Below are positions 1 to 64,000 of a stretch of 64,000 nt of DNA, piece by piece; position 1 is the first letter of the stretch; every line of letters starts with the position of its first letter. Under the pieces are notes generated by a model. That model was not told the DNA's origin. It searched no databases and saw nothing but the letters and a program-made list of their open reading frames with translations. The position numbers and the translations under genes were made by a program. Origin of the DNA: Leeuwenhoekiella sp. (GTDB lineage Bacteria > Bacteroidota > Bacteroidia > Flavobacteriales > Flavobacteriaceae); NCBI GenBank assembly GCA_002708845.1, contig PAPI01000014.1, forward strand, positions 1 through 64,000, given 5' to 3'.

Positions 1-9
1 ACAAGGTGG

Positions 10-30
10 TTTTCGCCCTTAAGGCGAAAA
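10..30. terminator. Small hairpin, possible terminator of a gene outside the window
   Basis: The sequence shows two perfect 8-base arms (TTTTCGCC and GGCGAAAA) around a 5-base loop. No T-run follows on the plus strand, so a terminator role for an upstream gene is only a guess. No coding sequence is visible in positions 1-258. Confidence 0.35.
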
Positions 31-59
31 ATTCCTAAGCGAGGGGCTCTTTTCTTTTG

Positions 60-93
60 GTTCGTTTTCTTTGGAGAAGCAAAGAAAATGAAC
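60..93. repeat. Imperfect palindromic intergenic repeat, copy A
   Basis: GTTCGTTTTCTTTG is mirrored by CAAAGAAAATGAAC across a 6-base loop, giving a 14-base-pair stem with one G-T mismatch. A related hairpin with the same outer GTTC/GAAC ends and a T/C-rich arm lies at 2863-2904, so this looks like a dispersed intergenic hairpin repeat. Function is unknown. Confidence 0.5.
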
Positions 94-178
94 ATAACAT
101 GATATAGAAAATTGAATTTACAAATCGACTTTAGGAGATCAACGAACTCCAAAAATCATATTTAAAGAAAAAACCGTA

Positions 179-195
179 ACCTGACAAAAGTCATA
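179..195. promoter_or_regulatory. Candidate FNR-type operator upstream of the hemN unit
   Basis: The 17-base sequence ACCTGACAAAAGTCATA contains the palindrome TGAC-AAAA-GTCA, with the half-site spacing of the E. coli FNR box (TTGAT-N4-ATCAA). The identical 17 bases, in reverse orientation, occur at 12118-12134 between ccoI and the FNR-type regulator gene. The site centre is about 70 bases before the start codon at 259, and a partial flavobacterial -7 element (TAATTTG at 230-236) lies in between. Binding by the regulator encoded at 12175 is inferred. Confidence 0.65.
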
Positions 196-258
196 AAATA
201 CCCTGCAGCTTCCTGGTACTTTTACCCTGTAATTTGATAACCATTAAATTTTTCAGGT

Positions 259-543
259 ATGACAACTTTTTCAAAACTTCAGAACGACTTTACTCATAAC
301 ATCATCGGCTACTCAGCTATCGGAATTATTTTAAGCACCTGCCTGGGCTCTGTAGCTGTGATGACCACCTTAATGCATGGACACAATCTGCTCCAAATGT
401 TTTTTGTGATGCTCAGCGTAGTGTCCTGTAGTATGCACAACGCTTCGATACTGACCGTACAAAAACCTGAGCTCATCTTTAAGCTTTTGGTTTTTAGCAC
501 CGTGTTGAATGTACTGATTATCGTTGGCGGACTCATCATTTAA
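259..543 (+). CDS. Small membrane protein upstream of hemN
   Basis: This 94-residue protein has three likely membrane segments (about residues 18-38, 43-63 and 70-93). It carries H40 and H42 in the first loop and a Cys/Met-rich middle part (C57, M59, H60), but no recognised family motif. ATG at 259 follows a likely operator and promoter at 179-236, and hemN begins 89 bases after its stop with no terminator between, so the two are probably co-transcribed under oxygen control. A role near respiration or heme supply is suggested only by position and the shared operator. The function is unknown. Confidence 0.7.
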   Translation: MTTFSKLQNDFTHNIIGYSAIGIILSTCLGSVAVMTTLMHGHNLLQMFFVMLSVVSCSMHNASILTVQKPELIFKLLVFSTVLNVLIIVGGLII

Positions 544-585
544 CTAGCCCCTGATTTAATGGACCTTTTTTCAAGTCTAATTCTA

Positions 586-613
586 CTTCCGGAATCGTTG
601 AAGGTTCCGGGAG
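586..613 (+). promoter_or_regulatory. Hairpin in the hemN leader
   Basis: CTTCCGGAA at 586-594 can pair with TTCCGGGAG at 605-613 with one mismatch, across a 10-base loop, ending about 20 bases before the hemN start. It is followed by an AT-rich stretch rather than a clean T-run. It could be an mRNA processing or partial termination signal between the two genes. It has no further support. Confidence 0.3.
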
Positions 614-632
614 TATTTTACCGTTTTTAATT

Positions 633-2000
633 ATGATTGATACGGCTTTAGTTACCAAATACAATGTGCCCGGCCCACGCTATACCAGTTATCCCACAGT
701 GCCCTATTGGGACCGGGATCAGTTTAGCCTTGTTTCCTGGAAAGAAACCCTGAAGCAGAGTTTTAAACAAAGCAACAAGACCGAAGGTATAAGCCTTTAC
801 ATTCATTTGCCTTTTTGCGAGTCGATGTGCACCTTTTGTGGGTGTACCAAGCGCATTACCAAAAACCACAGTGTTGAGACTCCGTATATCAAAGCCCTGC
901 TTAAAGAACTTGCCCTGTACCGGGCGTTATTAGGGGAGCGGCCGGTAATTCAACAGGTGCATTTAGGTGGGGGTACCCCCACCTTTTTTACCGAACAAAA
1001 TCTGAAGAGCCTCATCGATGGTATTTTTAAGATTGCAGACCGTGGAGAACATTGCGAAATGAGCTTTGAAGGGCATCCCAATAATACCACGTACGCGCAT
1101 TTGGAAACTCTGGCTAGTCTCGGCTTTACACGCGTGTGTTATGGCGTACAGGATTATAACGCCACCGTGCAAAAAGCCATCAACCGCATTCAGCCTTTTG
1201 CACATGTGCAGCGTGCAACAGATCAGGCGCGACAAGCCGGGTACACTTCTGTGGGGCACGACATTATTTTTGGTCTTCCGTTTCAAACGCTGGATCACGT
1301 GAAGCATACTATTGAAAAAACCATTCAGTTGTTTCCCGATCGCATCGCCTTTTACAGCTACGCGCACGTGCCCTGGATTAAAGGGAATGGACAGCGTGGT
1401 TATGATGAGGCCAATTTGCCTACGGCGGAAGAAAAGCGGGAGCAGTATGAGACCGGCAAGCGTTTACTCCTGGAAGCCGGTTATGTGGAAATCGGTATGG
1501 ATCATTTTGCACTGCCTACAGACGACCTGTATTTCGCTCAGCAGGAAGGGCGACTGCATCGAAACTTTATGGGGTATAATGCTTCCAAAACCAAAGTTAT
1601 GATTGGTTTGGGTGTATCGGCCATCAGTGACAGCTGGTATAGCTTTGCCCAAAACGTAAAAGGTTTGGATGAATACTATCATCTATTGGAAAATGATATT
1701 TTACCCGTATATCGCGGACATATTTTAACTGCGGAAGATCTGGTGATTCGCAGGCATATTCTCAACCTGATGTGTGGCTTTCAAACCCGATGGGATGCGC
1801 CGGAATTGTGTTTTGACGGTCTGGCAGAAACCCTGATCAGGCTTGGCGAACTCGAAGCAGACGGTTTAGTTGAATATATACTGAATGGCCTACGGGTAAC
1901 CGAAAAAGGTAAAGCTTTTGTTCGCAACATCTGCCTGGCTTTTGACCTTCGACTACAGCGCAACAAACCTGAAACTAAACTTTTTTCCATGACTATTTAA
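633..2000 (+). CDS. hemN: Oxygen-independent coproporphyrinogen III oxidase
   Basis: HemN oxidatively decarboxylates coproporphyrinogen III to protoporphyrinogen IX without oxygen, using S-adenosylmethionine, in the cytoplasm. The 455-residue protein has the usual family length. It carries the radical SAM cluster motif C62-x3-C66-x2-C69 followed by C71, as in HemN. A glycine-rich GGGTPT motif follows, and the HemN C-terminal domain is present. ATG at 633 is the only sensible start. The protein supplies heme when oxygen is low, which fits sharing a 17-base operator with the cbb3 oxidase operon and the FNR-type regulator. A strong terminator follows the gene. Confidence 0.96.
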   Translation: MIDTALVTKYNVPGPRYTSYPTVPYWDRDQFSLVSWKETLKQSFKQSNKTEGISLYIHLPFCESMCTFCGCTKRITKNHSVETPYIKALLKELALYRALLGERPVIQQVHLGGGTPTFFTEQNLKSLIDGIFKIADRGEHCEMSFEGHPNNTTYAHLETLASLGFTRVCYGVQDYNATVQKAINRIQPFAHVQRATDQARQAGYTSVGHDIIFGLPFQTLDHVKHTIEKTIQLFPDRIAFYSYAHVPWIKGNGQRGYDEANLPTAEEKREQYETGKRLLLEAGYVEIGMDHFALPTDDLYFAQQEGRLHRNFMGYNASKTKVMIGLGVSAISDSWYSFAQNVKGLDEYYHLLENDILPVYRGHILTAEDLVIRRHILNLMCGFQTRWDAPELCFDGLAETLIRLGELEADGLVEYILNGLRVTEKGKAFVRNICLAFDLRLQRNKPETKLFSMTI

Positions 2001-2029
2001 GGGGTCCCTTTTCGCAATTTAGTTGGTAG

Positions 2030-2077
2030 AACCTGTCTTGAATGCTGATTTTTCAGTTTTTGGGACAGGTTTTTTTA
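2030..2077 (+). terminator. Rho-independent terminator after hemN
   Basis: AACCTGTC at 2030-2037 pairs perfectly with GACAGGTT at 2064-2071, and a run of seven T follows. The loop holds a second small palindrome (CTGA/TCAG). The position 30 bases after the hemN stop supports transcription termination. Confidence 0.8.
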
Positions 2078-2092
2078 AAAGGGATATCTCTC

Positions 2093-2111
2093 AAATGACT
2101 ACTGGTCATTT
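2093..2111. promoter_or_regulatory. AAATGAC-N5-GTCATTT palindrome
   Basis: A perfect 7-base inverted repeat with a 5-base spacer lies between the hemN terminator and the next gene. Its half-site TGAC matches the FNR-type element at 179-195, but the spacer is one base longer, so it is a weaker candidate for the same regulator or a site for another CRP/FNR-family protein. The rest of the 2078-2274 gap is AT-rich and shows nothing else. Confidence 0.35.
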
Positions 2112-2274
2112 TTTAATTTCAGAATACACAGATTCATTCCTAAACCATTTAGTCAACTAGTATCTCAATAAAAACACGTAAAGCTTTCAAAATTGAATTG
2201 GATAGGTATTTTTGCGAACGTTACATAAAATGAATTACTACTACCGATAAACTAATTAAGAGATCTGCTAAACC

Positions 2275-2853
2275 ATGAAGATACGTTTCTATTTTTTTAT
2301 ACTAATTACGATGAGCAGCTTAAGCCTCAGTGCCCAGCACGAGATAGGATTTAAGGCTGGATATACAAGATCTTCAGCCACAATCCCAAATGATAAATTT
2401 TATATTGGTGACTTGGGCGGAAGAGGAAACGACTGGTTTAAATGGAGTAGTGGTTTTCAAGCTGGGATATCTGCACATATGGATGTAGGATCAGATTTTT
2501 TCAATTTAGATTTGGCTCCACAATATAGTATCTACGGTTTTGAAACTGAAGATTATAAAATTGGTTTAGATTATTTGGATTTTGACATCGGATTATCAAA
2601 TAGGATTAATCGGGATTCCGGGCAAATATTTGGTAGTTTTGGTGTCACACCTTCTTTGTTAATAGCGTCAAAAAATATTTCTGATGCTAATGATTTTGAC
2701 TTAAAAGCTTACTTACTAATTGGTTATCGAATTAGTGAATCAGTCAGTGTCTATGCGCAAGGACGATTTGGATTTATAGAATTAATTCCAGAGTCAGAAA
2801 TAAACAATGTACAATTGAGTCTAAATCTTGAAGTTTCAATTTTTGAACTTTAA
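2275..2853 (+). CDS. Outer-membrane beta-barrel protein, PorT/porin-like
   Basis: The 192-residue protein starts with a clear signal peptide ending near S-L-S-A-Q. The rest is alternating hydrophobic/polar strands with glycine-rich starts (EIGFKAGYT, WSSGFQAGI), the pattern of the small 8-stranded outer-membrane beta-barrel families common in Bacteroidota. No catalytic motif is visible. It stands alone after a terminator and is visibly more AT-rich than hemN or the cbb3 genes, which may mean different ancestry or weak expression. Its specific function is unknown. Confidence 0.7.
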   Translation: MKIRFYFFILITMSSLSLSAQHEIGFKAGYTRSSATIPNDKFYIGDLGGRGNDWFKWSSGFQAGISAHMDVGSDFFNLDLAPQYSIYGFETEDYKIGLDYLDFDIGLSNRINRDSGQIFGSFGVTPSLLIASKNISDANDFDLKAYLLIGYRISESVSVYAQGRFGFIELIPESEINNVQLSLNLEVSIFEL

Positions 2854-2862
2854 GAATAAAGG

Positions 2863-2904
2863 GTTCATTGTTTCTTTTTTGGGCGATGCAAAAAAGAAAA
2901 GAAC
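2863..2904. repeat. Imperfect palindromic intergenic repeat, copy B
   Basis: GTTCATTGTTTCTTTTTTG faces CAAAAAAGAAAAGAAC across a short GGCGAT loop. The long T/A-rich stem is related to the hairpin at 60-93. It lies 10 bases after a stop codon and could double as a terminator. The following bases (2905-3105) contain no ORF or other structure that I can support. Confidence 0.5.
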
Positions 2905-3109
2905 ATTCCTTGAAGTGAGAATTTAACTTTTTAAGATCAAAACAAAACTACCGTACGAGCGATAAAAGTTGCTTTCGAACCTTTGGAAGCTAGGTAGGTG
3001 TGGAAAGAGAAAAAAAGTGGGGGTATGCACGCGATACAATCGCGCGCGAACCGAGGAAAACCAAAAAATAAATTCATAGTTCAAATTTTGAAATTAGTTG
3101 AGTTGAGCT

Positions 3110-3131
3110 CCCTTTTCCGGCGGGAGAAGGG
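3110..3131. repeat. CCCTTTTCC/GGAGAAGGG hairpin downstream of the cco operon
   Basis: Nine-base arms with one G-T pair enclose a 4-base loop. The C/G-rich arms resemble the intergenic hairpins found between the permease genes at 55479-55509 and 57987-58040. It lies about 20 bases beyond the last gene of the minus-strand cbb3 operon, so it could help end that transcript or stabilise its 3' end. Confidence 0.4.
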
Positions 3132-3150
3132 CGAGGGATGAGGCGATCTC

Positions 3151-3858
3151 TCAATGACAGCTATGCCGCCCCTCCACCTGTGCAACCGTTACTTTTTCAG
3201 AAGGAGAAATATAGGGAATACCTAAGCCAAGCCCGCGGAGGATAAAGAGGCAACCCATCAGGATTACCAGTACCGGAATGAGTTTGACAATGCGTCTTTT
3301 GGCTTTGCCTTTTAGAAAATTACCCAGATAAATCGCGGAGGTCATTAAAGGTATGGTGCCTAAACCGAAAAGCAACATATATAGACTCCCGTTAAATGCG
3401 CCGCCTGTACCCAGGGCGCCAAACACCGCCATATATACGAGTCCGCAGGGAAGCAAACCGTTTAATAAGCCCAGCGTAAAAAAGGTGCTTTTGCGTTTGT
3501 TTTTAAGCTGTTGTCCCAATGCCGATTTGATACGACCTACGAGTTTGTAAGCCGGTTTTGACAGGTTATAGCGGTTAAAGATGCGGGTAGGTATTACCAC
3601 TGCGGTAATCATCAATACCCCCACGGCAATAGAGAGTTGTTGTTGCAGCCCAAACAGATTGAGGCGTTCTCCCACGGCTCCAAACAGAAAACCGATGAGC
3701 GCATAAGTGAGTAGCCTCCCGCTGTGGTAGCTGAGTATCTGCAGAAACTTTTTAAGCGGATTGTGGTGATCTACCGGCATTAAAAATGCGATAGGCCCAC
3801 ACATTCCTACGCAGTGCAAACTGCCTAAAAGCCCAAAAAGCAATGCCGTTGCGATCAT
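3151..3858 (-). CDS. DsbD_2/TauE-SafE-like membrane protein of the cbb3 operon
   Basis: The 235-residue polytopic membrane protein has about six hydrophobic segments. It carries an L-H-C-V-G-M-C-G-P motif at residues 14-22 in the first segment and a second L-L-P-C-G-L motif near residue 138, the pattern of the DsbD_2 (cytochrome c biogenesis/SafE-like) family. The tail ends in H-S-C-H. Family members next to ccoH in Bacteroidota are usually annotated as sulfite exporter-like, but the paired Cys/His/Met motifs fit copper or thiol transfer for oxidase assembly better; that is inference. It starts two bases after ccoH and ends the operon. Confidence 0.8.
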   Translation of the reverse strand: MIATALLFGLLGSLHCVGMCGPIAFLMPVDHHNPLKKFLQILSYHSGRLLTYALIGFLFGAVGERLNLFGLQQQLSIAVGVLMITAVVIPTRIFNRYNLSKPAYKLVGRIKSALGQQLKNKRKSTFFTLGLLNGLLPCGLVYMAVFGALGTGGAFNGSLYMLLFGLGTIPLMTSAIYLGNFLKGKAKRRIVKLIPVLVILMGCLFILRGLGLGIPYISPSEKVTVAQVEGRHSCH

Positions 3859-3860
3859 AA

Positions 3861-4307
3861 TTAATAAGTTATTTCATCCTCAAAGCGGTAGTTCTTACCG
3901 TCGTATTCCCAGGTGATGGTAATGTTCCAGCGACCGCCTACCAGGCGTTTGTCAGGTATGAGCAAATTAGAAGATGACAGGCGTATAGGCATGTCAAAAT
4001 CAAGTTGCCGGGCAGACGGTCTATACAGGAACACTGTGCCGGTAATGGCTTTAGGGTCTAGATTTTCAGGAAATGCAATGAGGTAACCTGCTTCGGTTTT
4101 GGTACCGGTTACCGGTGTTTCAAGCTTACTGCTGTTTGCTGAGGCGTCAATGGCCGCCTGCAGATTCATCTCGTGCTTGTAATAATCTTCGATGACCAGG
4201 TCGTAGCTGTACTTCTGGTCTGTTGACATGGTAATCACAAAGTACATGATAAAGCTCATAAAGCCTACCATCCCTATGACGAGTCCGGTTCCCCAATTGA
4301 ATTTCAT
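3861..4307 (-). CDS. ccoH: FixH/CcoH family cbb3 oxidase assembly protein
   Basis: The 148-residue protein has one N-terminal membrane segment (about residues 7-27). The periplasmic part contains the FixH-typical YxxDLVIEDYYKHEMN region (residues about 34-48). The C-terminal part is beta-rich and ends in a segment that matches the family (G-R-W-N-I-T-I-T-W). In known systems CcoH associates with the cbb3 complex during assembly and stabilises it. It lies between a 49-residue Cys-rich ORF and a DsbD_2-like gene, all in one minus-strand operon. Confidence 0.88.
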   Translation of the reverse strand: MKFNWGTGLVIGMVGFMSFIMYFVITMSTDQKYSYDLVIEDYYKHEMNLQAAIDASANSSKLETPVTGTKTEAGYLIAFPENLDPKAITGTVFLYRPSARQLDFDMPIRLSSSNLLIPDKRLVGGRWNITITWEYDGKNYRFEDEITY

Positions 4308-4384
4308 AATGCTCTAGTTTAGGTGATTGTAGCAGTGGTGCCCGCTACTTTTCTTCCGTTATTTAAAATCGTCTCCGCCAGGGA

Positions 4385-4534
4385 TCAGGCATACTTTTTA
4401 GCCAGTTCCTCCTGACTCAGGGCTTTTTTCTTTTTTTGCTCTTCCTTGATTAAACGCACTTTGCAGTGCTGATTTTGACCGGGCTTTCCATTTTGACAGC
4501 CCAGGCAACAGTTGTGTTTTTTTGTAGTTTCCAT
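4385..4534 (-). CDS. 49-residue Cys-rich protein between ccoG and ccoH
   Basis: Reading the minus strand from ATG at 4534 gives a 49-residue protein. The N-terminal part is METTKKHNCCLGCQNG, with cysteines at 9, 10, 13 and 24. A Lys/Glu-rich helical tail follows and ends L-S-Q-E-E-L-A-K-K-Y-A. The start is 7 bases after the ccoG stop, and without this ORF the operon would have an otherwise unexplained 234-base gap. There is no signal peptide, so it is probably cytoplasmic. The C-C-x2-C...C pattern suggests metal or Fe-S handling for oxidase assembly, but I recognise no family. Codon use looks like that of the neighbours. Confidence 0.6.
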   Translation of the reverse strand: METTKKHNCCLGCQNGKPGQNQHCKVRLIKEEQKKKKALSQEELAKKYA

Positions 4535-4541
4535 TATCGTA

Positions 4542-5963
4542 TTATTTATAGCTTCTGGGGCCCAAAAAGATGGTACTGGTGGTCTCTATAAGACGCGCAC
4601 CACTATAGACTCCTATTTTTAGTTTTTCCTTTTCGCCTTCAAGCGTGTAGGGATTGATCTCGATAAAAAGCGTGCCCTCAGCAAGTCCCTGAGCCGGTAC
4701 GTTGAGCGTCTCCTGTGAGACCACGCGAATGCTTCCGCTGTGCGAAATCAATTCAAAGTGTACATCTTCAATCTCCTTTGTGGTTTTATTGATGAGTTTA
4801 AAAGTGTACACATTGCTGATGAGGTCATCGGCTTTGTGTTCATACAATTGCCCCGGTAAGCGCAGCACATTGGCTTCTACGTCATTTCGTAAAAACAGCA
4901 TTCCGCTCAGCACCCCAATGAGAATAATCAACACGGCGGTATAGCCTTTAAGACGGGGTGTAAACTGAAACTTCGTTTTCTTTTCAATGTTTTCTTCACT
5001 GGCATACCGGATAAGGTCTTTAGGCAGATTTACAGCCTCCATCATCTGGTTACAGGCATCGATACAGGCGGTACAGTTTACACATTCCAGCTGGGTGCCG
5101 TTGCGGATGTCTATCCCCGTAGGACATACGTGCACACACTGAAAACAGTCAATGCAATCGCCTTTGCCGGCAGCTTCACGGTCTTCGTTCTTTTTAAATT
5201 TGGCCCTGCCGGCTTCTTTTTCACCGCGTTTGTAATCGTAGGCGACTACTATAGACTTGGTGTCGAGTAGCACACCCTGCAGCCTGCCGTAGGGGCAAAC
5301 AATGATGCATACCTGCTCGCGAAACCAGGCAAATACAAAATAGAACACCGCCGTAAAAATTAATAGGGAGATCAGGGTGCTGATGTGATTTGCAGGTCCG
5401 TCTACGATATATTGCAGCAGGCGCTCGCTGCCGATGAGATAGGCCAGAAACACGTTGGCAATGAGAAACGAGATCACAAAGAAGACTGACCATTTAAGCA
5501 GGCGTTTACGGATTTTCTCGGCATTCCAGGGCATGTTGTCCAGGCGTATTTGTTTCCCGCGATCGCCGTCAATCCAGTACTCAATCCTGCGGAAAACCAT
5601 CTCCATAAAAATAGTCTGGGGGCAAACCCACCCGCAAAAGAGGCGACCAAAGGCCACGGTAAACAGCACGACAAAAACCACCCCGGTTATCATAATGATT
5701 ACAAAGAGGTGAAAATCCTGTGGCCAGAACGGAAATCCAAAAATGTTGAAGCGTCGCTCCAGCACGTTGAACATCAGAAACTGATTGCCGTTGATGTGAA
5801 CAAACGGGGCGGCAATTAAAAAGATCAGCAGGATATAGCTCAACAGTTTGCGGTACTCGTAGAGTTTACCCACTGGTTTTTTGGGATAGACCCAGGCGCG
5901 TTTACCAGACTCGTTGATGGTACCTATACTGTCTCTAAAATGTTCCTGATCCTGAGAAGCCAT
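4542..5963 (-). CDS. ccoG: CcoG, ferredoxin-type cbb3 oxidase assembly (copper) protein
   Basis: CcoG is a membrane iron-sulfur protein; work on Rhodobacter implicates it in Cu(II) reduction for cbb3 assembly. The 473-residue protein has about five membrane segments. NapH-type C-x3-C-P motifs are visible (GWVCPQ and CIIVCPYG). Two [4Fe-4S] ferredoxin motifs follow (C-I-D-C-F-Q-C-V-H-V-C-P and C-V-N-C-T-A-C-I-D-A-C). The C-terminal 120 residues form an Ig-like periplasmic domain. The length is normal for the family. ATG at 5963 is 11 bases after ccoP. Confidence 0.95.
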   Translation of the reverse strand: MASQDQEHFRDSIGTINESGKRAWVYPKKPVGKLYEYRKLLSYILLIFLIAAPFVHINGNQFLMFNVLERRFNIFGFPFWPQDFHLFVIIMITGVVFVVLFTVAFGRLFCGWVCPQTIFMEMVFRRIEYWIDGDRGKQIRLDNMPWNAEKIRKRLLKWSVFFVISFLIANVFLAYLIGSERLLQYIVDGPANHISTLISLLIFTAVFYFVFAWFREQVCIIVCPYGRLQGVLLDTKSIVVAYDYKRGEKEAGRAKFKKNEDREAAGKGDCIDCFQCVHVCPTGIDIRNGTQLECVNCTACIDACNQMMEAVNLPKDLIRYASEENIEKKTKFQFTPRLKGYTAVLIILIGVLSGMLFLRNDVEANVLRLPGQLYEHKADDLISNVYTFKLINKTTKEIEDVHFELISHSGSIRVVSQETLNVPAQGLAEGTLFIEINPYTLEGEKEKLKIGVYSGARLIETTSTIFLGPRSYK

Positions 5964-5974
5964 GGCTTTGTTTT

Positions 5975-6958
5975 TTAGTTTTCGTCTGTTAGGATGTCGC
6001 CGGTTACCGGTTCCGTTTCCAGAATGACCTCAACACCGGTAGAATCCTGTTTTACCTGTGCATCATCCACAGGGGCATTTTCATCGATATAGATTTCCCC
6101 TTCCGGTTCTTTGGCATCTGCAGGATTGGAGCCATGCAGGCTCAATACATAACTGGCTACCTGAGCAATCTCGCTCGGTTTCAAATCGGTTTTCCAGGAG
6201 ATCATCCCTTTACCGGCGCGGCCTCCTTCAGAAATGGTGTGAAAAACGTTTTTAATACCACCACCCAGAATCCAATAGTCATCGGTCAGGTTTGGGCCTA
6301 TTCCGCCAGCCCCACCTGCTTTATGACAGGCGATGCAATTGCCGGTGAAAATGGCTTCCCCTGCTTTGATATCAGTTGCATCGGTAAGCAGTTCTACGGT
6401 ATTGGCGTCAACCAGATCTTTGGCGGTTTTCTTATATTCTTCCAGATCGATTTTAGCCTGCGCGACCGCCTGCTCATACTCGTCTATCTGGTTGTAATCT
6501 TTAAAGACTTCAAAACGTAGCAAATAGATCGCAGCAATCAGGATGGTAGCATAAAAGCCGTATACCCACCATGGTGGCAAGCGGTTGTCAAGCTCTTTGA
6601 TGCCATCATAATTGTGGTCAAGCAGGATTTCCCCTTCCTGTTCAATGGCTTTGGCTCGTGTAAGTTTACTATACAGGCCTTTGATCCAGGCGAGACGGCG
6701 TTCTTTTTTAGCAGCAACCTCAGCTTTGTACTTTTCCTGTGCTTCAGGTTTAAGGGTTTTAAAAAGAACTGCGCGTAAGCTTTCGATACAAATCTCAAAA
6801 GCGATGTACATAAAGACGAGCACGGCATAAATGGCCCAAAGCCAGTTTTGGGAGGTAAAGACCGAAGCTTCATCTTCAGGGGTGCCTACATAATTGAGAA
6901 AGAGATAGGCAAACCCTGCAAATAGTAGAATACGTAATAAGGATGCGATACTTCTCAT
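5975..6958 (-). CDS. ccoP: cbb3 oxidase subunit III, single-heme form
   Basis: The 327-residue protein has two membrane segments near residues 5-25 and 38-58, a charged loop with a Lys/Glu-rich helix, and a third membrane segment at about 130-148. A cytochrome c domain follows with C208-I-A-C211-H212 and a likely axial Met at G-K-G-M252. Proteobacterial CcoP carries two hemes; only one C-x2-C-H motif is present here, as is common in Bacteroidota. The acidic C-terminal tail (from about residue 285) is unusual and carries no motif. The start overlaps the ccoQ stop by 4 bases, indicating translational coupling. Confidence 0.93.
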   Translation of the reverse strand: MRSIASLLRILLFAGFAYLFLNYVGTPEDEASVFTSQNWLWAIYAVLVFMYIAFEICIESLRAVLFKTLKPEAQEKYKAEVAAKKERRLAWIKGLYSKLTRAKAIEQEGEILLDHNYDGIKELDNRLPPWWVYGFYATILIAAIYLLRFEVFKDYNQIDEYEQAVAQAKIDLEEYKKTAKDLVDANTVELLTDATDIKAGEAIFTGNCIACHKAGGAGGIGPNLTDDYWILGGGIKNVFHTISEGGRAGKGMISWKTDLKPSEIAQVASYVLSLHGSNPADAKEPEGEIYIDENAPVDDAQVKQDSTGVEVILETEPVTGDILTDEN

Positions 6959-7143
6959 GGCTGGTTTGGTGTTTGAGGATCTTCAAGCGGAAGCGCACTC
7001 ACTTCCTGTAAATACTTTTTCTTTGCAGTGATTACCCAGGCAAACAGGGCGACAAAAAAGACAAAGAAAATGAGCAGGGAGATGATGGGGTAGATGGCCA
7101 CCCCGTCAATGTTCTCCAGATTTTGTTTGACAAATTTGAGCAT
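6955..7143 (-). CDS. ccoQ: CcoQ-type small subunit of cbb3 oxidase
   Basis: The 62-residue protein has one membrane segment (about residues 17-39) followed by W-V-I-T-A-K-K-K-Y, a basic stretch on the cytoplasmic side, and a short Pro-rich tail. The size, topology and place between ccoNO and ccoP match CcoQ/FixQ, which stabilises the oxidase complex. Sequence conservation in this family is low, so the call rests largely on position. Confidence 0.85.
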   Translation of the reverse strand: MLKFVKQNLENIDGVAIYPIISLLIFFVFFVALFAWVITAKKKYLQEVSALPLEDPQTPNQP

Positions 7144-7145
7144 GG

Positions 7146-9350
7146 TTATTCGGTTTTTGCGGTTGCGTTTTCGGCTCCGGTTTTAATTTTGATGTCGGTT
7201 CCCAGACGTTGCAGGTAAGCGATTAGCGCTACGATCTCGCGGTTGCGCATTTCGACAAAATCGGCTCCGTTTTGAGCAGCGGCCTTTTTATCGGCTTCAT
7301 AGGTTTTGGCGAAATCAGGATCGGCATATAGGTTTTTTTCGATCTGTTCTCCCTGTTCGCTCATCCATTGTTGCGCGCGCTCGATGTCTGCCACAGTATA
7401 CGGCACGCCCATGTTTTGCATCGCCTTCATCTTATCTTCGGTTTTAGACTTGTCGAGTTCGTTGCGTATCAGCCAGCTGTACGAGGGCATAATGGAGCCG
7501 GCAGAAGTACTCTGCGGGTCATACATGTGGTTGAGGTGCCAGTTGTCTGAATACTTTCCGCCTACGCGAAATAAATCAGGTCCGGTACGTTTACTACCCC
7601 ATAAGAAGGGATGATCGTAGACATACTCGCCAGACTTGGAGTACTCGCCATAACGTTCTACTTCACTACGGAAAGGTCTGATCATCTGGGAGTGGCAGCC
7701 CACACAGCCTTCGCGGATGTAGAGGTCACGACCTTCAAGCTCCAGCGGAGTGTAGGGTTTTACCGTAGAAATCACGGGTACATAATCATCTACAATCAGG
7801 GACGGAATGATCTGAACTATACCTCCAATAAGGATAGCGATGGTAGCGAAAATGGTAAGCTTCACCGGGCGACGCTCCAGCCAGGTATGATACCCTTCTT
7901 TTGACGTACGCTTGCTGGTTACGGGTGTAAGCGGAGCAGCTTCGGCCAGTTCGTCGGTTACTTGGCTTCCGCTTCGTACCGTCTTAACGATGTTATACAG
8001 CATCACAAAAGCCCCGACGATATATAACGAACCACCTATAGCCCGCATCCAGTACATCGGGATGATTTCGGTCAAGGTTTCCAGGAAGTTTCCGTAGGTA
8101 AGGGTTCCGTCAGGATTGAATTGTTTCCACATAGAGGCCTGAACAAAACCGGCTACATACATAGGCAGGGCATACATGATGATTCCCAGGGTTCCTACCC
8201 AGAAGTGTACGTTTGCCAATTTGGTAGACCAGAGTTGCGTTTTAAACAGGCGCGGTACCAGCCAGTATACCATTCCAAAAGTGAGGAAGCCGTTCCAGGC
8301 TAAAGCACCTACGTGCACGTGTGCAATGATCCAGTCGCTAAAGTGTGCAATAGCATTCACATTTTTAAGCGAAAGCATCGGGCCTTCAAAAGTGGCCATC
8401 CCGTAACCGGTAATGGCAACTACCATAAATTTTAAAACCGGATCGGTACGTACCTTGTCCCAGGCGCCACGCAGGGTAAGCAAACCGTTAATCATACCAC
8501 CCCAGGAGGGTGCGATAAGCATAACCGAAAACGCAACCCCCAGGTTTTGTGCCCAGCCGGGTAGTGCGGTATACAGCAGGTGGTGTGGCCCGGCCCAGAT
8601 GTAGATAAAAATTAGCGACCAGAAGTGCACGATAGACAAACGATAGGAATACACCGGTCTGTTTGCTGCTTTAGGTACAAAATAATACATCAGCCCCAGG
8701 AACGGAGTCGTGAGGAAAAAGGCAACGGCGTTATGCCCGTACCACCATTGTACCAGCGCATCCTGTACCCCGGCATAAGCCGAATAACTTTTAAGTGCGC
8801 TAATGGGAATCTCAATGCTGTTTACGATATGCAGCACGGCTACGGTTACAAAAGTGCCCAGGTAAAACCAGATGGCTACATACAGATGGCGTTGTCTGCG
8901 TTTGAGGATGGTACCGATGAGGTTGGCCCCAAAAGCCACCCATACCAGAGCTATCATAATATCTATAGGCCACTCCAGCTCAGCATATTCTTTGGAGGTG
9001 GTGTAACCCAGTGGCAGGGTGATAGCCGCAGCGACGATAATCGCCTGCCAGCCCCAGAAGTTGAAGCTGCTCAGCCAGTCTTTCCACATACGGGCTTTAA
9101 GCAGACGCTGTGAGGAGTAGTATACCCCTGCAAAAATAGCGTTACCCACGAAGGCAAAGATCACGGCATTGGTGTGTAATGGACGCAGGCGGCCAAAACT
9201 CAGCCAGGAGATCCCGTCTGTGACATTGGGGAATAAAAACATAAAGGCCAGCAGTAAGCCTACGCTCATCCCGATGAGCCCCCAAAACAGGGTGGCGATG
9301 ATAAACTTTCTTACGATTTTGTTGTCGTAATAAAACTGTTCTGTTTGCAT
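7146..9350 (-). CDS. ccoNO: Fused cbb3 cytochrome oxidase subunits I and II
   Basis: This 734-residue protein joins CcoN (residues about 1-460, twelve membrane helices) to CcoO (about 490-734). The CcoN part shows heme ligand H59 in R-P-L-H-T-N, copper ligand H206 in Y-G-H-N-A-V, G-P-H-H-L-L-Y near 254-260, and H344/H346 in A-H-V-H-V-G. The CcoO part has a membrane anchor near 495-515 and one heme c motif C549-V-G-C552-H553. The fusion is usual in Bacteroidota. The enzyme reduces oxygen to water at low oxygen tension and pumps protons. Confidence 0.97.
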
Positions 9351-9352
9351 AA

Positions 9353-9568
9353 TTACTTCGATTTGCGATCTGAATGATTGGTACTGGATTGTTGAGGTGT
9401 TTGTGCCGAAGACTTTTTGGTTTTTACGAGTTCGTCTTCAAAAAGCATACGCACCGAAGGGGTATAGGTGTCATCGTACTGCCCTTTGCGTACCGAAAAA
9501 ATAAAGGCTACAAAAAAGACTAACGCCACAACCACGCTTATCGCGAGAAGCATATAAATGATACTCAT
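9353..9568 (-). CDS. ccoS: CcoS family cbb3 oxidase maturation protein
   Basis: The 71-residue protein has one N-terminal membrane segment (residues about 2-26) followed by the family hallmark G-Q-Y-D-D[12 protein letters not shown]. CcoS is needed for insertion of heme b and CuB into the cbb3 enzyme in Rhodobacter. The Ser/Lys/Gln-rich tail is longer than in many homologues. It starts 59 bases after ccoI and ends two bases before ccoNO. Confidence 0.93.
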
Positions 9569-9627
9569 ACCTACCTGAATTATGGTGTAAAATTACCGGT
9601 GCAGATTTCCTTAAAAGATGACATAAA

Positions 9628-12060
9628 TCAGCTTTTGAAATTCTTTTCATTTTTTTCTACAGCCTGCAGTTTGCTCCCGTAATAGTGGGTGCAAAGTGTG
9701 GTAAAGGCTACGATACTTATGGAGCTCAAGGGCATCAAAATGGCGGCGTAAACGGGCTTTAGGTTGCCGCTTACAGCCAGCGCGATGCCTAACACATTGT
9801 AAAGCAGTGAAAAAGCAAAGCTCCATTTGATGATCTGCCGTCCTTTTTTGGCCAATCGGATAAAGGCCGGTAATTGTTCAAAACGGGAAGCGTCAAGAAT
9901 ACCGTCACAGGCCGGTGAAAAGACATTTACATTTTCAGAAATGGCGATACCCACATCGCTTTGTGCCAAAGCCCCACTGTCATTAAGTCCGTCGCCCAAC
10001 ATCATCACTTTTTTGCCTTCTTGCTGCAGCTTTTTGATAAACTCGAGTTTGTCTTTGGGCTTTTGGTCAAAATGCATCTCAACGGGCATCCCAAGCAATT
10101 GGTTCAATTGGTTTGCTTCGCGGTTATTATCTCCCGAAAGAATAATGAGTTCGGCATCGGGATTTAGGGCTTCAAAAACAGGTTTTAAAGCTTTACGATA
10201 GATGCTTCGAAAGCTGTAATAGCCTTTATAGCCATTTTCAGTGGCGATATGTACGCTGGTTTGAAGGTCAGCCGGTGGTTCTGCATCTGGTGAAAGCTGA
10301 TTGACAAAAGCATACGAACCCACGCGTATCTGTTGCTTCCGCTTAGAACTGATGATGCCCTGGCCCGGTTGTTCTTCAAAATGATCTAAAGTCTGAATGT
10401 CATAGTCCTGTAGTAGGGCATAAAGGCTTCTGCTCAGCGGATGGTTAGATGCCCGAAGTGTACTGGTGAGCAGGGATTCTTCCCGTTCGGTAAGGCTCTG
10501 ACCTGTATAGCGAATGCGTTCTTTAGATGCAGTGGTCAGAGTGCCGGTCTTGTCAAATACTACGGTGTCAATCTCTGCAAGCTGTTCGAGAACCCCTGCA
10601 TCTTTTAAGTAGAATTTGTTTTTGCCGGTGATGCGTAAGAGGTTACCCAGCGTAAAGGGAGCTGAAAGTGCCAACGCGCAGGGACAGGCCACGATAAGTA
10701 CAGCGGTAAAGACATTCAACATTTTTGAAGGGTCTATAAACCACCAGCAAAATGCGGCTGCCACGGCTATACTGAGTATGCCTAAAGTAAATTGTTTGCT
10801 TATTTTGGAAGTAAGTGATTGGAGTTCGTTTTGACGTTTTTTCTGGAAAACTTCATTGCTCCACAGCTGGGTGAGGTAGCTTTGTTCTACGGCTTTGGTC
10901 ACGCGCAACTCGATGATGCCTCCCTGTTGCATACCTCCTGCATACAGCATACTCCCGGTTTTTTTGGCAACCGGTTCTGCTTCACCGGTTACAAAACTGT
11001 AGTCGATAAGTCCGTTGCCGTTGATCAGGATCCCATCAACCGGGATGAGTTCGCCGTTGCGTATAAGAATGTGGTCTTTGGGCTTAATCTGGTAAACGGG
11101 AGTTTGCACTTCACGTCTGTTGTCATCCGGAGAATCTGAAACTTCAAGTTTAGTAATCGCTATGGGAAAATAAGATTTGTAATCGCGCTCAAAGGAGAGG
11201 TAGGCATAGGTTTTTTGCTGAAAGAATTTCCCCAGCAATAAGAAAAAAACCAGTCCCGCCAGGCTGTCAAAAAAGCCGGTTCCCGTATTGGAAAAGACCT
11301 CATAACAGGAGCGTATAAAAAGAACCAAAATACCCAGGGCGATGGGCACATCTATGTTGAGCATTCGTGCGCGCAGAGACCTCCAGGCAGACAACATATA
11401 ATCATGGGCCGAGTAAAACACAACTGGAAGTGAAAACAGCAACATCAGGGCTCTAAAAACCGACTTATACTGATCCAGCCAAAATTCTTCAATCTCAAAA
11501 TATTCGGGGAAGGAGAGAAACATAATATTCCCAAAAGCAAAGCCGGCGACACCCAGTTTGTAGATGAGCGAGCGGTCTGTTTTGCGCTCTTTTTTATCAA
11601 AATCATCAAGCGAAATCACGGGCTCGTAGCCCAGCAAACACAGGAGTTCAACTACTTGTCTGAGGCTTATTTGTTCTGCATTGAAAGTAATCCGGACGGT
11701 TTTTTCGGGAAAATTGACCTGCGTATTGGTGATTTCCGGACGCAGTTTGTTGAGGTTTTCAAGCACCCAGATGCACGAACTGCAATGAATGGCCGGAATG
11801 GTAAACGAGACGATTTGCGTAGCCTGCTCGTCAAAATCAAGCAGTTGGGTCTTGATTTCGGGGTTGTCCAGAAAATCAAACCTGCCCTTAATCTCTTTTG
11901 GGGTTGTTCCGGGATTTTTGTCAAGGTCGTAATAGTACGACAGGTCGTTTTCCTGCAGTATATCATAAACCGTTTTGCAGCCGTTACAGCAAAAAGACTT
12001 GCTGTGATAGACCAGAGCCTGCTCCCCACAGGGGTCGCCGCAGTGATAACACGATTTCAT
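9628..12060 (-). CDS. ccoI: CcoI/FixI copper-transporting P1B ATPase
   Basis: This 810-residue heavy-metal P-type ATPase delivers copper for the cbb3 binuclear centre. An N-terminal metal-binding zinc-ribbon-like part carries C4, C7, C11, C24, C25 and C28. A heavy-metal-associated domain has H92-C-S-S-C96. Other motifs are the actuator V-T-G-E (357-360), the membrane C459-P-C461, the phosphorylated D503-K-T-G-T, H-P at 540-541 and G-D-G-L-N-D (689-694). ccoI is the first gene of the operon, transcribed away from the FNR-type regulator and the shared operator at 12118. Placing the assembly ATPase first fits the Bacteroidota gene order. Confidence 0.96.
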   Translation of the reverse strand: MKSCYHCGDPCGEQALVYHSKSFCCNGCKTVYDILQENDLSYYYDLDKNPGTTPKEIKGRFDFLDNPEIKTQLLDFDEQATQIVSFTIPAIHCSSCIWVLENLNKLRPEITNTQVNFPEKTVRITFNAEQISLRQVVELLCLLGYEPVISLDDFDKKERKTDRSLIYKLGVAGFAFGNIMFLSFPEYFEIEEFWLDQYKSVFRALMLLFSLPVVFYSAHDYMLSAWRSLRARMLNIDVPIALGILVLFIRSCYEVFSNTGTGFFDSLAGLVFFLLLGKFFQQKTYAYLSFERDYKSYFPIAITKLEVSDSPDDNRREVQTPVYQIKPKDHILIRNGELIPVDGILINGNGLIDYSFVTGEAEPVAKKTGSMLYAGGMQQGGIIELRVTKAVEQSYLTQLWSNEVFQKKRQNELQSLTSKISKQFTLGILSIAVAAAFCWWFIDPSKMLNVFTAVLIVACPCALALSAPFTLGNLLRITGKNKFYLKDAGVLEQLAEIDTVVFDKTGTLTTASKERIRYTGQSLTEREESLLTSTLRASNHPLSRSLYALLQDYDIQTLDHFEEQPGQGIISSKRKQQIRVGSYAFVNQLSPDAEPPADLQTSVHIATENGYKGYYSFRSIYRKALKPVFEALNPDAELIILSGDNNREANQLNQLLGMPVEMHFDQKPKDKLEFIKKLQQEGKKVMMLGDGLNDSGALAQSDVGIAISENVNVFSPACDGILDASRFEQLPAFIRLAKKGRQIIKWSFAFSLLYNVLGIALAVSGNLKPVYAAILMPLSSISIVAFTTLCTHYYGSKLQAVEKNEKNFKS

Positions 12061-12117
12061 AATGTTCTAATTTGCTTAATACCTGATGCAAAGGACTTAA
12101 AGCTTTAGAATAAAAAA

Positions 12118-12134
12118 TATGACTTTTGTCAGGT
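12118..12134. promoter_or_regulatory. Shared FNR-type operator between ccoI and fnr
   Basis: TATGACTTTTGTCAGGT is the exact reverse complement of the 17 bases at 179-195. The core TGAC-N4-GTCA has FNR-box geometry. Its centre lies about 66 bases from the ccoI start and 49 bases from the regulator start, so it could serve both divergent promoters, including autoregulation. A -7-like TAATTTTG at 12162-12169 precedes the regulator gene but is very close to its start codon. Confidence 0.65.
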
Positions 12135-12174
12135 ATGCTTTTTTTTGATTGGGGTCTTCCGTAATTTTGGAGGT

Positions 12175-12876
12175 ATGAATTCACACCAAGAATCCCGTTG
12201 CGAGAATTGTATCATCAGAGAATTGAATGCGCTTAAAACTCTGAAGAAACAGGAGTTAATGGCTATTTCCAATTCCAAGGAGACGCGTACCATAAAAAAA
12301 GGAGATCCTATTTTTAAGGAAGGCGAAAAGCTGAATGGGGTTTTTTGTGTTCGGGATGGAGTTTCTAAACTTTCAAAGCTTAGCGAAAACGGAAAGGATC
12401 AAATCGTAAAGATCGCTGCCAAAGGAGAGGTGATGGGACAGCGTTCGCTTATTGCCGAAGAGGCTGCAAACCTGAGTGCGGTTGCACTTAATGATATGCA
12501 GCTCTGTTTTATTCCTAAAGAGAATTTTACCGAAAGCCTATCTAAAAATCCGGAGTTTATACAGGCCCTGCTCAAAAATATGGCCCGCGAACTCAAACTG
12601 GCTGACGATGTGATTGTAAATATGGCTCAGAAAACGGTGAACCAGCGTCTGGCGGGAATTTTACTGTATCTCGAGAAGCATTGTGGTACCGATGCCGAAG
12701 GCTATCTCAGTCTGATCTTGTCACGTAATGATATCGCAGATGTGGTAGGCACCGCAACCGAATTGTGCATCCGTTCCCTTGCTAAGTTTAAAAAAGACGG
12801 ACTTATAGAAACCAAAGGCAAGCGCATTAAGATCAACGACAGGAATGCTTTAAATCAATTGTGGGAAGGGGTTTAA
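12175..12876 (+). CDS. fnr: FNR/CRP-family oxygen-type regulator
   Basis: The 233-residue protein has a cyclic-nucleotide-binding fold (residues about 25-145) and a C-terminal winged helix with S-R-N-D-I-A-D-V-V-G-T-A-T-E-L-C-I-R-S-L (183-202). Cysteines at 9 and 12 in the N terminus and C111 in M-Q-L-C-F-I-P, which aligns with C122 of E. coli FNR, suggest an oxygen-sensitive Fe-S cluster; C58 may be the fourth ligand. The recognition helix keeps the FNR Glu and Arg but has Ile where FNR has Ser212. ATG at 12175 follows GGAGG; an in-frame TTG at 12145 is less likely. The gene is convergent with GH43, with one base between stops. Confidence 0.9.
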   Translation: MNSHQESRCENCIIRELNALKTLKKQELMAISNSKETRTIKKGDPIFKEGEKLNGVFCVRDGVSKLSKLSENGKDQIVKIAAKGEVMGQRSLIAEEAANLSAVALNDMQLCFIPKENFTESLSKNPEFIQALLKNMARELKLADDVIVNMAQKTVNQRLAGILLYLEKHCGTDAEGYLSLILSRNDIADVVGTATELCIRSLAKFKKDGLIETKGKRIKINDRNALNQLWEGV

Positions 12877-12877
12877 A

Positions 12878-14806
12878 TCAGTCTTCCTCAACAACCCCCT
12901 CCGTAGTCATTTGCACCCGCTTTAAGCTACCGTCTTCGTTATAGTGCAGCTTGTCTATACATACTGACCTGCTGTAGCTTCCACCATCAGTTTGAATACC
13001 GCCGTTGTGGTAAATAAAATACCAGTCGTCTTCAAATTCAACAATGCTTTGATGGTTGGTATTGCTGTTTCCTGCTATTTCGTTTAGGATTCCACCGTAG
13101 GTGTAAGGCCCATCCACCGCATCTGCCGTAGCGTAGGCAATTTTCTCGGGAAAGCCAGTAGCGTAAGTTAAATAGTAGGTGCCGTCTTTTTCGTGCACCC
13201 AGGGTGCTTCGGTAAAGTCAAGACCTTCAAAATCTATTTTTTTGATTTCGCCGTCAATCTCAATCATGTTGTCTTTCAGCTTGGCATAATAGCATACCCC
13301 GTTACCCCAAAAAATCCAGGGCTGGTCATCTTTGTCTATAAAAATCGCAGGATCAATACAGGTCCACGCGTGGCTGGATGCAAAACAATCTTCATTGGTT
13401 AAAAGCGGTTTCCCCAAAGCATCTTTATAAGGACCCTGTGGTTGATCGGCCACTGCAACGCCTATCCCGTTCCAGTTGGTGCTGATGTACCAGTAGTATT
13501 TGCCGTTTCTTTTGGCTACGTGACCGGCATACGCATCGCCGCTGGTTGCCCAGGTGAAGTCGGTAATTTTTAGGGGCACGGGGTGCTCGGTCCAGTTTTG
13601 CATATCGGTGGTTGAAAACACGAGCCAGTCTGTCATTTTATAACCCTTTTGTCCACCTTCATAATCGTGACCCGTAAACAGCCATAAGGTGTCATTTTCT
13701 ACCAATGCCGCCGGGTCTGCGGTGTATTTGTGCGTAATTATAGGATTCCCTGTTGATTGGAACGGAAAGGTTCCGTCGGCTTCGGTTAATAGCGCTTGAG
13801 GTACACCGCCCCATTTTGCATTCAGGCGTTTGGCTTCATCTTTGGTGATGCTGATGATACTGCCGTGACGCGGGAAAAAGTCTTTGGTAAAGGATTCGGT
13901 TTCCGTAGTGAAGTTGTACAAATCGGTACTGCGTTGAAACTCATAACGCCCGCTGGAATACAGGTCGTACATCAAAATGTATTCATCGCTGTCGTTGAGT
14001 CTAAAAACCGAACTTCCTTCAACCGTGGTATTTTGATCCGCATAGGCATCCAGATACTCGAAGCGTTCTTCATAGGGTCCTAAAAGCTTTTTACTCGTAG
14101 CCTGCTTGATTCCGTTTTGGATTTCTTTGCCGTTTTCATCTTTAGTGTTTCCCTTATAAAACAAATGGTAAAGCCCGTCTTTATAGATAATGTCACCATC
14201 TATAGCCCCGTCTTTTGCACTGTAAAGCAGTTTTGGCACAGACTCAAAAGCTGTAAAGTCTTTGTTGGCATAGGCTGCATAAAAGTCAAGCTTGAGGTTG
14301 TCGTAGGAGCGTACGGTAAAATAGACGAGGTATTTTTTCTTTTTGGTATCGTAAAAAGTCTGTGGAGCCCAAACCCATTTGTTGTTTTTAAATTTTTCGG
14401 GGTAGGTCTTTTCAAGATTAATCGCGGAAGATTTCCAGTTGATCAAATCATCAGAGTGCATTAAAACTATTCCCGGATTGTAATCCCAGCCATTTTTACG
14501 GGTGTACATATCGGTTGCTACCATATAAAAACCATCCTTTTTACCACCTCGTAAAATATGTGGATCGCGAACCCCGCCGGTACTGGAAATTTCAGCAGAA
14601 GAAATAATGGGTTTATTTCCGTTTAAGGCTTTCCAGTGTATGGCGTCATCACTTACGGCAAAGCGTATTTGCTCTTGTTTGTCGCCGTCACCCTTACCCT
14701 CAAAATAGGCGAAAAGGTAGCCGTCCATTTTTGGGTTTTGGCCAAACATAAGATTTAAGGAAAGGCTTAAAAAAAGAAACGCTGTGGTTGTTCTAAATGT
14801 TTTCAT
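12878..14806 (-). CDS. Two-domain GH43-type glycoside hydrolase
   Basis: The 642-residue secreted protein (signal peptide ending near L-M-F-G-Q) contains two five-bladed beta-propeller units. The N-terminal unit (about 25-335) has V-R-D-P-H-I and D-G-D-I-I-Y. The C-terminal unit (about 350-640) shows the GH43 triad in A-D364-P-A-A-L, C-I-D485-P-A-I-F and E533-A-P-W-V. GH43 enzymes cleave arabinan or xylan side chains; the substrate here cannot be read. ATG at 14806 is chosen over TTG at 14812. There is no SusC/D pair beside it. The next GH43-type gene is 11 bases upstream, so the two form an operon. Confidence 0.88.
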   Translation of the reverse strand: MKTFRTTTAFLFLSLSLNLMFGQNPKMDGYLFAYFEGKGDGDKQEQIRFAVSDDAIHWKALNGNKPIISSAEISSTGGVRDPHILRGGKKDGFYMVATDMYTRKNGWDYNPGIVLMHSDDLINWKSSAINLEKTYPEKFKNNKWVWAPQTFYDTKKKKYLVYFTVRSYDNLKLDFYAAYANKDFTAFESVPKLLYSAKDGAIDGDIIYKDGLYHLFYKGNTKDENGKEIQNGIKQATSKKLLGPYEERFEYLDAYADQNTTVEGSSVFRLNDSDEYILMYDLYSSGRYEFQRSTDLYNFTTETESFTKDFFPRHGSIISITKDEAKRLNAKWGGVPQALLTEADGTFPFQSTGNPIITHKYTADPAALVENDTLWLFTGHDYEGGQKGYKMTDWLVFSTTDMQNWTEHPVPLKITDFTWATSGDAYAGHVAKRNGKYYWYISTNWNGIGVAVADQPQGPYKDALGKPLLTNEDCFASSHAWTCIDPAIFIDKDDQPWIFWGNGVCYYAKLKDNMIEIDGEIKKIDFEGLDFTEAPWVHEKDGTYYLTYATGFPEKIAYATADAVDGPYTYGGILNEIAGNSNTNHQSIVEFEDDWYFIYHNGGIQTDGGSYSRSVCIDKLHYNEDGSLKRVQMTTEGVVEED

Positions 14807-14817
14807 ATCCAATTCAG

Positions 14818-15888
14818 TTAGAATTTTAAATCCATTGAGTAGTGTGCGGCCAGTGCCTTGGCTTCCTGTTGGGTTAGGGTAATCACTGCACCGTGTTTAG
14901 GCGAAGTGAAATTGGTTGTTTTCATCACGCCTTCATTAAAATGTCCCAGATTTTTAAAGGTTTTAAAATCGGTTGTTTCTAAAAATCCAAAATTGTGCGG
15001 ATTGATGCTGAAAATATCATACATCAAGACCCATTTATCTTCGCCAATACGTTTCCAGAGATTGGGGGCTTCGCACGAACCCGGTTCTTCATCGATCCAT
15101 TCTGCATCGTAGGTATAACCGCCATTGGCTCGATCTGAAAATGCCAGCTTAATCCCGCCGGGATTTTCCTGAGCGACGTAGGTCATTACATACCGACCAT
15201 CTGCCAGTGGCGCGATGTCTGCATCCAAAACCTGCACTTCAGGATTGGGATAGGTAAATAGCAATTCGGGTTTGGTGATGATTTCCGTGAAGTTGTCATT
15301 GGTATAAGCGTAATACATTTTGGTAAGACTGTGGCCCAATCGCATGGTGAAATACACCATCATTTTTTCAGCTTTGGGATCGTATATGGTCTGTGGTGCC
15401 CAGGCACAACCAATGTTTTTCAGTTCGGGAAAATGCTCATCAAAAAGAAAATTGCTGTGCGTCCAGTTGATCAAATCATAGGATTTCATCAATACAAAAC
15501 CGCGGTTGTTGCCCCAGTCGTATTCGTCCTGAGGTCGCTCCCACTGCGTATCTCGATAGCCTTTTTCTTTAGCGAAAATATGCAGGTCGGTCATCGCGAC
15601 GTAAAAAGCACCATCGGGACCGCGGGTGATGTGTGGATCGCGTATTCCTTTTTGACTCGCAATGGTATCTCCGGCAACCACGGGTTTGCCCTGATTTACA
15701 TCAGTAAACGTATAGCCATCTGTACTTAAAGCCAGATGCAGACTGTGATCATCGTCTTTAAAGTAAGTCATCAGGTAAGCGTCACCTTCTTTAGGCTGTT
15801 TTGTGATTTTCTTAGTGGCACAGGCGTTAAAAAGCAGAAGCATACCTATATAAAAACTGAATCGTGCAGCGTAAAAAATAGAATTCAT
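14818..15888 (-). CDS. GH43-like lipoprotein
   Basis: The 356-residue protein has a lipoprotein signal with L-L-F-N-A-C23, so it is probably anchored in the outer membrane. It forms one beta-propeller with G-I-R-D84-P-H-I, W-A-P-Q-T-I-Y-D and V-L-D-A-D224-I near the middle and C-E273-A-P-N-L as a candidate acid. These match the N-terminal propeller of its neighbour closely (R-D-P-H-I, W-A-P-Q-T), so the two probably arose by duplication. The start at ATG 15888 is preferred to TTG 15897. Arabinosidase- or xylosidase-type activity is likely but the substrate is unknown. Confidence 0.85.
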   Translation of the reverse strand: MNSIFYAARFSFYIGMLLLFNACATKKITKQPKEGDAYLMTYFKDDDHSLHLALSTDGYTFTDVNQGKPVVAGDTIASQKGIRDPHITRGPDGAFYVAMTDLHIFAKEKGYRDTQWERPQDEYDWGNNRGFVLMKSYDLINWTHSNFLFDEHFPELKNIGCAWAPQTIYDPKAEKMMVYFTMRLGHSLTKMYYAYTNDNFTEIITKPELLFTYPNPEVQVLDADIAPLADGRYVMTYVAQENPGGIKLAFSDRANGGYTYDAEWIDEEPGSCEAPNLWKRIGEDKWVLMYDIFSINPHNFGFLETTDFKTFKNLGHFNEGVMKTTNFTSPKHGAVITLTQQEAKALAAHYSMDLKF

Positions 15889-15925
15889 ATTCAGCAATAA
15901 TTACAATGAGCCTTTAAATATACTA

Positions 15926-15968
15926 TTAATTGTATAAATCACATTTATTTTAATTTTAATACAATTAA
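15926..15968. promoter_or_regulatory. 10-bp inverted repeat between divergent GH43 and Cys-motif genes
   Basis: TTAATTGTAT (15926-15935) and ATACAATTAA (15959-15968) are perfect inverted copies separated by 23 bases. They sit in the only intergenic space between the minus-strand GH43 pair and the plus-strand copper-type locus. The arrangement looks like an operator for a dimeric repressor or activator of either side. No regulator gene lies next to it. Confidence 0.4.
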
Positions 15969-16005
15969 GGCAGTCCGTTTTTTCTTTATAGTTTCTTTTT
16001 GCAGC

Positions 16006-16371
16006 GTGAAAAACTGGGTTGTCATATTTGCCTTGCTTTTGTTCCTGAGACCGGGTTTCCCGTATCTGGAATATGCTTTGGATTATGAATACATCAGCAC
16101 GGTACTTTGTGAAAACAAAGACAAACCCAAACTGGAGTGTAATGGTAAATGCTATCTTATGAAAGCCCTTGCCGAAGCTTCAGAAAAAGAAAGCAACCAG
16201 AAAAAGAAAAGCAATACGGCAACTATTGAATTGCTTCCGCTGGTAAACTGGACTACCGAGCAACCTGTTGTTTACAACTTTGAAGAAACTACTATAAAGA
16301 CGTTCCCCACATTTCGTACTTCCGGAGGACGTCAACACCTACAAAGTCTTTTTCGCCCACCCATTATTTAA
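16006..16371 (+). CDS. Cys-motif envelope protein, copy 1
   Basis: The 121-residue protein starts at GTG 16006 and has a hydrophobic N terminus followed by R-P-x-x-P-Y-L-E-Y-A-L-D-Y-E-Y-I. The core motif is L-C-E-N-K-D-K-P-K-L-E-C-N-G-K-C-Y-L-M (residues about 34-52), with three cysteines in C-x9-C-x3-C spacing. A Lys-rich segment and a tail ending F-R-P-P-I-I follow. The gene at 16947 is a paralogue with the same core and the same F-R-P-P-I ending. Conservation of the Cys motif and the copper-type neighbours suggest metal binding or thiol chemistry in the envelope; this is inference. I recognise no named family. Confidence 0.7.
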   Translation: MKNWVVIFALLLFLRPGFPYLEYALDYEYISTVLCENKDKPKLECNGKCYLMKALAEASEKESNQKKKSNTATIELLPLVNWTTEQPVVYNFEETTIKTFPTFRTSGGRQHLQSLFRPPII

Positions 16372-16508
16372 TTGGCGCCGCCAAAGGGTATAATAATCAG
16401 AGGTTTTTCCCCGAAAATAAAATTGTTTTCTAAAGAGTAATCCGTTCGTTTGTCCCGGATTAGGTTATTTACCCGACACTTTTTTCGTTTAAATTAAATA
16501 CCATTACC

Positions 16509-16940
16509 ATGAATATTCTAAAATACGTTCTCGTGTTTGGAATGGTCTTGAGTACGCTTTTGGCGTGTGATAACCAGTCTGAACAACGGGATCAATACAA
16601 CGAGTTGTTTGCTGAGGTAATCGCCGTTCACGACGAACTCATGCCGCAAATGACTGTGATTTCTAACATTCAATCCCGATTAAAAACTCCGGATTCGGTA
16701 GCACTATCCTCCCAAAAGCAGGAATTGCTGGAGCAGGTGAATAAAGCAGACAGCGATATGATGACCTGGATGCAAAGTTTTACAGATACCTACGTGAAAA
16801 ATCGGGTGCCCGTAGCCGAGATGAGCAAGGAGCAACTGGAAACCGCTATTGCAGGTTTGCAGGAAGAACTTAAGGAAATCAAAGCCCTGCAGGATTTAAC
16901 CCATAACTGCATTCAGCAGTCTCAGGAAATACTTCAGTAG
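16509..16940 (+). CDS. Small helical lipoprotein
   Basis: The 143-residue protein has a lipoprotein signal (L-S-T-L-L-A-C20). The rest is almost wholly helical with coiled-coil character: residues 30-70 and 95-142 are rich in Glu, Gln, Lys and Leu. An M-M-T-W-M-Q-S-F motif sits in the middle, and a late Cys occurs in H-N-C-I-Q-Q. It begins 137 bases after copy 1 and ends 6 bases before copy 2 of the Cys-motif protein, so it is probably translated with copy 2. Similar flavobacterial proteins carry only uninformative names. A metal-linked role rests on context alone. Confidence 0.7.
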   Translation: MNILKYVLVFGMVLSTLLACDNQSEQRDQYNELFAEVIAVHDELMPQMTVISNIQSRLKTPDSVALSSQKQELLEQVNKADSDMMTWMQSFTDTYVKNRVPVAEMSKEQLETAIAGLQEELKEIKALQDLTHNCIQQSQEILQ

Positions 16941-16946
16941 ATTAGT

Positions 16947-17348
16947 ATGTTAAGATTAGTCAGCTTTTTATTTGCACTTTTTGTGTTGGTACGGCCCGTG
17001 TTGCCGGTGCTTGACTATGCCTTAAATTATGATTACATCGTAGAAGAGTTGTGTGTGAACCGCGACAGGCCCGAGCTGGAATGTAACGGGCGTTGTTATC
17101 TCATGCAGGCACTTGCCGAGGAAGCTTCGCGAAAGAAAGAAGCTGCACAACAAGGACTAAAAAGTAGTTTGCATTTAGGGTTCACCTTTTTCGCAGAACC
17201 CGGTATTGATTATGGGTGTCTGCAAAACCCGGTAGATTCTCAAAATCCAATATTTTTTGGCTATCTGGCTTTTGCTTCTAAAGGTTATGATACCGAAGTC
17301 TTTCGACCTCCCATTTCTGTTTTGTTTTTTAACGAAGAACACGCATAA
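16947..17348 (+). CDS. Cys-motif envelope protein, copy 2
   Basis: The 133-residue paralogue of the protein at 16006 keeps the hydrophobic N terminus with V-R-P-V-L-P-V-L-D-Y-A-L-N-Y-D-Y-I. It also keeps L-C-V-N-R-D-R-P-E-L-E-C-N-G-R-C-Y-L-M with the same C-x9-C-x3-C spacing. It adds one Cys in Y-G-C-L-Q-N and ends F-R-P-P-I-S-V-L-F-F followed by a short charged tail. The start at 16947 is 6 bases after the lipoprotein stop. The close likeness of the two copies around an unrelated lipoprotein points to local duplication. The function is unknown; an envelope metal-binding role is inferred from neighbours. Confidence 0.7.
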   Translation: MLRLVSFLFALFVLVRPVLPVLDYALNYDYIVEELCVNRDRPELECNGRCYLMQALAEEASRKKEAAQQGLKSSLHLGFTFFAEPGIDYGCLQNPVDSQNPIFFGYLAFASKGYDTEVFRPPISVLFFNEEHA

Positions 17349-17374
17349 CTGCTCTCGCAGATGCTGTTCAACCC

Positions 17375-17397
17375 GCTAAAGGTCAACAGACCTTAGC
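17375..17397 (+). promoter_or_regulatory. Hairpin upstream of the MbnP-family gene
   Basis: GCTAAAGGTC pairs with GACCTTAGC around an AACA loop, with one bulged A. Only two T follow, so it is not a convincing terminator. It lies 36 bases before the MbnP-family start and might act in mRNA processing or translation. Confidence 0.3.
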
Positions 17398-17432
17398 TTG
17401 ACTATGTCATATTTTAATTAAAAACAAAACAG

Positions 17433-18239
17433 ATGAAATTTTTACAGAAAACCCAATTTCTATTTTTAATACTTAGCCTTATTCTTGCCTCTTGCTCGTC
17501 AGATGACGATGCTGCTCAAAGCCTTGATGGCGAAAATGATCTTGTTATCGAATTTGATAACAGTTTTAATGGCGATGACCTGCTTTTAGGGACTTCAACC
17601 TATGTTAACGGCAACAACGAGACCCTTACGATTAATCGTTTTAATTACATCGTCAGCAATTTTATACTGATTGATGCCGAAGGAAACGAATATGTGTATC
17701 CTAAAGATGATAGCTATTTCGTAGTCTCTGAAGAAGAGAAAATGACCGAAGTAACGCTTAAAAACATCCCTGCCGGGGAATATGTGTCCATGCGCTTTGG
17801 TGTGGGTGTAGATCAGGAAAAATACCTGCAGGGCGCAGCAGGTCAGGGCGATTTTTTGCAAGTAGCCGAAGCGACCAATATGATGTGGTCATGGCAAGCC
17901 GGGTACAAGTTCCTAAACTTTGAAGGGACATTTACTTCACCGGAAGTGGCCACAGCTACCGATTTTAAAATTCATATGGGTAGTCACGGCAGCAGTCTGG
18001 ATAATTACAAGGAAGTAAGCGTAAACTTACCTACGGCAGCTCTGGTAAGTGATGCGCTGAGCCCGGTGGTGCATTTTGCGGTTGATGCGAACGAAGTGCT
18101 TGACGGCAACACCAAAATTTTACTTTCAGAAAAGGCGGTGGTGATGGTAGACGAAGTTAAAAGTCCGCAAATCGCAACCAATACTACCGGGATGTTTCGC
18201 GTAGATCACGTGCATAACGGTGAACATGGGGATCATTAA
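17433..18239 (+). CDS. MbnP-family copper-binding lipoprotein
   Basis: The 268-residue lipoprotein (L-A-S-C21) matches the MbnP family: L-V-I-E-F-D-N-S-F at residues 37-45, I-N-R-F-N-Y-I-V-S-N-F near 67-77, M-W152-S-W154-Q-A-G-Y, and H181-M-G-S-H185. The tail is His-rich, with H259, H261, H265 and H268. In methanotrophs MbnP binds copper after its partner MbnH oxidises a tryptophan to kynurenine. Here the gene is followed by a diheme peroxidase gene, the same pairing. Which Trp might be modified cannot be told from sequence. A strong terminator separates the two genes. Confidence 0.85.
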   Translation: MKFLQKTQFLFLILSLILASCSSDDDAAQSLDGENDLVIEFDNSFNGDDLLLGTSTYVNGNNETLTINRFNYIVSNFILIDAEGNEYVYPKDDSYFVVSEEEKMTEVTLKNIPAGEYVSMRFGVGVDQEKYLQGAAGQGDFLQVAEATNMMWSWQAGYKFLNFEGTFTSPEVATATDFKIHMGSHGSSLDNYKEVSVNLPTAALVSDALSPVVHFAVDANEVLDGNTKILLSEKAVVMVDEVKSPQIATNTTGMFRVDHVHNGEHGDH

Positions 18240-18248
18240 GATGAAAGT

Positions 18249-18284
18249 CAGGTGCGGGTATTTTACCCGTACCTGCTTTTTTTT
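18249..18284 (+). terminator. Terminator after the MbnP-family gene
   Basis: CAGGTGCGGGTA (18249-18260) pairs with TACCCGTACCTG (18264-18275) with one G-T pair and a 3-base loop, followed by eight T. It lies 10 bases after the stop. It implies that the peroxidase gene is expressed from its own promoter or by partial read-through, giving more MbnP-type protein than peroxidase. Confidence 0.85.
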
Positions 18285-18372
18285 CAGTAATGGGGATTCA
18301 AATACCCCGGGACCTGTCTTATTTAAAAACAGCAATCCATTTTAGCGATGGCTTGCCCCACATACGTTTACT

Positions 18373-19428
18373 ATGAAAATGATTTTATTACGAAACCTTG
18401 CGTTACTGCTGTTCGGTATGCTGAGCATAGCTTGCAGTCAGGAAAACGAGGAATATATACGCATTGACGAAAACCTGGAAGTCGTACGACCTGATAACTT
18501 TCCGGAGCTTGCCTATGACCTGTCTAAAAACCCCGTGACAAAAAATGGGTTTGAGCTGGGTAAAAAGCTGTTTTACGATGGAAAACTTTCGGCTAACGGA
18601 TTTATTTCCTGCGGATTTTGCCACGAGCAGCGTTTTGCCTTTACCCACCACGGGCATCAGTTTAGCCACGGGATTGATGATCTGGAAGGAACGCGCAATG
18701 CGCCCGCCATTCAAAATATGGCTTTTCAAAAGCAATTTACCTGGGACGGTGCTACCTCGCATCTCGATTTGTTTCCCATAATTCCCATTACCAATGAAGT
18801 GGAAATGGGCGAAACCATGACCGGTGTATTGGGTAAGCTTCAGGGCGACGTCGAGTATCAGCGGCTTTTTGCTTCGGCTTTTGACAATGCTGAAGTGAAC
18901 ACCGAAAATTTCCTGAAAGCCCTTTCGCAGTTTATGGTGATGATGATTTCGGCAAATTCCAAATACGATAAGTATGTACGTAATGAACCCGGCGGGGATT
19001 TTTCAGAAGAGGAAAAAACGGGTCTGGCTCTTTTTGAGTCTAAATGCGCCAGTTGCCATAAAACCGATTTGTTTACCGATGATTCCTTTAGAAATAACGG
19101 ACTCCCACCGTATCCCGGCATCAACGATATCGGCCGGGCAGAAGTGAGCGGCAGTGCCGCAGACAACTATAAATTTAAAGTGCCCAGCCTGCGCAATGTT
19201 GCGGTTACCGCGCCTTATATGCACGACGGCCGCTTTGGAAGCCTGCAATCTGTACTCAACTTTTACAACTCCGGCGTTCAGGATTCTGAAACGCTCGATC
19301 CCATTTTAAAACAAAACGGAAAATTGGGTGTCACACTCAGTCCAGAAGAGCAGGAGGCACTTATTGCCTTCTTAAACACCTTAACTGATGAAGCCTATTT
19401 AAATGATAAGCGCTTCGCGGAATATTAA
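18373..19428 (+). CDS. Diheme cytochrome c peroxidase/MauG-type, MbnH-like
   Basis: The 351-residue lipoprotein (L-S-I-A-C21) carries two heme c sites, C80-G-F-C83-H84 and C225-A-S-C228-H229, and the family segments T-R-N-A-P (107-111), N-E-V-E-M (141-145) and A-P-Y-M-H-D-G-R-F (280-288). This is the bacterial diheme CcP/MauG superfamily. Because an MbnP-family gene lies directly upstream, an MbnH-like role, oxidising tryptophan in the partner instead of removing peroxide, is more likely than a general peroxidase; that is inference. The lipid anchor would keep both proteins on the same envelope face. The following gene starts 10 bases after the stop. Confidence 0.85.
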   Translation: MKMILLRNLALLLFGMLSIACSQENEEYIRIDENLEVVRPDNFPELAYDLSKNPVTKNGFELGKKLFYDGKLSANGFISCGFCHEQRFAFTHHGHQFSHGIDDLEGTRNAPAIQNMAFQKQFTWDGATSHLDLFPIIPITNEVEMGETMTGVLGKLQGDVEYQRLFASAFDNAEVNTENFLKALSQFMVMMISANSKYDKYVRNEPGGDFSEEEKTGLALFESKCASCHKTDLFTDDSFRNNGLPPYPGINDIGRAEVSGSAADNYKFKVPSLRNVAVTAPYMHDGRFGSLQSVLNFYNSGVQDSETLDPILKQNGKLGVTLSPEEQEALIAFLNTLTDEAYLNDKRFAEY

Positions 19429-19438
19429 AACAGAACCT

Positions 19439-20422
19439 ATGAAAATCTATATTATAATAAGCCTGGTATTGACCATGGGATATTGTGCGCAAGCGGAAGT
19501 AAACCCGGGTCAGCCCATAAACCCTGAAAATCCGTTTTATAAATACGATTACGAAGATTGTGACTTTTGCGGTTGCGGAAGCACCGGCGGCGGAATGGGA
19601 TACGGTACCGTTGGTAATGAAAATTTTGTAGGCCTGCGTTACATCTATCAGAGTTATAAGTCCCGGGACGGAATTTTCAACAATTCGCCCTGGGTTGATG
19701 AGCATTTCAATACACTGCAGCTGTGGGCAAAACTCCCACTAACTGAAAAAATAAGCCTTACCGCTCTCGTGCCATATCAGTTTCACAATCGGGAGTTTGA
19801 AGATGGTCAAACTCAGAACATATCAGGACTTGGCGATGTGAGTCTACTTGCGTTTTATACGCTTGTAAAGCCGAAGATGGACGGAATGTATGCTAATCAG
19901 CAAACCAAATACAAACACAGTCTGGAAGTGGGTGCGGGGCTTAAACTACCGGTAGGTGCTTACGATCGTGCCAATAATGAAGGCAGCGTCAACCCGAGTT
20001 TTCAGGTGGGAACCGGCAGTTGGGATTATATCGCAGCTCTCAATTATTCGGTAGGCTATAAAAATTGGGGTCTGGGCGTTATGAGCACCTACACCTTAAA
20101 AACCGAAAACAAAAAGGAATACCATTTTGGGGATCAGTTTACCTACGGAGTGAACCTTTCTAAAGTATACAATACCTTAAAAGTAGATCGTATTATTCCT
20201 TTTGTGGGACTTTCGGGTGAAGTATATCAGGAGAATGAGAGTTTTGGCTTATCGGTACCTAAGACTGCGGGCTCTGTTCTTTTTGGTCGTCTGGGTACTG
20301 AGGTCAGTATTAAAAAGATAAGCGCAGGAGTTAATTTTATGCTTCCGGTGACGCAGAATTTAAACGACGGCGGGGTAGAGGCGCGATTCCGTTTGGGTTT
20401 GCATCTGAATTATACACTCTAG
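19439..20422 (+). CDS. Outer-membrane protein with Cys cluster in the MbnP locus
   Basis: The 327-residue protein has a signal peptide ending near C-A-Q-A-E. Next comes a short N-terminal segment with D-C-D-F-C-G-C-G-S-T-G-G-G, three cysteines in C-x2-C-x-C spacing. The remaining 270 residues are alternating beta strands ending in L-H-L-N-Y-T-L, as in outer-membrane barrels. Homologues after MbnP/peroxidase pairs are usually called transporter. The periplasmic or surface Cys cluster would suit copper capture or transfer. ATG at 19439 is preferred to an in-frame ATG at 19403, which lies inside the peroxidase gene and would bury the signal peptide. Confidence 0.75.
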   Translation: MKIYIIISLVLTMGYCAQAEVNPGQPINPENPFYKYDYEDCDFCGCGSTGGGMGYGTVGNENFVGLRYIYQSYKSRDGIFNNSPWVDEHFNTLQLWAKLPLTEKISLTALVPYQFHNREFEDGQTQNISGLGDVSLLAFYTLVKPKMDGMYANQQTKYKHSLEVGAGLKLPVGAYDRANNEGSVNPSFQVGTGSWDYIAALNYSVGYKNWGLGVMSTYTLKTENKKEYHFGDQFTYGVNLSKVYNTLKVDRIIPFVGLSGEVYQENESFGLSVPKTAGSVLFGRLGTEVSIKKISAGVNFMLPVTQNLNDGGVEARFRLGLHLNYTL

Positions 20423-20449
20423 TCTTTTTTAATTTTTTAAATGCCTCAT

Positions 20450-20482
20450 AAGCCTCTTTTCAGTCTGAAGAGAGGCTTTTTA
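20450..20482 (+). terminator. Terminator after the copper-type locus
   Basis: AAGCCTCT (20450-20457) pairs perfectly with AGAGGCTT (20471-20478) and is followed by a T-run. It lies 28 bases after the last stop codon of the locus. Confidence 0.85.
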
Positions 20483-21018
20483 TTTATACAGGTTAGCTAG
20501 TGCTTTGAAAAAGTAAGGCACTCTTCGTCATTTCTTCAGATCAAACTCTTACTAACTATTCTTTACGAAATCGATTTATTAAATATTGAAATTCAGTCTT
20601 TTGCGATTTATTTAAACATAAAACATACACGTATTTGACTTTGCTTTTTTAAGAAATTGTTACCAAAAGCCTTTAGCCTGTGTAAAACAACTTTATTTAA
20701 CATCAGTTTTAAAATGCAGCGACGAGCTTCTGAAATATTCAGCAAATCGTTTAAGCGCCTGAGAGTAAATATTATATATGTCCTACATAATTCTATTGAA
20801 GCGTGTTAACCTAGTGCTGTAGGGCATTTACACAACGCGATAAGTTTAACGCAGCGGTAACTTTTACGTAAATTCCTTCTGAAATGATTGTGATTATTTA
20901 GCGGTCTGAAAGAGGTGGTTTAATCAAAAAATAAGTAATACAAATCCACAAAAAAGCGCAGCTGCTACCAACAACTGCGCACTCAATTATTAAGCATTGT
21001 CCAATCAATAACTTAAAC
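20483..21018 (+). promoter_or_regulatory. Long leader/promoter region of the SusC gene
   Basis: This 536-base stretch has no supportable ORF and is AT-rich. It contains a perfect palindrome TTTACGTAAA at 20863-20872. A stem of GCGCAGCTG (20956-20964) with CAACTGCGC (20972-20980), one mismatch and a 7-base loop, ends 38 bases before the susC start. No T-run follows the stem, so it is more likely an mRNA leader structure than a terminator. I could not place a convincing -33/-7 promoter pair. The length suggests a regulated leader. Confidence 0.4.
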
Positions 21019-24000
21019 ATGAATTTTAAAATTAAGACTATTCGGTCTAAAAGTATGGGTGTTATCGCTTCATGTATACTTTTATCTCCTACAATTGAAG
21101 CGAAATCGACTTTTAGGTCTACCCTAACTGCAGAAACTGCTGTTTATGCAACCACACAACAGACCATAAGCGGTACGGTTACCGATAATAACGGGGTGTT
21201 GCTTCCCGGCGCTACGGTAAAAGTACAGGGAACAACCCGCGGGGTGACGACAGATTTTGATGGAAATTTCAGCATTGAAGCAGAGGTTGGCGCCGTTTTA
21301 GAAATTTCTTATGTGGGTTTTCAAACCCAGACGCTAACGCTAGGCGCGCAAACGCAATACAGCATTCAACTTGCGGCAGATACCTCAGAACTGGATGAGG
21401 TAGTCATCATCGGTTACGGGACTCAAAAGCGCTCAGACCTTACCGGTGCGGTAAGTTCGGTGACTTCAGAGGAGTTTAATCAGGGGGTAGTATCCAACCC
21501 CGGTAACCTTTTGCAAGGTAAAGTGGCCGGTCTTAATGTAACCAACGCCAGTGGAGAACCCGGAGCAGGCCAGGATATCATTATAAGAGGGGTCGGGACC
21601 TTGCGCAGTGGGACTTCTCCGCTTTATGTAATAGATGGTTTTGTACTGGACAACTCAGCAAACGGCGTACCTACAAACCCGCTTAACTTCATCAATTCGC
21701 AGGATATTGAGTCGATAAATGTGCTTAAAGATGCCTCGGCTTCTGCAATTTACGGTTCGCGTGCTGCAAACGGGGTGGTGGTGATTACGACCAAAAAAGG
21801 TAAAGAAGGGCGCACCCAGATGACTTTTTCAGCGAGTACGGCTATAGCTACACTTGCCAATAAAATCGATGTGTTTTCCGCAGATGAATTTAGACGTGTA
21901 GTGCAGGAGATTGACGGCAGTCTTAATGACAACGGCGCAAATACCGACTGGCAGGATGAGCTAACCCGAACCGCGATCACTAACGATATCAACTTTTCTA
22001 TGAGCGGTGGTACCGCCAAAACTTCGTATTTCACCTCTTTAGGTGTTAACGATCAGGAAGGTATTTTAAACAACAGTGGCCTAAAGCGTTATTCGGCGCG
22101 TGCTAATGTTTCCCAAAAAGGCCTTAACGACCGCCTCAAGGTAGACATCAACTTAAGTGCTACCCGTACCGAGTACACCCGTCCCGATATAGGCAATGCG
22201 GTGAGTAATATGCTTAGTCTTAATCCCACTACACCGGCCTACACCGATGGGGAGCCTACGGTTTTTGGTACCGGTCTCAATCCGCTTATTTTTGAGCGAA
22301 TTTATGGAGATTTTGCAAACAACAACCGAATGATTGCAAACATCTCACCTTCTTTAGAAATTATAGAAGGACTTACTTACAAGCTCAATCTGGGTGTCGA
22401 TTATTCAAAAACAGATCGGGATGTACAGTTCATTCCTTATGCTGAAGATCCCGATTATCGTTTGGGTTCAGTTAATTCGATTTTTACCGTAAACCAAAAC
22501 CAACTCGTTGAAAATACCTTAAACTATAGCAGCGAGTTTGGTAATCACGGTCTGAGTCTTTTGGCAGGTCATTCCTATCAAAAATTCTTCATCCATGCTA
22601 AGGGGTATTACATTGAAGATTTCCCCGATAACGGCATCGAGCCCCGCTATCAGTTGGGCGAAGGTAAGGGCGAGCAAAGCCAATACTCAAACGCGACCAA
22701 AAATGAACTGCAGTCGTTCTTCGGAAGAATCAACTACGATTATGCCGATAAATATTTGGTGACAGCGACCCTGCGTTCAGACGGATCGACCAAATTTGGA
22801 GCAAATAACCGGTACGCAACCTTCCCTTCTGTGGCTCTGGGATGGAATATCTTCAAGGAAGACTTTATGGTCAACAGCGGTTTCAACAATCTAAAACTGC
22901 GTGCCAGCTGGGGTAAATCGGGGAATCAGGAAATTCCGTCAAAACAAACCCGCTTGAGTTATGGCGAAAGTTTTGAAGATAATGATATCTACCCGCTCAA
23001 TGAAGGCGTGACTAACCGCGACGATTACAACTACGGTCTTGTTTTTGCCCGTACCGCAAACCCCGATCTGCGCTGGGAAGAAACCGCACAAACCAATATT
23101 GGTCTGGATTTTGGCTTCCTCGATTATGCCCTGTCGGGTTCTGTAGATTACTTTGCTAAAGAAACTACCGATGTATTGCTGTACTTCTCAACTCAGGATC
23201 CTATTGATGAGGTGGGTTATAAGTGGCAAAATATTCCCGGAATGAAGATCAAAAACAGCGGTATTGAAGTGGCTCTTGATTACCAGAGCGACCGCAGCCG
23301 CGACTTTTCGTTCAATATTGGCGGAAACTTCTCGTACATCAAAAATAAGATTGAAGATTCACCCTTTACCATCGTAACTACCGGAACTGCCAGTGGTTCG
23401 GGACAAACGGGAGCTACTATTAACGGGTATATCAACGGCGAGCCAATAGGTAACTTCTTTATGCGCGAGTTTCAGGGTATTGACGCAGACGGCTTCAACA
23501 TTTTTAGAAATGTAAATAATGATGGTCAGATTGATGACAGCGACCGCATCTCCGCCGGAAGTTCAATCCCAGATCTGATCTATGCGTTTTACTTCAAATT
23601 CAACTATAAGAATTTTGATTTGGCACTCAACTTTAACGGGGTAAGTGGGAATAAAGTGTATAACCACACCCGTATGAACCTGTTCAACAAAACTCAAATT
23701 TCAAATTCGTTGAACACCACAAACCAGGCTATAGAATTCCCTAACGAAGATCCCAGTAATTCCAATACCGTATCCACACGCTATCTGGAAGATGGGAGTT
23801 TCCTGAGACTAAACAACGCCACGCTGGCATACAACCTACAGCCTGAGGTTTTAGGTCTTGAAAATTGGTTTCAAAATCTACGCCTTTCGGTGACCGGGCA
23901 AAACCTGTTTGTACTTACAGACTATACCGGCTTTGACCCCGAGATCAACACCGGTTCGTCTTCTGATGCCAAGTCTTTTGGTATTGATTACTTCACCTAC

Positions 24001-24045
24001 CCCAGAGCACGCACATTTGTATTTGGGCTAAATGTTTCCTTCTAA
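21019..24045 (+). CDS. SusC/RagA-type TonB-dependent transporter
   Basis: The 1008-residue outer-membrane protein carries a signal peptide, a carboxypeptidase-D-like domain (I-S-G-T-V-T-D-N-N-G onward, about 50-125), the TonB-box region L-D-E-V-V-I-I-G-Y-G-T-Q (about 131-142), a plug domain and a long barrel ending in V-F-G-L-N-V-S-F. It imports substrate with TonB/ExbBD energy, together with the SusD partner 19 bases downstream. The two alkaline phosphatase genes that follow suggest that the cargo is an organic phosphate compound rather than a glycan; that is inference from context. Confidence 0.95.
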   Translation: MNFKIKTIRSKSMGVIASCILLSPTIEAKSTFRSTLTAETAVYATTQQTISGTVTDNNGVLLPGATVKVQGTTRGVTTDFDGNFSIEAEVGAVLEISYVGFQTQTLTLGAQTQYSIQLAADTSELDEVVIIGYGTQKRSDLTGAVSSVTSEEFNQGVVSNPGNLLQGKVAGLNVTNASGEPGAGQDIIIRGVGTLRSGTSPLYVIDGFVLDNSANGVPTNPLNFINSQDIESINVLKDASASAIYGSRAANGVVVITTKKGKEGRTQMTFSASTAIATLANKIDVFSADEFRRVVQEIDGSLNDNGANTDWQDELTRTAITNDINFSMSGGTAKTSYFTSLGVNDQEGILNNSGLKRYSARANVSQKGLNDRLKVDINLSATRTEYTRPDIGNAVSNMLSLNPTTPAYTDGEPTVFGTGLNPLIFERIYGDFANNNRMIANISPSLEIIEGLTYKLNLGVDYSKTDRDVQFIPYAEDPDYRLGSVNSIFTVNQNQLVENTLNYSSEFGNHGLSLLAGHSYQKFFIHAKGYYIEDFPDNGIEPRYQLGEGKGEQSQYSNATKNELQSFFGRINYDYADKYLVTATLRSDGSTKFGANNRYATFPSVALGWNIFKEDFMVNSGFNNLKLRASWGKSGNQEIPSKQTRLSYGESFEDNDIYPLNEGVTNRDDYNYGLVFARTANPDLRWEETAQTNIGLDFGFLDYALSGSVDYFAKETTDVLLYFSTQDPIDEVGYKWQNIPGMKIKNSGIEVALDYQSDRSRDFSFNIGGNFSYIKNKIEDSPFTIVTTGTASGSGQTGATINGYINGEPIGNFFMREFQGIDADGFNIFRNVNNDGQIDDSDRISAGSSIPDLIYAFYFKFNYKNFDLALNFNGVSGNKVYNHTRMNLFNKTQISNSLNTTNQAIEFPNEDPSNSNTVSTRYLEDGSFLRLNNATLAYNLQPEVLGLENWFQNLRLSVTGQNLFVLTDYTGFDPEINTGSSSDAKSFGIDYFTYPRARTFVFGLNVSF

Positions 24046-24064
24046 TTTTTTAAACTGAATAGTT

Positions 24065-25873
24065 ATGAATCTCAATATAAAAACCCTTTTTGTTGGTCTT
24101 AGCGCTTTATTGCTATGGAATTGCACCGATCTTGAAGAAGAAATCATTGACGAATCCCTAACCGGTACAGACGGTCTTACCGAACCCATTACCGGTTCGC
24201 TCTCTGCGGCTTACGGCATTTTGCCTCAAACCTTCAGACACACCCGGTATTTTGGACTACAGGAAATCGCTTCAGATGAGGCAATCCTGCCACCCCGCAC
24301 CGGTCTGGGTGGTACGCAATGGGCAGATAACGATACCTACACCACCACACACCGCCACCTCATTTCATCAGGAAATGATCTGGTAAGCGGTTCGTGGAGC
24401 TACCTAACGACAGCCTTATTTAGAACCGTTGCGGCTATAGACGTTTTACAGCCCCTGGCTGAAACCGGAGATGCTGAGGCCATCCAGGCACTTGCCGAAA
24501 TGCGTGCTTTGCGGGCCTATGAGAATATGCTGTTTTTAGACAGTTGGGGACTGGCTTTTAAAAAAGAAGCTACTTCAGAAACTTCGGCGGTCCTTCGTGG
24601 TGCTGAAGCGGTTGATTATATCGAAGCTGAATTTTTAGCGTCTTTAGAACACATCAATACCGATAAAGCTCCAGGCAGGATGTCTCAGGCTGCCGTGCAT
24701 GGTTTTCTGGCAAAATTGTATCTCAATGCTGCCGTATATCGCGATCCTTACGGAACACCAAATTTTACCGATGAAGATTTAAACAACGTGATTACCTATA
24801 CCAATATGGTGATCAATTCCGGCAACTTTGCCTTGTCTCCAGAATATTTTGATCTGTTTAATGATGAAAATCACGACAATGCCGAGCTTATCTTTGCTCT
24901 TGATCTGCGTGGCGTTTTAAATAACGACCACAACCGCTGGGCCTACTGGTCTATGTCTGGCTCCCTGTTTCCCAGACCGGGAGATAAATACCTGAGTATG
25001 GATGGTACCGATGGCCCCGCTGCCACGCCCGACTTTTACCAAACCTGGGTAGATGCCTACGGTTCGGTTGACCCTGCCGAGGCTGATGCCCGTTTTTACC
25101 AGAAAAATGCACAGGTTCCAGCAGAACTTGAAGATATCTCAGGTCTTACGCCGTATTTCAGAGATACCTTGGGCTTAAAAACCGATAAGGATCATTATTT
25201 CCTTGCGGGTGCCGATTTTGAAATTGACCGCGGTATCATTAGGGGTACGATGTGGGCACCCCGTAAAGAAAAGTTCAGATCGGGCGACTTTATGACCGGT
25301 TCAGACGGTTCAGGCGAAACCAAATACCGCATTTATCCGTTAGCTGAAGCGCGGGAGAACGGTTCAGATATTGAAGACATCGTATATTATGTTGATCATA
25401 CGCTAGACATCAGCATTCAGAACACAAACAGTTATGCCGGTGGTTACCGCTTTGCGAAATGGCAGTTTTCAAAGACTTCACCTAACGGAAATAACTACAG
25501 TGATGTTGACCTCATTTTATTACGACTTGCCGATGTGTATTTGATGCGTGCCGAAGCTAAACTGCGTAAAGGCGACAATGGCGGTGCCCTAGCTGATGTA
25601 AATACAGTACGTACTTCACGCACGGCAAGACCCGATCAAACACCTAAGCCCTGGACGGCTATCACGCTGGAAACGCTTTTTAGAGAACGCGGTTTTGAAT
25701 TTTACTGGGAAATGTCAAGGCGTACAGATCAGATTCGTTTTGGTAAATATGAAGACACCTGGACTTCAAAAACGGATGCCGACGTAAAACACCGACTGTT
25801 CCCGATTCCGCAGACGGCTATAGACGGAGCATCCAATACCCCGGGATATCTGGAGCAAAATGACGGATATTAA
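24065..25873 (+). CDS. SusD/RagB-type outer-membrane lipoprotein
   Basis: The 602-residue lipoprotein (L-L-L-W-N-C20) has SusD-type helical repeats in its N-terminal half (A-L-A-E-M-R-A-L-R-A-Y and H-G-F-L-A-K-L-Y-L-N-A-A-V-Y). Its C-terminal part has the family segments L-I-L-L-R-L-A-D-V-Y-L-M-R-A-E-A and L-F-R-E-R-G-F-E-F-Y-W-E. The protein forms the surface lid that captures substrate for the SusC partner. An acidic region and several Trp/Tyr-rich loops may contact ligand, but the ligand cannot be read. It is followed after 69 bases by two phosphatase genes. Confidence 0.94.
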   Translation: MNLNIKTLFVGLSALLLWNCTDLEEEIIDESLTGTDGLTEPITGSLSAAYGILPQTFRHTRYFGLQEIASDEAILPPRTGLGGTQWADNDTYTTTHRHLISSGNDLVSGSWSYLTTALFRTVAAIDVLQPLAETGDAEAIQALAEMRALRAYENMLFLDSWGLAFKKEATSETSAVLRGAEAVDYIEAEFLASLEHINTDKAPGRMSQAAVHGFLAKLYLNAAVYRDPYGTPNFTDEDLNNVITYTNMVINSGNFALSPEYFDLFNDENHDNAELIFALDLRGVLNNDHNRWAYWSMSGSLFPRPGDKYLSMDGTDGPAATPDFYQTWVDAYGSVDPAEADARFYQKNAQVPAELEDISGLTPYFRDTLGLKTDKDHYFLAGADFEIDRGIIRGTMWAPRKEKFRSGDFMTGSDGSGETKYRIYPLAEARENGSDIEDIVYYVDHTLDISIQNTNSYAGGYRFAKWQFSKTSPNGNNYSDVDLILLRLADVYLMRAEAKLRKGDNGGALADVNTVRTSRTARPDQTPKPWTAITLETLFRERGFEFYWEMSRRTDQIRFGKYEDTWTSKTDADVKHRLFPIPQTAIDGASNTPGYLEQNDGY

Positions 25874-25942
25874 TATGTAGTACATTATTTTTGAAAACGG
25901 TGGGGCGCAGGTTCTGCCGTTTCAAATTTTTAAAAATACCGA

Positions 25943-27061
25943 ATGATGATTGTAATGAAGAAAAGCCTTGTTTTGCTTAGCGTACTACTGGTAAACACTT
26001 GTATTTTAAGGATTAAAGCTCAGGAAGCAAAACCCGAAAAACCTTTAAATGTCATCCTGATGATTGGGGACGGGATGGGTATTCCGCAGGTGTCCAGCGC
26101 CTTTTACTTTGGTGAGGAGACTCCAAATTTTGAGCGTTTTGAAGAAATAGGCCTGCACAAATCCTATTCTACCAGTCATTTAATTACCGACTCGGCTGCC
26201 GGGGCAACAGCTTTTTCCACAGGGCAAAAAACCTACAAACGGGCGATTGGGGTTTCTAAAGACACAATTCCACAGGAAACGATTTTAGAGAAGTTGAAAA
26301 ATGAAGGCTATCAAACCGGATTGATCTCGCTTACCTCAATTACACATGCTACTCCGGCGTCGTTTTATGCCCACGTTAAAGACCGGGATATGCACGAAGA
26401 AATCGCAGAGCAACTGATAACTGCAGATGTTGATTTCTTAGCAGGCGGTGGCCGTAAATTCTTCAGTAACCGCAGTGACGGGAAGAATCTTTTTAACATC
26501 TTGCTGGAGCATAACTACACCCTGGATACGCTTAAATTGGGCAGTTCAAAAGCCGGAATGCGTAACGCGTTTATCATTGAAGACGAAGGGCTTCCGTCAA
26601 AAATAGACGGGCGTGGCGATTTCTTAAAAGAAGCCAGTCTTGAGGCGCTTGATTATTTTGGCAAAGCCGAAAAACCTTTTTTCCTGATGATCGAAGGATC
26701 GTATATAGATTGGGGCGGGCACGATATGAACCCCGAAATGATGATCAGTGAGGTAGCCGATTTTGATAAAACTCTGGGAGCAGTACTCGATTATGTAGAA
26801 AGCCATCCCAATACCTTGCTTGTGGTAACCGCAGACCACGAAACTGGCGGGGCAAGTATTGGCAAGTACTATAAACTGGATGCTGAAACCGGCAAAAAAA
26901 CCGAAGTACCCGAAAAAGTCGCGGTATATTTTATTACCGATCAGCACAGTGGCGAACTCATCCCTGTTTTTGCGAAAGGTAAGGGAGCCGAAAATTTTAA
27001 AGGCATCTATCAAAATGCCCAGATTTACCATAAAATCTTAAAAGCGATTCATGAAAATTAG
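25943..27061 (+). CDS. Alkaline phosphatase, PhoA superfamily
   Basis: The 372-residue secreted enzyme shows the metal and nucleophile motifs of alkaline phosphatase: I-G-D43-G-M-G, T-D-S84-A-A-G-A-T with the phosphorylated Ser, T-H-A-T-P-A-S-F-Y-A-H, E-G-S-Y-I-D-W-G-G-H and T-A-D-H-E-T-G-G. It would release phosphate from monoesters outside the cytoplasm. The first residues (M-M-I-V-M-K-K) allow a start at 25943 or at 25958; the second gives a cleaner signal peptide. The last 11 bases overlap the next gene, so the two are translationally coupled. Confidence 0.92.
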   Translation: MMIVMKKSLVLLSVLLVNTCILRIKAQEAKPEKPLNVILMIGDGMGIPQVSSAFYFGEETPNFERFEEIGLHKSYSTSHLITDSAAGATAFSTGQKTYKRAIGVSKDTIPQETILEKLKNEGYQTGLISLTSITHATPASFYAHVKDRDMHEEIAEQLITADVDFLAGGGRKFFSNRSDGKNLFNILLEHNYTLDTLKLGSSKAGMRNAFIIEDEGLPSKIDGRGDFLKEASLEALDYFGKAEKPFFLMIEGSYIDWGGHDMNPEMMISEVADFDKTLGAVLDYVESHPNTLLVVTADHETGGASIGKYYKLDAETGKKTEVPEKVAVYFITDQHSGELIPVFAKGKGAENFKGIYQNAQIYHKILKAIHEN

Positions 27062-28838
27062 TAAGGCATTAAAAACTCTGGTCCTGCTGGCTATTGTAGT
27101 CTGTAGCAATGCAATATTTGCTCAGCAACCCAGTACATATCAGGTGCATTCGCATAACGATTATGCACAGGAGTTCCCGTTTTGGGGAGCTTATGTTGGC
27201 GGCGCGGCAAGCATCGAAGCAGATGTGTTTTTAAAGAACAATATACTTTACGTAACACACAGCGAAGCTGAAATCCTTCCCGAAAATACTCTCGAGCGTC
27301 TCTATTTGCAGCCTTTAGCCGGGCTGGCCCGCACCGGTGATTTGCGAAAGCTTCAGTTGCTTATCGATATCAAATCAGATGCAGAATCAACCCTGGAGGC
27401 TTTGGTACAAGAGCTTCAGGACTATCCGGTTCTTACACAGTCTGAAAATTTAAAATGGGTTATATCAGGTAACCGGCCTAAAGCTTCAGCCTATAAAAAC
27501 TATCCTGATTTTATAGAATTTGATCATCAGGAACTTGACGATCTGGATACGATTGATCTAAGTCGTGTGGGATTAATCAGCGTTGATTTTAAAAACTATT
27601 CCGTATGGAATGGCTTTGGCAATATGGTCGCCCCCGAGCTGAAAAAAGTTAAAGAAGCTATTGCAAAAGCTCAGGCGGTTGATAAACCCTTTCGGTTTTG
27701 GGGAAGTCCCGATACTAAAATTACCTGGACCCGATTTGCAAATCTCAGCGTGGCGTATATAAACAGTGATGTGCCTGCACAGGCGGTTTCTTATCTTAAA
27801 ACCTTAGAACAAAACACCTATGTAAATACAAAGAAGGTTGAGGTGTATACGCCTGAGTTTTCATTTGACTACGAGGATAAACCCGTGAATGTAATTTTGA
27901 TGATAGGTGATGGTAACGGGCTGGCGCAGATTACTTCGGCGCAAATTGCTAATAGAGGAAATTTAACGCTAACGCAGTTGCAGGATATAGGTTTCTCTAA
28001 AACAGCTTCAACGGATGATTTGGTAACCGATTCTGCTGCCGGGGCTACGGCGATGGCAACCGGGACCAAAACGCACAATCGTGCCATAGGCGTAAATCAA
28101 AATGATGAGAAGCTAAAAAATATAACCGAAATCCTGAGTGCCCGGGGTTTTACTAATGGCCTTATCACCACCGATGCGATTGACGGCGCCACACCGGCTT
28201 CGTTTTATGCACATCGTAAGGAACGCGATGATACCGAGGGGATTTTGTCAGATCTGGCAACAAGCGGTATCGACTTTTTTATTGCGGGAGGCCGCTCAAA
28301 AGCTGCTTTGGTGCCTGATATCTTTAAGGTCTTGCAACTAGATGATTTTGTCGATTTGAATGGTAAAACCGCCATCTATATAGGCGAAAACAAAGTGCCT
28401 TCTATCGCTCAGGGGCGGGGAGATCTTCTCGCTCAAAGTGTTAAGCAGTCTCTCGAAATTCTTGAAAAAGACCGGGAGCCCTTTTTTATGATGATCGAAG
28501 CGTCACAGATTGACAGCAACGGACACGCTAACAACACTGCCGGTATTGTACAGGAGATGCTTGATTTTGATGAGACTATTGCCAGGGTTCTCCGGTTTGC
28601 CGATAAGACCAAGAATACCCTTGTGGTTATAACTGCAGATCACGAGACTTCAGGTTTTGGAATCATTAGCGGAGATCTCAAAACCGGCGAATTGCACGGC
28701 GAATTTCTTACTACCAATCATACCGGAATTATGGTACCCGTTTTTGCATACGGTCCCCAGGCTCAAAAGTTTAGGGGAGCTTATGAAAACACGGAAATTT
28801 TTCAGCGTATTCTGAAAGCGCTTGAGATAGTCCCATAA
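27051..28838 (+). CDS. Fusion of GDPD/PI-PLC-like domain and alkaline phosphatase
   Basis: The 595-residue secreted protein has two enzyme domains. Residues about 28-255 look like the GDPD/PI-PLC superfamily, close to the AIM6-like branch, with H33-S-H35-N-D-Y, S-I-E56-A-D58-V and V-T-H70-S-E. Residues about 275-595 are an alkaline phosphatase with I-G-D287-G, T-D-S328-A-A-G-A-T, A-T-P-A-S-F-Y-A-H, E-A-S-Q-I-D and T-A-D-H-E-T-S-G. The fusion could cleave a phosphodiester and then strip phosphate from the product. The phosphatase half resembles the preceding protein, so it probably arose by duplication. The gene is followed by a bidirectional terminator. Confidence 0.88.
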   Translation: MKISKALKTLVLLAIVVCSNAIFAQQPSTYQVHSHNDYAQEFPFWGAYVGGAASIEADVFLKNNILYVTHSEAEILPENTLERLYLQPLAGLARTGDLRKLQLLIDIKSDAESTLEALVQELQDYPVLTQSENLKWVISGNRPKASAYKNYPDFIEFDHQELDDLDTIDLSRVGLISVDFKNYSVWNGFGNMVAPELKKVKEAIAKAQAVDKPFRFWGSPDTKITWTRFANLSVAYINSDVPAQAVSYLKTLEQNTYVNTKKVEVYTPEFSFDYEDKPVNVILMIGDGNGLAQITSAQIANRGNLTLTQLQDIGFSKTASTDDLVTDSAAGATAMATGTKTHNRAIGVNQNDEKLKNITEILSARGFTNGLITTDAIDGATPASFYAHRKERDDTEGILSDLATSGIDFFIAGGRSKAALVPDIFKVLQLDDFVDLNGKTAIYIGENKVPSIAQGRGDLLAQSVKQSLEILEKDREPFFMMIEASQIDSNGHANNTAGIVQEMLDFDETIARVLRFADKTKNTLVVITADHETSGFGIISGDLKTGELHGEFLTTNHTGIMVPVFAYGPQAQKFRGAYENTEIFQRILKALEIVP

Positions 28839-28881
28839 TAAAACGGGTGCGCATTTGTAAATGATGCGCACCTGTTTTATT
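28837..28881. terminator. Bidirectional terminator between phosphatase and dabA
   Basis: Arms of 18 bases (28837-28854 and 28864-28881) pair with a single G-T mismatch around a 9-base loop. A-rich and T-rich ends lie on both sides, so it can end transcription from both converging genes. Confidence 0.9.
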
Positions 28882-28896
28882 ATGATAGAATCTGGT

Positions 28897-31266
28897 TTAG
28901 GCCGGTATAGCTTCTGCTGATTTAGACGTGCTTGCCGAAAAATCTGTTTCAGCAGCATGCCAGTTTATTCCTTTCGCATAGCGGAATACTTCATCATTTT
29001 CCTGCGGATCCATTACCAATAGGTGAATCCATTTATTGTCGAGCAGATTCTTAATCTGCGGGTTATCGATCAGGATTTGCGACACGTGTGCTACCGGTGC
29101 CTGTATCAATACCGAAAGGCGAAGCGGTAGGTGGTACAACTCGTCATCTGTGGTAAAGAGTGATTGCAGGGGTAAGCCTACTTTTAAATCACCACCATTA
29201 CCTTGCACGACTCCAAATTTACCCGTGATGTTGTGTGTGATTTTAGAACCGCCACCATACTGCTCATTATCAACAGCCGAGAAATAATAGTGGTTGTTGA
29301 TCCATTGGGTTACGGTCATTGGGCCTTTCATAATAGCTTCAAGCGCTTTGCCTTCTGTATCGTTTTTCCAGTTGTAGGAATGCAGGAAGCACTGCCCGTC
29401 AAGATCTATATTTTGGGTTAAAGTACGCGGCCCAATAACAAAGCCGGCATTTTTAGACAAGCCCCATTCCGGGCGGGTTTCACTCCAGTTATAGGCTTTT
29501 CTGAGCACTTTAATCTGTGTATTACCGGAAGATTGAAAGCTTTCGGCATTTGCATTTTGTTGTGCTTTTTTCAGACTTGCTTTTAGAGGCTTTAAGCGTG
29601 CCTGATCTTCCTGACTAAAGCCGCTGTCAAACAATTCAATCGCGTTTGTAGTTGTGTTGTGCTCTGCACCTACAAACAAAGTGTCCTGTGGAATTGTAAT
29701 CCCGTACTCCTTTTTCAATTGCTGTTTGACCTCAGGCAGGTTGGCCAGCAAGGCCAGCATGCGCGCATTATGTCTCCCCGGGCTTGCCGCGCAGGCCCCA
29801 CAATCAAGGCTTGAGCTAAACGGATTGTTGGCTGAGTGGCTTCCGTGACCGGCAAAAACAACCACAGGTGCAAAAGTCGTCCAACCCATAAGATCAAAGG
29901 CATTTTTTACGATGGTTGTTTTTTCAGCAAGGCTGATGTTTAGAATGGCCTCATCTCCGTGTGCATTTTTATGCATTTCGGGTTCGCAGCAGGATTCCAT
30001 ATCATGTGCATTTCGCTTCCTGCTTTTATAAATACTTGCAGGAAACAGGGTACGGCCCAGTAAGGCAATTCCGTAGAATAAACCGGAACCTTCTACAAAA
30101 CCAAAGGCAGACGGCAGCATATTTTTCATACGCTTAAAAGCATATTCTTTAAAAATTCTCAGACGGTTTTTCTGTTCGTATTTTTTAAAGGCTGAATGGT
30201 GTTCTTCCCGAGGTTTTTCGGTAACGGTATATGCTGACTCCACGATAGGCGGACAAGCTTTGCGCGTGATACCATCGCGGGTGCTTTCATAATCCATCGC
30301 GATACCAAAGAATCCGGCGTAACCAAAGGTCTCATAATTGCCCTGTGCTTCAATATTGCGACGAATGGCCTCTGAACGGGTATCTATACAAAATACCAGT
30401 TGGGCATCAGGGCGCTCCTGTTCATCCTTCCGCTTTGCGGAAATACTACTTTCTTTAAGGTTGCTTACCAGATTTTTTTGCCAGCTCTGCTCCCAGGCTT
30501 TAAGCCACAGGTATTGCAGTTGCTGCGCGGTGTCTTCTGCATTGTTTTCTGCTTTCTCAAGCAAAAACGGAAGGTTGTGGCGGTCGCAGGTCCAAAGACG
30601 TGCAGCCAGATACTCCTCCAGATTTATGGGGAATTCCTGTTGCCAGTCTGTAGCTGCTGCCGCACGTTGCTTGATATAGCCTGTCCATCCCGGTAAGGCA
30701 GATAAATGACGGGTAAAAATCTCCTCCTGTTCTTCGGAAGTGTATCCAAGAAGTAAGTTTTCTAAGGCTTCCCAGGGAGTTTTCGGCACTTCTTTAAGAG
30801 GTATTCTTCCAATTTCGGTGTCGTAAATTACCAGATGCCTCCATGCGGCATAGAAACCTTCGGTTTTAAACGGCATAGTCCACTCTGCCAGGCCTTCATC
30901 CAGAAAGGCGGCAAGCCATTTAACCATAACGCGGTCCAGTTCCTGATAGGTGTTTGCTTCGGGTTGCAGTTTTTGGCTTTCTAAATAATCGAGATAATAG
31001 TCCGCAGGTTTTTTAAATCCTTCTTTTCTTAAAAGGCTTTTTAAAATTGCAGCATCAATTGCTCCATGTTCCCAGGCCCTGCGAAATGCTTTAGCATTAG
31101 GTAATGCCCGTGCAGACCGGTATTCTTCGGCTAAACGGCCGGCTTCCTTAAAACTTTTGTTTTCGTACCCAGTAAGCGGGTTTGAAGCTACAAAAGTGTA
31201 AAGCGGCCAGGTATTGCCTACAGCGTGGGATGCGTTATTGATATGTTGAGCCAGTTGTTGATTCAT
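28897..31266 (-). CDS. dabA: DabA, inorganic carbon uptake subunit (DUF2309)
   Basis: The 789-residue protein is the cytoplasmic, zinc-containing, carbonic-anhydrase-like half of the DAB bicarbonate accumulation system. The beta-CA-like ligands are visible: C293 and D295 in V-F-C-I-D-T-R-S-E, H474 in F-A-G-H-G-S, and C489 in L-D-C-G-A-C. The spacing matches the characterised Halothiobacillus protein (H to C is 15 residues in both). dabB starts the same minus-strand operon and ends 2 bases before dabA. No carbon-fixation enzyme is in view, so it probably supplies bicarbonate for carboxylases of central metabolism. Confidence 0.93.
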   Translation of the reverse strand: MNQQLAQHINNASHAVGNTWPLYTFVASNPLTGYENKSFKEAGRLAEEYRSARALPNAKAFRRAWEHGAIDAAILKSLLRKEGFKKPADYYLDYLESQKLQPEANTYQELDRVMVKWLAAFLDEGLAEWTMPFKTEGFYAAWRHLVIYDTEIGRIPLKEVPKTPWEALENLLLGYTSEEQEEIFTRHLSALPGWTGYIKQRAAAATDWQQEFPINLEEYLAARLWTCDRHNLPFLLEKAENNAEDTAQQLQYLWLKAWEQSWQKNLVSNLKESSISAKRKDEQERPDAQLVFCIDTRSEAIRRNIEAQGNYETFGYAGFFGIAMDYESTRDGITRKACPPIVESAYTVTEKPREEHHSAFKKYEQKNRLRIFKEYAFKRMKNMLPSAFGFVEGSGLFYGIALLGRTLFPASIYKSRKRNAHDMESCCEPEMHKNAHGDEAILNISLAEKTTIVKNAFDLMGWTTFAPVVVFAGHGSHSANNPFSSSLDCGACAASPGRHNARMLALLANLPEVKQQLKKEYGITIPQDTLFVGAEHNTTTNAIELFDSGFSQEDQARLKPLKASLKKAQQNANAESFQSSGNTQIKVLRKAYNWSETRPEWGLSKNAGFVIGPRTLTQNIDLDGQCFLHSYNWKNDTEGKALEAIMKGPMTVTQWINNHYYFSAVDNEQYGGGSKITHNITGKFGVVQGNGGDLKVGLPLQSLFTTDDELYHLPLRLSVLIQAPVAHVSQILIDNPQIKNLLDNKWIHLLVMDPQENDEVFRYAKGINWHAAETDFSASTSKSAEAIPA

Positions 31267-31268
31267 AA

Positions 31269-32741
31269 TTATTTAGATTTTGAAAGCAAAACAGTTTTTT
31301 TATGGGGTTGCGTCAGGTTGAGCAACTTGACATACAACCATGGCAGCCTGTGGTACAGTCCCAGTTTCATCGCAAAAAAGCCAATCAGGAAAATGATACC
31401 AAAAATGATCTGAGGCCAGGACAGGGGTAATGCCTGCTCGGGTTTTGGCAGATCGCGCATCAGGAAGGTGATGCCGTTGTAAATGAGTGCGTAGGCGCCA
31501 ATCCCAAGGAAAAATAATACCGGAGGCAAAACCGTTTTTTGCAGGGTGCTCAGGCTTTGTTCCTTTACGATGTTGTAGGTCGCCTGGCCTACCGTGATGG
31601 CGACGATGAGCGTTAAGAACACACTGCTATTCAGATTAAGACCTTTACCGGTAAGGATGGCAAAGAGCATCGCTCCCAGAATTCCGTAAATCAGGACCAC
31701 AACAGCCTGTAGCGGCTTGATGTGCAGATGCGGTGCCTTTTCGGGTTTGCTTTGTGCAATTTCTTCTCCCGAAGAAAGAAAGAGGTATGCCTTATAAAAG
31801 CCGTGCAGGATTAGGTGTGCGATAGCCGCATTGAAAAAACCGAGTCCGCACTGCATAATCATAAAGCCCATTTGGGCAATCGTAGAGCAGGCCAGTTTTT
31901 GTTTGACGTGCACCTGAAGCAACTTGGCAAACTGAGCAATAATCGCGGTAAGACCACCTATTATAAATAACAGGGTTAAGGTATTTGAAGCGAAAAGTAC
32001 TGTGGCAAAAAGCGTGAGTAAAATTCCCGAACCGTTTACAAAACCGGCGTGCATCAGGGCCGAAGCCGGAGTAGGTGCGGTCATCGCACTCATCAGCCAG
32101 CGGTGAAAAGGGTAAATCGCAGATTGTACCAGCGCTGCCAGAATAATCAATAGTGCTGCGGGCAGGGTAACGTATTTAGGTGCGCTGGCCACAGCAATCG
32201 AAAGTCCACTCAGGGTTTGCTGCCCCGTGTACAGGGCAAGCCCAATAACGGCAACTCCCAGAAACAAACTTCCGGTAAGAAAATAACTCAGGGTAAAGCG
32301 CGAGGCTGCACGGGCTTCTGCCCAGTCTTTGTCAATACCGATTAATCGCGACATTAAAACCCCCATAAGCAGCCAGCTGATTACAAGAAGCGTCAGATGA
32401 TTGGCTACTACCAGAAGCATTACGGTCGCAGTAAAGGTTAATGTAAGTCCCATAAAGCGGCTGTGGTATCTAAAGCCTTTAAGGTAGTTGGCAGCGTATG
32501 TGCTTACCACAGCCCCAAAAAAGGTAACCGTAGTCCAGATCAAAAGGCTAAAGTGATTAAACGTAATCCAGTCCCCGGCCTGAATATATAAACTACTGTT
32601 GGCCATCACAATCAGACCTGTGAGATTGGCAGCAAAAAGCAACCAAAGTAACAGGCTAACCACACGAGCTGAAGCATTGGTTTTACCGGTTGCAGAACCT
32701 GAGTTTAATTTAAGGGAATACGTTGTGTTTTGCGTGCTCAT
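31269..32741 (-). CDS. dabB: DabB, NuoL-like membrane subunit of inorganic carbon uptake
   Basis: The 490-residue membrane protein has about 13 hydrophobic helices and belongs to the proton-conducting NuoL/MrpA family. Family features include Y-P-F-H-R-W-L, A-L-M-H-A-G-F-V-N-G-S-G and H-L-I-L-H-G-F-Y-K-A. Together with DabA it is thought to couple a cation gradient to CO2 hydration. ATG at 32741 is chosen because the longer frame begins with TTG at 32750. It begins 2 bases after the stop of a small membrane protein gene. Confidence 0.92.
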   Translation of the reverse strand: MSTQNTTYSLKLNSGSATGKTNASARVVSLLLWLLFAANLTGLIVMANSSLYIQAGDWITFNHFSLLIWTTVTFFGAVVSTYAANYLKGFRYHSRFMGLTLTFTATVMLLVVANHLTLLVISWLLMGVLMSRLIGIDKDWAEARAASRFTLSYFLTGSLFLGVAVIGLALYTGQQTLSGLSIAVASAPKYVTLPAALLIILAALVQSAIYPFHRWLMSAMTAPTPASALMHAGFVNGSGILLTLFATVLFASNTLTLLFIIGGLTAIIAQFAKLLQVHVKQKLACSTIAQMGFMIMQCGLGFFNAAIAHLILHGFYKAYLFLSSGEEIAQSKPEKAPHLHIKPLQAVVVLIYGILGAMLFAILTGKGLNLNSSVFLTLIVAITVGQATYNIVKEQSLSTLQKTVLPPVLFFLGIGAYALIYNGITFLMRDLPKPEQALPLSWPQIIFGIIFLIGFFAMKLGLYHRLPWLYVKLLNLTQPHKKTVLLSKSK

Positions 32742-32743
32742 GT

Positions 32744-32947
32744 CTACCAATTGAAGGGTTTTTGGGAGGTTTTCTGGTTTGAGTAATTCGGGTTTTGAAA
32801 TTTGATCAGGACGAGCATTAAGATGATACCTGTGCCCAGAGTCAATTTTTCAGAGATAATCGGATTCTTGACGATTTGATCTGCAAAAGCTGCAATCAGC
32901 AGGAGCAGTATCATAAATCCGGCTTGTAAAATGTGTAGAAACTTCAT
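32744..32947 (-). CDS. Small two-helix membrane protein in the dab operon
   Basis: The 67-residue protein has two predicted membrane helices (about residues 5-22 and 36-52) joined by an acidic/basic loop, and a polar tail ending K-P-F-N-W. ATG at 32947 is used; a TTG lies one codon upstream. It ends 2 bases before dabB, so it is translated with it. I recognise no family. Its position suggests an accessory subunit or stabiliser of DabB, which is inference. Confidence 0.65.
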   Translation of the reverse strand: MKFLHILQAGFMILLLLIAAFADQIVKNPIISEKLTLGTGIILMLVLIKFQNPNYSNQKTSQKPFNW

Positions 32948-32971
32948 CAAAGTTGTTTTAGGAATAAAAAA

Positions 32972-33277
32972 TTACAGCGCGGTGATTTTTATACTTCCAT
33001 CAACTTTGAGGCGGGTTTCGTCCTGTGCATACTGGTTCAATAATTTTTGTGCTCTGGCTTTTTCGGCTTCCAGCGCTTCAATTCTGGCGTTAATTTTCTC
33101 ACTGTCCATCGTATGATCTTTTTCCCAGATTTGTAATTTTCTGATTTTGTGGAAATTGATTTTTTCATCAAGCAGATTAAGAATTACAGTTGAAGCTTCT
33201 GCTGCTGTGAATTCGCCGTCAATAAGCTGAAGCGTCTCTGTTTTAGGGGTTGTAGCCGTGTTTTGTTCAGTTTTCAT
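32972..33277 (-). CDS. Small helical protein, first gene of the dab operon
   Basis: The 101-residue soluble protein has a Thr-rich N terminus, an I-D-G-E-F-T-A-A-E-A segment, then F-H-K-I-R-K-L-Q-I-W-E-K-D and a long Glu/Lys/Ala helix (about 58-88) likely to form a coiled coil. No signal peptide or catalytic motif is visible. It is the first gene downstream of the divergent promoter shared with lysR and ends 24 bases before the small membrane protein. It may act in regulation or assembly of the DAB complex, but I do not recognise it. Confidence 0.65.
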   Translation of the reverse strand: MKTEQNTATTPKTETLQLIDGEFTAAEASTVILNLLDEKINFHKIRKLQIWEKDHTMDSEKINARIEALEAEKARAQKLLNQYAQDETRLKVDGSIKITAL

Positions 33278-33318
33278 ACTTGAGATTTAAAAGTTTTATT
33301 TTGAGTTCGGGTGCAAAG

Positions 33319-33332
33319 TTTAAATATTTAAA
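33319..33332. promoter_or_regulatory. Palindrome between dab operon and lysR
   Basis: TTTAAATATTTAAA is a perfect 14-base palindrome in the 102-base divergent intergenic region. A TATATTTG at 33348-33355 matches the flavobacterial -7 consensus TAnnTTTG and would serve lysR. LysR proteins usually bind AT-rich dyads of T-N11-A type in such positions, so this is a reasonable operator candidate. AT-rich palindromes also arise by chance. Confidence 0.4.
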
Positions 33333-33379
33333 GCATTAGTTTTTATTTATATTTGTTATCAAATACATTAAAATATTTT

Positions 33380-34306
33380 ATGAACTATACTTTACATCAA
33401 CTTCAGATTTTTCAAAAAATCGCCGAATTGAAAAGTATTACCAAGGCATCAGAGGAGCTGCATCTCACGCAACCCGCTGTTTCTATTCAACTTAAAAACT
33501 TTCAGGACCAGTTTCCCATTCCCCTGACAGAGGTGGTAGGCAGGCAGCTTTACATCACCGATTTTGGGATGGAAATCGCACGGACCGTTTCGAAAATTTT
33601 AACAGAAGTAGAGGCGATTAATTATAAAACGCGGGCATTTCAGGGTGAAATTTCGGGCCGATTGACCATTTCAATTGCTTCAACCGGTAAATATGTAATG
33701 CCCTATTTTTTGTCTGGATTTATGCGAAAACATCCCGGGGTCGATCTGGTGATGGATGTGACCAATAAGTCTTTGGTAGTAGAAAGTCTGGAGCGTAATG
33801 CTGTAGATTTTGCGTTGGTTTCGGTTTTGCCCGAAAAACTAAAAGTCAATACCATATCGCTTATGCCTAATAGCCTGTATTATGTATCCAGCAGTGATTT
33901 TGACATTGCCGACGGGGAATCTGACGAAGTGCTTTTTGAGAAAATGCCACTTATTTATCGTGAGCCGGGATCGGCCACACGTAATGCAATGGAGAATTTT
34001 ATTGCCCAGCGTAAATTCAGCATCACCAAAAAAATGGAGTTGACCTCAAATGAGGCCGTTAAACAGGCTGTACTCGCAGGATTGGGATGCTCTATCATGC
34101 CTGTAATAGGCCTGCGAAACGAACTCAAAAGTCAAAAAATAAAGATCGTTCCTGTGAACGGTCTGCCCATCAATACCTTTTGGAATCTGATTTGGTTACA
34201 GGCCAAAAACCTGTCACCCGTAGCTAAGGCTTTTGTGGAATATCTGGAAGCGGAAAAGGAGGTTATTATTGAACGTCATTTTGATTATCTCAGCCGGGAA
34301 GGATAG
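33380..34306 (+). CDS. LysR-type regulator, probably of the dab operon
   Basis: The 308-residue protein has the N-terminal LysR winged helix: L-H-Q-L-Q-I-F-Q-K-I-A, then S-I-T-K-A-S-E-E-L-H-L-T-Q-P-A-V-S. A periplasmic-binding-like effector domain follows (about 85-300). It is divergent from the dab operon with 102 bases between. In autotrophs CbbR-type LysR proteins control carbon uptake and fixation, and the same pairing here suggests CO2 or metabolite sensing. ATG at 33380 matches the usual LysR N terminus; a TTG frame start at 33353 adds nine unlikely residues. Confidence 0.9.
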   Translation: MNYTLHQLQIFQKIAELKSITKASEELHLTQPAVSIQLKNFQDQFPIPLTEVVGRQLYITDFGMEIARTVSKILTEVEAINYKTRAFQGEISGRLTISIASTGKYVMPYFLSGFMRKHPGVDLVMDVTNKSLVVESLERNAVDFALVSVLPEKLKVNTISLMPNSLYYVSSSDFDIADGESDEVLFEKMPLIYREPGSATRNAMENFIAQRKFSITKKMELTSNEAVKQAVLAGLGCSIMPVIGLRNELKSQKIKIVPVNGLPINTFWNLIWLQAKNLSPVAKAFVEYLEAEKEVIIERHFDYLSREG

Positions 34307-34509
34307 CTATTTTCCCTTTAAAGAACGAGTCACTAAAAGAAACTATTTTTACAGGCTAGATGCGATCAAAATTCATAGCTGAGGGCTGTTTAAAACCAAT
34401 CCTACTTACAAGTCTTGACTCAAACGTTTTCTTAGAAAAAAGCTGAATTGAACTCAATATTTAGACAAAACAGGTGTTAAAGTTATAGTTTTACCAACTA
34501 AAAGCTGTT

Positions 34510-36471
34510 TTGGAGAAATTACTATCAAAATCTGGGTCATTCCGTTTACCTTTTTTTATTCTCAAAACAAAGCGGTTTTGGTGTGCCTGCTTCCTTGTAC
34601 TCTTGATTAAATTGGGTTTTGCCCAGCAGACCTACGATGGTAATTATGATGTCGATGATTTTTCAGGCACAGCTACTTACACCTATATCCTTAAAGAAGG
34701 TGACACATTAAAAAACGGCCCCTTTTCGTTTCAGCATATCTCTCAAGAAAATCTGGATCCCATTAAAATAATGGGTGAATTCATAAATAATATTCCGGTA
34801 GGTCTATGGGAATATACCCGAGGGAATTACATTCCGCAAGAGGAGAAAGAGTTTGTTGATTTTTCCTATATAACCAAACTTGATGGAGTAAAAAAAAGCA
34901 TAAAAGGAAATTACAAGGAGGGAGTGCCAGATAGTACCTGGACTATTGAAGTAGATAGCATTAAAGGTTCGAAGTTGGCTGCTAATCAGTTTAAAAGTGA
35001 GATCACTTATCAGCAGGGAATCCCTCAGTTATCTTTTACGGTAGAGACTGCTGAAAATTTACTTGCGGGCAGGTTGCTGCGCAATGGTCATGCACATGAC
35101 ACGTGGACGCTGTTTACTAAAGATGGCATCGATGAGCTTGAAAATTGGGTGTTCGATAATGCGGTTCTGAAAGAAGTTCGCATACGCGTCAATGACAGTG
35201 TCAATAAAGAGATATCTTTTGATTTGGATGGGGTTGAAAATGTTGAGCTTATTAATCTGGATGAAAATTACCTGACCATAATGGAGTTTGCCTTGCAAGA
35301 TCGCGATACCACACACGTATTTGATCATGGATTAAGCAGTTTACTTAAGGAGAATGCCGCACATCAACATCAGGTAGAACATACCATGGCTGGCCTTGAC
35401 GCAGCAGTCAAATTGGCAAACATGAAAGTGCAGGTACCCCGGTACGACCTGTCACGTGATGAGGAAAAGAATTTGGATGCCATCGCAGAGCACTATCAAA
35501 AGGCCCAGTCTATAACCAATACGGTGCTCACTGATACCCGTCTCATATTAAAAAAACTCACAGATCAGCAAGTTGCTTTGTATTATAATGCTGCAGAAGA
35601 TATACAGCATAAGTATCTGAATAAACTTGGAAAACTGCTGAAGTATAGAGAGGATAAAGTTGTTAAATATATTGAGCGCGATGTCCTGATCAAAGGTCTG
35701 TGGCCTTCGGGATTACCTCCCAGAGTAGTTGTGAGTAAGGACACCTCCGGACGTGAAATACCTTACCCAATACAAACAGACTTAACTTATTCAAGAGCAA
35801 CAGACAATCTGCAGGAGGTAGAGAAAATGGCTTCTTTTGTGGAAACTGTTCTCTCCGAAATTCAGGATAACTTAGGACTCTCTACAGGTACTTCAAAGCC
35901 CCAAAATGACTTCAATACTACAGAAGAGGAGTTAGTTACTCAGGCCACGCAACTTAAAACCCATATTGATTCTATCGCGACAAATCAGCGCGATGATCTT
36001 AAAAAGACTTTACTTGCCCTAAAAGAAAATACAGATCAGCAATTGCAGCAATATGCCCTTGCGGCTCAGGACAGTGTAGAAACTAAAGCTAGAAAAGCCC
36101 GGGAACTAAAAGCCTGCTTTACCCAAAAGCGAGAGTTGGTGGATCTTTTGATTCAAATACCAGATCAGCAGCAAAAGCTTAAAGAAGAATATACCGAAGA
36201 GGTATATGTGATATTTACCGCCACCATAATGGATGAACAGGTAAAAAAACGGATTATTAATGCTTATGAGGAGCAGGTACTTCCTTACCTGCTGCAGCAA
36301 GTGCAAGAGGGTTTACCCTGCTCCGGGATTCAAGACTGGATGACAACTTACAGAGCTGTGCAGGACCGCTTGTACCAATTGCGTAATGAAGATACCGGCC
36401 GCCTGGAGCGGAAGTTAAAACGAGAAGATGATCCCAGAGAAGTTCTTCAGCTTTTGGGCATTACCCAATAA
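34510..36471 (+). CDS. Large secreted coiled-coil protein of unknown function
   Basis: The 653-residue protein begins at TTG 34510 (no ATG is available before the signal sequence) and has a signal peptide ending near G-F-A-Q-Q. Residues about 42-240 contain MORN/toxin-antitoxin-YwqK-like strands such as F-I-N-N-I-P-V-G-L-W-E-Y and Y-K-E-G-V-P-D-S-T-W. The remainder, about 270-650, is mostly helical with many Gln/Asp/Lys and likely coiled coils. It ends 9 bases before a DUF2490 gene. I know no function; with its neighbours it may form an envelope structure. Confidence 0.65.
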   Translation: MEKLLSKSGSFRLPFFILKTKRFWCACFLVLLIKLGFAQQTYDGNYDVDDFSGTATYTYILKEGDTLKNGPFSFQHISQENLDPIKIMGEFINNIPVGLWEYTRGNYIPQEEKEFVDFSYITKLDGVKKSIKGNYKEGVPDSTWTIEVDSIKGSKLAANQFKSEITYQQGIPQLSFTVETAENLLAGRLLRNGHAHDTWTLFTKDGIDELENWVFDNAVLKEVRIRVNDSVNKEISFDLDGVENVELINLDENYLTIMEFALQDRDTTHVFDHGLSSLLKENAAHQHQVEHTMAGLDAAVKLANMKVQVPRYDLSRDEEKNLDAIAEHYQKAQSITNTVLTDTRLILKKLTDQQVALYYNAAEDIQHKYLNKLGKLLKYREDKVVKYIERDVLIKGLWPSGLPPRVVVSKDTSGREIPYPIQTDLTYSRATDNLQEVEKMASFVETVLSEIQDNLGLSTGTSKPQNDFNTTEEELVTQATQLKTHIDSIATNQRDDLKKTLLALKENTDQQLQQYALAAQDSVETKARKARELKACFTQKRELVDLLIQIPDQQQKLKEEYTEEVYVIFTATIMDEQVKKRIINAYEEQVLPYLLQQVQEGLPCSGIQDWMTTYRAVQDRLYQLRNEDTGRLERKLKREDDPREVLQLLGITQ

Positions 36472-36480
36472 AGACCGTCT

Positions 36481-37320
36481 ATGCTTTCACAAAAAATAAT
36501 ATCACCCGTTTTAGTGTTGCTAGCTCTGAGCTGTGTTAATCCTGTCTTGAGCCAGGATGAACAGGGTGCAGAAGCCGAGGTAGAAGAGCGGTATTCAAAA
36601 TTTAAGGACGTCAAGCGAAAATTCTGGTTTAATACCTACGGAAATATTCGCATCTCAAAACGTTTGTTCTGGATCGCGCAGACGCATCTTCGATTTGAAG
36701 AAACAAGCACTACACCCTACGTGGGCCAGATTGCGCAGATTTATAACAGGCACGCCATCGGGTATATTTATGATAAAAAGACCAATTTTGCTCTGGGCGG
36801 TGTATTGCGACTCAATTTCAATACAGACCCGGACAGCGAGGGTCCAAATTTATTGCCCGAATACAGAATATGGCACCAATACCAGTTTGCGATGCCGGTC
36901 TATAGTGCTATGGCATATCACAGGATACGTATTGAGCACAGATGGTCAAAGAGTTTTGGAGTGGAGGATGAATTTATTTTCAGGAATCGCTATCGCTATA
37001 TGTTCAGACTCAAAATACCATTAAATAAACCCGCCCTTCAACCGGGAGCATTTTACCTTGCTCCGGAATCAGAATTGATTTTACAGAGTGGCAAACAGGT
37101 TATTGATAGTCCTGTAGAAGATGTGCGATTGAATACAACCCTGGGTTACATATTAACTCCCAGACTAACCGTTGCTGCCGGATTTATGTACAGTTTTGGT
37201 CAAACGCTGGATGATGGTTCTGTTTATAATCAGAATTATACCTTTAGGATGCACGTGTATTTTTCACCAGATTTACGCAAGGTTAAAAATAAATTGCCTT
37301 CAGTTCATTTTAGGGATTAG
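36481..37320 (+). CDS. DUF2490 outer-membrane protein
   Basis: The 279-residue protein has a signal peptide ending after V-L-S-Q and a beta-rich body typical of DUF2490: F-W-F-N-T-Y-G-N-I-R-I near residue 42, Y-H-R-I-R-I-E-H-R-W, and F-R-N-R-Y-R-Y-M-F-R-L-K-I-P. The last strand region has M-Y-S-F-G-Q and ends before a basic tail. DUF2490 proteins are thought to be outer-membrane barrels; their job is not known. The gene lies 9 bases after the coiled-coil protein gene and 74 bases before a MORN-repeat gene. Confidence 0.8.
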   Translation: MLSQKIISPVLVLLALSCVNPVLSQDEQGAEAEVEERYSKFKDVKRKFWFNTYGNIRISKRLFWIAQTHLRFEETSTTPYVGQIAQIYNRHAIGYIYDKKTNFALGGVLRLNFNTDPDSEGPNLLPEYRIWHQYQFAMPVYSAMAYHRIRIEHRWSKSFGVEDEFIFRNRYRYMFRLKIPLNKPALQPGAFYLAPESELILQSGKQVIDSPVEDVRLNTTLGYILTPRLTVAAGFMYSFGQTLDDGSVYNQNYTFRMHVYFSPDLRKVKNKLPSVHFRD

Positions 37321-37394
37321 AAACGAAAATTTATGGGTATTGGAGCTGAACGGTTAATATAACCGGTTTGTTATACCGAAAAGTTTATGAACTT

Positions 37395-38243
37395 ATGAAA
37401 AAGATTTTACCCTATATACTCGCGAGCATCGCCACTGCAGTGGCTTTGTATTTTTTTATAGAAAATCAGAGCCTTAAAGAAAATGCTGGCGCACAAGAGC
37501 AGGGAGATGCTCTGGGAATGTCTGTAGAGCAGCGCAACGCAATTGCCCGTGCAGATTCATTGCTTCTGTCAGGGTCCTATGAAGAAGCTCAAAGTGCATA
37601 CGATAGTTTACCCGAAAGCGTGGGGCTTGAAAGGGAATTACGCCGCAGGATTTCTACTAAAATCCTAAAAATGGATAATCAATTGCGCTACAGGAACAAC
37701 AAGACAGCACAAGAGAATAGCTCAGATACAACTGATGCGAAAAATTCTGATTTTGATTTACAGGATGTGGATTCTCTGAGTTTTGCGTTGACTAAAGCCC
37801 AGCTGGAGCTTAAGAATATCAGAATGCAAATGCAGCAGAAAGTCTTTGGTGAATATTTGACTTTTAAGAGTAAGAAAGGAAACCGGCTGCATTATGTAGG
37901 TGAGGTAAAAAGCAAAAAGGCAAACGGTTTTGGAATTGCCATTCTGGATACCGGTAGCCGCTATGAAGGAGAATGGAAAAATGGGATGCGTCACGGGAAT
38001 GGTAAATTTTACTGGATAGATGGGGAGCATTACGAAGGGGATTATGTTAACGATATGCGCACCGGAACGGGTACCTATTACTGGCCAAATGGCGAAAAGT
38101 TTACCGGTGAATGGCAGGAGGACCTGCGCAACGGAGAAGGTGTCTTTTATGGTAAAGAAGGCGAGGTTATCGCCAGTGGTATTTGGAAAGATGATAAACT
38201 GGTCGAAGAGAATAAGGTCGCCAAAAACGACAACGAAAAATAG
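37395..38243 (+). CDS. Membrane-anchored MORN-repeat protein
   Basis: The 282-residue protein has one N-terminal membrane anchor (residues about 5-22) and a helical section (about 55-150). At least four MORN-type repeats follow from about residue 160 (Y-V-G-E-V, Y-E-G-E-W-K-N-G-M-R-H-G-N-G, Y-E-G-D-Y, F-T-G-E-W-Q-E-D-L-R-N-G-E-G). ATG at 37395 matches the anchor; an upstream frame start at 37368 adds nine residues. A small CGGTTA-ATA-TAACCG hairpin at 37351-37365 lies before it. MORN repeats often bind lipid or protein, so tethering of envelope components is plausible. Confidence 0.75.
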   Translation: MKKILPYILASIATAVALYFFIENQSLKENAGAQEQGDALGMSVEQRNAIARADSLLLSGSYEEAQSAYDSLPESVGLERELRRRISTKILKMDNQLRYRNNKTAQENSSDTTDAKNSDFDLQDVDSLSFALTKAQLELKNIRMQMQQKVFGEYLTFKSKKGNRLHYVGEVKSKKANGFGIAILDTGSRYEGEWKNGMRHGNGKFYWIDGEHYEGDYVNDMRTGTGTYYWPNGEKFTGEWQEDLRNGEGVFYGKEGEVIASGIWKDDKLVEENKVAKNDNEK

Positions 38244-38279
38244 AATAGGGCAAAAGCTAACAGCTGAATCTGTTGTTGG

Positions 38280-39623
38280 CTAAAACTGAAGTGTAAACTC
38301 GGTACCATTATCGGCATCACTCTGCAGCTGAATTTTACCTTTATGCAGGGTCATAATTTGCTTGCTTAGGCTAAGCCCAATGCCACTCCCGGTTTTCTTA
38401 GTGCTGAAAAAGGGAATAAAAATACTTTCCCTGATTTCTTCCGGGATACCACTACCATTGTCTCTTACTTTGATTTGCACCTTGCCCTTACTGTTTTGAG
38501 AAGCCGTAACGACGATTTTGGCATTTTTAACCTGTTGGGTTGCGTCAATCGCATTTAGGATCAGGTTGATCAATACCTGTTCAATAAGGTAACTGTCAAT
38601 CTCAAAAAGCATTTCAGGATTTTCAGTCTTAAAATGTAGCGAAACGTTTTTGTCTGCAAGTGAGGGCTGCATCAAATCGCTGATGCTTTTAAAGAGTTCG
38701 CCCACTTTTACGGTTTCCAGATTGAGGTGCGTGACTTTGCTGAGGCTGCGGTAGGTCTTGGCAAATTTCATCAGGCCTTCGCTGCGTTTTTGTATACTGC
38801 TGATGCCTGCATTAAGATCATCCAATTCCAGCGGGTGTAATTCGGCATTTTGCTGGTTATTTTGAATGTGGTTTTGTAGAGTTTCGGCCAGCGACGAAAT
38901 GGGTGCAATGCTGTTCATAATCTCATGGGTCATCACACTCAGGAGTTTTTTCCAGGCATCTGATTCCGTTTGGTTGAGCGTATTCTCAATATTCTGAAGC
39001 ACCACAAGTTTAAACGCATCTTCCTCCACCTGAAAAACCGTTTCTGAAATAAGGACTTTTAAGTTTTCGTGGCGCAGGGTGATTTCTGTTGAAACCGCCT
39101 CGTTACGGTAGGTGTCAAAAAGTTCATCATACAGCTGAGGCCTGCGTTTTTCTACAAAACCAATGTTTTTAAAGTTGGGTAGATCAAGCGTGTTGAGCAG
39201 CGACTCGTTTGCCCATAGTACCTCGCCGCTATCCAGATTATAGGCGATGATGCCCACATCTACCATCTCGAGTATCTTCTGTAAGTATACGAACTGCGCC
39301 TGCCGCTCGTTGTTGATGTTCTTGATCGTCTTATTGACATTATTAAAGCCTTGATGCAACCGCCGAATGTCCTGCGGGCCGTGTTTTTCAGAAAACCAGC
39401 GTGAAAAATCCCGGTATTTTACCGCTTCAAAAAAATCATCCATGGCAACAAAACGCCTGGTCAAATACCGGTAGAGGTTAAACAGTACAAATAAGGTGAA
39501 GCCCCCTCCTCCCAAAATAAAATAGATGTTGGCATTTACAATACCCCAGGCCAGTCCCGTAAGTCCCGCCAGTAAAAGCAATACCCACAGCAATAAGGCA
39601 GCGATGTAGCTTTTATAGATCAT
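38280..39623 (-). CDS. Histidine kinase with short extracytoplasmic loop
   Basis: The 447-residue kinase has two membrane helices (about 5-28 and 33-53) with only a few residues between, so there is no extracytoplasmic sensor domain. A PAS-like region (about 112-210) follows, then the phospho-acceptor H233 in V-M-T-H-E-I-M-N, an N box (N-L-I-L-N-A-I-D-A-T), D-N-G-S-G-I and G-S-G-I-G-L-S-L. ATG at 39623 overlaps the regulator stop by 11 bases, so both are one operon. The topology resembles intramembrane-sensing kinases that read the state of a nearby ABC permease, here the FtsX-type array. Confidence 0.88.
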   Translation of the reverse strand: MIYKSYIAALLLWVLLLLAGLTGLAWGIVNANIYFILGGGGFTLFVLFNLYRYLTRRFVAMDDFFEAVKYRDFSRWFSEKHGPQDIRRLHQGFNNVNKTIKNINNERQAQFVYLQKILEMVDVGIIAYNLDSGEVLWANESLLNTLDLPNFKNIGFVEKRRPQLYDELFDTYRNEAVSTEITLRHENLKVLISETVFQVEEDAFKLVVLQNIENTLNQTESDAWKKLLSVMTHEIMNSIAPISSLAETLQNHIQNNQQNAELHPLELDDLNAGISSIQKRSEGLMKFAKTYRSLSKVTHLNLETVKVGELFKSISDLMQPSLADKNVSLHFKTENPEMLFEIDSYLIEQVLINLILNAIDATQQVKNAKIVVTASQNSKGKVQIKVRDNGSGIPEEIRESIFIPFFSTKKTGSGIGLSLSKQIMTLHKGKIQLQSDADNGTEFTLQF

Positions 39624-40959
39624 ACTTGTTGAGTCTGCGGTAGAGCGCGGTACGCGTGATACCCAGTTCTTTGGCCGATTTAGAAATATTACCCTTATTT
39701 TTCTCAATCACGTTGAGGATGGTGTTTTTCTCCACAGCATCCAGATTGGTGGTTTTGAGTTTGAGTTCGGTTTCCGGTTGTTGCTCTATGGGCGAAAAGG
39801 CTAAATCTTCAGCACTTAAGACAGAACCTTCGGCCATAATCACGGCGCGTTCCAAAGCGTATTGCAGTTCGCGAACGTTGCCGGGAAAAGCGTGTTCTTT
39901 TAGTTTTTTAATAAAACCGGGATCAAGACTGAAGCTTGCTTTGCCATACTTTTCGGCATAGCTTTTTACAAAATACTGAGCCAAAAGACTCAGGTCTGTA
40001 CCGCGATCACGCAGGGGCGGGATCATCAGGTCTACGGTGTTGATGCGGTAGATCAAATCCTTGCGAAACTTACTTTCATCAGCCAGATCGGTAAGGCTAA
40101 TATTGGTCGCACAAATGAGCCTGATGTCAATGTGTACCGGCTCGTTTGACCCCAGCGGAGTTACCTGGCGATTCTGCAAAACCGTGAGCAGTCTGGCTTG
40201 CTGCCGCAGGCTGATGTTTCCAATTTCATCCAGAAAAAGGGTGCCGCCATGTGCGGCTTCAAAACGACCTTTGCGGTCTTCACGGGCATCGGTAAAAGCC
40301 CCTTTTTTGTAACCAAATAATTCGCTTTCAAAAAGACTTTCGGTAAGCGCTCCTACATCCACTTTTACAAAAGGCTTGTTTTTACGCAGTGAATTTTCGT
40401 GAATGGAGCGGGCGATAAGATCTTTTCCGGTTCCGTTTTCGCCTAAAATCAACACATTGGCATCGGTTGGCGCTACTTTTTTAAGCTTTACAAACACCTC
40501 CTGCATGGGTTCGCTATCGCCTATGATCTGAGTATCAGATTCCAGTTTGATTCGTTGACTTCCGGGTTTTTTCTTTTTGGCCAGGATTTCGGCCATGGAC
40601 TCAAGCAGTTTTTCGTTCTTCCAGGGCTTTACTAAAAAGTCAGAAGCACCTTCTTTAAGCGAGCGAATAGCAAGGTCTATATCGCCATAAGCCGTAATGA
40701 GCATCACATCTGTAGCTGGTTTCCAGGATTTGATTTTATTGAGCCAAAAAATGCCCTCATTGCCGGTGTTCACGAGTCCGTTGTAATTCATATCGAGAAT
40801 CACCAGGTCAAAATCCTGTTTGTTCAGAATTGCCTGCAGGGCATTTGGATTTTTTTCAACCACAACCTGTTTGACCTGTGGTTTTAGTAAAAGCCTCAGG
40901 GCAGTAAGAACGTCTTCATCATCGTCAATAACCAGTATCTGAGCGTCTTTGAGTTGCAT
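39613..40959 (-). CDS. NtrC-family sigma-54-dependent response regulator
   Basis: The 448-residue regulator has a receiver domain with phospho-acceptor D56 and K111. The AAA+ domain has Walker A G-E-N-G-T-G-K-D (173-180), Walker B L-F-L-D-E-I-G (241-247), and the sigma-54 contact loop as G-A-F-T-D-A (220-225) instead of the classic G-A-F-T-G-A. A Fis-type helix-turn-helix ends the protein (G-N-I-S-K-S-A-K-E-L-G-I-T-R-T-A-L-Y-R-R). Divergent orientation to the exporter cluster and two operator-like dyads in between indicate that it controls that cluster and possibly itself. Confidence 0.93.
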   Translation of the reverse strand: MQLKDAQILVIDDDEDVLTALRLLLKPQVKQVVVEKNPNALQAILNKQDFDLVILDMNYNGLVNTGNEGIFWLNKIKSWKPATDVMLITAYGDIDLAIRSLKEGASDFLVKPWKNEKLLESMAEILAKKKKPGSQRIKLESDTQIIGDSEPMQEVFVKLKKVAPTDANVLILGENGTGKDLIARSIHENSLRKNKPFVKVDVGALTESLFESELFGYKKGAFTDAREDRKGRFEAAHGGTLFLDEIGNISLRQQARLLTVLQNRQVTPLGSNEPVHIDIRLICATNISLTDLADESKFRKDLIYRINTVDLMIPPLRDRGTDLSLLAQYFVKSYAEKYGKASFSLDPGFIKKLKEHAFPGNVRELQYALERAVIMAEGSVLSAEDLAFSPIEQQPETELKLKTTNLDAVEKNTILNVIEKNKGNISKSAKELGITRTALYRRLNKYDL

Positions 40960-41029
40960 ATTTACAATATTACAATTTTCGACTTTTGAGTAACCCGTAG
41001 AATCGGGCTAATTTTCAGCTGTACCAAAA

Positions 41030-41070
41030 GTGTATCGGCAGCGTACATGAAGTGTATCAAAACCGAACAC
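41030..41070. promoter_or_regulatory. Tandem 19-bp dyads, candidate enhancer for the NtrC-type regulator
   Basis: Two 19-base sites, GTGTATCGGCAGCGTACAT (41030-41048) and GTGTATCAAAACCGAACAC (41052-41070), share GTGTATC at the left end and a mirrored ACAT/ACAC at the right. Their centres are 22 bases apart, two DNA helix turns. This is the layout of upstream activator sites for NtrC-family dimers. They lie 71 bases from the regulator start and 53 bases before a sigma-54-like element. Confidence 0.65.
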
Positions 41071-41121
41071 TTTTAAATTCAATTTAGTATTTAAAATACT
41101 TATAATCAGGCACTTGTATTT

Positions 41122-41137
41122 TTGGCACAGTATTGCT
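41122..41137 (+). promoter_or_regulatory. Sigma-54-like promoter, spacing one base short
   Basis: TTGGCACAGTATTGCT matches both halves of the -24/-12 consensus (TGGCAC and TTGC), but 9 bases separate GG from GC where the rule is 10. It lies 28 bases before the adaptor start at 41165 and downstream of the operator dyads, as expected. The short spacing would normally weaken or abolish sigma-54 binding, so the call is tentative. Confidence 0.45.
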
Positions 41138-41164
41138 TTGTAAACAGGTGCAAACAACTATTTT

Positions 41165-42418
41165 ATGGACATCCCTTTAGAAAAGAAACGCTTTACTACT
41201 CAAAAAATACTGATGATCGCAGGCGGTATTGCCCTGGCTGCACTTATTGTTTTTGTGATCCTTTCGACTACAGGCAATTCAAAACTCAACGTTCAAAAAG
41301 AGCGTCTCAGCATTGCAACGGTTAAGCAGGATGTTTTTCAGGAAAACATTCCGGTGAACGGGGTGGTGATGCCTATTACCACTATTTATCTTGATGCGCT
41401 TGAAGGCGGCCGCGTAGAAGAAAAGTTTGTAGAAGACGGCGCGGTGATGAAAAAAGGCGAGCCCATTTTACGTCTGTCAAACACCGATTTGGAATTAAGC
41501 CTTGTGAATCAGGAAACTCAGGTGTACAACTTACTTACCCAAATGCAGATTTCGCAGAATGCCGCACGTCAAAATACCATTGTAAAACTCAATCAATATA
41601 CCGATGTGGAGAATAGCCTGATTGAGGCTAAACGGGTGTACGAACTCAATCAAAAGCTTTACGATAAAGACGCGATAGCAAGGCAGGATTTGATTAAATC
41701 AAAAAATGACTACAACTACCAGAAAGAGCGTATGCAACTGGCAGAGCAAATTCTGGCTCAGGACTCCATCGCTGTGAAGCAGGAGAAAAATCAGGTTTCA
41801 AGTTCTTATGCACGTACCCAGAATGCTTTAGAATTGATGCGTCGTAAGGTAGCCGATTTGGTAGTTCGGGCGCCGGTTGACGGGCAACTCACTTCGCTTG
41901 ATGCTGAGATTGGTCAGTCTAAAAATAAAGGGGAGCGCCTTGGGCAGATCGATGTGTTGAGCGGGTATAAAGTGCGTGTTGATATAGACGAACATTACAT
42001 TTCCAGAATTTACACGGGTCAAAAAGGCTCGTTTGATTTTGACGGAAAAAACTACACGCTGGTAATCAAAAAAGTTTTTACGCAGGTGACAAACGGAAGG
42101 TTTCAGGTAGATATGGAATTTGAATCTGAAGTTCCGGAAGGTATACGTCGTGGGCAAACGCTACAGATTCGTGTTGCACTGAGTCAGGAAAAGCAGGCTT
42201 TGCTCATTCCAAAAGGCGGATTCTTTCAGGAAACCGGTGGTAACTGGATTTTTAAAGTAAGTGAAGACGGAAGTACCGCCTATAAAGCAGACATTTCATT
42301 GGGTAGCCAGAACACCGAATATTATGAAGTCTTAAGCGGACTGGAACCTGGAGACCGGGTGATCACAAGCAGTTACGATAACTACGAAGAAGTACAGGAA
42401 TTGGTACTTCAGGATTAA
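41165..42418 (+). CDS. HlyD/MacA-type periplasmic adaptor
   Basis: The 417-residue protein has a membrane anchor (about 15-37), a lipoyl-like half motif (L-D-A-L-E-G-G-R-V-E-E-K-F, about 76-88), and a long coiled-coil hairpin (about 110-215). The second lipoyl half is V-R-A-P-V-D-G-Q-L (about 235-243). Beta-barrel and membrane-proximal domains follow up to residue 417. Such adaptors link an inner-membrane ABC permease to a TolC channel. It is the first gene after the divergent promoter and precedes the first ATPase by 57 bases. Confidence 0.92.
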   Translation: MDIPLEKKRFTTQKILMIAGGIALAALIVFVILSTTGNSKLNVQKERLSIATVKQDVFQENIPVNGVVMPITTIYLDALEGGRVEEKFVEDGAVMKKGEPILRLSNTDLELSLVNQETQVYNLLTQMQISQNAARQNTIVKLNQYTDVENSLIEAKRVYELNQKLYDKDAIARQDLIKSKNDYNYQKERMQLAEQILAQDSIAVKQEKNQVSSSYARTQNALELMRRKVADLVVRAPVDGQLTSLDAEIGQSKNKGERLGQIDVLSGYKVRVDIDEHYISRIYTGQKGSFDFDGKNYTLVIKKVFTQVTNGRFQVDMEFESEVPEGIRRGQTLQIRVALSQEKQALLIPKGGFFQETGGNWIFKVSEDGSTAYKADISLGSQNTEYYEVLSGLEPGDRVITSSYDNYEEVQELVLQD

Positions 42419-42475
42419 AACTAAAAAACGATGATAACACTAATCTTAGCATTTATAAACCTAATTCTTTCTTAG

Positions 42476-43180
42476 ATGATTAAAATAACAGACTTAGAAA
42501 AGTATTATGCCACCGAGGAGGTGCGCACCATAGCCCTCAATAAACTGTCTTTTCAGGTGCAGGAAGGCGAATTTGTTGCCGTAATGGGCCCTTCAGGTTG
42601 TGGTAAATCAACCCTGCTTAACATCCTGGGACTTCTGGATGACCCGGACGGAGGCAGTTTTATTTTTAACGGTATTGAAGTAGCCGGCTTTAATGAGCGT
42701 AAACGTGCCGATTTGCGCAAGCACAACATCGGTTTTGTCTTTCAAAGCTTTAATCTGATTGACGAACTCACCGTGTTTGAAAACGTAGAGCTTCCGTTGA
42801 TTTATACCGGTGTAAAACCTGCCGAGCGTAAAAAACGCGTAGACGAAGTGCTTGAGAAAATGCAAATCATGCACCGTCGTAAACACTTTCCGCAGCAATT
42901 ATCAGGAGGACAGCAACAGCGAGTAGCCGTAGCCCGAGCTGTAGTGAATAATCCTAAACTCATTCTTGCCGATGAGCCTACGGGTAACCTGGACAGCAGC
43001 AACGGGAACGAGGTGATGGATTTACTTACCGAACTCAACGAGGCCGGTACTACGATCATTATGGTTACACACAGTGAGCACGACGCCAAATACAGCCACC
43101 GCATTATCCGGATGCTAGACGGTCAAAAGGTTACCGAAAATGTACTCTCAGAGTATAAAAGCAAAACCTTGGAAGTTTAA
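42476..43180 (+). CDS. MacB/LolD-type ABC ATPase, canonical
   Basis: The 234-residue ATPase has Walker A G-P-S-G-C-G-K-S-T (38-46), signature L-S-G-G-Q-Q-Q-R-V (142-150), Walker B L-I-L-A-D-E-P-T-G (162-170), D-loop N-L-D-S (171-174) and switch His in V-T-H-S. All catalytic residues are intact. It belongs to the MacB/LolD/FtsE group that works with FtsX-type permeases. It stands at the head of seven permease genes and is the likely engine for some or all of them. Confidence 0.94.
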   Translation: MIKITDLEKYYATEEVRTIALNKLSFQVQEGEFVAVMGPSGCGKSTLLNILGLLDDPDGGSFIFNGIEVAGFNERKRADLRKHNIGFVFQSFNLIDELTVFENVELPLIYTGVKPAERKKRVDEVLEKMQIMHRRKHFPQQLSGGQQQRVAVARAVVNNPKLILADEPTGNLDSSNGNEVMDLLTELNEAGTTIIMVTHSEHDAKYSHRIIRMLDGQKVTENVLSEYKSKTLEV

Positions 43181-43272
43181 GATTTCCTAACGGGGATTCA
43201 TTCATCAACCCGATGCATATCGGGACCAATCAATCAAAACCGGGACTTAATCACTCCCACTATTTTACCGCT

Positions 43273-45660
43273 ATGCTTAAAAATTATTTCAAAATCGCTT
43301 TTCGGAATTTGTGGAGACACCGTGTTTTTTCACTCTTAAATATAGGTGGTCTTGCAGTGGGTATGGCAGCAGCCTTCCTGATTCTTTTATATGTGGGCTT
43401 TGAACTAAGCTACGATACGATGTTTCCTAAAAAAGATCGTATCCATATGCTGGTAACTGATTTAAAAACACCTTCAGATTCTTATGAGATCCCAGTTATA
43501 GACTGGACTGTTCTGGCAAAGATAACACCTCAATTTCCAGAAATTGTCTCTTCAACTCGATTAATGGATTTGAGTCTGAATATTCAAAAAGGAACGGAGA
43601 ATTTTCAGGAAAAACGAGCATTGGCTGCAGATTCTACGTTTTTTAAAATTTTTGAGATAAAACTTTTAAGCGGCAATCCTGATGAGGTTCTTCGGGCGCC
43701 ATTAAGTCTGGTGTTGAGCGAGACCGGAGCTCAAAAATATTTTGGTTCAGAAAATCCTATTGGCAAAAGCCTGAAAATTATGAACGGGAAGTATACGGCT
43801 CAAATCACCGGGGTCATGGAAGATCTTCCAAAAAACACCCATATTCAGGCAGATTATTTACTCTCCTTGTCAACCTACACAAAAATTATAGACCCAACGA
43901 TTGACGAGTCCTGGGGGAACTACGATCCCAGAGGATATGTGCTGTTATCAGAAAATGCAGATGCTAAAAATTTGGTTTCCAAAATCAACGCATTTCTTGA
44001 TGAAGTGGATGGTGAGAAGATGAAAGCTGCAAACCTTTTTGTCAAACAGGATTTAGAACCCATAACAGAGGTTTACCTCTATTCTACGCGTATTGGAAGC
44101 GGAAGCCCAAACATTAATAACGTCTATATTTTTGCTATTGTAGCACTATTTATACTCCTCATTGCAGGCATTAACTTTATCAACCTTACTACGGCCAGAT
44201 CTGTAGAGCGTGCTAAGGAAGTAGGTATTCGTAAAGTTATAGGAGCTCAAAAAAACCAGCTGATGTTACAGTTTGTAGGTGAGTCACTCATCATCACGAT
44301 TCTGGCATTTATATTGGGCATTGCAATTGCTACACTTGCCTTGCCGTATTTCAATACACTTGCAGGTCAGGAAGTAGCCAGCGGAATATTTTCTAACTGG
44401 AGTTATCTAGGACTTTTCTTTGCGATAGCACTAGTAATTGGTTTGGCGGCTGGTACCTATCCGGCGCTCGTTTTATCTTCGTTTAGACCGGTGAGTGTTC
44501 TTAAAGGAAAATTTTCAACCACCGGTAAAGGCGCGTTTTTACGCAAAGCCCTTGTGGTGGGTCAGTTTTCGGTTTCAATTATTTTGATCATTGGCACCCT
44601 TATTATTTATAAACAAATGCATTTTATGCAAAGTCAGGACCTGGGGTTTGCTAAAGATCGCATACTGGTTTTAGATACGGGAGATAATCCCAAACAACAA
44701 CTGCTTGCCGATAATCTAAGAAATAATCCCAATATCATCACAGTAGGAAAAAGCTCTACTGTTCCCGGAGGTGGCGGCGACAATAGCTCGGCATTATCTA
44801 TAATGGAAAACAGCCAGGGGGAGGATCAAACCTTAACTGTAGACCGTTATGTTGTTGATGAAAACTACCTTGATCAATTAGATATCAAGTTCATTGCCGG
44901 CAGAAATTTTTCGAGAGATTTTGCCAGCGATAGCACGCAGGCACTTATCATAAATGAAAGAGTTGTTGATTTACTGGGATATGCTACTGCAAAAGAGGCC
45001 CTGGGAGCCTCTTTTGATCAATGGGGCCGAAAAGGTCAGATTATTGGCGTGGTAGCCGATTTTCATTCCACTTCATTACAGAAGGAAATAGCACCCTTAT
45101 GTTTTGTGTTTGACACCAAACAATCCCGATTATTAACCTTGAAAGTTGCGGCAGCAGATTTGCCAAATACGCTGTCTTTCGTTGAAGAATCCTGGAAGCG
45201 TTTTCTGCCAAACAATCATTTTGAGTATTACTTTTTAGATGAGTTTTTTGATAGGCAATATCGAGCAGAACGGCGCTTTAGTAAGCTCTTTTTAAACTTT
45301 TCAATTCTGGCAATTTTCATTTCGTGCCTGGGTCTTCTGGGTCTGGCTTCGTACAGCACCAAGCAGCGTCGCCGTGAGATAGGCATTCGCAAAGTGGTGG
45401 GAGCAAGTGTCCCGGGTATTGTCAATTTACTTTCTAAAGAATTTATAAAACTGGTAGGAATTGCCTTTCTAATCGCAGTGCCTATAGCCTGGTATGGGAT
45501 GCACAACTGGTTACAGGATTTCGCGTATCGAATAGATATACCGGTATGGATTTTTGCTGCTGCCGGAATATTGGCCATTGGCATAGCGATTTTAACCGTA
45601 AGCTTTCAGGCCATTAAAGCCGCAATTGCTAATCCTGTAAAGTCCTTAAGAACGGAATAA
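43273..45660 (+). CDS. FtsX/MacB-type permease 1 of 7
   Basis: The 795-residue protein begins M-L-K-N-Y-F-K-I-A-F-R-N-L-W-R and has two MacB_PCD-plus-FtsX units: TM1 near 20-42, a periplasmic domain, three helices after A-G-I-N-F-I-N-L, a fifth helix (V-V-G-Q-F-S-V-S-I-I-L-I), a second periplasmic domain and three last helices. The E-V-G-I-R-K-V-I-G and E-I-G-I-R-K-V-V-G-A-S coupling motifs sit in each half. It ends in P-V-K-S-L-R-T-E. ATG at 43273 matches the N termini of the six paralogues; an in-frame ATG at 43213 adds 20 unrelated residues. Confidence 0.92.
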   Translation: MLKNYFKIAFRNLWRHRVFSLLNIGGLAVGMAAAFLILLYVGFELSYDTMFPKKDRIHMLVTDLKTPSDSYEIPVIDWTVLAKITPQFPEIVSSTRLMDLSLNIQKGTENFQEKRALAADSTFFKIFEIKLLSGNPDEVLRAPLSLVLSETGAQKYFGSENPIGKSLKIMNGKYTAQITGVMEDLPKNTHIQADYLLSLSTYTKIIDPTIDESWGNYDPRGYVLLSENADAKNLVSKINAFLDEVDGEKMKAANLFVKQDLEPITEVYLYSTRIGSGSPNINNVYIFAIVALFILLIAGINFINLTTARSVERAKEVGIRKVIGAQKNQLMLQFVGESLIITILAFILGIAIATLALPYFNTLAGQEVASGIFSNWSYLGLFFAIALVIGLAAGTYPALVLSSFRPVSVLKGKFSTTGKGAFLRKALVVGQFSVSIILIIGTLIIYKQMHFMQSQDLGFAKDRILVLDTGDNPKQQLLADNLRNNPNIITVGKSSTVPGGGGDNSSALSIMENSQGEDQTLTVDRYVVDENYLDQLDIKFIAGRNFSRDFASDSTQALIINERVVDLLGYATAKEALGASFDQWGRKGQIIGVVADFHSTSLQKEIAPLCFVFDTKQSRLLTLKVAAADLPNTLSFVEESWKRFLPNNHFEYYFLDEFFDRQYRAERRFSKLFLNFSILAIFISCLGLLGLASYSTKQRRREIGIRKVVGASVPGIVNLLSKEFIKLVGIAFLIAVPIAWYGMHNWLQDFAYRIDIPVWIFAAAGILAIGIAILTVSFQAIKAAIANPVKSLRTE

Positions 45661-45725
45661 GCCCCCTAACCCCCAAAGGGGGGAATTAATAACAATTGCA
45701 ATAACAATAATAATAACAATAAATA
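45661..45725. repeat. Intergenic C5-AAA-G6 hairpin plus AT triplet tract, copy 1
   Basis: CCCCCAAAGGGGGG at 45670-45683 forms a short hairpin and is followed by a run of AATAACAATAATAATAAC-type triplets up to the next start codon. Similar tracts occur at 53007-53058 and 60461-60521, always between genes of the permease array. They probably spread with duplication of the permease genes. Confidence 0.5.
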
Positions 45726-48083
45726 ATGTTAAAGAACTATATCAAAATCGCGTTTAGAAACCTTTGGAAAAACAAGGGGTTTAGCGCACTCAATATATTT
45801 GGTCTGGCAATAGGGGTTACCTGTGCAAGTTTGATCCTTCTTTGGGTTGAAGATGAAATGAGCTTTGATACCGTTGTAGCAGATCAGGAGCGGGTTTATA
45901 GTGTGCCTACTAACCAAACCTATGAAGGGCAGGTCCGCACGTTTTTTCAGGCCACTCCGGGACCTCTAGCAGCCGCTTTAAAAGCTGAAATACCTGAAAT
46001 AACCAAAGCTGCACGTCTCAGAAATGCTGATTTTCTTTTTTCTGTAAATACTTCTTCCATTACAAGCACCGGTGCATTTGCAGACGACGATATTTTTGAT
46101 CTGTTTGATTTGAAATTTATAGAAGGCAATGCTGGTGATGCTTTTAAGTTGCAGGAAGGTATCGTTATTACTAAAGCGGTAGCTCAAATCCTTTTTGAAA
46201 ATCCCACGGATCTTTTAGGGAAAGTAATTCGTGTTAATCAGCAGGATAATTTTAAGATAACCGGTGTGGTTGAAAACCTTCCGGAAAATACAACCTACAG
46301 TTTCAACTGGCTGGTGCCTTTTAAGAATTTCACTAAGGACAAACCCTGGACACAGGAATATGGTAGCAAGTTCACCGATACTTTTGTGATGCTTGCACCT
46401 GGCGCAGATTTTAATACGGTTAATGCAAAAGTAAAACAGATTTTACCGGCAAAGACTGATGATGCTGATACCCAGGCCATATTGCATGCAGCAAAGAACT
46501 GGCACTTACGATCAGATTTTAAAGATGGTCAAATCGTGGGCGGTCGTATCGAGTATGTGCGTTTATTCAGTTTTATCGCGCTTATTATTTTAGTTATTGC
46601 CTGCATCAATTTTATGAATTTATCAACTGCGCGTAGTGAGAAACGTGCCAATGAGGTCGGGGTACGTAAAACCTTAGGTTCAGATAAAAAGCAGCTGGTT
46701 TTTCAGTTTATTACGGAAGCCTTAATGACCGCTGTATTAGCTGCCGTACTAAGTATTTTGGTTTTGATCCTCATTTTGCCGGCATTTAATGCATTAATAG
46801 ATAAACAACTTGCACTTGATATTTTCAATCCAACTCATTTTCTTTCGCTTATAGCAATAACACTTACCTGTGGCGTATTTGCAGGTTTATATCCAGCATT
46901 CTACCTCTCTTCCTTTAAACCTATTGATGTGCTTAAAGGGAATCGAATACAGGCTAAAGGTGCCGGTTTCATTCGCAAAGGACTTGTCATTACGCAATTT
47001 GCGATATCTATAATTTTCATCATTAGTACCTTATTGGTCTACCAGCAGGTGCAACATGTCAAGAATCGAGATTTAGGACTCAATAAAGAAAATCTGATTG
47101 AAATACCGGTTAATGGAGCTTTAATCGAAAACCGAAAAGCTATAGCAGAAAGTCTAAAAAATACAGGTATGATCAGTAATCTGGGAATAGCCAACTCAAA
47201 TATTCTATCTGCCGGAAATAATGGCTCTGGTTTAAGGTGGCAGGGAGGCGACAACTCAGAGGATGTCTTGGTTTCATTTAGATATACGAATGACGAATAT
47301 TTAAAGACTACCGGTATTGAGTTAATAGAAGGTCGTGGTTTTAGTCCGGTAGTTGCTCAAGATAGCACACACGTAATTATTACAGAATCGTTTGCTAAGC
47401 TTATGGGGACTGGCAGTGCACTGGGTAAAACCATTGACTGGTATGGAGATGTGTTTACTGTTATTGGGGTGGCTAATGATTATTTGTATGGAGACATGTA
47501 CGGCACCAGTGACCCGGTAATGTTTTTCCATTTTCCATCTGAAGCTGCATACATGTATTTAAAGACGAATCCTAACTATACTACATCAGAAATTTTGAAT
47601 ACCGTAGAGTCAACTTTAAAAATCTACAATCCCGGCTATCCCTTTGAATACCGATTTGTAGATGAAGCTTTTAATGCCCGTTTTAAAAATGAGCAGCTTA
47701 TAGGCAATCTCTCTCGAATTTTTGCCTTGCTGGCTATTTTGATATCGTGTCTGGGCCTCCTGGGTCTGTCTGCATATACAGCAGAACAACGCCGAAAAGA
47801 GATAGGGGTACGCAAAGTTTTGGGATCAAGCGTCGCAAATATAGTGCGCCTGCTGTCAAAAGATTTTATAGTGCTGGTACTGGTAGCTATTGTAATTGCA
47901 ATTCCATTAGCCTGGTATATTATGTACAACTGGCTGCAGGGATTTGCTTATCGTATTTCAATCAATGCCTGGGTATTTGCAGTTGCAGGTATTGCCGCTA
48001 TAGGAATTGCACTATTGACAGTAAGCTTTCAGGCCATTAAAGCAGCAATAGCTAACCCCGTAAAATCCCTAAGGACGGAATAA
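45726..48083 (+). CDS. FtsX/MacB-type permease 2 of 7
   Basis: The 785-residue paralogue starts M-L-K-N-Y-I-K-I-A-F-R-N-L-W-K-N-K and shows the same eight-helix, two-periplasmic-domain plan. Its first-half coupling motif reads A-N-E-V-G-V-R-K-T-L-G-S and the second reads K-E-I-G-V-R-K-V-L-G-S-S. The terminal nineteen residues S-F-Q-A-I-K-A-A-I-A-N-P-V-K-S-L-R-T-E are identical to those of permeases 1 and 3, while the periplasmic domains differ widely. It lacks an ATPase domain and must use a separate ATPase. Confidence 0.92.
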   Translation: MLKNYIKIAFRNLWKNKGFSALNIFGLAIGVTCASLILLWVEDEMSFDTVVADQERVYSVPTNQTYEGQVRTFFQATPGPLAAALKAEIPEITKAARLRNADFLFSVNTSSITSTGAFADDDIFDLFDLKFIEGNAGDAFKLQEGIVITKAVAQILFENPTDLLGKVIRVNQQDNFKITGVVENLPENTTYSFNWLVPFKNFTKDKPWTQEYGSKFTDTFVMLAPGADFNTVNAKVKQILPAKTDDADTQAILHAAKNWHLRSDFKDGQIVGGRIEYVRLFSFIALIILVIACINFMNLSTARSEKRANEVGVRKTLGSDKKQLVFQFITEALMTAVLAAVLSILVLILILPAFNALIDKQLALDIFNPTHFLSLIAITLTCGVFAGLYPAFYLSSFKPIDVLKGNRIQAKGAGFIRKGLVITQFAISIIFIISTLLVYQQVQHVKNRDLGLNKENLIEIPVNGALIENRKAIAESLKNTGMISNLGIANSNILSAGNNGSGLRWQGGDNSEDVLVSFRYTNDEYLKTTGIELIEGRGFSPVVAQDSTHVIITESFAKLMGTGSALGKTIDWYGDVFTVIGVANDYLYGDMYGTSDPVMFFHFPSEAAYMYLKTNPNYTTSEILNTVESTLKIYNPGYPFEYRFVDEAFNARFKNEQLIGNLSRIFALLAILISCLGLLGLSAYTAEQRRKEIGVRKVLGSSVANIVRLLSKDFIVLVLVAIVIAIPLAWYIMYNWLQGFAYRISINAWVFAVAGIAAIGIALLTVSFQAIKAAIANPVKSLRTE

Positions 48084-48110
48084 TAATAAGAATAGTAATA
48101 AAAATAAACC

Positions 48111-50582
48111 ATGCTTAGAAACTATATCAAAATCGCCTGGCGGAATATCTTAAGATATAAGACCAATAGTGTTCTCAATATTTTAGGGTTAAGCATTGGT
48201 TTAGTATCGGTGATGCTCATTGCATTATACATCCAGAATGAACTGGCTTATGATACCCAGTTTGATCAGGCAGCGCAAGTCTACCGAGTGAATATGAAAG
48301 GCAAAATGGGAGATAACGCATTTTATGCGGGATACACACCACCACCTGCCGGGCAGGCCTTAGTTGATCAGTTTCCGGAAATTGAAAGCGCAACGCGCAT
48401 CTATCAACCCGATAATACCAAGTTAACCTATAAAGACGCTACGACTTCCAAAGTTTTTAATGAATCTGAAATTCTTGCCGTTGATCCTAATTTCCTCGAA
48501 GTTCTAAGCTATCCCTTGCAAAAAGGGGATGCCGCTACCTGTTTGCAGGAGCCCGGCAGTATTGTGATTACCCCACAAATCGCAAAGAAATATTTTGGCG
48601 ATGCAGATCCTATGGGTAAAACATTAGCATACGGGGACTCCGGGAAACCCTTACAAGTGACCGGTGTGTTTAAAGATCTCACCAACTATCCGGCTTCGGT
48701 AAAATTTGACATCCTGATGCCGGTAGCCAATTTTAATGATGTCACCTATTTCAATTGGAGTTGGGTATGGCTCAATATGGCGACTTATGTAAAACTTACG
48801 CCACAGGCAAGTGCGAATCCAGCGACCCTGGCGAATCTTGAATCTCGATTTCCGGAGATGCTCAAGGTACAGGCAGCACCCGCGTTTGAGCGTATAGGGC
48901 AACCTTTTGAGGAGTTTATTGAGAAGGGAAATTACTGGGAGCTGCACTTACAGGCTTTGTCGGATATTCATTTGTATTCTGATGGAATTACGTCTTCCAT
49001 CACCGAGCAGCACGATGTTAAAAGCCTCTATATTTTAGGCATCATCGCCTTTTTTATCATCATTATGGCTTGTGTGAATTTTATGAATCTTTCTACCGTT
49101 CAGGCTGTAAAACGCAGTAAGGAAATAGGGATTCGTAAAGTCTTAGGATCGCAACGGAAACAACTCGTTAAGCAGTTTATGACCGAAGTTTTCTGTTATA
49201 CTTTTTGTGCTACACTACTGGCTTTTATCACGGTGCTTTTGATTTTACCGATGTTTAACGGATTGACCGGAAAAGAGCTTGATATTCAGGCATTTTTTAA
49301 TGGAAATCTAATCTTGCTAATACTCGCTGTTGTAGTCCTTACCACCCTGTTAGCCGGAATGTATCCTGCATTTTTCCTTACATCATTCAACCCTATACGA
49401 GCCTTAAAAGGAAAAGTGGGTAAAACAACCCAATCCAGTTTTATCCGTAACGGGTTGGTTGTTTTTCAATTTTCAATTGCGATCACCCTGATCATTTGCA
49501 CCCTGGTGGTCTTTAGTCAGTTGCGTTATGCGCAACAAAAAGATTTAGGTTTTGAGAAAGATCTTGTTCTGGTTATTAACAATGCCGAAACTCTGGGGAA
49601 TAGTCTGGCTAGTTTCAAAAAAGAACTTACGGTGTTAACCGGAGTAGAAGCGGCAAGCAGTTCGAGTGGGATGCTCACCCGTGGAAATTTCGGAGATTTC
49701 TACACCCCAAAACCTACAGCTGACGAACCCCATATTGCAACTGATATTTCCTTGAGTTCGTATCTGGTAGACGACGCATTTATACCAACACTGGATCTGG
49801 AAATCGTTGAAGGGCGCGGCTTTGATAAGCAGTTTAAAGATTCGCTATCGGTTATTCTTAATGAAACAGCAGCGGCTCAAATAGGTTGGGAAAATCCTAT
49901 AGGAAAGCAAATACGCTATCCCGGCGGTAACATGGAATATTACACGGTAGTAGGTGTTTTAAAAGATTTTAATCTGGAATCCCTGCATACGTCCATTGAG
50001 CCATTTGCCCTTTTTGCTGAAGCATCAAAGAGTTATGATACCCGAACCACCTTTATCAGCCTTAAAATATCCGGAGAGCATACTAAGAAAGTAATCGGTC
50101 AGGTACAGGATTTGTGGGAAAGTTATTTGGAAAGTACTCCTTTTGAATATTCATTTTTAGATGAAGATTTGGCGTATGCCTATCAGGAAGATCAACGCTT
50201 AGCCTCCTTATTTACGGGCTTTAGCATACTTGCCATTTTTGTTGCCTGCCTGGGATTATTCGGTCTTATCGCTTTTACAGCGCAGCAACGTACGAAAGAA
50301 ATAGGTGTGCGCAAAGTATTAGGAGCCAGCGTAAGTAGTATCGTAAAACTTTTGGCTACTAACTTTTTAAAGTTGGTTTTACTGGCGTTAATTCTGGCGG
50401 TACCGGTAGCCTGGTTGGCTATGGATAGTTGGCTGCAGGATTTTGCCTATCGAATAGAAATACCCATTTGGGCATTTGTAGCAGCAGGTGCTTTGGCACT
50501 GGCTATAGCATTTATAACCGTGAGCTTTCAGGCGATCAAAGCCGCAATCGCTAACCCCGTAAAATCCCTGCGTACCGAATAA
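48111..50582 (+). CDS. FtsX/MacB-type permease 3 of 7
   Basis: The 823-residue protein, the longest of the array, begins M-L-R-N-Y-I-K-I-A-W-R-N-I-L. Its first periplasmic domain contains a distinct Y-T-P-P-P-A-G-Q-A-L segment and the second a G-R-G-F-D-K region. The coupling motifs K-E-I-G-I-R-K-V-L-G-S and K-E-I-G-V-R-K-V-L-G-A-S are well kept. It ends with the same nineteen residues as permeases 1 and 2. The gene starts 27 bases after permease 2. Confidence 0.92.
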   Translation: MLRNYIKIAWRNILRYKTNSVLNILGLSIGLVSVMLIALYIQNELAYDTQFDQAAQVYRVNMKGKMGDNAFYAGYTPPPAGQALVDQFPEIESATRIYQPDNTKLTYKDATTSKVFNESEILAVDPNFLEVLSYPLQKGDAATCLQEPGSIVITPQIAKKYFGDADPMGKTLAYGDSGKPLQVTGVFKDLTNYPASVKFDILMPVANFNDVTYFNWSWVWLNMATYVKLTPQASANPATLANLESRFPEMLKVQAAPAFERIGQPFEEFIEKGNYWELHLQALSDIHLYSDGITSSITEQHDVKSLYILGIIAFFIIIMACVNFMNLSTVQAVKRSKEIGIRKVLGSQRKQLVKQFMTEVFCYTFCATLLAFITVLLILPMFNGLTGKELDIQAFFNGNLILLILAVVVLTTLLAGMYPAFFLTSFNPIRALKGKVGKTTQSSFIRNGLVVFQFSIAITLIICTLVVFSQLRYAQQKDLGFEKDLVLVINNAETLGNSLASFKKELTVLTGVEAASSSSGMLTRGNFGDFYTPKPTADEPHIATDISLSSYLVDDAFIPTLDLEIVEGRGFDKQFKDSLSVILNETAAAQIGWENPIGKQIRYPGGNMEYYTVVGVLKDFNLESLHTSIEPFALFAEASKSYDTRTTFISLKISGEHTKKVIGQVQDLWESYLESTPFEYSFLDEDLAYAYQEDQRLASLFTGFSILAIFVACLGLFGLIAFTAQQRTKEIGVRKVLGASVSSIVKLLATNFLKLVLLALILAVPVAWLAMDSWLQDFAYRIEIPIWAFVAAGALALAIAFITVSFQAIKAAIANPVKSLRTE

Positions 50583-50606
50583 TTTATCAATCAAAATCAA
50601 TCAGCT

Positions 50607-53006
50607 ATGCTTAAAAATTATATTAAAATCGCCTGGCGGAATTTAAAAGCAAACCGCTTGTTTACGGTGTTAAACATCATAGGACTGGTAGTAGGCTTAT
50701 GCGTGTGTATCGTGCTTTTTTCGTTTGTAAATAGCGAACTCAGTTTTGATAAAATGTATTCGCATGCTCCGGATATTTACCGTGTAAATATGGAGACCTC
50801 TGAAGAATACAACTTTGAGACCTGGGCCGAACTACCCAATGCAGTAGGACCGGCGATGGTAAAAGATATTCCACAAGTCAAAAAGATGACCCGCCTTATC
50901 AAAGATGATTTTGGGGTGACGGCATCTTTAAAAATAGGGGATAAGAACTTTACAGAAGACAGACTTTACCTCGCAGATTCAACTGTCTTTGAGATGTTTG
51001 ACTTTAAGTTTATAGAAGGTGAGGCTAAAAATGCCTTTACAAACCCAAATTCTATTGTGATTTCTGAAGCTTCGAAGGAACGGTTTTTTGGTAAAAAATC
51101 GGCTTTGGGAGCATTCATAACGGTAAACAACCGGGATACACTTCAGGTTTCAGGAGTGTATAAAGACCTGCCCGAAAATAGTGTGATAGACTGTGACATG
51201 ATCTATCATATTATGGATTCATGGATGGGTACTAATGTGTATTGGAGCAATGCCAGTTATGAAACCTACGTACAGCTGCAGCCACAGGCTCAGGTCGCTC
51301 AGGTTGAAACTCAGGCTACCCAATTGATCGATGCCTATGTGCCTAAAGAAGGACAGTATTTTACGCAGTTTTATCTGCAACCGCTTACTAAAATACACCT
51401 GCATTCGGCAGGTATACGCGATGGCTACGCAACCCGGTTGGGAAGCATCACGACTATAAGAAGTCTGATATTTCTGTCTGTTTTGGTCCTATTAATTGCC
51501 TGCATCAACTATATGAATCTGGCCACTGCAAATTCGAGAAAGCGTAGAAAGAGTATTGGAGTAAATAAAGTTTTGGGCGCGACTCAAAAGCATATGCTTG
51601 TTCTGTTTTATGTAGAGACAGCAATCCTGGCTTTTATTGCAGTGGTGTTGGCCTACGCGGTTTCATTTCTGATATTACCATATTTTCAAAGTTTCACGGG
51701 GAACGCCTTGAATTATAGTGATTTGTTGGCTCCGCCTATTTTAATCGGACTGGCTTTAATCTGGCTGGTTGTCACACTCTTTGCGGGCAGTTATCCTGCG
51801 CTATCGATGACCGGTATTTCGCCGCTTTCTTTAGTAAATAAATCCAGGAAAAAGCATACCGCTTCTGAATTTGTGCGAAAAGGACTTGTGGTTTTTCAGT
51901 TTGCGGCTTCTATCGTTCTCATTATTGCGGTTACGGTAATCATTCAGCAAATGGATTTTATAAAGAATAAAAATCTGGGTTACAATCCTGATGGAGTGGT
52001 GGCAGTTTCTGTAAAATCTGCAGAGAGTAAGCAGCAGATAAAAAATTTAGAAAATGCTTTAAACCGAAACTCCTATGTTGAAGGTATTGCCGCTGTGCAA
52101 TCAATTCCCGGAGCTGATGAGAGTGGGAGGTCTGTACGCCGGTTAAGTACTGACCAAACCGGAATGCCCATTGCCAGTTGCCGCACCGAAGGTAATGTGG
52201 TTGAAACCTTAAAGTTGAAGCTTCTTGCAGGTTCTGAACTACCTCAAAATATTCCCGAGGGCGATTCGCTTGTTTACACCCTGATCAATGAAAAAATACT
52301 CAGCTATCTCAATTATAAATCTCCTGAAGATGCAATAGGAAAGCCGGTAAATACAGAGCTGGGTGGGGAAGCGATCATCACCGGGATCGTTGCGAATTTC
52401 AACTTTAACTCACTCAAAGAAGACAGCGGCGGGTATATGTATTATAAAGCCAATGACGCTCCGGAAGGCATACGCACCTTGTTGATACGATACAATACTC
52501 AGAATTTGCAGCAATTGATCAAAGGTCTGGAACAAGTCTTTAACGAGAATTTACCCAACACGGCTTTTGATTATGCCTTTGTAGACAAGCATGTGGCCCA
52601 GTTGTACGCTTCAGAAGAGCGTACGGCTCGTACCGCGACACTTTTCTCGGTTTTGGCCATCTTCATTGCGTGTTTAGGGTTGTTTGGCCTGGCGGCATTT
52701 ATGGCAGAGCAACGCACCAAGGAGATCGGTGTACGTAAAGTATTAGGCGCGAGTGTTGCCGGGGTCACTGCACTGCTTTCTAAAGAGTTTTTAAAACTGG
52801 TTGGTATTGCCTTTGTGCTGGCATCTCCTTTTGCATACTGGATTATGAGTGAATGGTTACAAAATTTTAATTACCGTACCTCTATACATTGGTGGATTTT
52901 TGGACTTGCAGGGCTGGCAGCTGTACTCATAGCCTTTGTTACCGTAAGCTTTCAGGCCATCAAAGCCGCATTGCAAAACCCTGTGAAATCCCTAAGGACT
53001 GAATAA
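50607..53006 (+). CDS. FtsX/MacB-type permease 4 of 7
   Basis: The 799-residue protein starts M-L-K-N-Y-I-K-I-A-W-R-N-L-K. The first-half coupling motif is altered to K-S-I-G-V-N-K-V-L-G-A-T, with Asn replacing the usual Arg, while the second half keeps K-E-I-G-V-R-K-V-L-G-A-S. This may make the two halves contact the ATPases unequally. The end reads S-F-Q-A-I-K-A-A-L-Q-N-P-V-K-S-L-R-T-E. It is 24 bases after permease 3. Confidence 0.92.
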   Translation: MLKNYIKIAWRNLKANRLFTVLNIIGLVVGLCVCIVLFSFVNSELSFDKMYSHAPDIYRVNMETSEEYNFETWAELPNAVGPAMVKDIPQVKKMTRLIKDDFGVTASLKIGDKNFTEDRLYLADSTVFEMFDFKFIEGEAKNAFTNPNSIVISEASKERFFGKKSALGAFITVNNRDTLQVSGVYKDLPENSVIDCDMIYHIMDSWMGTNVYWSNASYETYVQLQPQAQVAQVETQATQLIDAYVPKEGQYFTQFYLQPLTKIHLHSAGIRDGYATRLGSITTIRSLIFLSVLVLLIACINYMNLATANSRKRRKSIGVNKVLGATQKHMLVLFYVETAILAFIAVVLAYAVSFLILPYFQSFTGNALNYSDLLAPPILIGLALIWLVVTLFAGSYPALSMTGISPLSLVNKSRKKHTASEFVRKGLVVFQFAASIVLIIAVTVIIQQMDFIKNKNLGYNPDGVVAVSVKSAESKQQIKNLENALNRNSYVEGIAAVQSIPGADESGRSVRRLSTDQTGMPIASCRTEGNVVETLKLKLLAGSELPQNIPEGDSLVYTLINEKILSYLNYKSPEDAIGKPVNTELGGEAIITGIVANFNFNSLKEDSGGYMYYKANDAPEGIRTLLIRYNTQNLQQLIKGLEQVFNENLPNTAFDYAFVDKHVAQLYASEERTARTATLFSVLAIFIACLGLFGLAAFMAEQRTKEIGVRKVLGASVAGVTALLSKEFLKLVGIAFVLASPFAYWIMSEWLQNFNYRTSIHWWIFGLAGLAAVLIAFVTVSFQAIKAALQNPVKSLRTE

Positions 53007-53058
53007 GCCCCCTGGCCCCCAAAAGGGGAATGAATAACAATAATAATAGCAATAAGTA
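53007..53058. repeat. Intergenic C/G hairpin plus AT triplet tract, copy 2
   Basis: GCCCCCTGGCCCCCAAAAGG starts directly after the permease 4 stop and is followed by AATAACAATAATAATAGC-type sequence. It is closely related to the element at 45661-45725, but the hairpin arms are shorter. Confidence 0.5.
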
Positions 53059-55470
53059 ATGTTAAAGAACTATATCAAAATCGCTTTTAGAAATTTATGG
53101 AAAGACAAAAGCTTTACTCTGCTAAATGTTTTGGGCTTAAGTATCGCCTTTGCGGCTTCGCTATTGCTGGGGATGTATGCCCTTTTTGATCTGTCTTACG
53201 ATCAGTTTCATAAAAATAAAGAAGACCTTTTTCAGGTTTACTATGCAGAGCAGAAACCGGGAGGGCAGGAAGTGGCTACCTCGATGCCGGTGCCTTTTGC
53301 CCCTGCACTTCAGCAGGAATTACCTAACATTAAGCACATCTCGCGTTACATAAGCGATCACGCACTGAATTTGGAAGCAGGCAAAGAACTGGACCTGAAT
53401 CTGATTTTTGTGGATCCAGACTTTTTCCAGATGTTTAGTTTTGAAACTGTTTTAGGGACAAAAGAAGTCCTGAAAGACAATGCCCAAATCAGCATTACCG
53501 AAGAAACGGCTCAAAAGCTATTTGGAAAAACAGAAGCACTTGGTGAAACACTCGATTTGCTTATCAATGGCCGCAGGGAGGTATTTACGGTAGGGAGTAT
53601 TCTTAAAGATCCTCCGGTAACGAGTGGGCTTCGGTTTGATGTAGCAGTCAATTTTAGCCATTCCCCCAACTATACCGAAAATTTAGATCGCTGGGACTCG
53701 CGTAATCACAGTGTTTTTATCCAGTTGAACGAAGATGCTACCGCTTCCGATATCACCCAAAGCGCCGTATCGTTTACCGATCTGCATTATAAAGGAAACA
53801 TCGAAGACCTCAAACGCGATGGGGCACAGCCCAACGCCAACGGAAATTATTTAGAACTCCATTTACTGCCCTTTAAAGACATTCATTTCGCAGATTTTAA
53901 GGGCCATTCTTTAAAAGTAAGCAGGGCGTATCCCTATATGATTTTGGGTATTGGCCTGCTCATTCTGTGTATTGCGGGGATCAATTTTGTTAATATGAGC
54001 ATTGCCCGAAGTGCCCAGCGCCTTAGGGAAATCGGGATGCGCAAAACTTTGGGAGCTGCAAAGAAGCAATTGTTTTTTCAGTTTTGGAGCGAAAGCGTCT
54101 GGGTTTTTATGATCGCACTCCTGCTGGGGATTGGGATTAGTATGGCATTAGAGTCCTCTTTTCGCCAGCTCTTCAATACCCCGGCTACCCTAAGTCACTT
54201 AAGTTCGCCGGTTTTAATAGGCGTACTTGTCGGGTCATTTGTAGTTATTACGTTTATCGCCGGGGGCTATCCGGCCCTGGTTCTGAGCAAATTGGGTACC
54301 CTAAAAGCTTTAAAAGGCAAACTCGATTTAGCGGGCAAAAATCGGGTGCGCAATACCCTGATGGTGGTGCAGTTTAGTATCGCAATCGTCCTTATTTCAG
54401 GGACCTTGGTATTAAAGAAACAGCTTGATTTTATGCGGAATAAAGACCTGGGTTTCAATAAAACCCAGGTGGTCGCCGTGCCTTTAAATGGAAAGCGCGC
54501 AAACCGGCAGGATGTGGCTTTACTGCGCAACGAACTTGCCGGAAAACCGGGTATTCTTTCAGTTACCGCTTCAGATAACAATCTGGGTCTGGGCAAAGAC
54601 GGCAGCACTTACTTTAGTCGAATGGGTTTTGACTACAAAGGCCGCGGAGTCCATACCAATATGCTGGTTGTTGATTACGACTATCCCGAAACTTTAGGGC
54701 TTCAATTAAAAGAGGGGCGCACATTTAGCCGAAGTTATTCCGGCGATAGCCTGTCTATCGTGATCAATGAAGCGATGGCACGCGAACTTCAGGAAAAAGA
54801 CCCCGTCAACAAGCAGATTATTTTAGACGACTCTATCAAATATACGATTGTAGGCGTGCTCAAGGATTACAATTTTCAATCGTTGAACAAAAAGATTGAA
54901 CCCATAAGTCTGTTTATGAAAAGCGACTGGGACCTGTATTACGCCTTCGTTAAGGTAGCTCCTCAAAATATGGCTCAGACCTTTGAAAGCATCGAAGATG
55001 CCTGGAAGCGTATCGAACCCAACGCCGAATTTCTGGGGTCTTTTTTAGATGAAAATATCGACCGCACCTTTAAACGCGAACGCACGATGACTACGATCAT
55101 AACCAGCGGATCCCTTATTGCGATCATCCTGAGCTGCATCGGACTTTTTGCGATCTCGATGCTGGTGGTGACGCAGCGTACCAAGGAAATTGGTGTACGT
55201 AAAGTAGTAGGAGCCAGTGTCGCGCAAATCACATTTTTACTGACCAAAGACTTTGTAAAACTCGTAGGCATCGCTTTTTTGATTGCCGCACCGGTAGCCT
55301 GGTGGCTGTTGTCTCAATGGCTCCAAGACTACGAGTATCGAATTGAATTGCAGCTCTGGATTTTCCTGGCTGCCGGTCTGCTGGCGGTTTTTATAGCCCT
55401 GGTAACCATAAGTTTCAGAACCATACGGGCAGCGCTGAAGAACCCGGTAGAATCGTTACGAACAGAATAA
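53059..55470 (+). CDS. FtsX/MacB-type permease 5 of 7
   Basis: The 803-residue protein starts M-L-K-N-Y-I-K-I-A-F-R-N-L-W-K-D-K. The first coupling motif is R-E-I-G-M-R-K-T-L-G-A-A and the second K-E-I-G-V-R-K-V-V-G-A-S. Its C terminus, S-F-R-T-I-R-A-A-L-K-N-P-V-E-S-L-R-T-E, has Glu where permeases 1-4 have Lys and groups it with permease 6. The periplasmic domains are not alike. The gene is G+C-richer by eye than permease 2. Confidence 0.92.
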   Translation: MLKNYIKIAFRNLWKDKSFTLLNVLGLSIAFAASLLLGMYALFDLSYDQFHKNKEDLFQVYYAEQKPGGQEVATSMPVPFAPALQQELPNIKHISRYISDHALNLEAGKELDLNLIFVDPDFFQMFSFETVLGTKEVLKDNAQISITEETAQKLFGKTEALGETLDLLINGRREVFTVGSILKDPPVTSGLRFDVAVNFSHSPNYTENLDRWDSRNHSVFIQLNEDATASDITQSAVSFTDLHYKGNIEDLKRDGAQPNANGNYLELHLLPFKDIHFADFKGHSLKVSRAYPYMILGIGLLILCIAGINFVNMSIARSAQRLREIGMRKTLGAAKKQLFFQFWSESVWVFMIALLLGIGISMALESSFRQLFNTPATLSHLSSPVLIGVLVGSFVVITFIAGGYPALVLSKLGTLKALKGKLDLAGKNRVRNTLMVVQFSIAIVLISGTLVLKKQLDFMRNKDLGFNKTQVVAVPLNGKRANRQDVALLRNELAGKPGILSVTASDNNLGLGKDGSTYFSRMGFDYKGRGVHTNMLVVDYDYPETLGLQLKEGRTFSRSYSGDSLSIVINEAMARELQEKDPVNKQIILDDSIKYTIVGVLKDYNFQSLNKKIEPISLFMKSDWDLYYAFVKVAPQNMAQTFESIEDAWKRIEPNAEFLGSFLDENIDRTFKRERTMTTIITSGSLIAIILSCIGLFAISMLVVTQRTKEIGVRKVVGASVAQITFLLTKDFVKLVGIAFLIAAPVAWWLLSQWLQDYEYRIELQLWIFLAAGLLAVFIALVTISFRTIRAALKNPVESLRTE

Positions 55471-55533
55471 ACCTCTCTGCCCTTTGGGCATCTCTCCCAG
55501 AGGGAGAGAAATAGCAAACTAAAAACTAAAATT
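55471..55533. repeat. Intergenic double-hairpin repeat, short form
   Basis: Two hairpins lie back to back: GCCC-TTT-GGGC (55479-55489) and TCTCTCCC-AGA-GGGAGAGA (55491-55509). The element after permease 6 has the same first hairpin and a similar end, with an extra hairpin between. The bases just before the following GTG start (AAACTAAAAACTAAAATT) are identical in both places. Confidence 0.65.
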
Positions 55534-57978
55534 GTGATTAGAAATTATATTAAAATCGCCTGGCGGAATATCTGGAACAACAAGCTTTTTTCAGCCATAA
55601 ATATCATCAGTCTTGCTATTGGTTTAAGTGCTGCTTTTGTGATAGGGCTTATGGTGTATTATGAGTTTACGTTTGACACCTTTCACCAGAATGGGGATCG
55701 TATGTATCGCGTTGTGAGCGATTTTGAAACCCCTCAGGGTGATATGAAAAATGGTGGAGTAACGCCACCTATGCGACTTGCAGTACGTGAAGAATTAACC
55801 GGAATTGAGCAATCGGCTTATTTTTTTAATTGGTGGATCAGTGAAAGTAAGGCAGCTTCCAGCGAACAGATTTTTAAAGATCCGGAGAAAATCATACTCA
55901 CTCAGGCGAGCTATTTTGGTCTTTTTCAATACAAGTGGATTGCCGGTTCTAAAGAAACTGCATTACAGAAACCCAATCAGGTGGTGCTTACCCGTAAACG
56001 TGCTTTAGAATATTTTCCCAATCTACCCTTAACAGCAGTAATGGGGCAGACTATTGAGTATAATGCTGATATTCAGGCTGTGGTTTCCGGTATAGTAGAA
56101 GATTTTGACAAGCGCTCAGATTTCTTTTTTGATGAGTTTGTCTCTTTAGAAACCGCAAAGCAAACGGAAAGTAAAGATCAGATTCTAAGCGATAGCTGGG
56201 GGATGACCAATAATGCCTCGCAACTCTATATTAAGATTTCTGAACATAGTACAGCGGCACAAATAAAGAGTCAGTTACTAGCATTAAGTGAGCAGCACGT
56301 AGATGCTGATATGATAAAATATAATAATAAGCGCACTTTTAATCTGCAGCCACTTGCAGATTTGCACTTTGATCAGGAGTATGGTGTTTACGATTATTCA
56401 CGGCCTGAAGCCAATAAGAATATATTGATCAGTCTTATTTTTATAGCAATCTTTTTGCTGCTTTTAGGAAGTATCAATTTCATCAATCTCAATACAGCCC
56501 AAGCGACGCAGCGTGCAAAAGAAATAGGTATTCGTAAAACTCTGGGAAGTTCAAAAATACAGTTGATTGTTCAGTTTCTGGGAGAAACCTTTTTGCTAAC
56601 CTTGCTTGCAGCGCTGTCTTCGGTTATTTTATCAATCTTGGCTTTAAAGGTATTTGATGATTTCATCCCTAATGGAGTTGATGCTACGCTTATGGTAAGT
56701 CCTTGGTTTGCCGGTCTGGTGCTTGGCCTTATTACGATCCTCACGTTCTTATCCGGTTTTTATCCAGGGCTTGTTTTGTCTCGATTTAAACCATCTCGGG
56801 CACTTAAGGGTGAGCTTATACGATCTGAAAATAAAGGTTCTTTGCGCAAGGTATTAACCGTTTCGCAATTTGTAATTGCTCAGGTTTTTGTGACTGCCAC
56901 CCTGCTGGTGAGCAAACAAATATACTTTATGATGCACAGCGATCTGGGTTTTAGAACAGATGCTGTTGCATACCTTCAAACCCCGTGGGAAGATCAGAAG
57001 GTCGATAAACGCCTCGTTTTAGAACAGGAAATCACGAATTTACCAGGGGTCTCCAGGATTAGTTTAGGGGGAATGCCTCCTGCATCTCACAATATGGCTA
57101 CCCGAATGGGAATTTACAAAACCGAAAATCAGGAAGTCATTCAGGAACTTCAGGTTCTCAACGGCGATGGAGATTATTTGGATGTTTATAACATCGATAT
57201 TTTGGCGGGAAGAAAACCGCTCAACGATACCATCGAAGAATATATCATCAATGAAACCGGAATGCAGGCCTTTGGTTTTCACAATCCCGAAGATATCGTA
57301 GGAAAGTATATTGAGCTGAATAGCAATAAACGACTGATTGTGGGAGTGATGAAAGATTTTAAGCAACGCTCACTCAAAACCGGAATAGTACCCTTAGTCC
57401 TTACGGGAGATACCGGTAGAGAACGCCGTACAAATTTCAGAACTGTGCATTTGGTATTGGGTGATAAAGCCTCCGGCTGGAGCGGAACACTAGCTCAGAT
57501 TGAGCAGGTTTACAAAAAAATATATCCGGGTGAAGATTTTAAAATGACGTTTTTAGATCAGACAATTGCCAACTTTTATGAGCAGGAGCAACGCATTGCA
57601 AGTTTGCTCAACTGGGCTACCGGATTATCGGTGTTGATTAGTTGTCTGGGGCTTCTGGGATTGGTTATTCATACTACAGAGCGACGTAACAAAGAAATAG
57701 GCATTCGCAAGGTTTTGGGAGCATCATTGGTGCAGCTCAACCTATTGTTGTGTAGAGATTTTTTAAAGCTAGTGCTTTTGGCCTATCTCATTTCTGTGCC
57801 GCTGGCCTGGTGGGGATTACACAATTGGCTTCAGGATTATACCTACAAAACCGAAATGAGCTGGTGGATTTTTGCCCTAAGCGGAATAGGAATGGTCGTG
57901 CTCGCTCTGGCAATAATGAGTTTTAAAACCTTAAGAACAGCCCTAAGAAACCCGGTAGAATCATTACGAACTGAATAA
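55534..57978 (+). CDS. FtsX/MacB-type permease 6 of 7
   Basis: The 814-residue protein starts at GTG 55534 with M-I-R-N-Y-I-K-I-A-W-R-N-I-W, aligned with the other N termini. Coupling motifs are K-E-I-G-I-R-K-T-L-G-S-S and K-E-I-G-I-R-K-V-L-G-A-S. Its first periplasmic domain has a W-W-I-S-E-S-K segment unlike the others. It ends S-F-K-T-L-R-T-A-L-R-N-P-V-E-S-L-R-T-E. The GTG start and the 18-base leader before it are shared with permease 7, suggesting that one gene was copied from the other's position. Confidence 0.92.
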   Translation: MIRNYIKIAWRNIWNNKLFSAINIISLAIGLSAAFVIGLMVYYEFTFDTFHQNGDRMYRVVSDFETPQGDMKNGGVTPPMRLAVREELTGIEQSAYFFNWWISESKAASSEQIFKDPEKIILTQASYFGLFQYKWIAGSKETALQKPNQVVLTRKRALEYFPNLPLTAVMGQTIEYNADIQAVVSGIVEDFDKRSDFFFDEFVSLETAKQTESKDQILSDSWGMTNNASQLYIKISEHSTAAQIKSQLLALSEQHVDADMIKYNNKRTFNLQPLADLHFDQEYGVYDYSRPEANKNILISLIFIAIFLLLLGSINFINLNTAQATQRAKEIGIRKTLGSSKIQLIVQFLGETFLLTLLAALSSVILSILALKVFDDFIPNGVDATLMVSPWFAGLVLGLITILTFLSGFYPGLVLSRFKPSRALKGELIRSENKGSLRKVLTVSQFVIAQVFVTATLLVSKQIYFMMHSDLGFRTDAVAYLQTPWEDQKVDKRLVLEQEITNLPGVSRISLGGMPPASHNMATRMGIYKTENQEVIQELQVLNGDGDYLDVYNIDILAGRKPLNDTIEEYIINETGMQAFGFHNPEDIVGKYIELNSNKRLIVGVMKDFKQRSLKTGIVPLVLTGDTGRERRTNFRTVHLVLGDKASGWSGTLAQIEQVYKKIYPGEDFKMTFLDQTIANFYEQEQRIASLLNWATGLSVLISCLGLLGLVIHTTERRNKEIGIRKVLGASLVQLNLLLCRDFLKLVLLAYLISVPLAWWGLHNWLQDYTYKTEMSWWIFALSGIGMVVLALAIMSFKTLRTALRNPVESLRTE

Positions 57979-58063
57979 CCCTCTCTGCCCTTTGGGCATC
58001 CCTGCCTTTGCCGGCAGGTAGGTCCCCCAGAGGGAGAGAAGTAGGAAACTAAAAACTAAAATT
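57979..58063. repeat. Intergenic multi-hairpin repeat, long form
   Basis: The element contains GCCC-TTT-GGGC (57987-57997), an additional CCTGCC/GGCAGG hairpin (58001-58018) and a CCCCCAGAGGGAGAG end. It equals the element at 55471 with a hairpin of another repeat type inserted, which points to stepwise mobility of small palindromes. Confidence 0.65.
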
Positions 58064-60460
58064 GTGATTAAAAATTATATCAATATCGCCTGGCGGAATC
58101 TGCTTAAGAATAAGCTTTCCGGTATTATTACCATTGGAGGCCTGGCAATTGGCCTTACCGCCTGTACGCTTATTCTGTTTTATGTGGCGCACGAGCGTAG
58201 CTATGATAGCTTTCACGCCGATTCTGATCGTATGTATACCGTAGAAGCTCAGGTAAATATGGGCGGCGATACGATCTATATGAATGCGATGAATGCAACC
58301 GTTGGGGCACTCACCGAAAATGCGAGTCCGGCGGTTGCCTCCAGCCTGCGTTTAAAAGATGAGTATAAACCGGTAATCCTGACCAATACGCAACAACCAG
58401 GTACCCGATTTTCTGAAAAAAATTTCAGCTATGCTGATGCTAATTTTTTTGACTTCTTTTCTTTTAAACTGCTCAAAGACAGCAAAACAGAAGCTTTAGC
58501 CAGGCCTTATTCCTTGGTGCTTAGTCAGGATATGGCCAAAAAGTATTTCGGAAATCAAAACCCGATAGGGGAGTCGATATCGGTGCGGAAGGATAGTACC
58601 TATCTATTTACGGTAACCGGAGTTATGGAAAATACACCCAGCAATTCCAGTATTCACCCCGACTTTGTGGCATCGCTAAGCAGTATGCTAACCATGAATG
58701 AATATAAGCGTGATTTTGATTCCGAAGCCTTTAGATTAGGTGCGTTTCCAACCTACTTAAAACTGAACAACGCATCAGATGTTAAGACGGTGCAAAAAAC
58801 TATGCAGGAATTAAGTACTCAAGGCAATGCAGATGCCACTGATGTATATAGTCTGAGTTTACTAACTGATAAACATTTAAACGGAAGAGACGCTTCAAAC
58901 ACCCGATACATCAGTATTTTTCCGTTAATAGCGGTGCTCATTTTAATACTAGCGTTAGTCAATTATCTAAGCTTATCAACTGCACGAGCTAGCTTGCGAT
59001 CCAAGGAAATCGGCGTGCGTAAAGTAAACGGTGCCAGCAGAAAAAGTGTTGCTTTTCAGTTTTATATAGAATCCACGCTTTATGTACTGCTTGCGTTTGT
59101 GGTTTCTGTAGCGCTGAGCGTGATTCTAAAACCCTGGTTTTTTGGTATTCTGGGCATTGAGATTGATGCTGTCTTTTTTCTCAATTCCACCTTTTTAGGC
59201 ATACTCGCCGGTTTGCTGGTATTTACCATTCTGGCAACCGGTTTTTATCCTGCACTGGTGATGTCAGCATTCAATCCGGTTGAAAACCTTAGAAGCAGTC
59301 GTGCTTCAAAAACAGGAGGGGTGCGCTTGCGTAAGGTATGTACCACCGTGCAGTTTGTGATCGCGATAGCCCTTTTAGTGAGTGGGATTATCATTCATCA
59401 ACAGCTTGATTTTGTGCGGGGTGTTGATACCGGTCTAAATCGTTCTGACGTCGTTATGTTGCCGCTGCAGAAAACAATGGGTACCAATAGCACGCCTTTT
59501 AGAAATGAGATCGAAAAGCTTTCGCAGGTAACCAACACGGCAGTAACTCAATATCCTATTTACAAAGGCTACAATATGTTTTTTGTTTCTTCCGAACAAA
59601 TGCCTGATGCTATAGGCCTGCCTATTTTTGCAGTAGATGACGATTTCTTTCAAACCTTGGATGTAAACTGGGAACTAAAACCGGAAGACGAACATTATTA
59701 TTCTAAAAGCGAACACGTAGTCATTAACGAAGCGGCCATCAGCAAATTTAAACTGGGATCTAATCCTATAGGAGAAAGCCTGCTTTTCGGAAACAGCAAA
59801 AGGGAAATTATAGGAGTAGTTAAAGATTTTCATTTTGAAAACCTGGACGCTCCTATAAATGCGTTGGCCTTGTTTGTGAATTCAAAAACCCAAGCAACCA
59901 CAAACATTCTGGGTAAAAGCGGAGGCTGTCTGTTTGTGCGCTTTCAGCCGGATAGCGATGTATCCCAATTGCTGTCTCAAATGGAAGCCATTTATACCCA
60001 ATACGATTCTGCTACTCCGTTTGAATATCAGTTTCTGGATGATGCCTTTGATGCGATGTTTCGCTCAGAAGAGCGGCTTTCACAGGTTTTTAATCTCTTT
60101 ATCATCCTCGCCATGCTAATCGCGGGACTCGGACTTTTTGCGCTGGCAACCTTTAGCGCGCAGCAGCGAGTCAAAGAACTGGGGGTGCGTAAGGTTTTGG
60201 GAGCATCTGTGATACAGCTTACTACTTTGCTCTCCTTTGATTTTTTGAAATTAATACTTTTGGCTATTCTCATCGCATCGCCGCTGGCGTGGTATTTTAT
60301 GCATCTGTGGCTCCAGGACTTTAATTATAAAACCACCATACACTGGTGGGTCTTTTTAGGCGCTGGTACAGGGGCTATGGCTCTTGCGATTTTAACGGTC
60401 AGCTTTCAGGCAATTAAAGCCGCACTTGCAAACCCGGTGAAATCATTACGAACTGAATAA
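58064..60460 (+). CDS. FtsX/MacB-type permease 7 of 7
   Basis: The 798-residue protein starts at GTG 58064 with M-I-K-N-Y-I-N-I-A-W-R-N-L-L. Coupling motifs are K-E-I-G-V-R-K-V-N-G-A-S and K-E-L-G-V-R-K-V-L-G-A-S. The usual short N-[FY]-[MI]-N-[LM] signature after the first periplasmic domain is L-V-N-Y-L-S-L here, so this copy is among the most diverged. It ends S-F-Q-A-I-K-A-A-L-A-N-P-V-K-S-L-R-T-E. It is followed by the second ATPase gene. Confidence 0.92.
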   Translation: MIKNYINIAWRNLLKNKLSGIITIGGLAIGLTACTLILFYVAHERSYDSFHADSDRMYTVEAQVNMGGDTIYMNAMNATVGALTENASPAVASSLRLKDEYKPVILTNTQQPGTRFSEKNFSYADANFFDFFSFKLLKDSKTEALARPYSLVLSQDMAKKYFGNQNPIGESISVRKDSTYLFTVTGVMENTPSNSSIHPDFVASLSSMLTMNEYKRDFDSEAFRLGAFPTYLKLNNASDVKTVQKTMQELSTQGNADATDVYSLSLLTDKHLNGRDASNTRYISIFPLIAVLILILALVNYLSLSTARASLRSKEIGVRKVNGASRKSVAFQFYIESTLYVLLAFVVSVALSVILKPWFFGILGIEIDAVFFLNSTFLGILAGLLVFTILATGFYPALVMSAFNPVENLRSSRASKTGGVRLRKVCTTVQFVIAIALLVSGIIIHQQLDFVRGVDTGLNRSDVVMLPLQKTMGTNSTPFRNEIEKLSQVTNTAVTQYPIYKGYNMFFVSSEQMPDAIGLPIFAVDDDFFQTLDVNWELKPEDEHYYSKSEHVVINEAAISKFKLGSNPIGESLLFGNSKREIIGVVKDFHFENLDAPINALALFVNSKTQATTNILGKSGGCLFVRFQPDSDVSQLLSQMEAIYTQYDSATPFEYQFLDDAFDAMFRSEERLSQVFNLFIILAMLIAGLGLFALATFSAQQRVKELGVRKVLGASVIQLTTLLSFDFLKLILLAILIASPLAWYFMHLWLQDFNYKTTIHWWVFLGAGTGAMALAILTVSFQAIKAALANPVKSLRTE

Positions 60461-60521
60461 GCGTCCTAACCCCCAGGGGAATTAATAACAATAATAATAG
60501 TAATAACAATAAAACTAAATT
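60461..60521. repeat. Intergenic C/G stub plus AT triplet tract, copy 3
   Basis: GCGTCCTAACCCCCAGGGG begins directly after the permease 7 stop and is followed by AATAACAATAATAATAGT-type sequence. It is the shortest of three related elements in the array (45661, 53007, 60461). Confidence 0.5.
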
Positions 60522-61199
60522 ATGCTTTTACAACTCAATCATATTTACAAATGGGTCAAACAAGGCGGGAAACGCGTCTTTTTACTAAATGACATCAGCC
60601 TTGATGTGGAAGAAGGCGAGTTTATCTCCATAATGGGTCCTTCGGGATCGGGGAAATCGACCTTGCTTAACGTTATCGGGATGCTCGACGAATTTCAGGA
60701 AGGGGAGTATATGTTTCTGGATGAATCGGTACATACACTCAAAGAAAAGCACCGTTCTAAATTGTACAAGGAATACATCGGTTTTGTGTTTCAGGCGTAT
60801 CATTTGATTGATGAGTTAACCGTTTATGAAAACATCGAAACTCCGCTTTTGTACAAGAATATCAAGTCTTCAGAACGAAAGGCGCTGGTCGCAGATATGC
60901 TGGACCGTTTCAACATCGTAGGAAAAAAAGATTTGTTTCCGGCGCAATTAAGTGGTGGGCAACAGCAACTGGTGGGCATTGCACGGGCATTGATTGCCAA
61001 GCCTAAACTCATTCTGGCAGACGAACCTACCGGAAACCTGAACTCCAAACAGGGCGAAGAAATTATGGAGCTTTTTAAAGAATTAAATCAGGAAGGAGTG
61101 ACCATCATTCAGGCTACACACTCCGAGTCTAATGCGGCGTATGGGAATCGCATCATTCACCTGCTCGACGGAAGCAAACAGCATCAGGCTTCTAACTAA
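60522..61199 (+). CDS. Second MacB/LolD-type ABC ATPase with altered D-loop
   Basis: The 225-residue ATPase keeps Walker A G-P-S-G-S-G-K-S-T (39-47), L-S-G-G-Q (143-147), Walker B with D-E-P-T-G (167-171) and a switch His in A-T-H-S. Its signature continues Q-Q-Q-L150 where the family normally has Arg, and the D-loop reads N-L-N174-S where the first ATPase has N-L-D-S. These changes suggest slower or asymmetric ATP turnover, possibly in a heterodimer with the ATPase at 42476. It is separated from the TolC-type gene by a hairpin terminator. Confidence 0.92.
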   Translation: MLLQLNHIYKWVKQGGKRVFLLNDISLDVEEGEFISIMGPSGSGKSTLLNVIGMLDEFQEGEYMFLDESVHTLKEKHRSKLYKEYIGFVFQAYHLIDELTVYENIETPLLYKNIKSSERKALVADMLDRFNIVGKKDLFPAQLSGGQQQLVGIARALIAKPKLILADEPTGNLNSKQGEEIMELFKELNQEGVTIIQATHSESNAAYGNRIIHLLDGSKQHQASN

Positions 61200-61206
61200 A
61201 ATCCAA

Positions 61207-61247
61207 AAAAGCGCCCACTAAGAGGAATCATCAACCTGGGCGCTTTT
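61207..61247 (+). terminator. Terminator between second ATPase and TolC-type gene
   Basis: AAAAGCGCCCA (61207-61217) pairs perfectly with TGGGCGCTTTT (61237-61247) over a 19-base loop. Only four T follow, so it may be leaky. It suggests that the channel gene gets fewer transcripts from the array promoter or uses its own. Confidence 0.75.
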
Positions 61248-61282
61248 AAAATTCTATTTATTTATCATCAATCAAAAGCATT

Positions 61283-62707
61283 ATGAAAATTCCATTCACA
61301 GGCCTGCTAACGGCCTGCTTAATTCATATCTGTAGTATACAGGCACAGGAAACACAAGCCACACTCACACTGGAAGATTGCATCGAGATCGCTTTAGACC
61401 AAAACTTTTCGGTACAACGCGCTGAGCTCAATGCGCAGGGCGAAAATATTCAGTATAAACAAAGCCGAAACGCGCTTTTACCGCGGGTTAATGCCGACTA
61501 TAATTATGGGGTGAGCAACGGCCGAAGCATTGACCCGTTTACCAACGCTTATGTAACTGAGCAGCTTAACTTCTCAAATGCCGGACTTAGCCTTAGTGCA
61601 ACAGTTTTTAACGGTTTTAGACTGCTTAACAGTCTCAAACAAAGCAGTCTGAATAAAGCTGCTGCTGAGATGGATCTGCAGGAGTCACGCCAAAACCGGA
61701 TGCTTGATGTTACGCTGAGCTTTCTACAGGTTTTAAATGCACGCGAACTCGTAAAACTGGCGGAAACGCGTTTGCTTACGACTCAGGAACAGCTTAAACG
61801 TCTTGCAAAACTCAACGAAGAAGAGACCGGCAATCCTTCTGATTTTTACGATTTGCAGGGACAACTGACCACAGATCAAAATGCGATAACCGATGCTACT
61901 AACAGTCTGAAGAACGCCCTGGAAGACCTGAAATTTCTACTGAATACCGATGCGGAAATTGAAGCAGAAAATCTGGTTTTGGTAACCGATTTTAAAAATC
62001 AGGAGCTGTCTGCCGATGGCATCTACGAGCGGGCCCTGCAAAGTCTTGCAGCTATAAAGGCTCGTGAACTAAGGCTTGAGGCTACGGCCAAAGGAGTCGC
62101 GGTTGCACGCTCGCAATACATCCCCGAGATCAGCCTGTTTGCCAACCTGAATACCAACTACTCCAGCGCCGCCCGTTTGTTTGAAGAAACGGGAAATCAA
62201 CTTATTGAGACGGCCGATTTTGTAAACATTTCGGGAACCGATTATAGTGTGTTTACAGAAGAAACTCAGTTTGAATCTCGCGGCATCTCGTATAAAGATC
62301 AGTTAAATAACAACTTAAACTCTACCGTGGGCGTTGCGGTTAGCATTCCGCTTTTTAATGGGTTTCGGGCGAAGAACAATGTACAATTGCAAAAAATAGA
62401 ACAGAGTCGGGCAGAGGTAGACTTGGCAGAAACCAAACGTGCGCTGAAGCAAAACATCGCGCAGGCGTATAACGATTGGGATGCTGCGGAGAGCAATTAT
62501 GAGTTGCTGCAAGAGCAGGTAGCAGCTTATGAAAAGTCATTTGCCATCAATGAGGCGCGCTTCAACCTGGGTGTGGCTACCAGTGTAGAATACATCACCA
62601 GTAAAAACCGACTGGACAATGCCCGAATCAATTTAACCAATACCCGCTACACCTATCTTTTGCGTGATAAAGTGCTGGAGTTTTATCAGGGCAATGCAAT
62701 TCGGTAA
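61283..62707 (+). CDS. TolC-family outer-membrane efflux channel
   Basis: The 474-residue protein has a signal peptide ending near S-I-Q-A-Q and the TolC/OEP start motif T-L-T-L-E-D-C-I-E-I-A-L. Two long helical halves follow, each containing a pair of coiled-coil helices, and the second half includes V-S-I-P-L-F-N-G-F-R-A-K-N, the typical Bacteroidota TolC segment. It ends with the helix N-A-R-I-N-L-T-N-T-R-Y-T-Y. It completes the tripartite exporter begun by the adaptor at 41165. Confidence 0.93.
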   Translation: MKIPFTGLLTACLIHICSIQAQETQATLTLEDCIEIALDQNFSVQRAELNAQGENIQYKQSRNALLPRVNADYNYGVSNGRSIDPFTNAYVTEQLNFSNAGLSLSATVFNGFRLLNSLKQSSLNKAAAEMDLQESRQNRMLDVTLSFLQVLNARELVKLAETRLLTTQEQLKRLAKLNEEETGNPSDFYDLQGQLTTDQNAITDATNSLKNALEDLKFLLNTDAEIEAENLVLVTDFKNQELSADGIYERALQSLAAIKARELRLEATAKGVAVARSQYIPEISLFANLNTNYSSAARLFEETGNQLIETADFVNISGTDYSVFTEETQFESRGISYKDQLNNNLNSTVGVAVSIPLFNGFRAKNNVQLQKIEQSRAEVDLAETKRALKQNIAQAYNDWDAAESNYELLQEQVAAYEKSFAINEARFNLGVATSVEYITSKNRLDNARINLTNTRYTYLLRDKVLEFYQGNAIR

Positions 62708-62819
62708 GGAGGTTTCTTGCTTCAGTTTATGCGGAATACCGCAAATGCCTTCTGTGGTAATAGGGTATATTTACGCAAAACAGAGCATAAAATATAGTTA
62801 GTTAATACTTTAAGTAAGA

Positions 62820-63176
62820 ATGGGAATATTACTTATACCTTTGATATTTATTCTTTTTTTGATCCATTCTAAAGTCAAATTTCGGAAGCTAAGAGAAGGG
62901 AGTAAAAAGCTACTTGCGACAGTAGTTGAATACAGGAAAGAAAGAGGACCTATGAGAAATGATTATACGCTGTTAAATTACCCTTATGTGCGAATTTCTA
63001 CAGAAGATTCGTATTATGTGAAGCAAAAACTCAAGTATGCCAACAACTGGGATAAGCCATTTGAAATAGGGCAGGAAGTAGAGGTGTTTTGGTGCGGCTC
63101 TGATTTACTGTATTGGTATGCCTACGAAACAAGGTTCTTCAAGTATTTGCCGAGCAAGTGGAGCTTTTGGAGGTAG
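62820..63176 (+). CDS. Small membrane protein, DUF3592-like
   Basis: The 118-residue protein has one N-terminal membrane segment (residues 2-16) and a small beta-rich domain with A-T-V-V-E-Y, Y-P-Y-V-R-I-S-T and I-G-Q-E-V-E-V-F-W, the layout of DUF3592 proteins. It ends in an aromatic-rich segment W-S-F-W-R. No function is known. It is AT-rich and separated from the exporter cluster by 112 bases that contain only a small TGCGG-AATA-CCGCA hairpin (62730-62743). Confidence 0.6.
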   Translation: MGILLIPLIFILFLIHSKVKFRKLREGSKKLLATVVEYRKERGPMRNDYTLLNYPYVRISTEDSYYVKQKLKYANNWDKPFEIGQEVEVFWCGSDLLYWYAYETRFFKYLPSKWSFWR

Positions 63177-63261
63177 AATCAGAATGAATTATAAATTCAT
63201 TTATAACTAATCTAGACCAAATATAACTTTGGGAAAATGACTTATACGAAATAGACTTGAA

Positions 63262-63756
63262 ATGAAAAGATACAGCTATTTATTAATTGTGTTTAGTGCT
63301 TTGATTTCCCTGAATTCCTGCTCCAATGATGATGAGGATTATCCTTGTTCTGAAGCCAATAGTGCTACGATGGTAATTAATGGTGAATCTAGGGAGTTTC
63401 AGGTTTTTGGAAGAGGAATTGATATTAACAGCAATGGTACGGGCTATACTTTAAGTTTTTGGCTATCCTCCCTTGAGTCAGAGTCAGAACAGGATTCATA
63501 TTCCATAGTTATTAAACTCCCCTATCAAAGAACCGGCACCGATATTATCGAAAGGTTTGGTTACGTTAAAAGAAATAAGAGTACTAGAACTGAAGAAGCT
63601 GGTGATGTAGTTACTGAGGGTGAACTAGAAAACCGTGTATATGTGAATAAGAACACTTGTTTTAGAGCAACTTTTTCAGGGAATATAACTCAAAATGGTA
63701 CTGAACTTGTAATTACAGAGGGGAGCATAGAGCAAACCTATGATGAGCCCTTTTGA
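63262..63756 (+). CDS. Small surface-type lipoprotein
   Basis: The 164-residue lipoprotein (L-N-S-C20) has an acidic stretch S-N-D-D-E-D directly after the lipid anchor, a feature linked with surface export of lipoproteins in Bacteroidota. The remainder is beta-rich with no motif that I recognise. It is AT-rich like the preceding gene. The function is unknown. Confidence 0.7.
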   Translation: MKRYSYLLIVFSALISLNSCSNDDEDYPCSEANSATMVINGESREFQVFGRGIDINSNGTGYTLSFWLSSLESESEQDSYSIVIKLPYQRTGTDIIERFGYVKRNKSTRTEEAGDVVTEGELENRVYVNKNTCFRATFSGNITQNGTELVITEGSIEQTYDEPF

Positions 63757-64000
63757 TTTTATAGAGAGATAAGGAGGTAAAACACATTCTTTATTAAATT
63801 CCTTTCGGATTTAGCCTTCTTAGTCTTTATAGCAAAAAGTAATAAAACAAGCTTATGGAAGGGAATTTAACCTTATTTTTCAGGCAACTATTTTTTCAGT
63901 ATTTTTCTAGTAACCAGTGTATTCGGGTTTTGGTTTATTTAAACCAATATCGTGATTGCCTGAATTTTTAAAATCATGCGTATACCTTTTTATTTGTGGT
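63757..64000. other. End of window without recognised gene
   Basis: These 244 bases are AT-rich. A 38-codon ATG frame beginning near 63855 has no gene-like features. A promoter for a gene beyond the window edge may be present, but I cannot define it. Confidence 0.5.

Follow-up and report, generated by a model that had tools for sequence, protein, structure and literature searches.

A candidate Type VII ABC exporter with many permeases and one pair of unlike ATPases in Leeuwenhoekiella and its relatives

Leeuwenhoekiella sp. carries an array of seven FtsX-type permease genes, two ATPase genes (N1 and N2), one adaptor gene and one TolC-type channel gene, which was analysed in a window of 64,000 nucleotides (contig PAPI01000014.1, GenBank assembly GCA_002708845.1). 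We give an even chance to the reading that the array encodes a Type VII ABC exporter under sigma54-inducible control, whose interchangeable permeases would use a shared N1:N2 motor and a shared adaptor-TolC conduit. Its role is probably the clearing of envelope-active compounds, substrates that we infer. The evidence, read from sequence comparison, consists of gene content, conserved gene order, few close paralogues, purifying selection, conservation of promoter motifs and a single-copy N2 that is tied to multi-permease genomes. N2, in which Asn or His takes the place of the D-loop Asp, is the new element. No description of such arrays was found in a search of published, mostly open-access papers, and the excerpts of PMC2864250, PMC6671954 and PMC5524665 contain nothing on them.

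Layout of the locus and its permeases

Open reading frames and domains on the forward strand confirm, at the coordinates noted, what the sequence-only reading had described: seven permeases head to tail between two ATPases, with one adaptor and one channel (Table 1). Two further parts of the unit lie outside its range of 41165..62707, which covers the exporter genes: the divergent two-component system at 38280-40959 and the promoter region at about 41028-41137. Two features had gone unmentioned. One is a kinase that lacks an ectodomain and is paired with a sigma54-type regulator; the other concerns N2, which is widely conserved as a single copy and deviates in its D-loop. The start of P1 is probably 43273 (MLKNYFKIAFRN...) rather than 43213, and the kinase frame, listed from TTG 39707, probably starts at ATG 39623. 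Adjacent window permeases are separated by 24-85 bp (six gaps, from ORF ends). None of these gaps holds a forward-strand terminator-like site, and such sites occur at chance level over the region (24 vs 20.0 +/- 3.8). Rfam gave no match at the gathering score in 40000-64000, and PADLOC, applied to 8 proteins, returned only generic ATPase, AAA and kinase similarity.

Table 1. Features of the array and its control region (window coordinates)
Feature	Position	Strand	Basis
Histidine kinase, AtoS/ZraS-like (NCBIfam, below cut-offs)	38280..39623	-	HATPase_c; NCBIfam; hydropathy
Response regulator, NtrC/AtoC/ZraR-type; sigma54-activation domain and Fis HTH	39613..40959	-	Pfam; NCBIfam below cut-offs
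Putative regulator-binding sites	41028..41072	.	read in sequence
Sigma54-like promoter TGGCAC-N4-TTGCT	41123..41137	+	motif search of upstream regions
Periplasmic adaptor, HlyD/MacA-like	41165..42418	+	HlyD domains; NCBIfam RND_mfp above cut-off
ATPase N1, LolD/MacB class	42476..43180	+	ABC_tran; signature LSGGQQQRV, D-loop GNLD (canonical)
Permease P1, group a	43273..45660	+	MacB_PCD + FtsX; tree
Permease P2, group b	45726..48083	+	MacB_PCD + FtsX; tree; AlphaFold model
Permease P3, group c	48111..50582	+	MacB_PCD + FtsX; tree
Permease P4, group d	50607..53006	+	MacB_PCD + FtsX; tree
Permease P5, group e	53059..55470	+	MacB_PCD + FtsX; tree
Permease P6, group f	55534..57978	+	MacB_PCD + FtsX; tree; AlphaFold model
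Permease P7, group g	58064..60460	+	MacB_PCD + FtsX; tree
ATPase N2	60522..61199	+	ABC_tran; D-loop GNLN, signature LSGGQQQLV
TolC-type outer membrane channel (OEP)	61283..62707	+	domain search

All seven permeases are intact and contain two FtsX stretches and MacB_PCD above the Pfam cut-offs. Each chain, about 800 residues long, corresponds to two MacB-like half-transporters fused into one and carries two coupling helices. The AlphaFold models of P2 (pLDDT 88.7) and P6 (pLDDT 85.7) take on the same plan, with 8 TM helices as read by eye, two periplasmic domains and two coupling helices per chain; a periplasmic domain sits atop the TM1-TM2 stalk, and a coupling helix joins TM2 to TM3. In Foldseek searches both models resemble YbbAP, MacB, LolCDE and BceAB, and the permeases and ATPases belong to this Type VII ABC superfamily. 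The nearest solved structure for both is YbbAP, at a moderate likeness (TM-score 0.44-0.47, rmsd 11-12 Å vs 9ge6). The strongly differing periplasmic domains and the alike coupling motifs and C termini noted earlier are borne out by column entropies over 306 aligned permeases, which average 2.76 and 2.70 bits in the two periplasmic domains, 1.29 and 0.71 in coupling helices 1 and 2, and 1.01 at the C terminus.

Several characterised systems share parts of this design. YbbAP-TesA of E. coli, the best structure match, also has a single-chain permease with two periplasmic domains, two coupling helices and a separate ATPase, as described in excerpts of published work. According to the same kind of excerpt, YbbP has 10 TM helices and a two-helix linker, whereas the models of window permeases show 8 long membrane-type helices; the window array adds an adaptor and TolC, many permeases and two types of ATPase. 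MacAB-TolC shares the FtsX/MacB_PCD permease as well as the HlyD-type adaptor and TolC-type channel encoded alongside, known here from their genes, and MacB is among the top structure matches of the P2 and P6 models. There, however, the ATPase is fused to the permease N terminus, whereas it is a separate gene here, and the arrays further differ in their fused-pair permeases, two unlike ATPases, 3-30 permeases per adaptor and sigma54-type two-component control. BceAB-BceRS likewise combines a Type VII permease with a neighboring two-component system, and its kinase BceS lacks an extracellular sensor domain. Bce-type transporters and two-component systems co-evolve, as stated in an excerpt of that literature. 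By the same type of source, BceB combines ten TM helices with a single large domain, a fold that the P2 and P6 models do not fit, and the present locus differs in its NtrC/sigma54-type regulator and its multi-permease array. The best NCBIfam model for 7/7 permeases is ADOP (TIGR03434), which aligns over nearly the full length of six permeases and in two stretches of P3; the scores of 240-329 bits miss the cut-off of 622.3, and the window permeases adjoin ATPases instead of being orphans.

The darobactin exporter DarBCD supplies the nearest NCBIfam equivalogs of the other parts, all below cut-off: DarC for the adaptor (184.5/450 bits) and DarD for both ATPases (298.3 and 246.5/375), with DarB second after ADOP for the permeases (93-174/700). 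These matches are in keeping with export of the organism's own darobactin-like peptides or secondary metabolites, each product with its own permease. Such a function is nevertheless highly unlikely, as no biosynthetic gene was recognized among the eight flanking proteins scanned, the short gaps between the window permeases offer hardly any space for precursor genes, and the stress-type kinase/sigma54 switch suits defence better.

Arrays in relatives and the turnover of permeases

The gene content of homologous loci, a comparison that the sequence-only reading had proposed, shows single fixed parts and a variable number of permeases. The 23 arrays read between N1 and N2 are a chosen sample from one genus and from genomes rich in permease matches, for which both N1 and N2 were required, and each combines 3-30 permeases with a single adaptor, a single N1 and a single N2. 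The window cluster had been thought unusually large, which does not hold, as arrays of 10-30 permeases exist in relatives; the largest spans about 80 kb. All permeases between N1 and N2 lie on the same strand, with a median gap of 30 bp (n=225). In the stretches read, a TolC-type ORF is present in 21/23 arrays and absent from the other two; near N1, a response regulator is found in 21/23 arrays and a histidine kinase in 20/23. One array (G104) has two permeases outside the N1-N2 interval. Judged from the genomes compared, permeases of such arrays are gained and lost between close species.

The adaptor is encoded in 23/23 arrays and is retained together with N1 at 9/9 single-permease loci. This constancy bears on an alternative in which the permeases maintain the envelope independently of the adaptor by extracting lipids or lipoproteins for periplasmic partners, like YbbAP or LolCDE, and in which one or few of them use the adaptor and TolC. 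The alternative draws on YbbAP being the closest solved structure of both models and on two gene types reminiscent of YbbAP-TesA: a putative exported alpha/beta hydrolase gene in arrays of three other genera, and DUF2807-type ORFs inside or beside arrays in ten genomes. DUF2807 is the Toastrack domain, which an excerpt of PMC11237479 links to envelope stress, a point that we also count in favour of the preferred exporter reading. Set against the invariable adaptor, the nearly constant TolC-type ORF and a window array that contains no hydrolase gene, we regard it as unlikely. By analogy to YbbAP and BceAB, the adaptor and TolC could be dispensable for some of the permeases.

Close paralogues are few. 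Within genomes, 29/1934 permease pairs exceed 50% identity (maximum 71%), and no same-group duplicates were found among 85 genes from 12 congeners. Permease clusters are common to up to 14 genera, and gene order concordance is 0.80 vs 0.50 at random. In 11 close permease pairs dN/dS is 0.05-0.14, and in N1 it is 0.00-0.008; the response regulator pair G000-G002, with two regulators in the stretch, was left out of these values. By this measure, the permeases are under purifying selection. A neutral or transient gene amplification with no functional division of labour would be in line with the widely varying copy number, the group f (P6) orthologues broken in three congeners, the three permease fragments in one array and the one cluster with multiple members in single genomes of other genera. 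The six permeases of the G104 array that fall into one 50%-identity cluster are evidence of older duplications beyond the window's genus. The lack of near-identical copies within genomes, purifying selection, conserved order and clusters shared across genera nonetheless make neutral amplification extremely improbable.

Positive selection on the periplasmic domains was not seen; their median dN/dS is 0.117 and 0.091 vs 0.045-0.085 elsewhere (NG86, same-group pairs with dS 0.1-1, n=24). Gene conversion inside genomes was rejected as well, with inter-group identity about equal within and between genomes; the largest within-genome excess lies in the last 20 codons (0.71 vs 0.68). Permease gene ends are conserved across all groups. 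Between close genomes, blocks of high identity often stop no farther than about 30-45 bp from where the next permease starts, or resume in its last ~70 bp. One group e gene (G009) has an identity to window P5 of 0.36-0.78 per 30-codon block and of 0.99 in the last block, which looks like exchange through the shared gene end. A general test of whether ends follow the neighbor rather than the gene was negative for the 5' 36 nt (difference -0.005, 459/500 permutations as large) and for the 3' last 72 nt (+0.003, 241/500), and end-tag exchange is therefore not supported as a rule.

The two ATPases

N1 and N2 both keep Walker A, the Walker B glutamate and the H-loop histidine, and they are set apart by the D-loop, which has Asn in 24/24 N2 of the arrays read and Asp in 34/34 N1-type rows, a set that includes a few other ATPases of the regions. 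More widely, Asn or His replaces the D-loop Asp in N2, and the rows with either residue form one clade that contains no Asp row and spans six phyla. N2 occurs as a single copy in 56/249 family genomes and 59/296 phylum genomes, with 10-11 candidates scored per genome. All 56 N2-positive family genomes carry double permeases, and at least three scored permeases are found in 54/56 of them vs 1/22 N2-negative double-permease genomes (Fisher p 1e-15, two genome lists matched by hand). Across these genomes, N2 is a single-copy marker of multi-permease arrays with a strong tie to having several permeases. Exceptions occur in both directions: G013 and G023 (two permeases each) and G037a (three) show no N2, and L076 and L093 combine N2 with a lone permease. 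At 5/20 phylum-level N2 loci, no permease lies in the stretch read. The coupling helices show no clear change between 18 permeases of N2-negative genomes and 306 others, which leaves a division of the two helices between N1 and N2 hypothetical. A D-loop change can be silent: in ABCG5/8, replacement of Asp by Ala had no effect, as cited in an excerpt of PMC4242082.

Having two coupling helices, each fused-pair permease is expected to require two ATPase monomers. In YbbAP, each coupling helix of YbbP is bound by one YbbA, giving a 2:1 complex (PMC12646458, in excerpt). N1 homodimers and N2 homodimers might each drive some of the permeases, which would turn the array into a tandem of independent transporters. 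The intact motifs of both ATPases and the presence of N1 alone in single-permease relatives agree with this, but the D-loop Asp is replaced in every N2 of the arrays and throughout its clade, one N1 and one N2 are kept whatever the permease count, the two genes stand adjacent with no permease between them in three cases (L082, L087, L181), and the permease tree, judged by eye, shows no split into two classes. Two separate motor systems are thus improbable. In the preferred reading, N1 and the D-loop-altered N2 would form one asymmetric motor, which would dock under any permease through the conserved coupling helices and termini.

Control of the array and proposed mechanism

Two TM helices separated by a short loop lie at the N terminus of the kinase, which has no periplasmic sensor domain. 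Two closely spaced TM segments are found in 23/27 kinases of homologous loci, the other 4 being unclear at the hydropathy threshold. Upstream of the adaptor gene, a perfect palindrome AAGTGT-N11-ACACTT (41050-41072) is accompanied by an imperfect copy 22 bp apart (41028-41050), a pattern derived post hoc from the window sequence itself; under a general palindrome rule, paired palindromes 22 bp apart occur in 11/29 homologous regions, with no match in the window's own. TGGCAY is present in 29/29 upstream regions (1.5 expected in shuffles) and lies 35-50 bp before the called first-gene start in 21/29. The N4 spacer of the window's sigma54-like promoter is one base shorter than that of the sigma54 consensus, and the canonical pattern with N5 spacing has no match in the window; the relaxed spacing was chosen after viewing the sequences, and the count for the stricter pattern is likewise post hoc. 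Among internal gaps of at least 20 bp, 1/180 holds a sigma54-like site. A link between sigma54 and FtsX permeases has been predicted independently (PMC12316311, in excerpt).

In the proposed mechanism, the permease-motor complex would act by mechanotransmission. Each permease would take a particular class of hydrophobic or amphipathic compounds, either from the outer leaflet or from the periplasm, and squeeze it into the adaptor and TolC channel common to all, with the specificity set by the divergent periplasmic domains. BceAB-S kinases sense the state of their transporter. The ectodomain-less kinase may similarly sense the transporter or membrane state, and its NtrC-type partner would switch on the whole array from the single sigma54 promoter. 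The earlier suggestion of a modular exporter is favoured by comparative genomics (one adaptor, N1 and N2 with 3-30 non-redundant permeases, purifying selection and common coupling surfaces), while the physical sharing of parts in the cluster is something we infer.

In group II ECF importers and shared-ATPase sugar importers, one ATPase module, often heterodimeric, serves many interchangeable membrane specificity subunits. With somewhat less than even confidence, we propose a "shared-engine" exporter, which would mirror group II ECF importers on the export side and in which the asymmetric N1:N2 pair and the adaptor-TolC conduit would power up to 30 swappable permeases behind one sigma54 promoter. 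N2 would be the dedicated subunit that fits one motor to many permeases, and the array would evolve as a cassette pool for diverse envelope-active compounds. ECF systems differ in having another fold and in importing; here, whole transmembrane units would be swapped within one array.

The N2 signature is searchable (D-loop NL[NH]S; LSGGQQQ and then L, V, I or M in place of R) and would let many "MacB-like" genes, now named singly, be annotated as one system. If the proposal is true, ABC export gains wider specificity here through the addition of entire permeases while motor and conduit stay the same, and N2 is a widespread marker of this strategy. The arrays would then offer a genetic handle on how one ATPase pair serves many transmembrane units, on the role of an altered D-loop in the Type VII superfamily, and on how environmental Bacteroidota resist many envelope-active compounds.

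The permease array and its components

The array of the window is real and is one case of a widespread Type VII ABC organisation; a description of this multi-permease organisation was not found in the literature searched. Open reading frames and domain scans recovered seven permeases (P1–P7), two ATPases, an adaptor, and a channel, all on the + strand and where the sequence-only reading had placed them. The permeases are 785 to 823 residues long (795 in P1, counted from its probable start), and each carries a MacB_PCD and two FtsX stretches. A histidine kinase and an NtrC-type response regulator are divergently transcribed from the array, and this pair and the intergenic promoter region are further parts of the unit. 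Three genes upstream of the array are also kept beside it in the congeners G003 and G004. A small putative lipoprotein shows a weak, partial protein-glutamine glutaminase match (22.9 bits versus a cut-off of 250), which is probably not meaningful.

Features of the window with their positions
Feature	Position	Location	Basis or remark
Genes for a large protein that matched no Pfam family, a protein with DUF2490, and one with MORN repeats	34510-38243	upstream of array	
Palindrome	41050-41072	intergenic region	imperfect copy 22 bp upstream
Sigma54-like element	41123	intergenic region	sequence pattern
Probable start of P1	43273		
Small putative lipoprotein	63262-63756		

The predicted models of P2 (pLDDT 88.7, pTM 0.83) and P6 (pLDDT 85.7, pTM 0.79), which are 29% identical, take on one plan with eight transmembrane helices (own reading), a pair of periplasmic domains, and coupling helices in corresponding positions. 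The best PDB match of both is YbbAP (9ge6, TM-scores 0.47 for P2 and 0.44 for P6), followed by MacB, with LolCDE and BceAB ranking below. By sequence profile, a solved periplasmic domain from Porphyromonas gingivalis (3IS6) and MacB come out on top. The proposal that the periplasmic domains diverge while coupling motifs and C termini are alike is borne out, as both periplasmic domains are the least conserved parts, and the most conserved is coupling helix 2, followed by the C terminus and coupling helix 1.

Permease turnover in the genus and beyond

The array adjoins the same regulator in 11 of the 12 other species of the genus; no double permease was found in one of these 12 (G008), and in G012 the array is split between two contigs. 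The genus permease tree (91 rows, two partial rows omitted) was read by us as 12 groups and 8 singletons. No genome holds two members of one group among 85 genes from 12 genomes including the window, a count that takes in three broken genes and in which singletons cannot be duplicates by construction. The order of the common groups is kept above chance (381 concordant versus 97 discordant); random orders give a concordance of 0.50 +/- 0.03, and 0 of 1000 randomisations were as high as observed. Between close species, whole permease genes are gained, lost, or swapped with most flanking blocks still 92–95% identical (78–87% where the block takes in group b). G002 is without group a and has group h between c and d. 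The G009 gene between d and f (group e, locus L015) has the body of the subtype other than that of window P5 and the last codons of P5, and could have arisen by an exchange with a breakpoint close to the 3′ end.

The dN/dS values of eleven close permease pairs (0.05–0.14) indicate that the permeases are maintained, and N1 (the upstream LolD/MacB-class ATPase, 0.00–0.008) and the adaptor (0.016–0.046) still more so, as would be expected if these have many partners to fit; the downstream ATPase N2 lies at 0.012–0.078. Counter to maintenance, however, group f is interrupted in G003, G007, and G009, while intact copies are present in the window (P6) and in other congeners.

In the family, a scan with three candidates scored per genome found the double permease in 78 of 249 sampled genomes, or 74 of 235 genera (E <= 1e-60). 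The comparison of homologous loci that the sequence-only reading had proposed yielded 23 arrays readable from N1 to N2, with 3–30 full-length permeases, all on the same strand between the ATPases, and each array has a single adaptor and a single copy of N1 and of N2; both ATPases were an inclusion condition, and the arrays come mainly from genomes with most matches, so that their sizes are not a random sample. The fetched stretches, several of which end nearby, hold a TolC-type reading frame in 21 of 23 cases, a regulator near N1 in 21, and a kinase in 20. G104 has two extra permeases beyond the N1–N2 interval. Permease numbers include 30 (G243, 80.9 kb), 27 (G045, 68.3 kb), and 15 (G135). The tandem double-permease arrays of G243 (C11, 175–255 kb) and G045 (C2, 754–821 kb), which together take in loci L054–L063, likewise have just one copy each of the adaptor, N1, and N2, and are possibly single transcription units of 70–80 kb. 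A small form with adaptor, N1, and a single permease, without N2, occurs at nine loci in eight genomes.

Among 285 permeases, identity between two of the same genome is above 50% in only 29 of 1934 pairs and never above 71%. Clustering at 50% identity gives 62 clusters (23 singletons), the widest of which spans 14 genera, and extra same-genome members number 30, with six of one cluster in G104. The low within-genome identity and the cross-genus clusters point to a common, reshuffled pool with old duplications and not to recent tandem copying. Four-permease blocks without adjoining adaptor or ATPase were seen in G248 (C15, L069) and G243 (C22, L051); the latter lies close to a reading frame that by eye resembles a mobilisation relaxase, hinting that permease blocks may move.

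Eleven DUF2807-like reading frames were recognised by eye in or beside the arrays of ten genomes, and all seven that were scanned matched above the cut-off. DUF2807 belongs to the Toastrack group, which has been linked to envelope stress (PMC11237479). A putative exported alpha/beta hydrolase gene, which recalls TesA alongside YbbAP, lies amid the permeases in G243, G045, and G135 (the G045 one domain-scanned). The G243 array also holds a GH26 and a DUF2911 gene. The array of the window has neither a DUF2807 nor a hydrolase gene.

The ATPase N2 with an altered D-loop

The D-loop GNLN and the signature LSGGQQQLV are present in all 24 N2 sequences of the arrays read, and the D-loop aspartate is kept in all 34 N1-type rows, a set that takes in a few further ATPases from the stretches fetched. 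Outside the genus, 11 genomes have an N2 that is 79–84% identical to that of the window; the adaptor is 34–40% identical in the 16 such genomes aligned, some without N2. A single N2 match was found in each of 56 genomes out of 249 from the family, and in each of 59 out of 296 from the phylum; all 56 family genomes fall within the 78 with the double permease (lists compared by hand). All three scored permeases were reached in 54 of 56 N2-positive versus 1 of 22 N2-negative genomes (Fisher p = 1e-15, treating related genomes as independent).

A tree of 89 ATPases places all 39 rows with N or H in the D-loop together on one side of a branch (SH-aLRT 100). This side spans at least six named phyla (Bacteroidota, Balneolota, Ignavibacteriota, Acidobacteriota, Gemmatimonadota, and Verrucomicrobiota), of which several are represented by metagenome bins; the scan of genome contigs gives a lower bound of the spread, and the motif also occurs outside the tree at a Calditrichia locus (L082). 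Among the matches listed, Flavobacteriaceae (L074, L075, L079) and a Sinomicrobium (L092) are the named records whose N2 reaches 82% identity or more. N1 lies directly beside N2, with no permease between, at L082, L087, and L181. Five further loci (L081, L184, L185, L189, L192) have an N2-type ATPase and a TolC-type gene with no permease within the fetched stretch; the permeases of these genomes may be encoded at other sites.

In TAP, replacing the D-loop Asp by Ala uncouples transport from hydrolysis when made in one subunit and is silent when made in the partner with the degenerate site; in ABCG5/8 such a replacement was without effect (PMC4242082). From these precedents and the conserved D-loop change, we infer that N2 is a special partner within an asymmetric dimer.

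Promoter, sensor, and a proposed shared engine

TGGCAY is present upstream of the array in 29 of 29 regions, where mononucleotide shuffles predict 1.5, and in 21 of them it lies 35–50 bp ahead of the first gene's called start. A stricter -24/-12 pattern, composed after the sequences had been seen, fits 15 of the 29 (0.085 expected). Such a promoter occurs in just 1 of 180 internal gaps. At 12 of the 17 loci from other genera, the first gene is preceded by a pair of TGGCAY elements spaced 23 bp, which might be sigma54 promoters in tandem or mark an additional regulatory site. By our own rule, which has no shuffle baseline, at least one TGT..ACA palindrome lies in 18 of 29 regions and two, 22 bp apart, in 11; the rule finds none upstream of the window's array. 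Sigma54 control of FtsX-like permeases has been independently predicted (PMC12316311).

In the kinases, the N-terminal membrane region is short and leaves no room for a periplasmic domain (two clear membrane segments in 23 of 27, four ambiguous at the threshold used). The BceS kinase senses via the membrane or its transporter, and by analogy the short membrane region suggests that the array kinase would do likewise.

A shared engine, in which an N1:N2 motor and an adaptor–TolC conduit would serve interchangeable permeases, is the best-supported reading of the mechanism, and the chances of its full version are about even.
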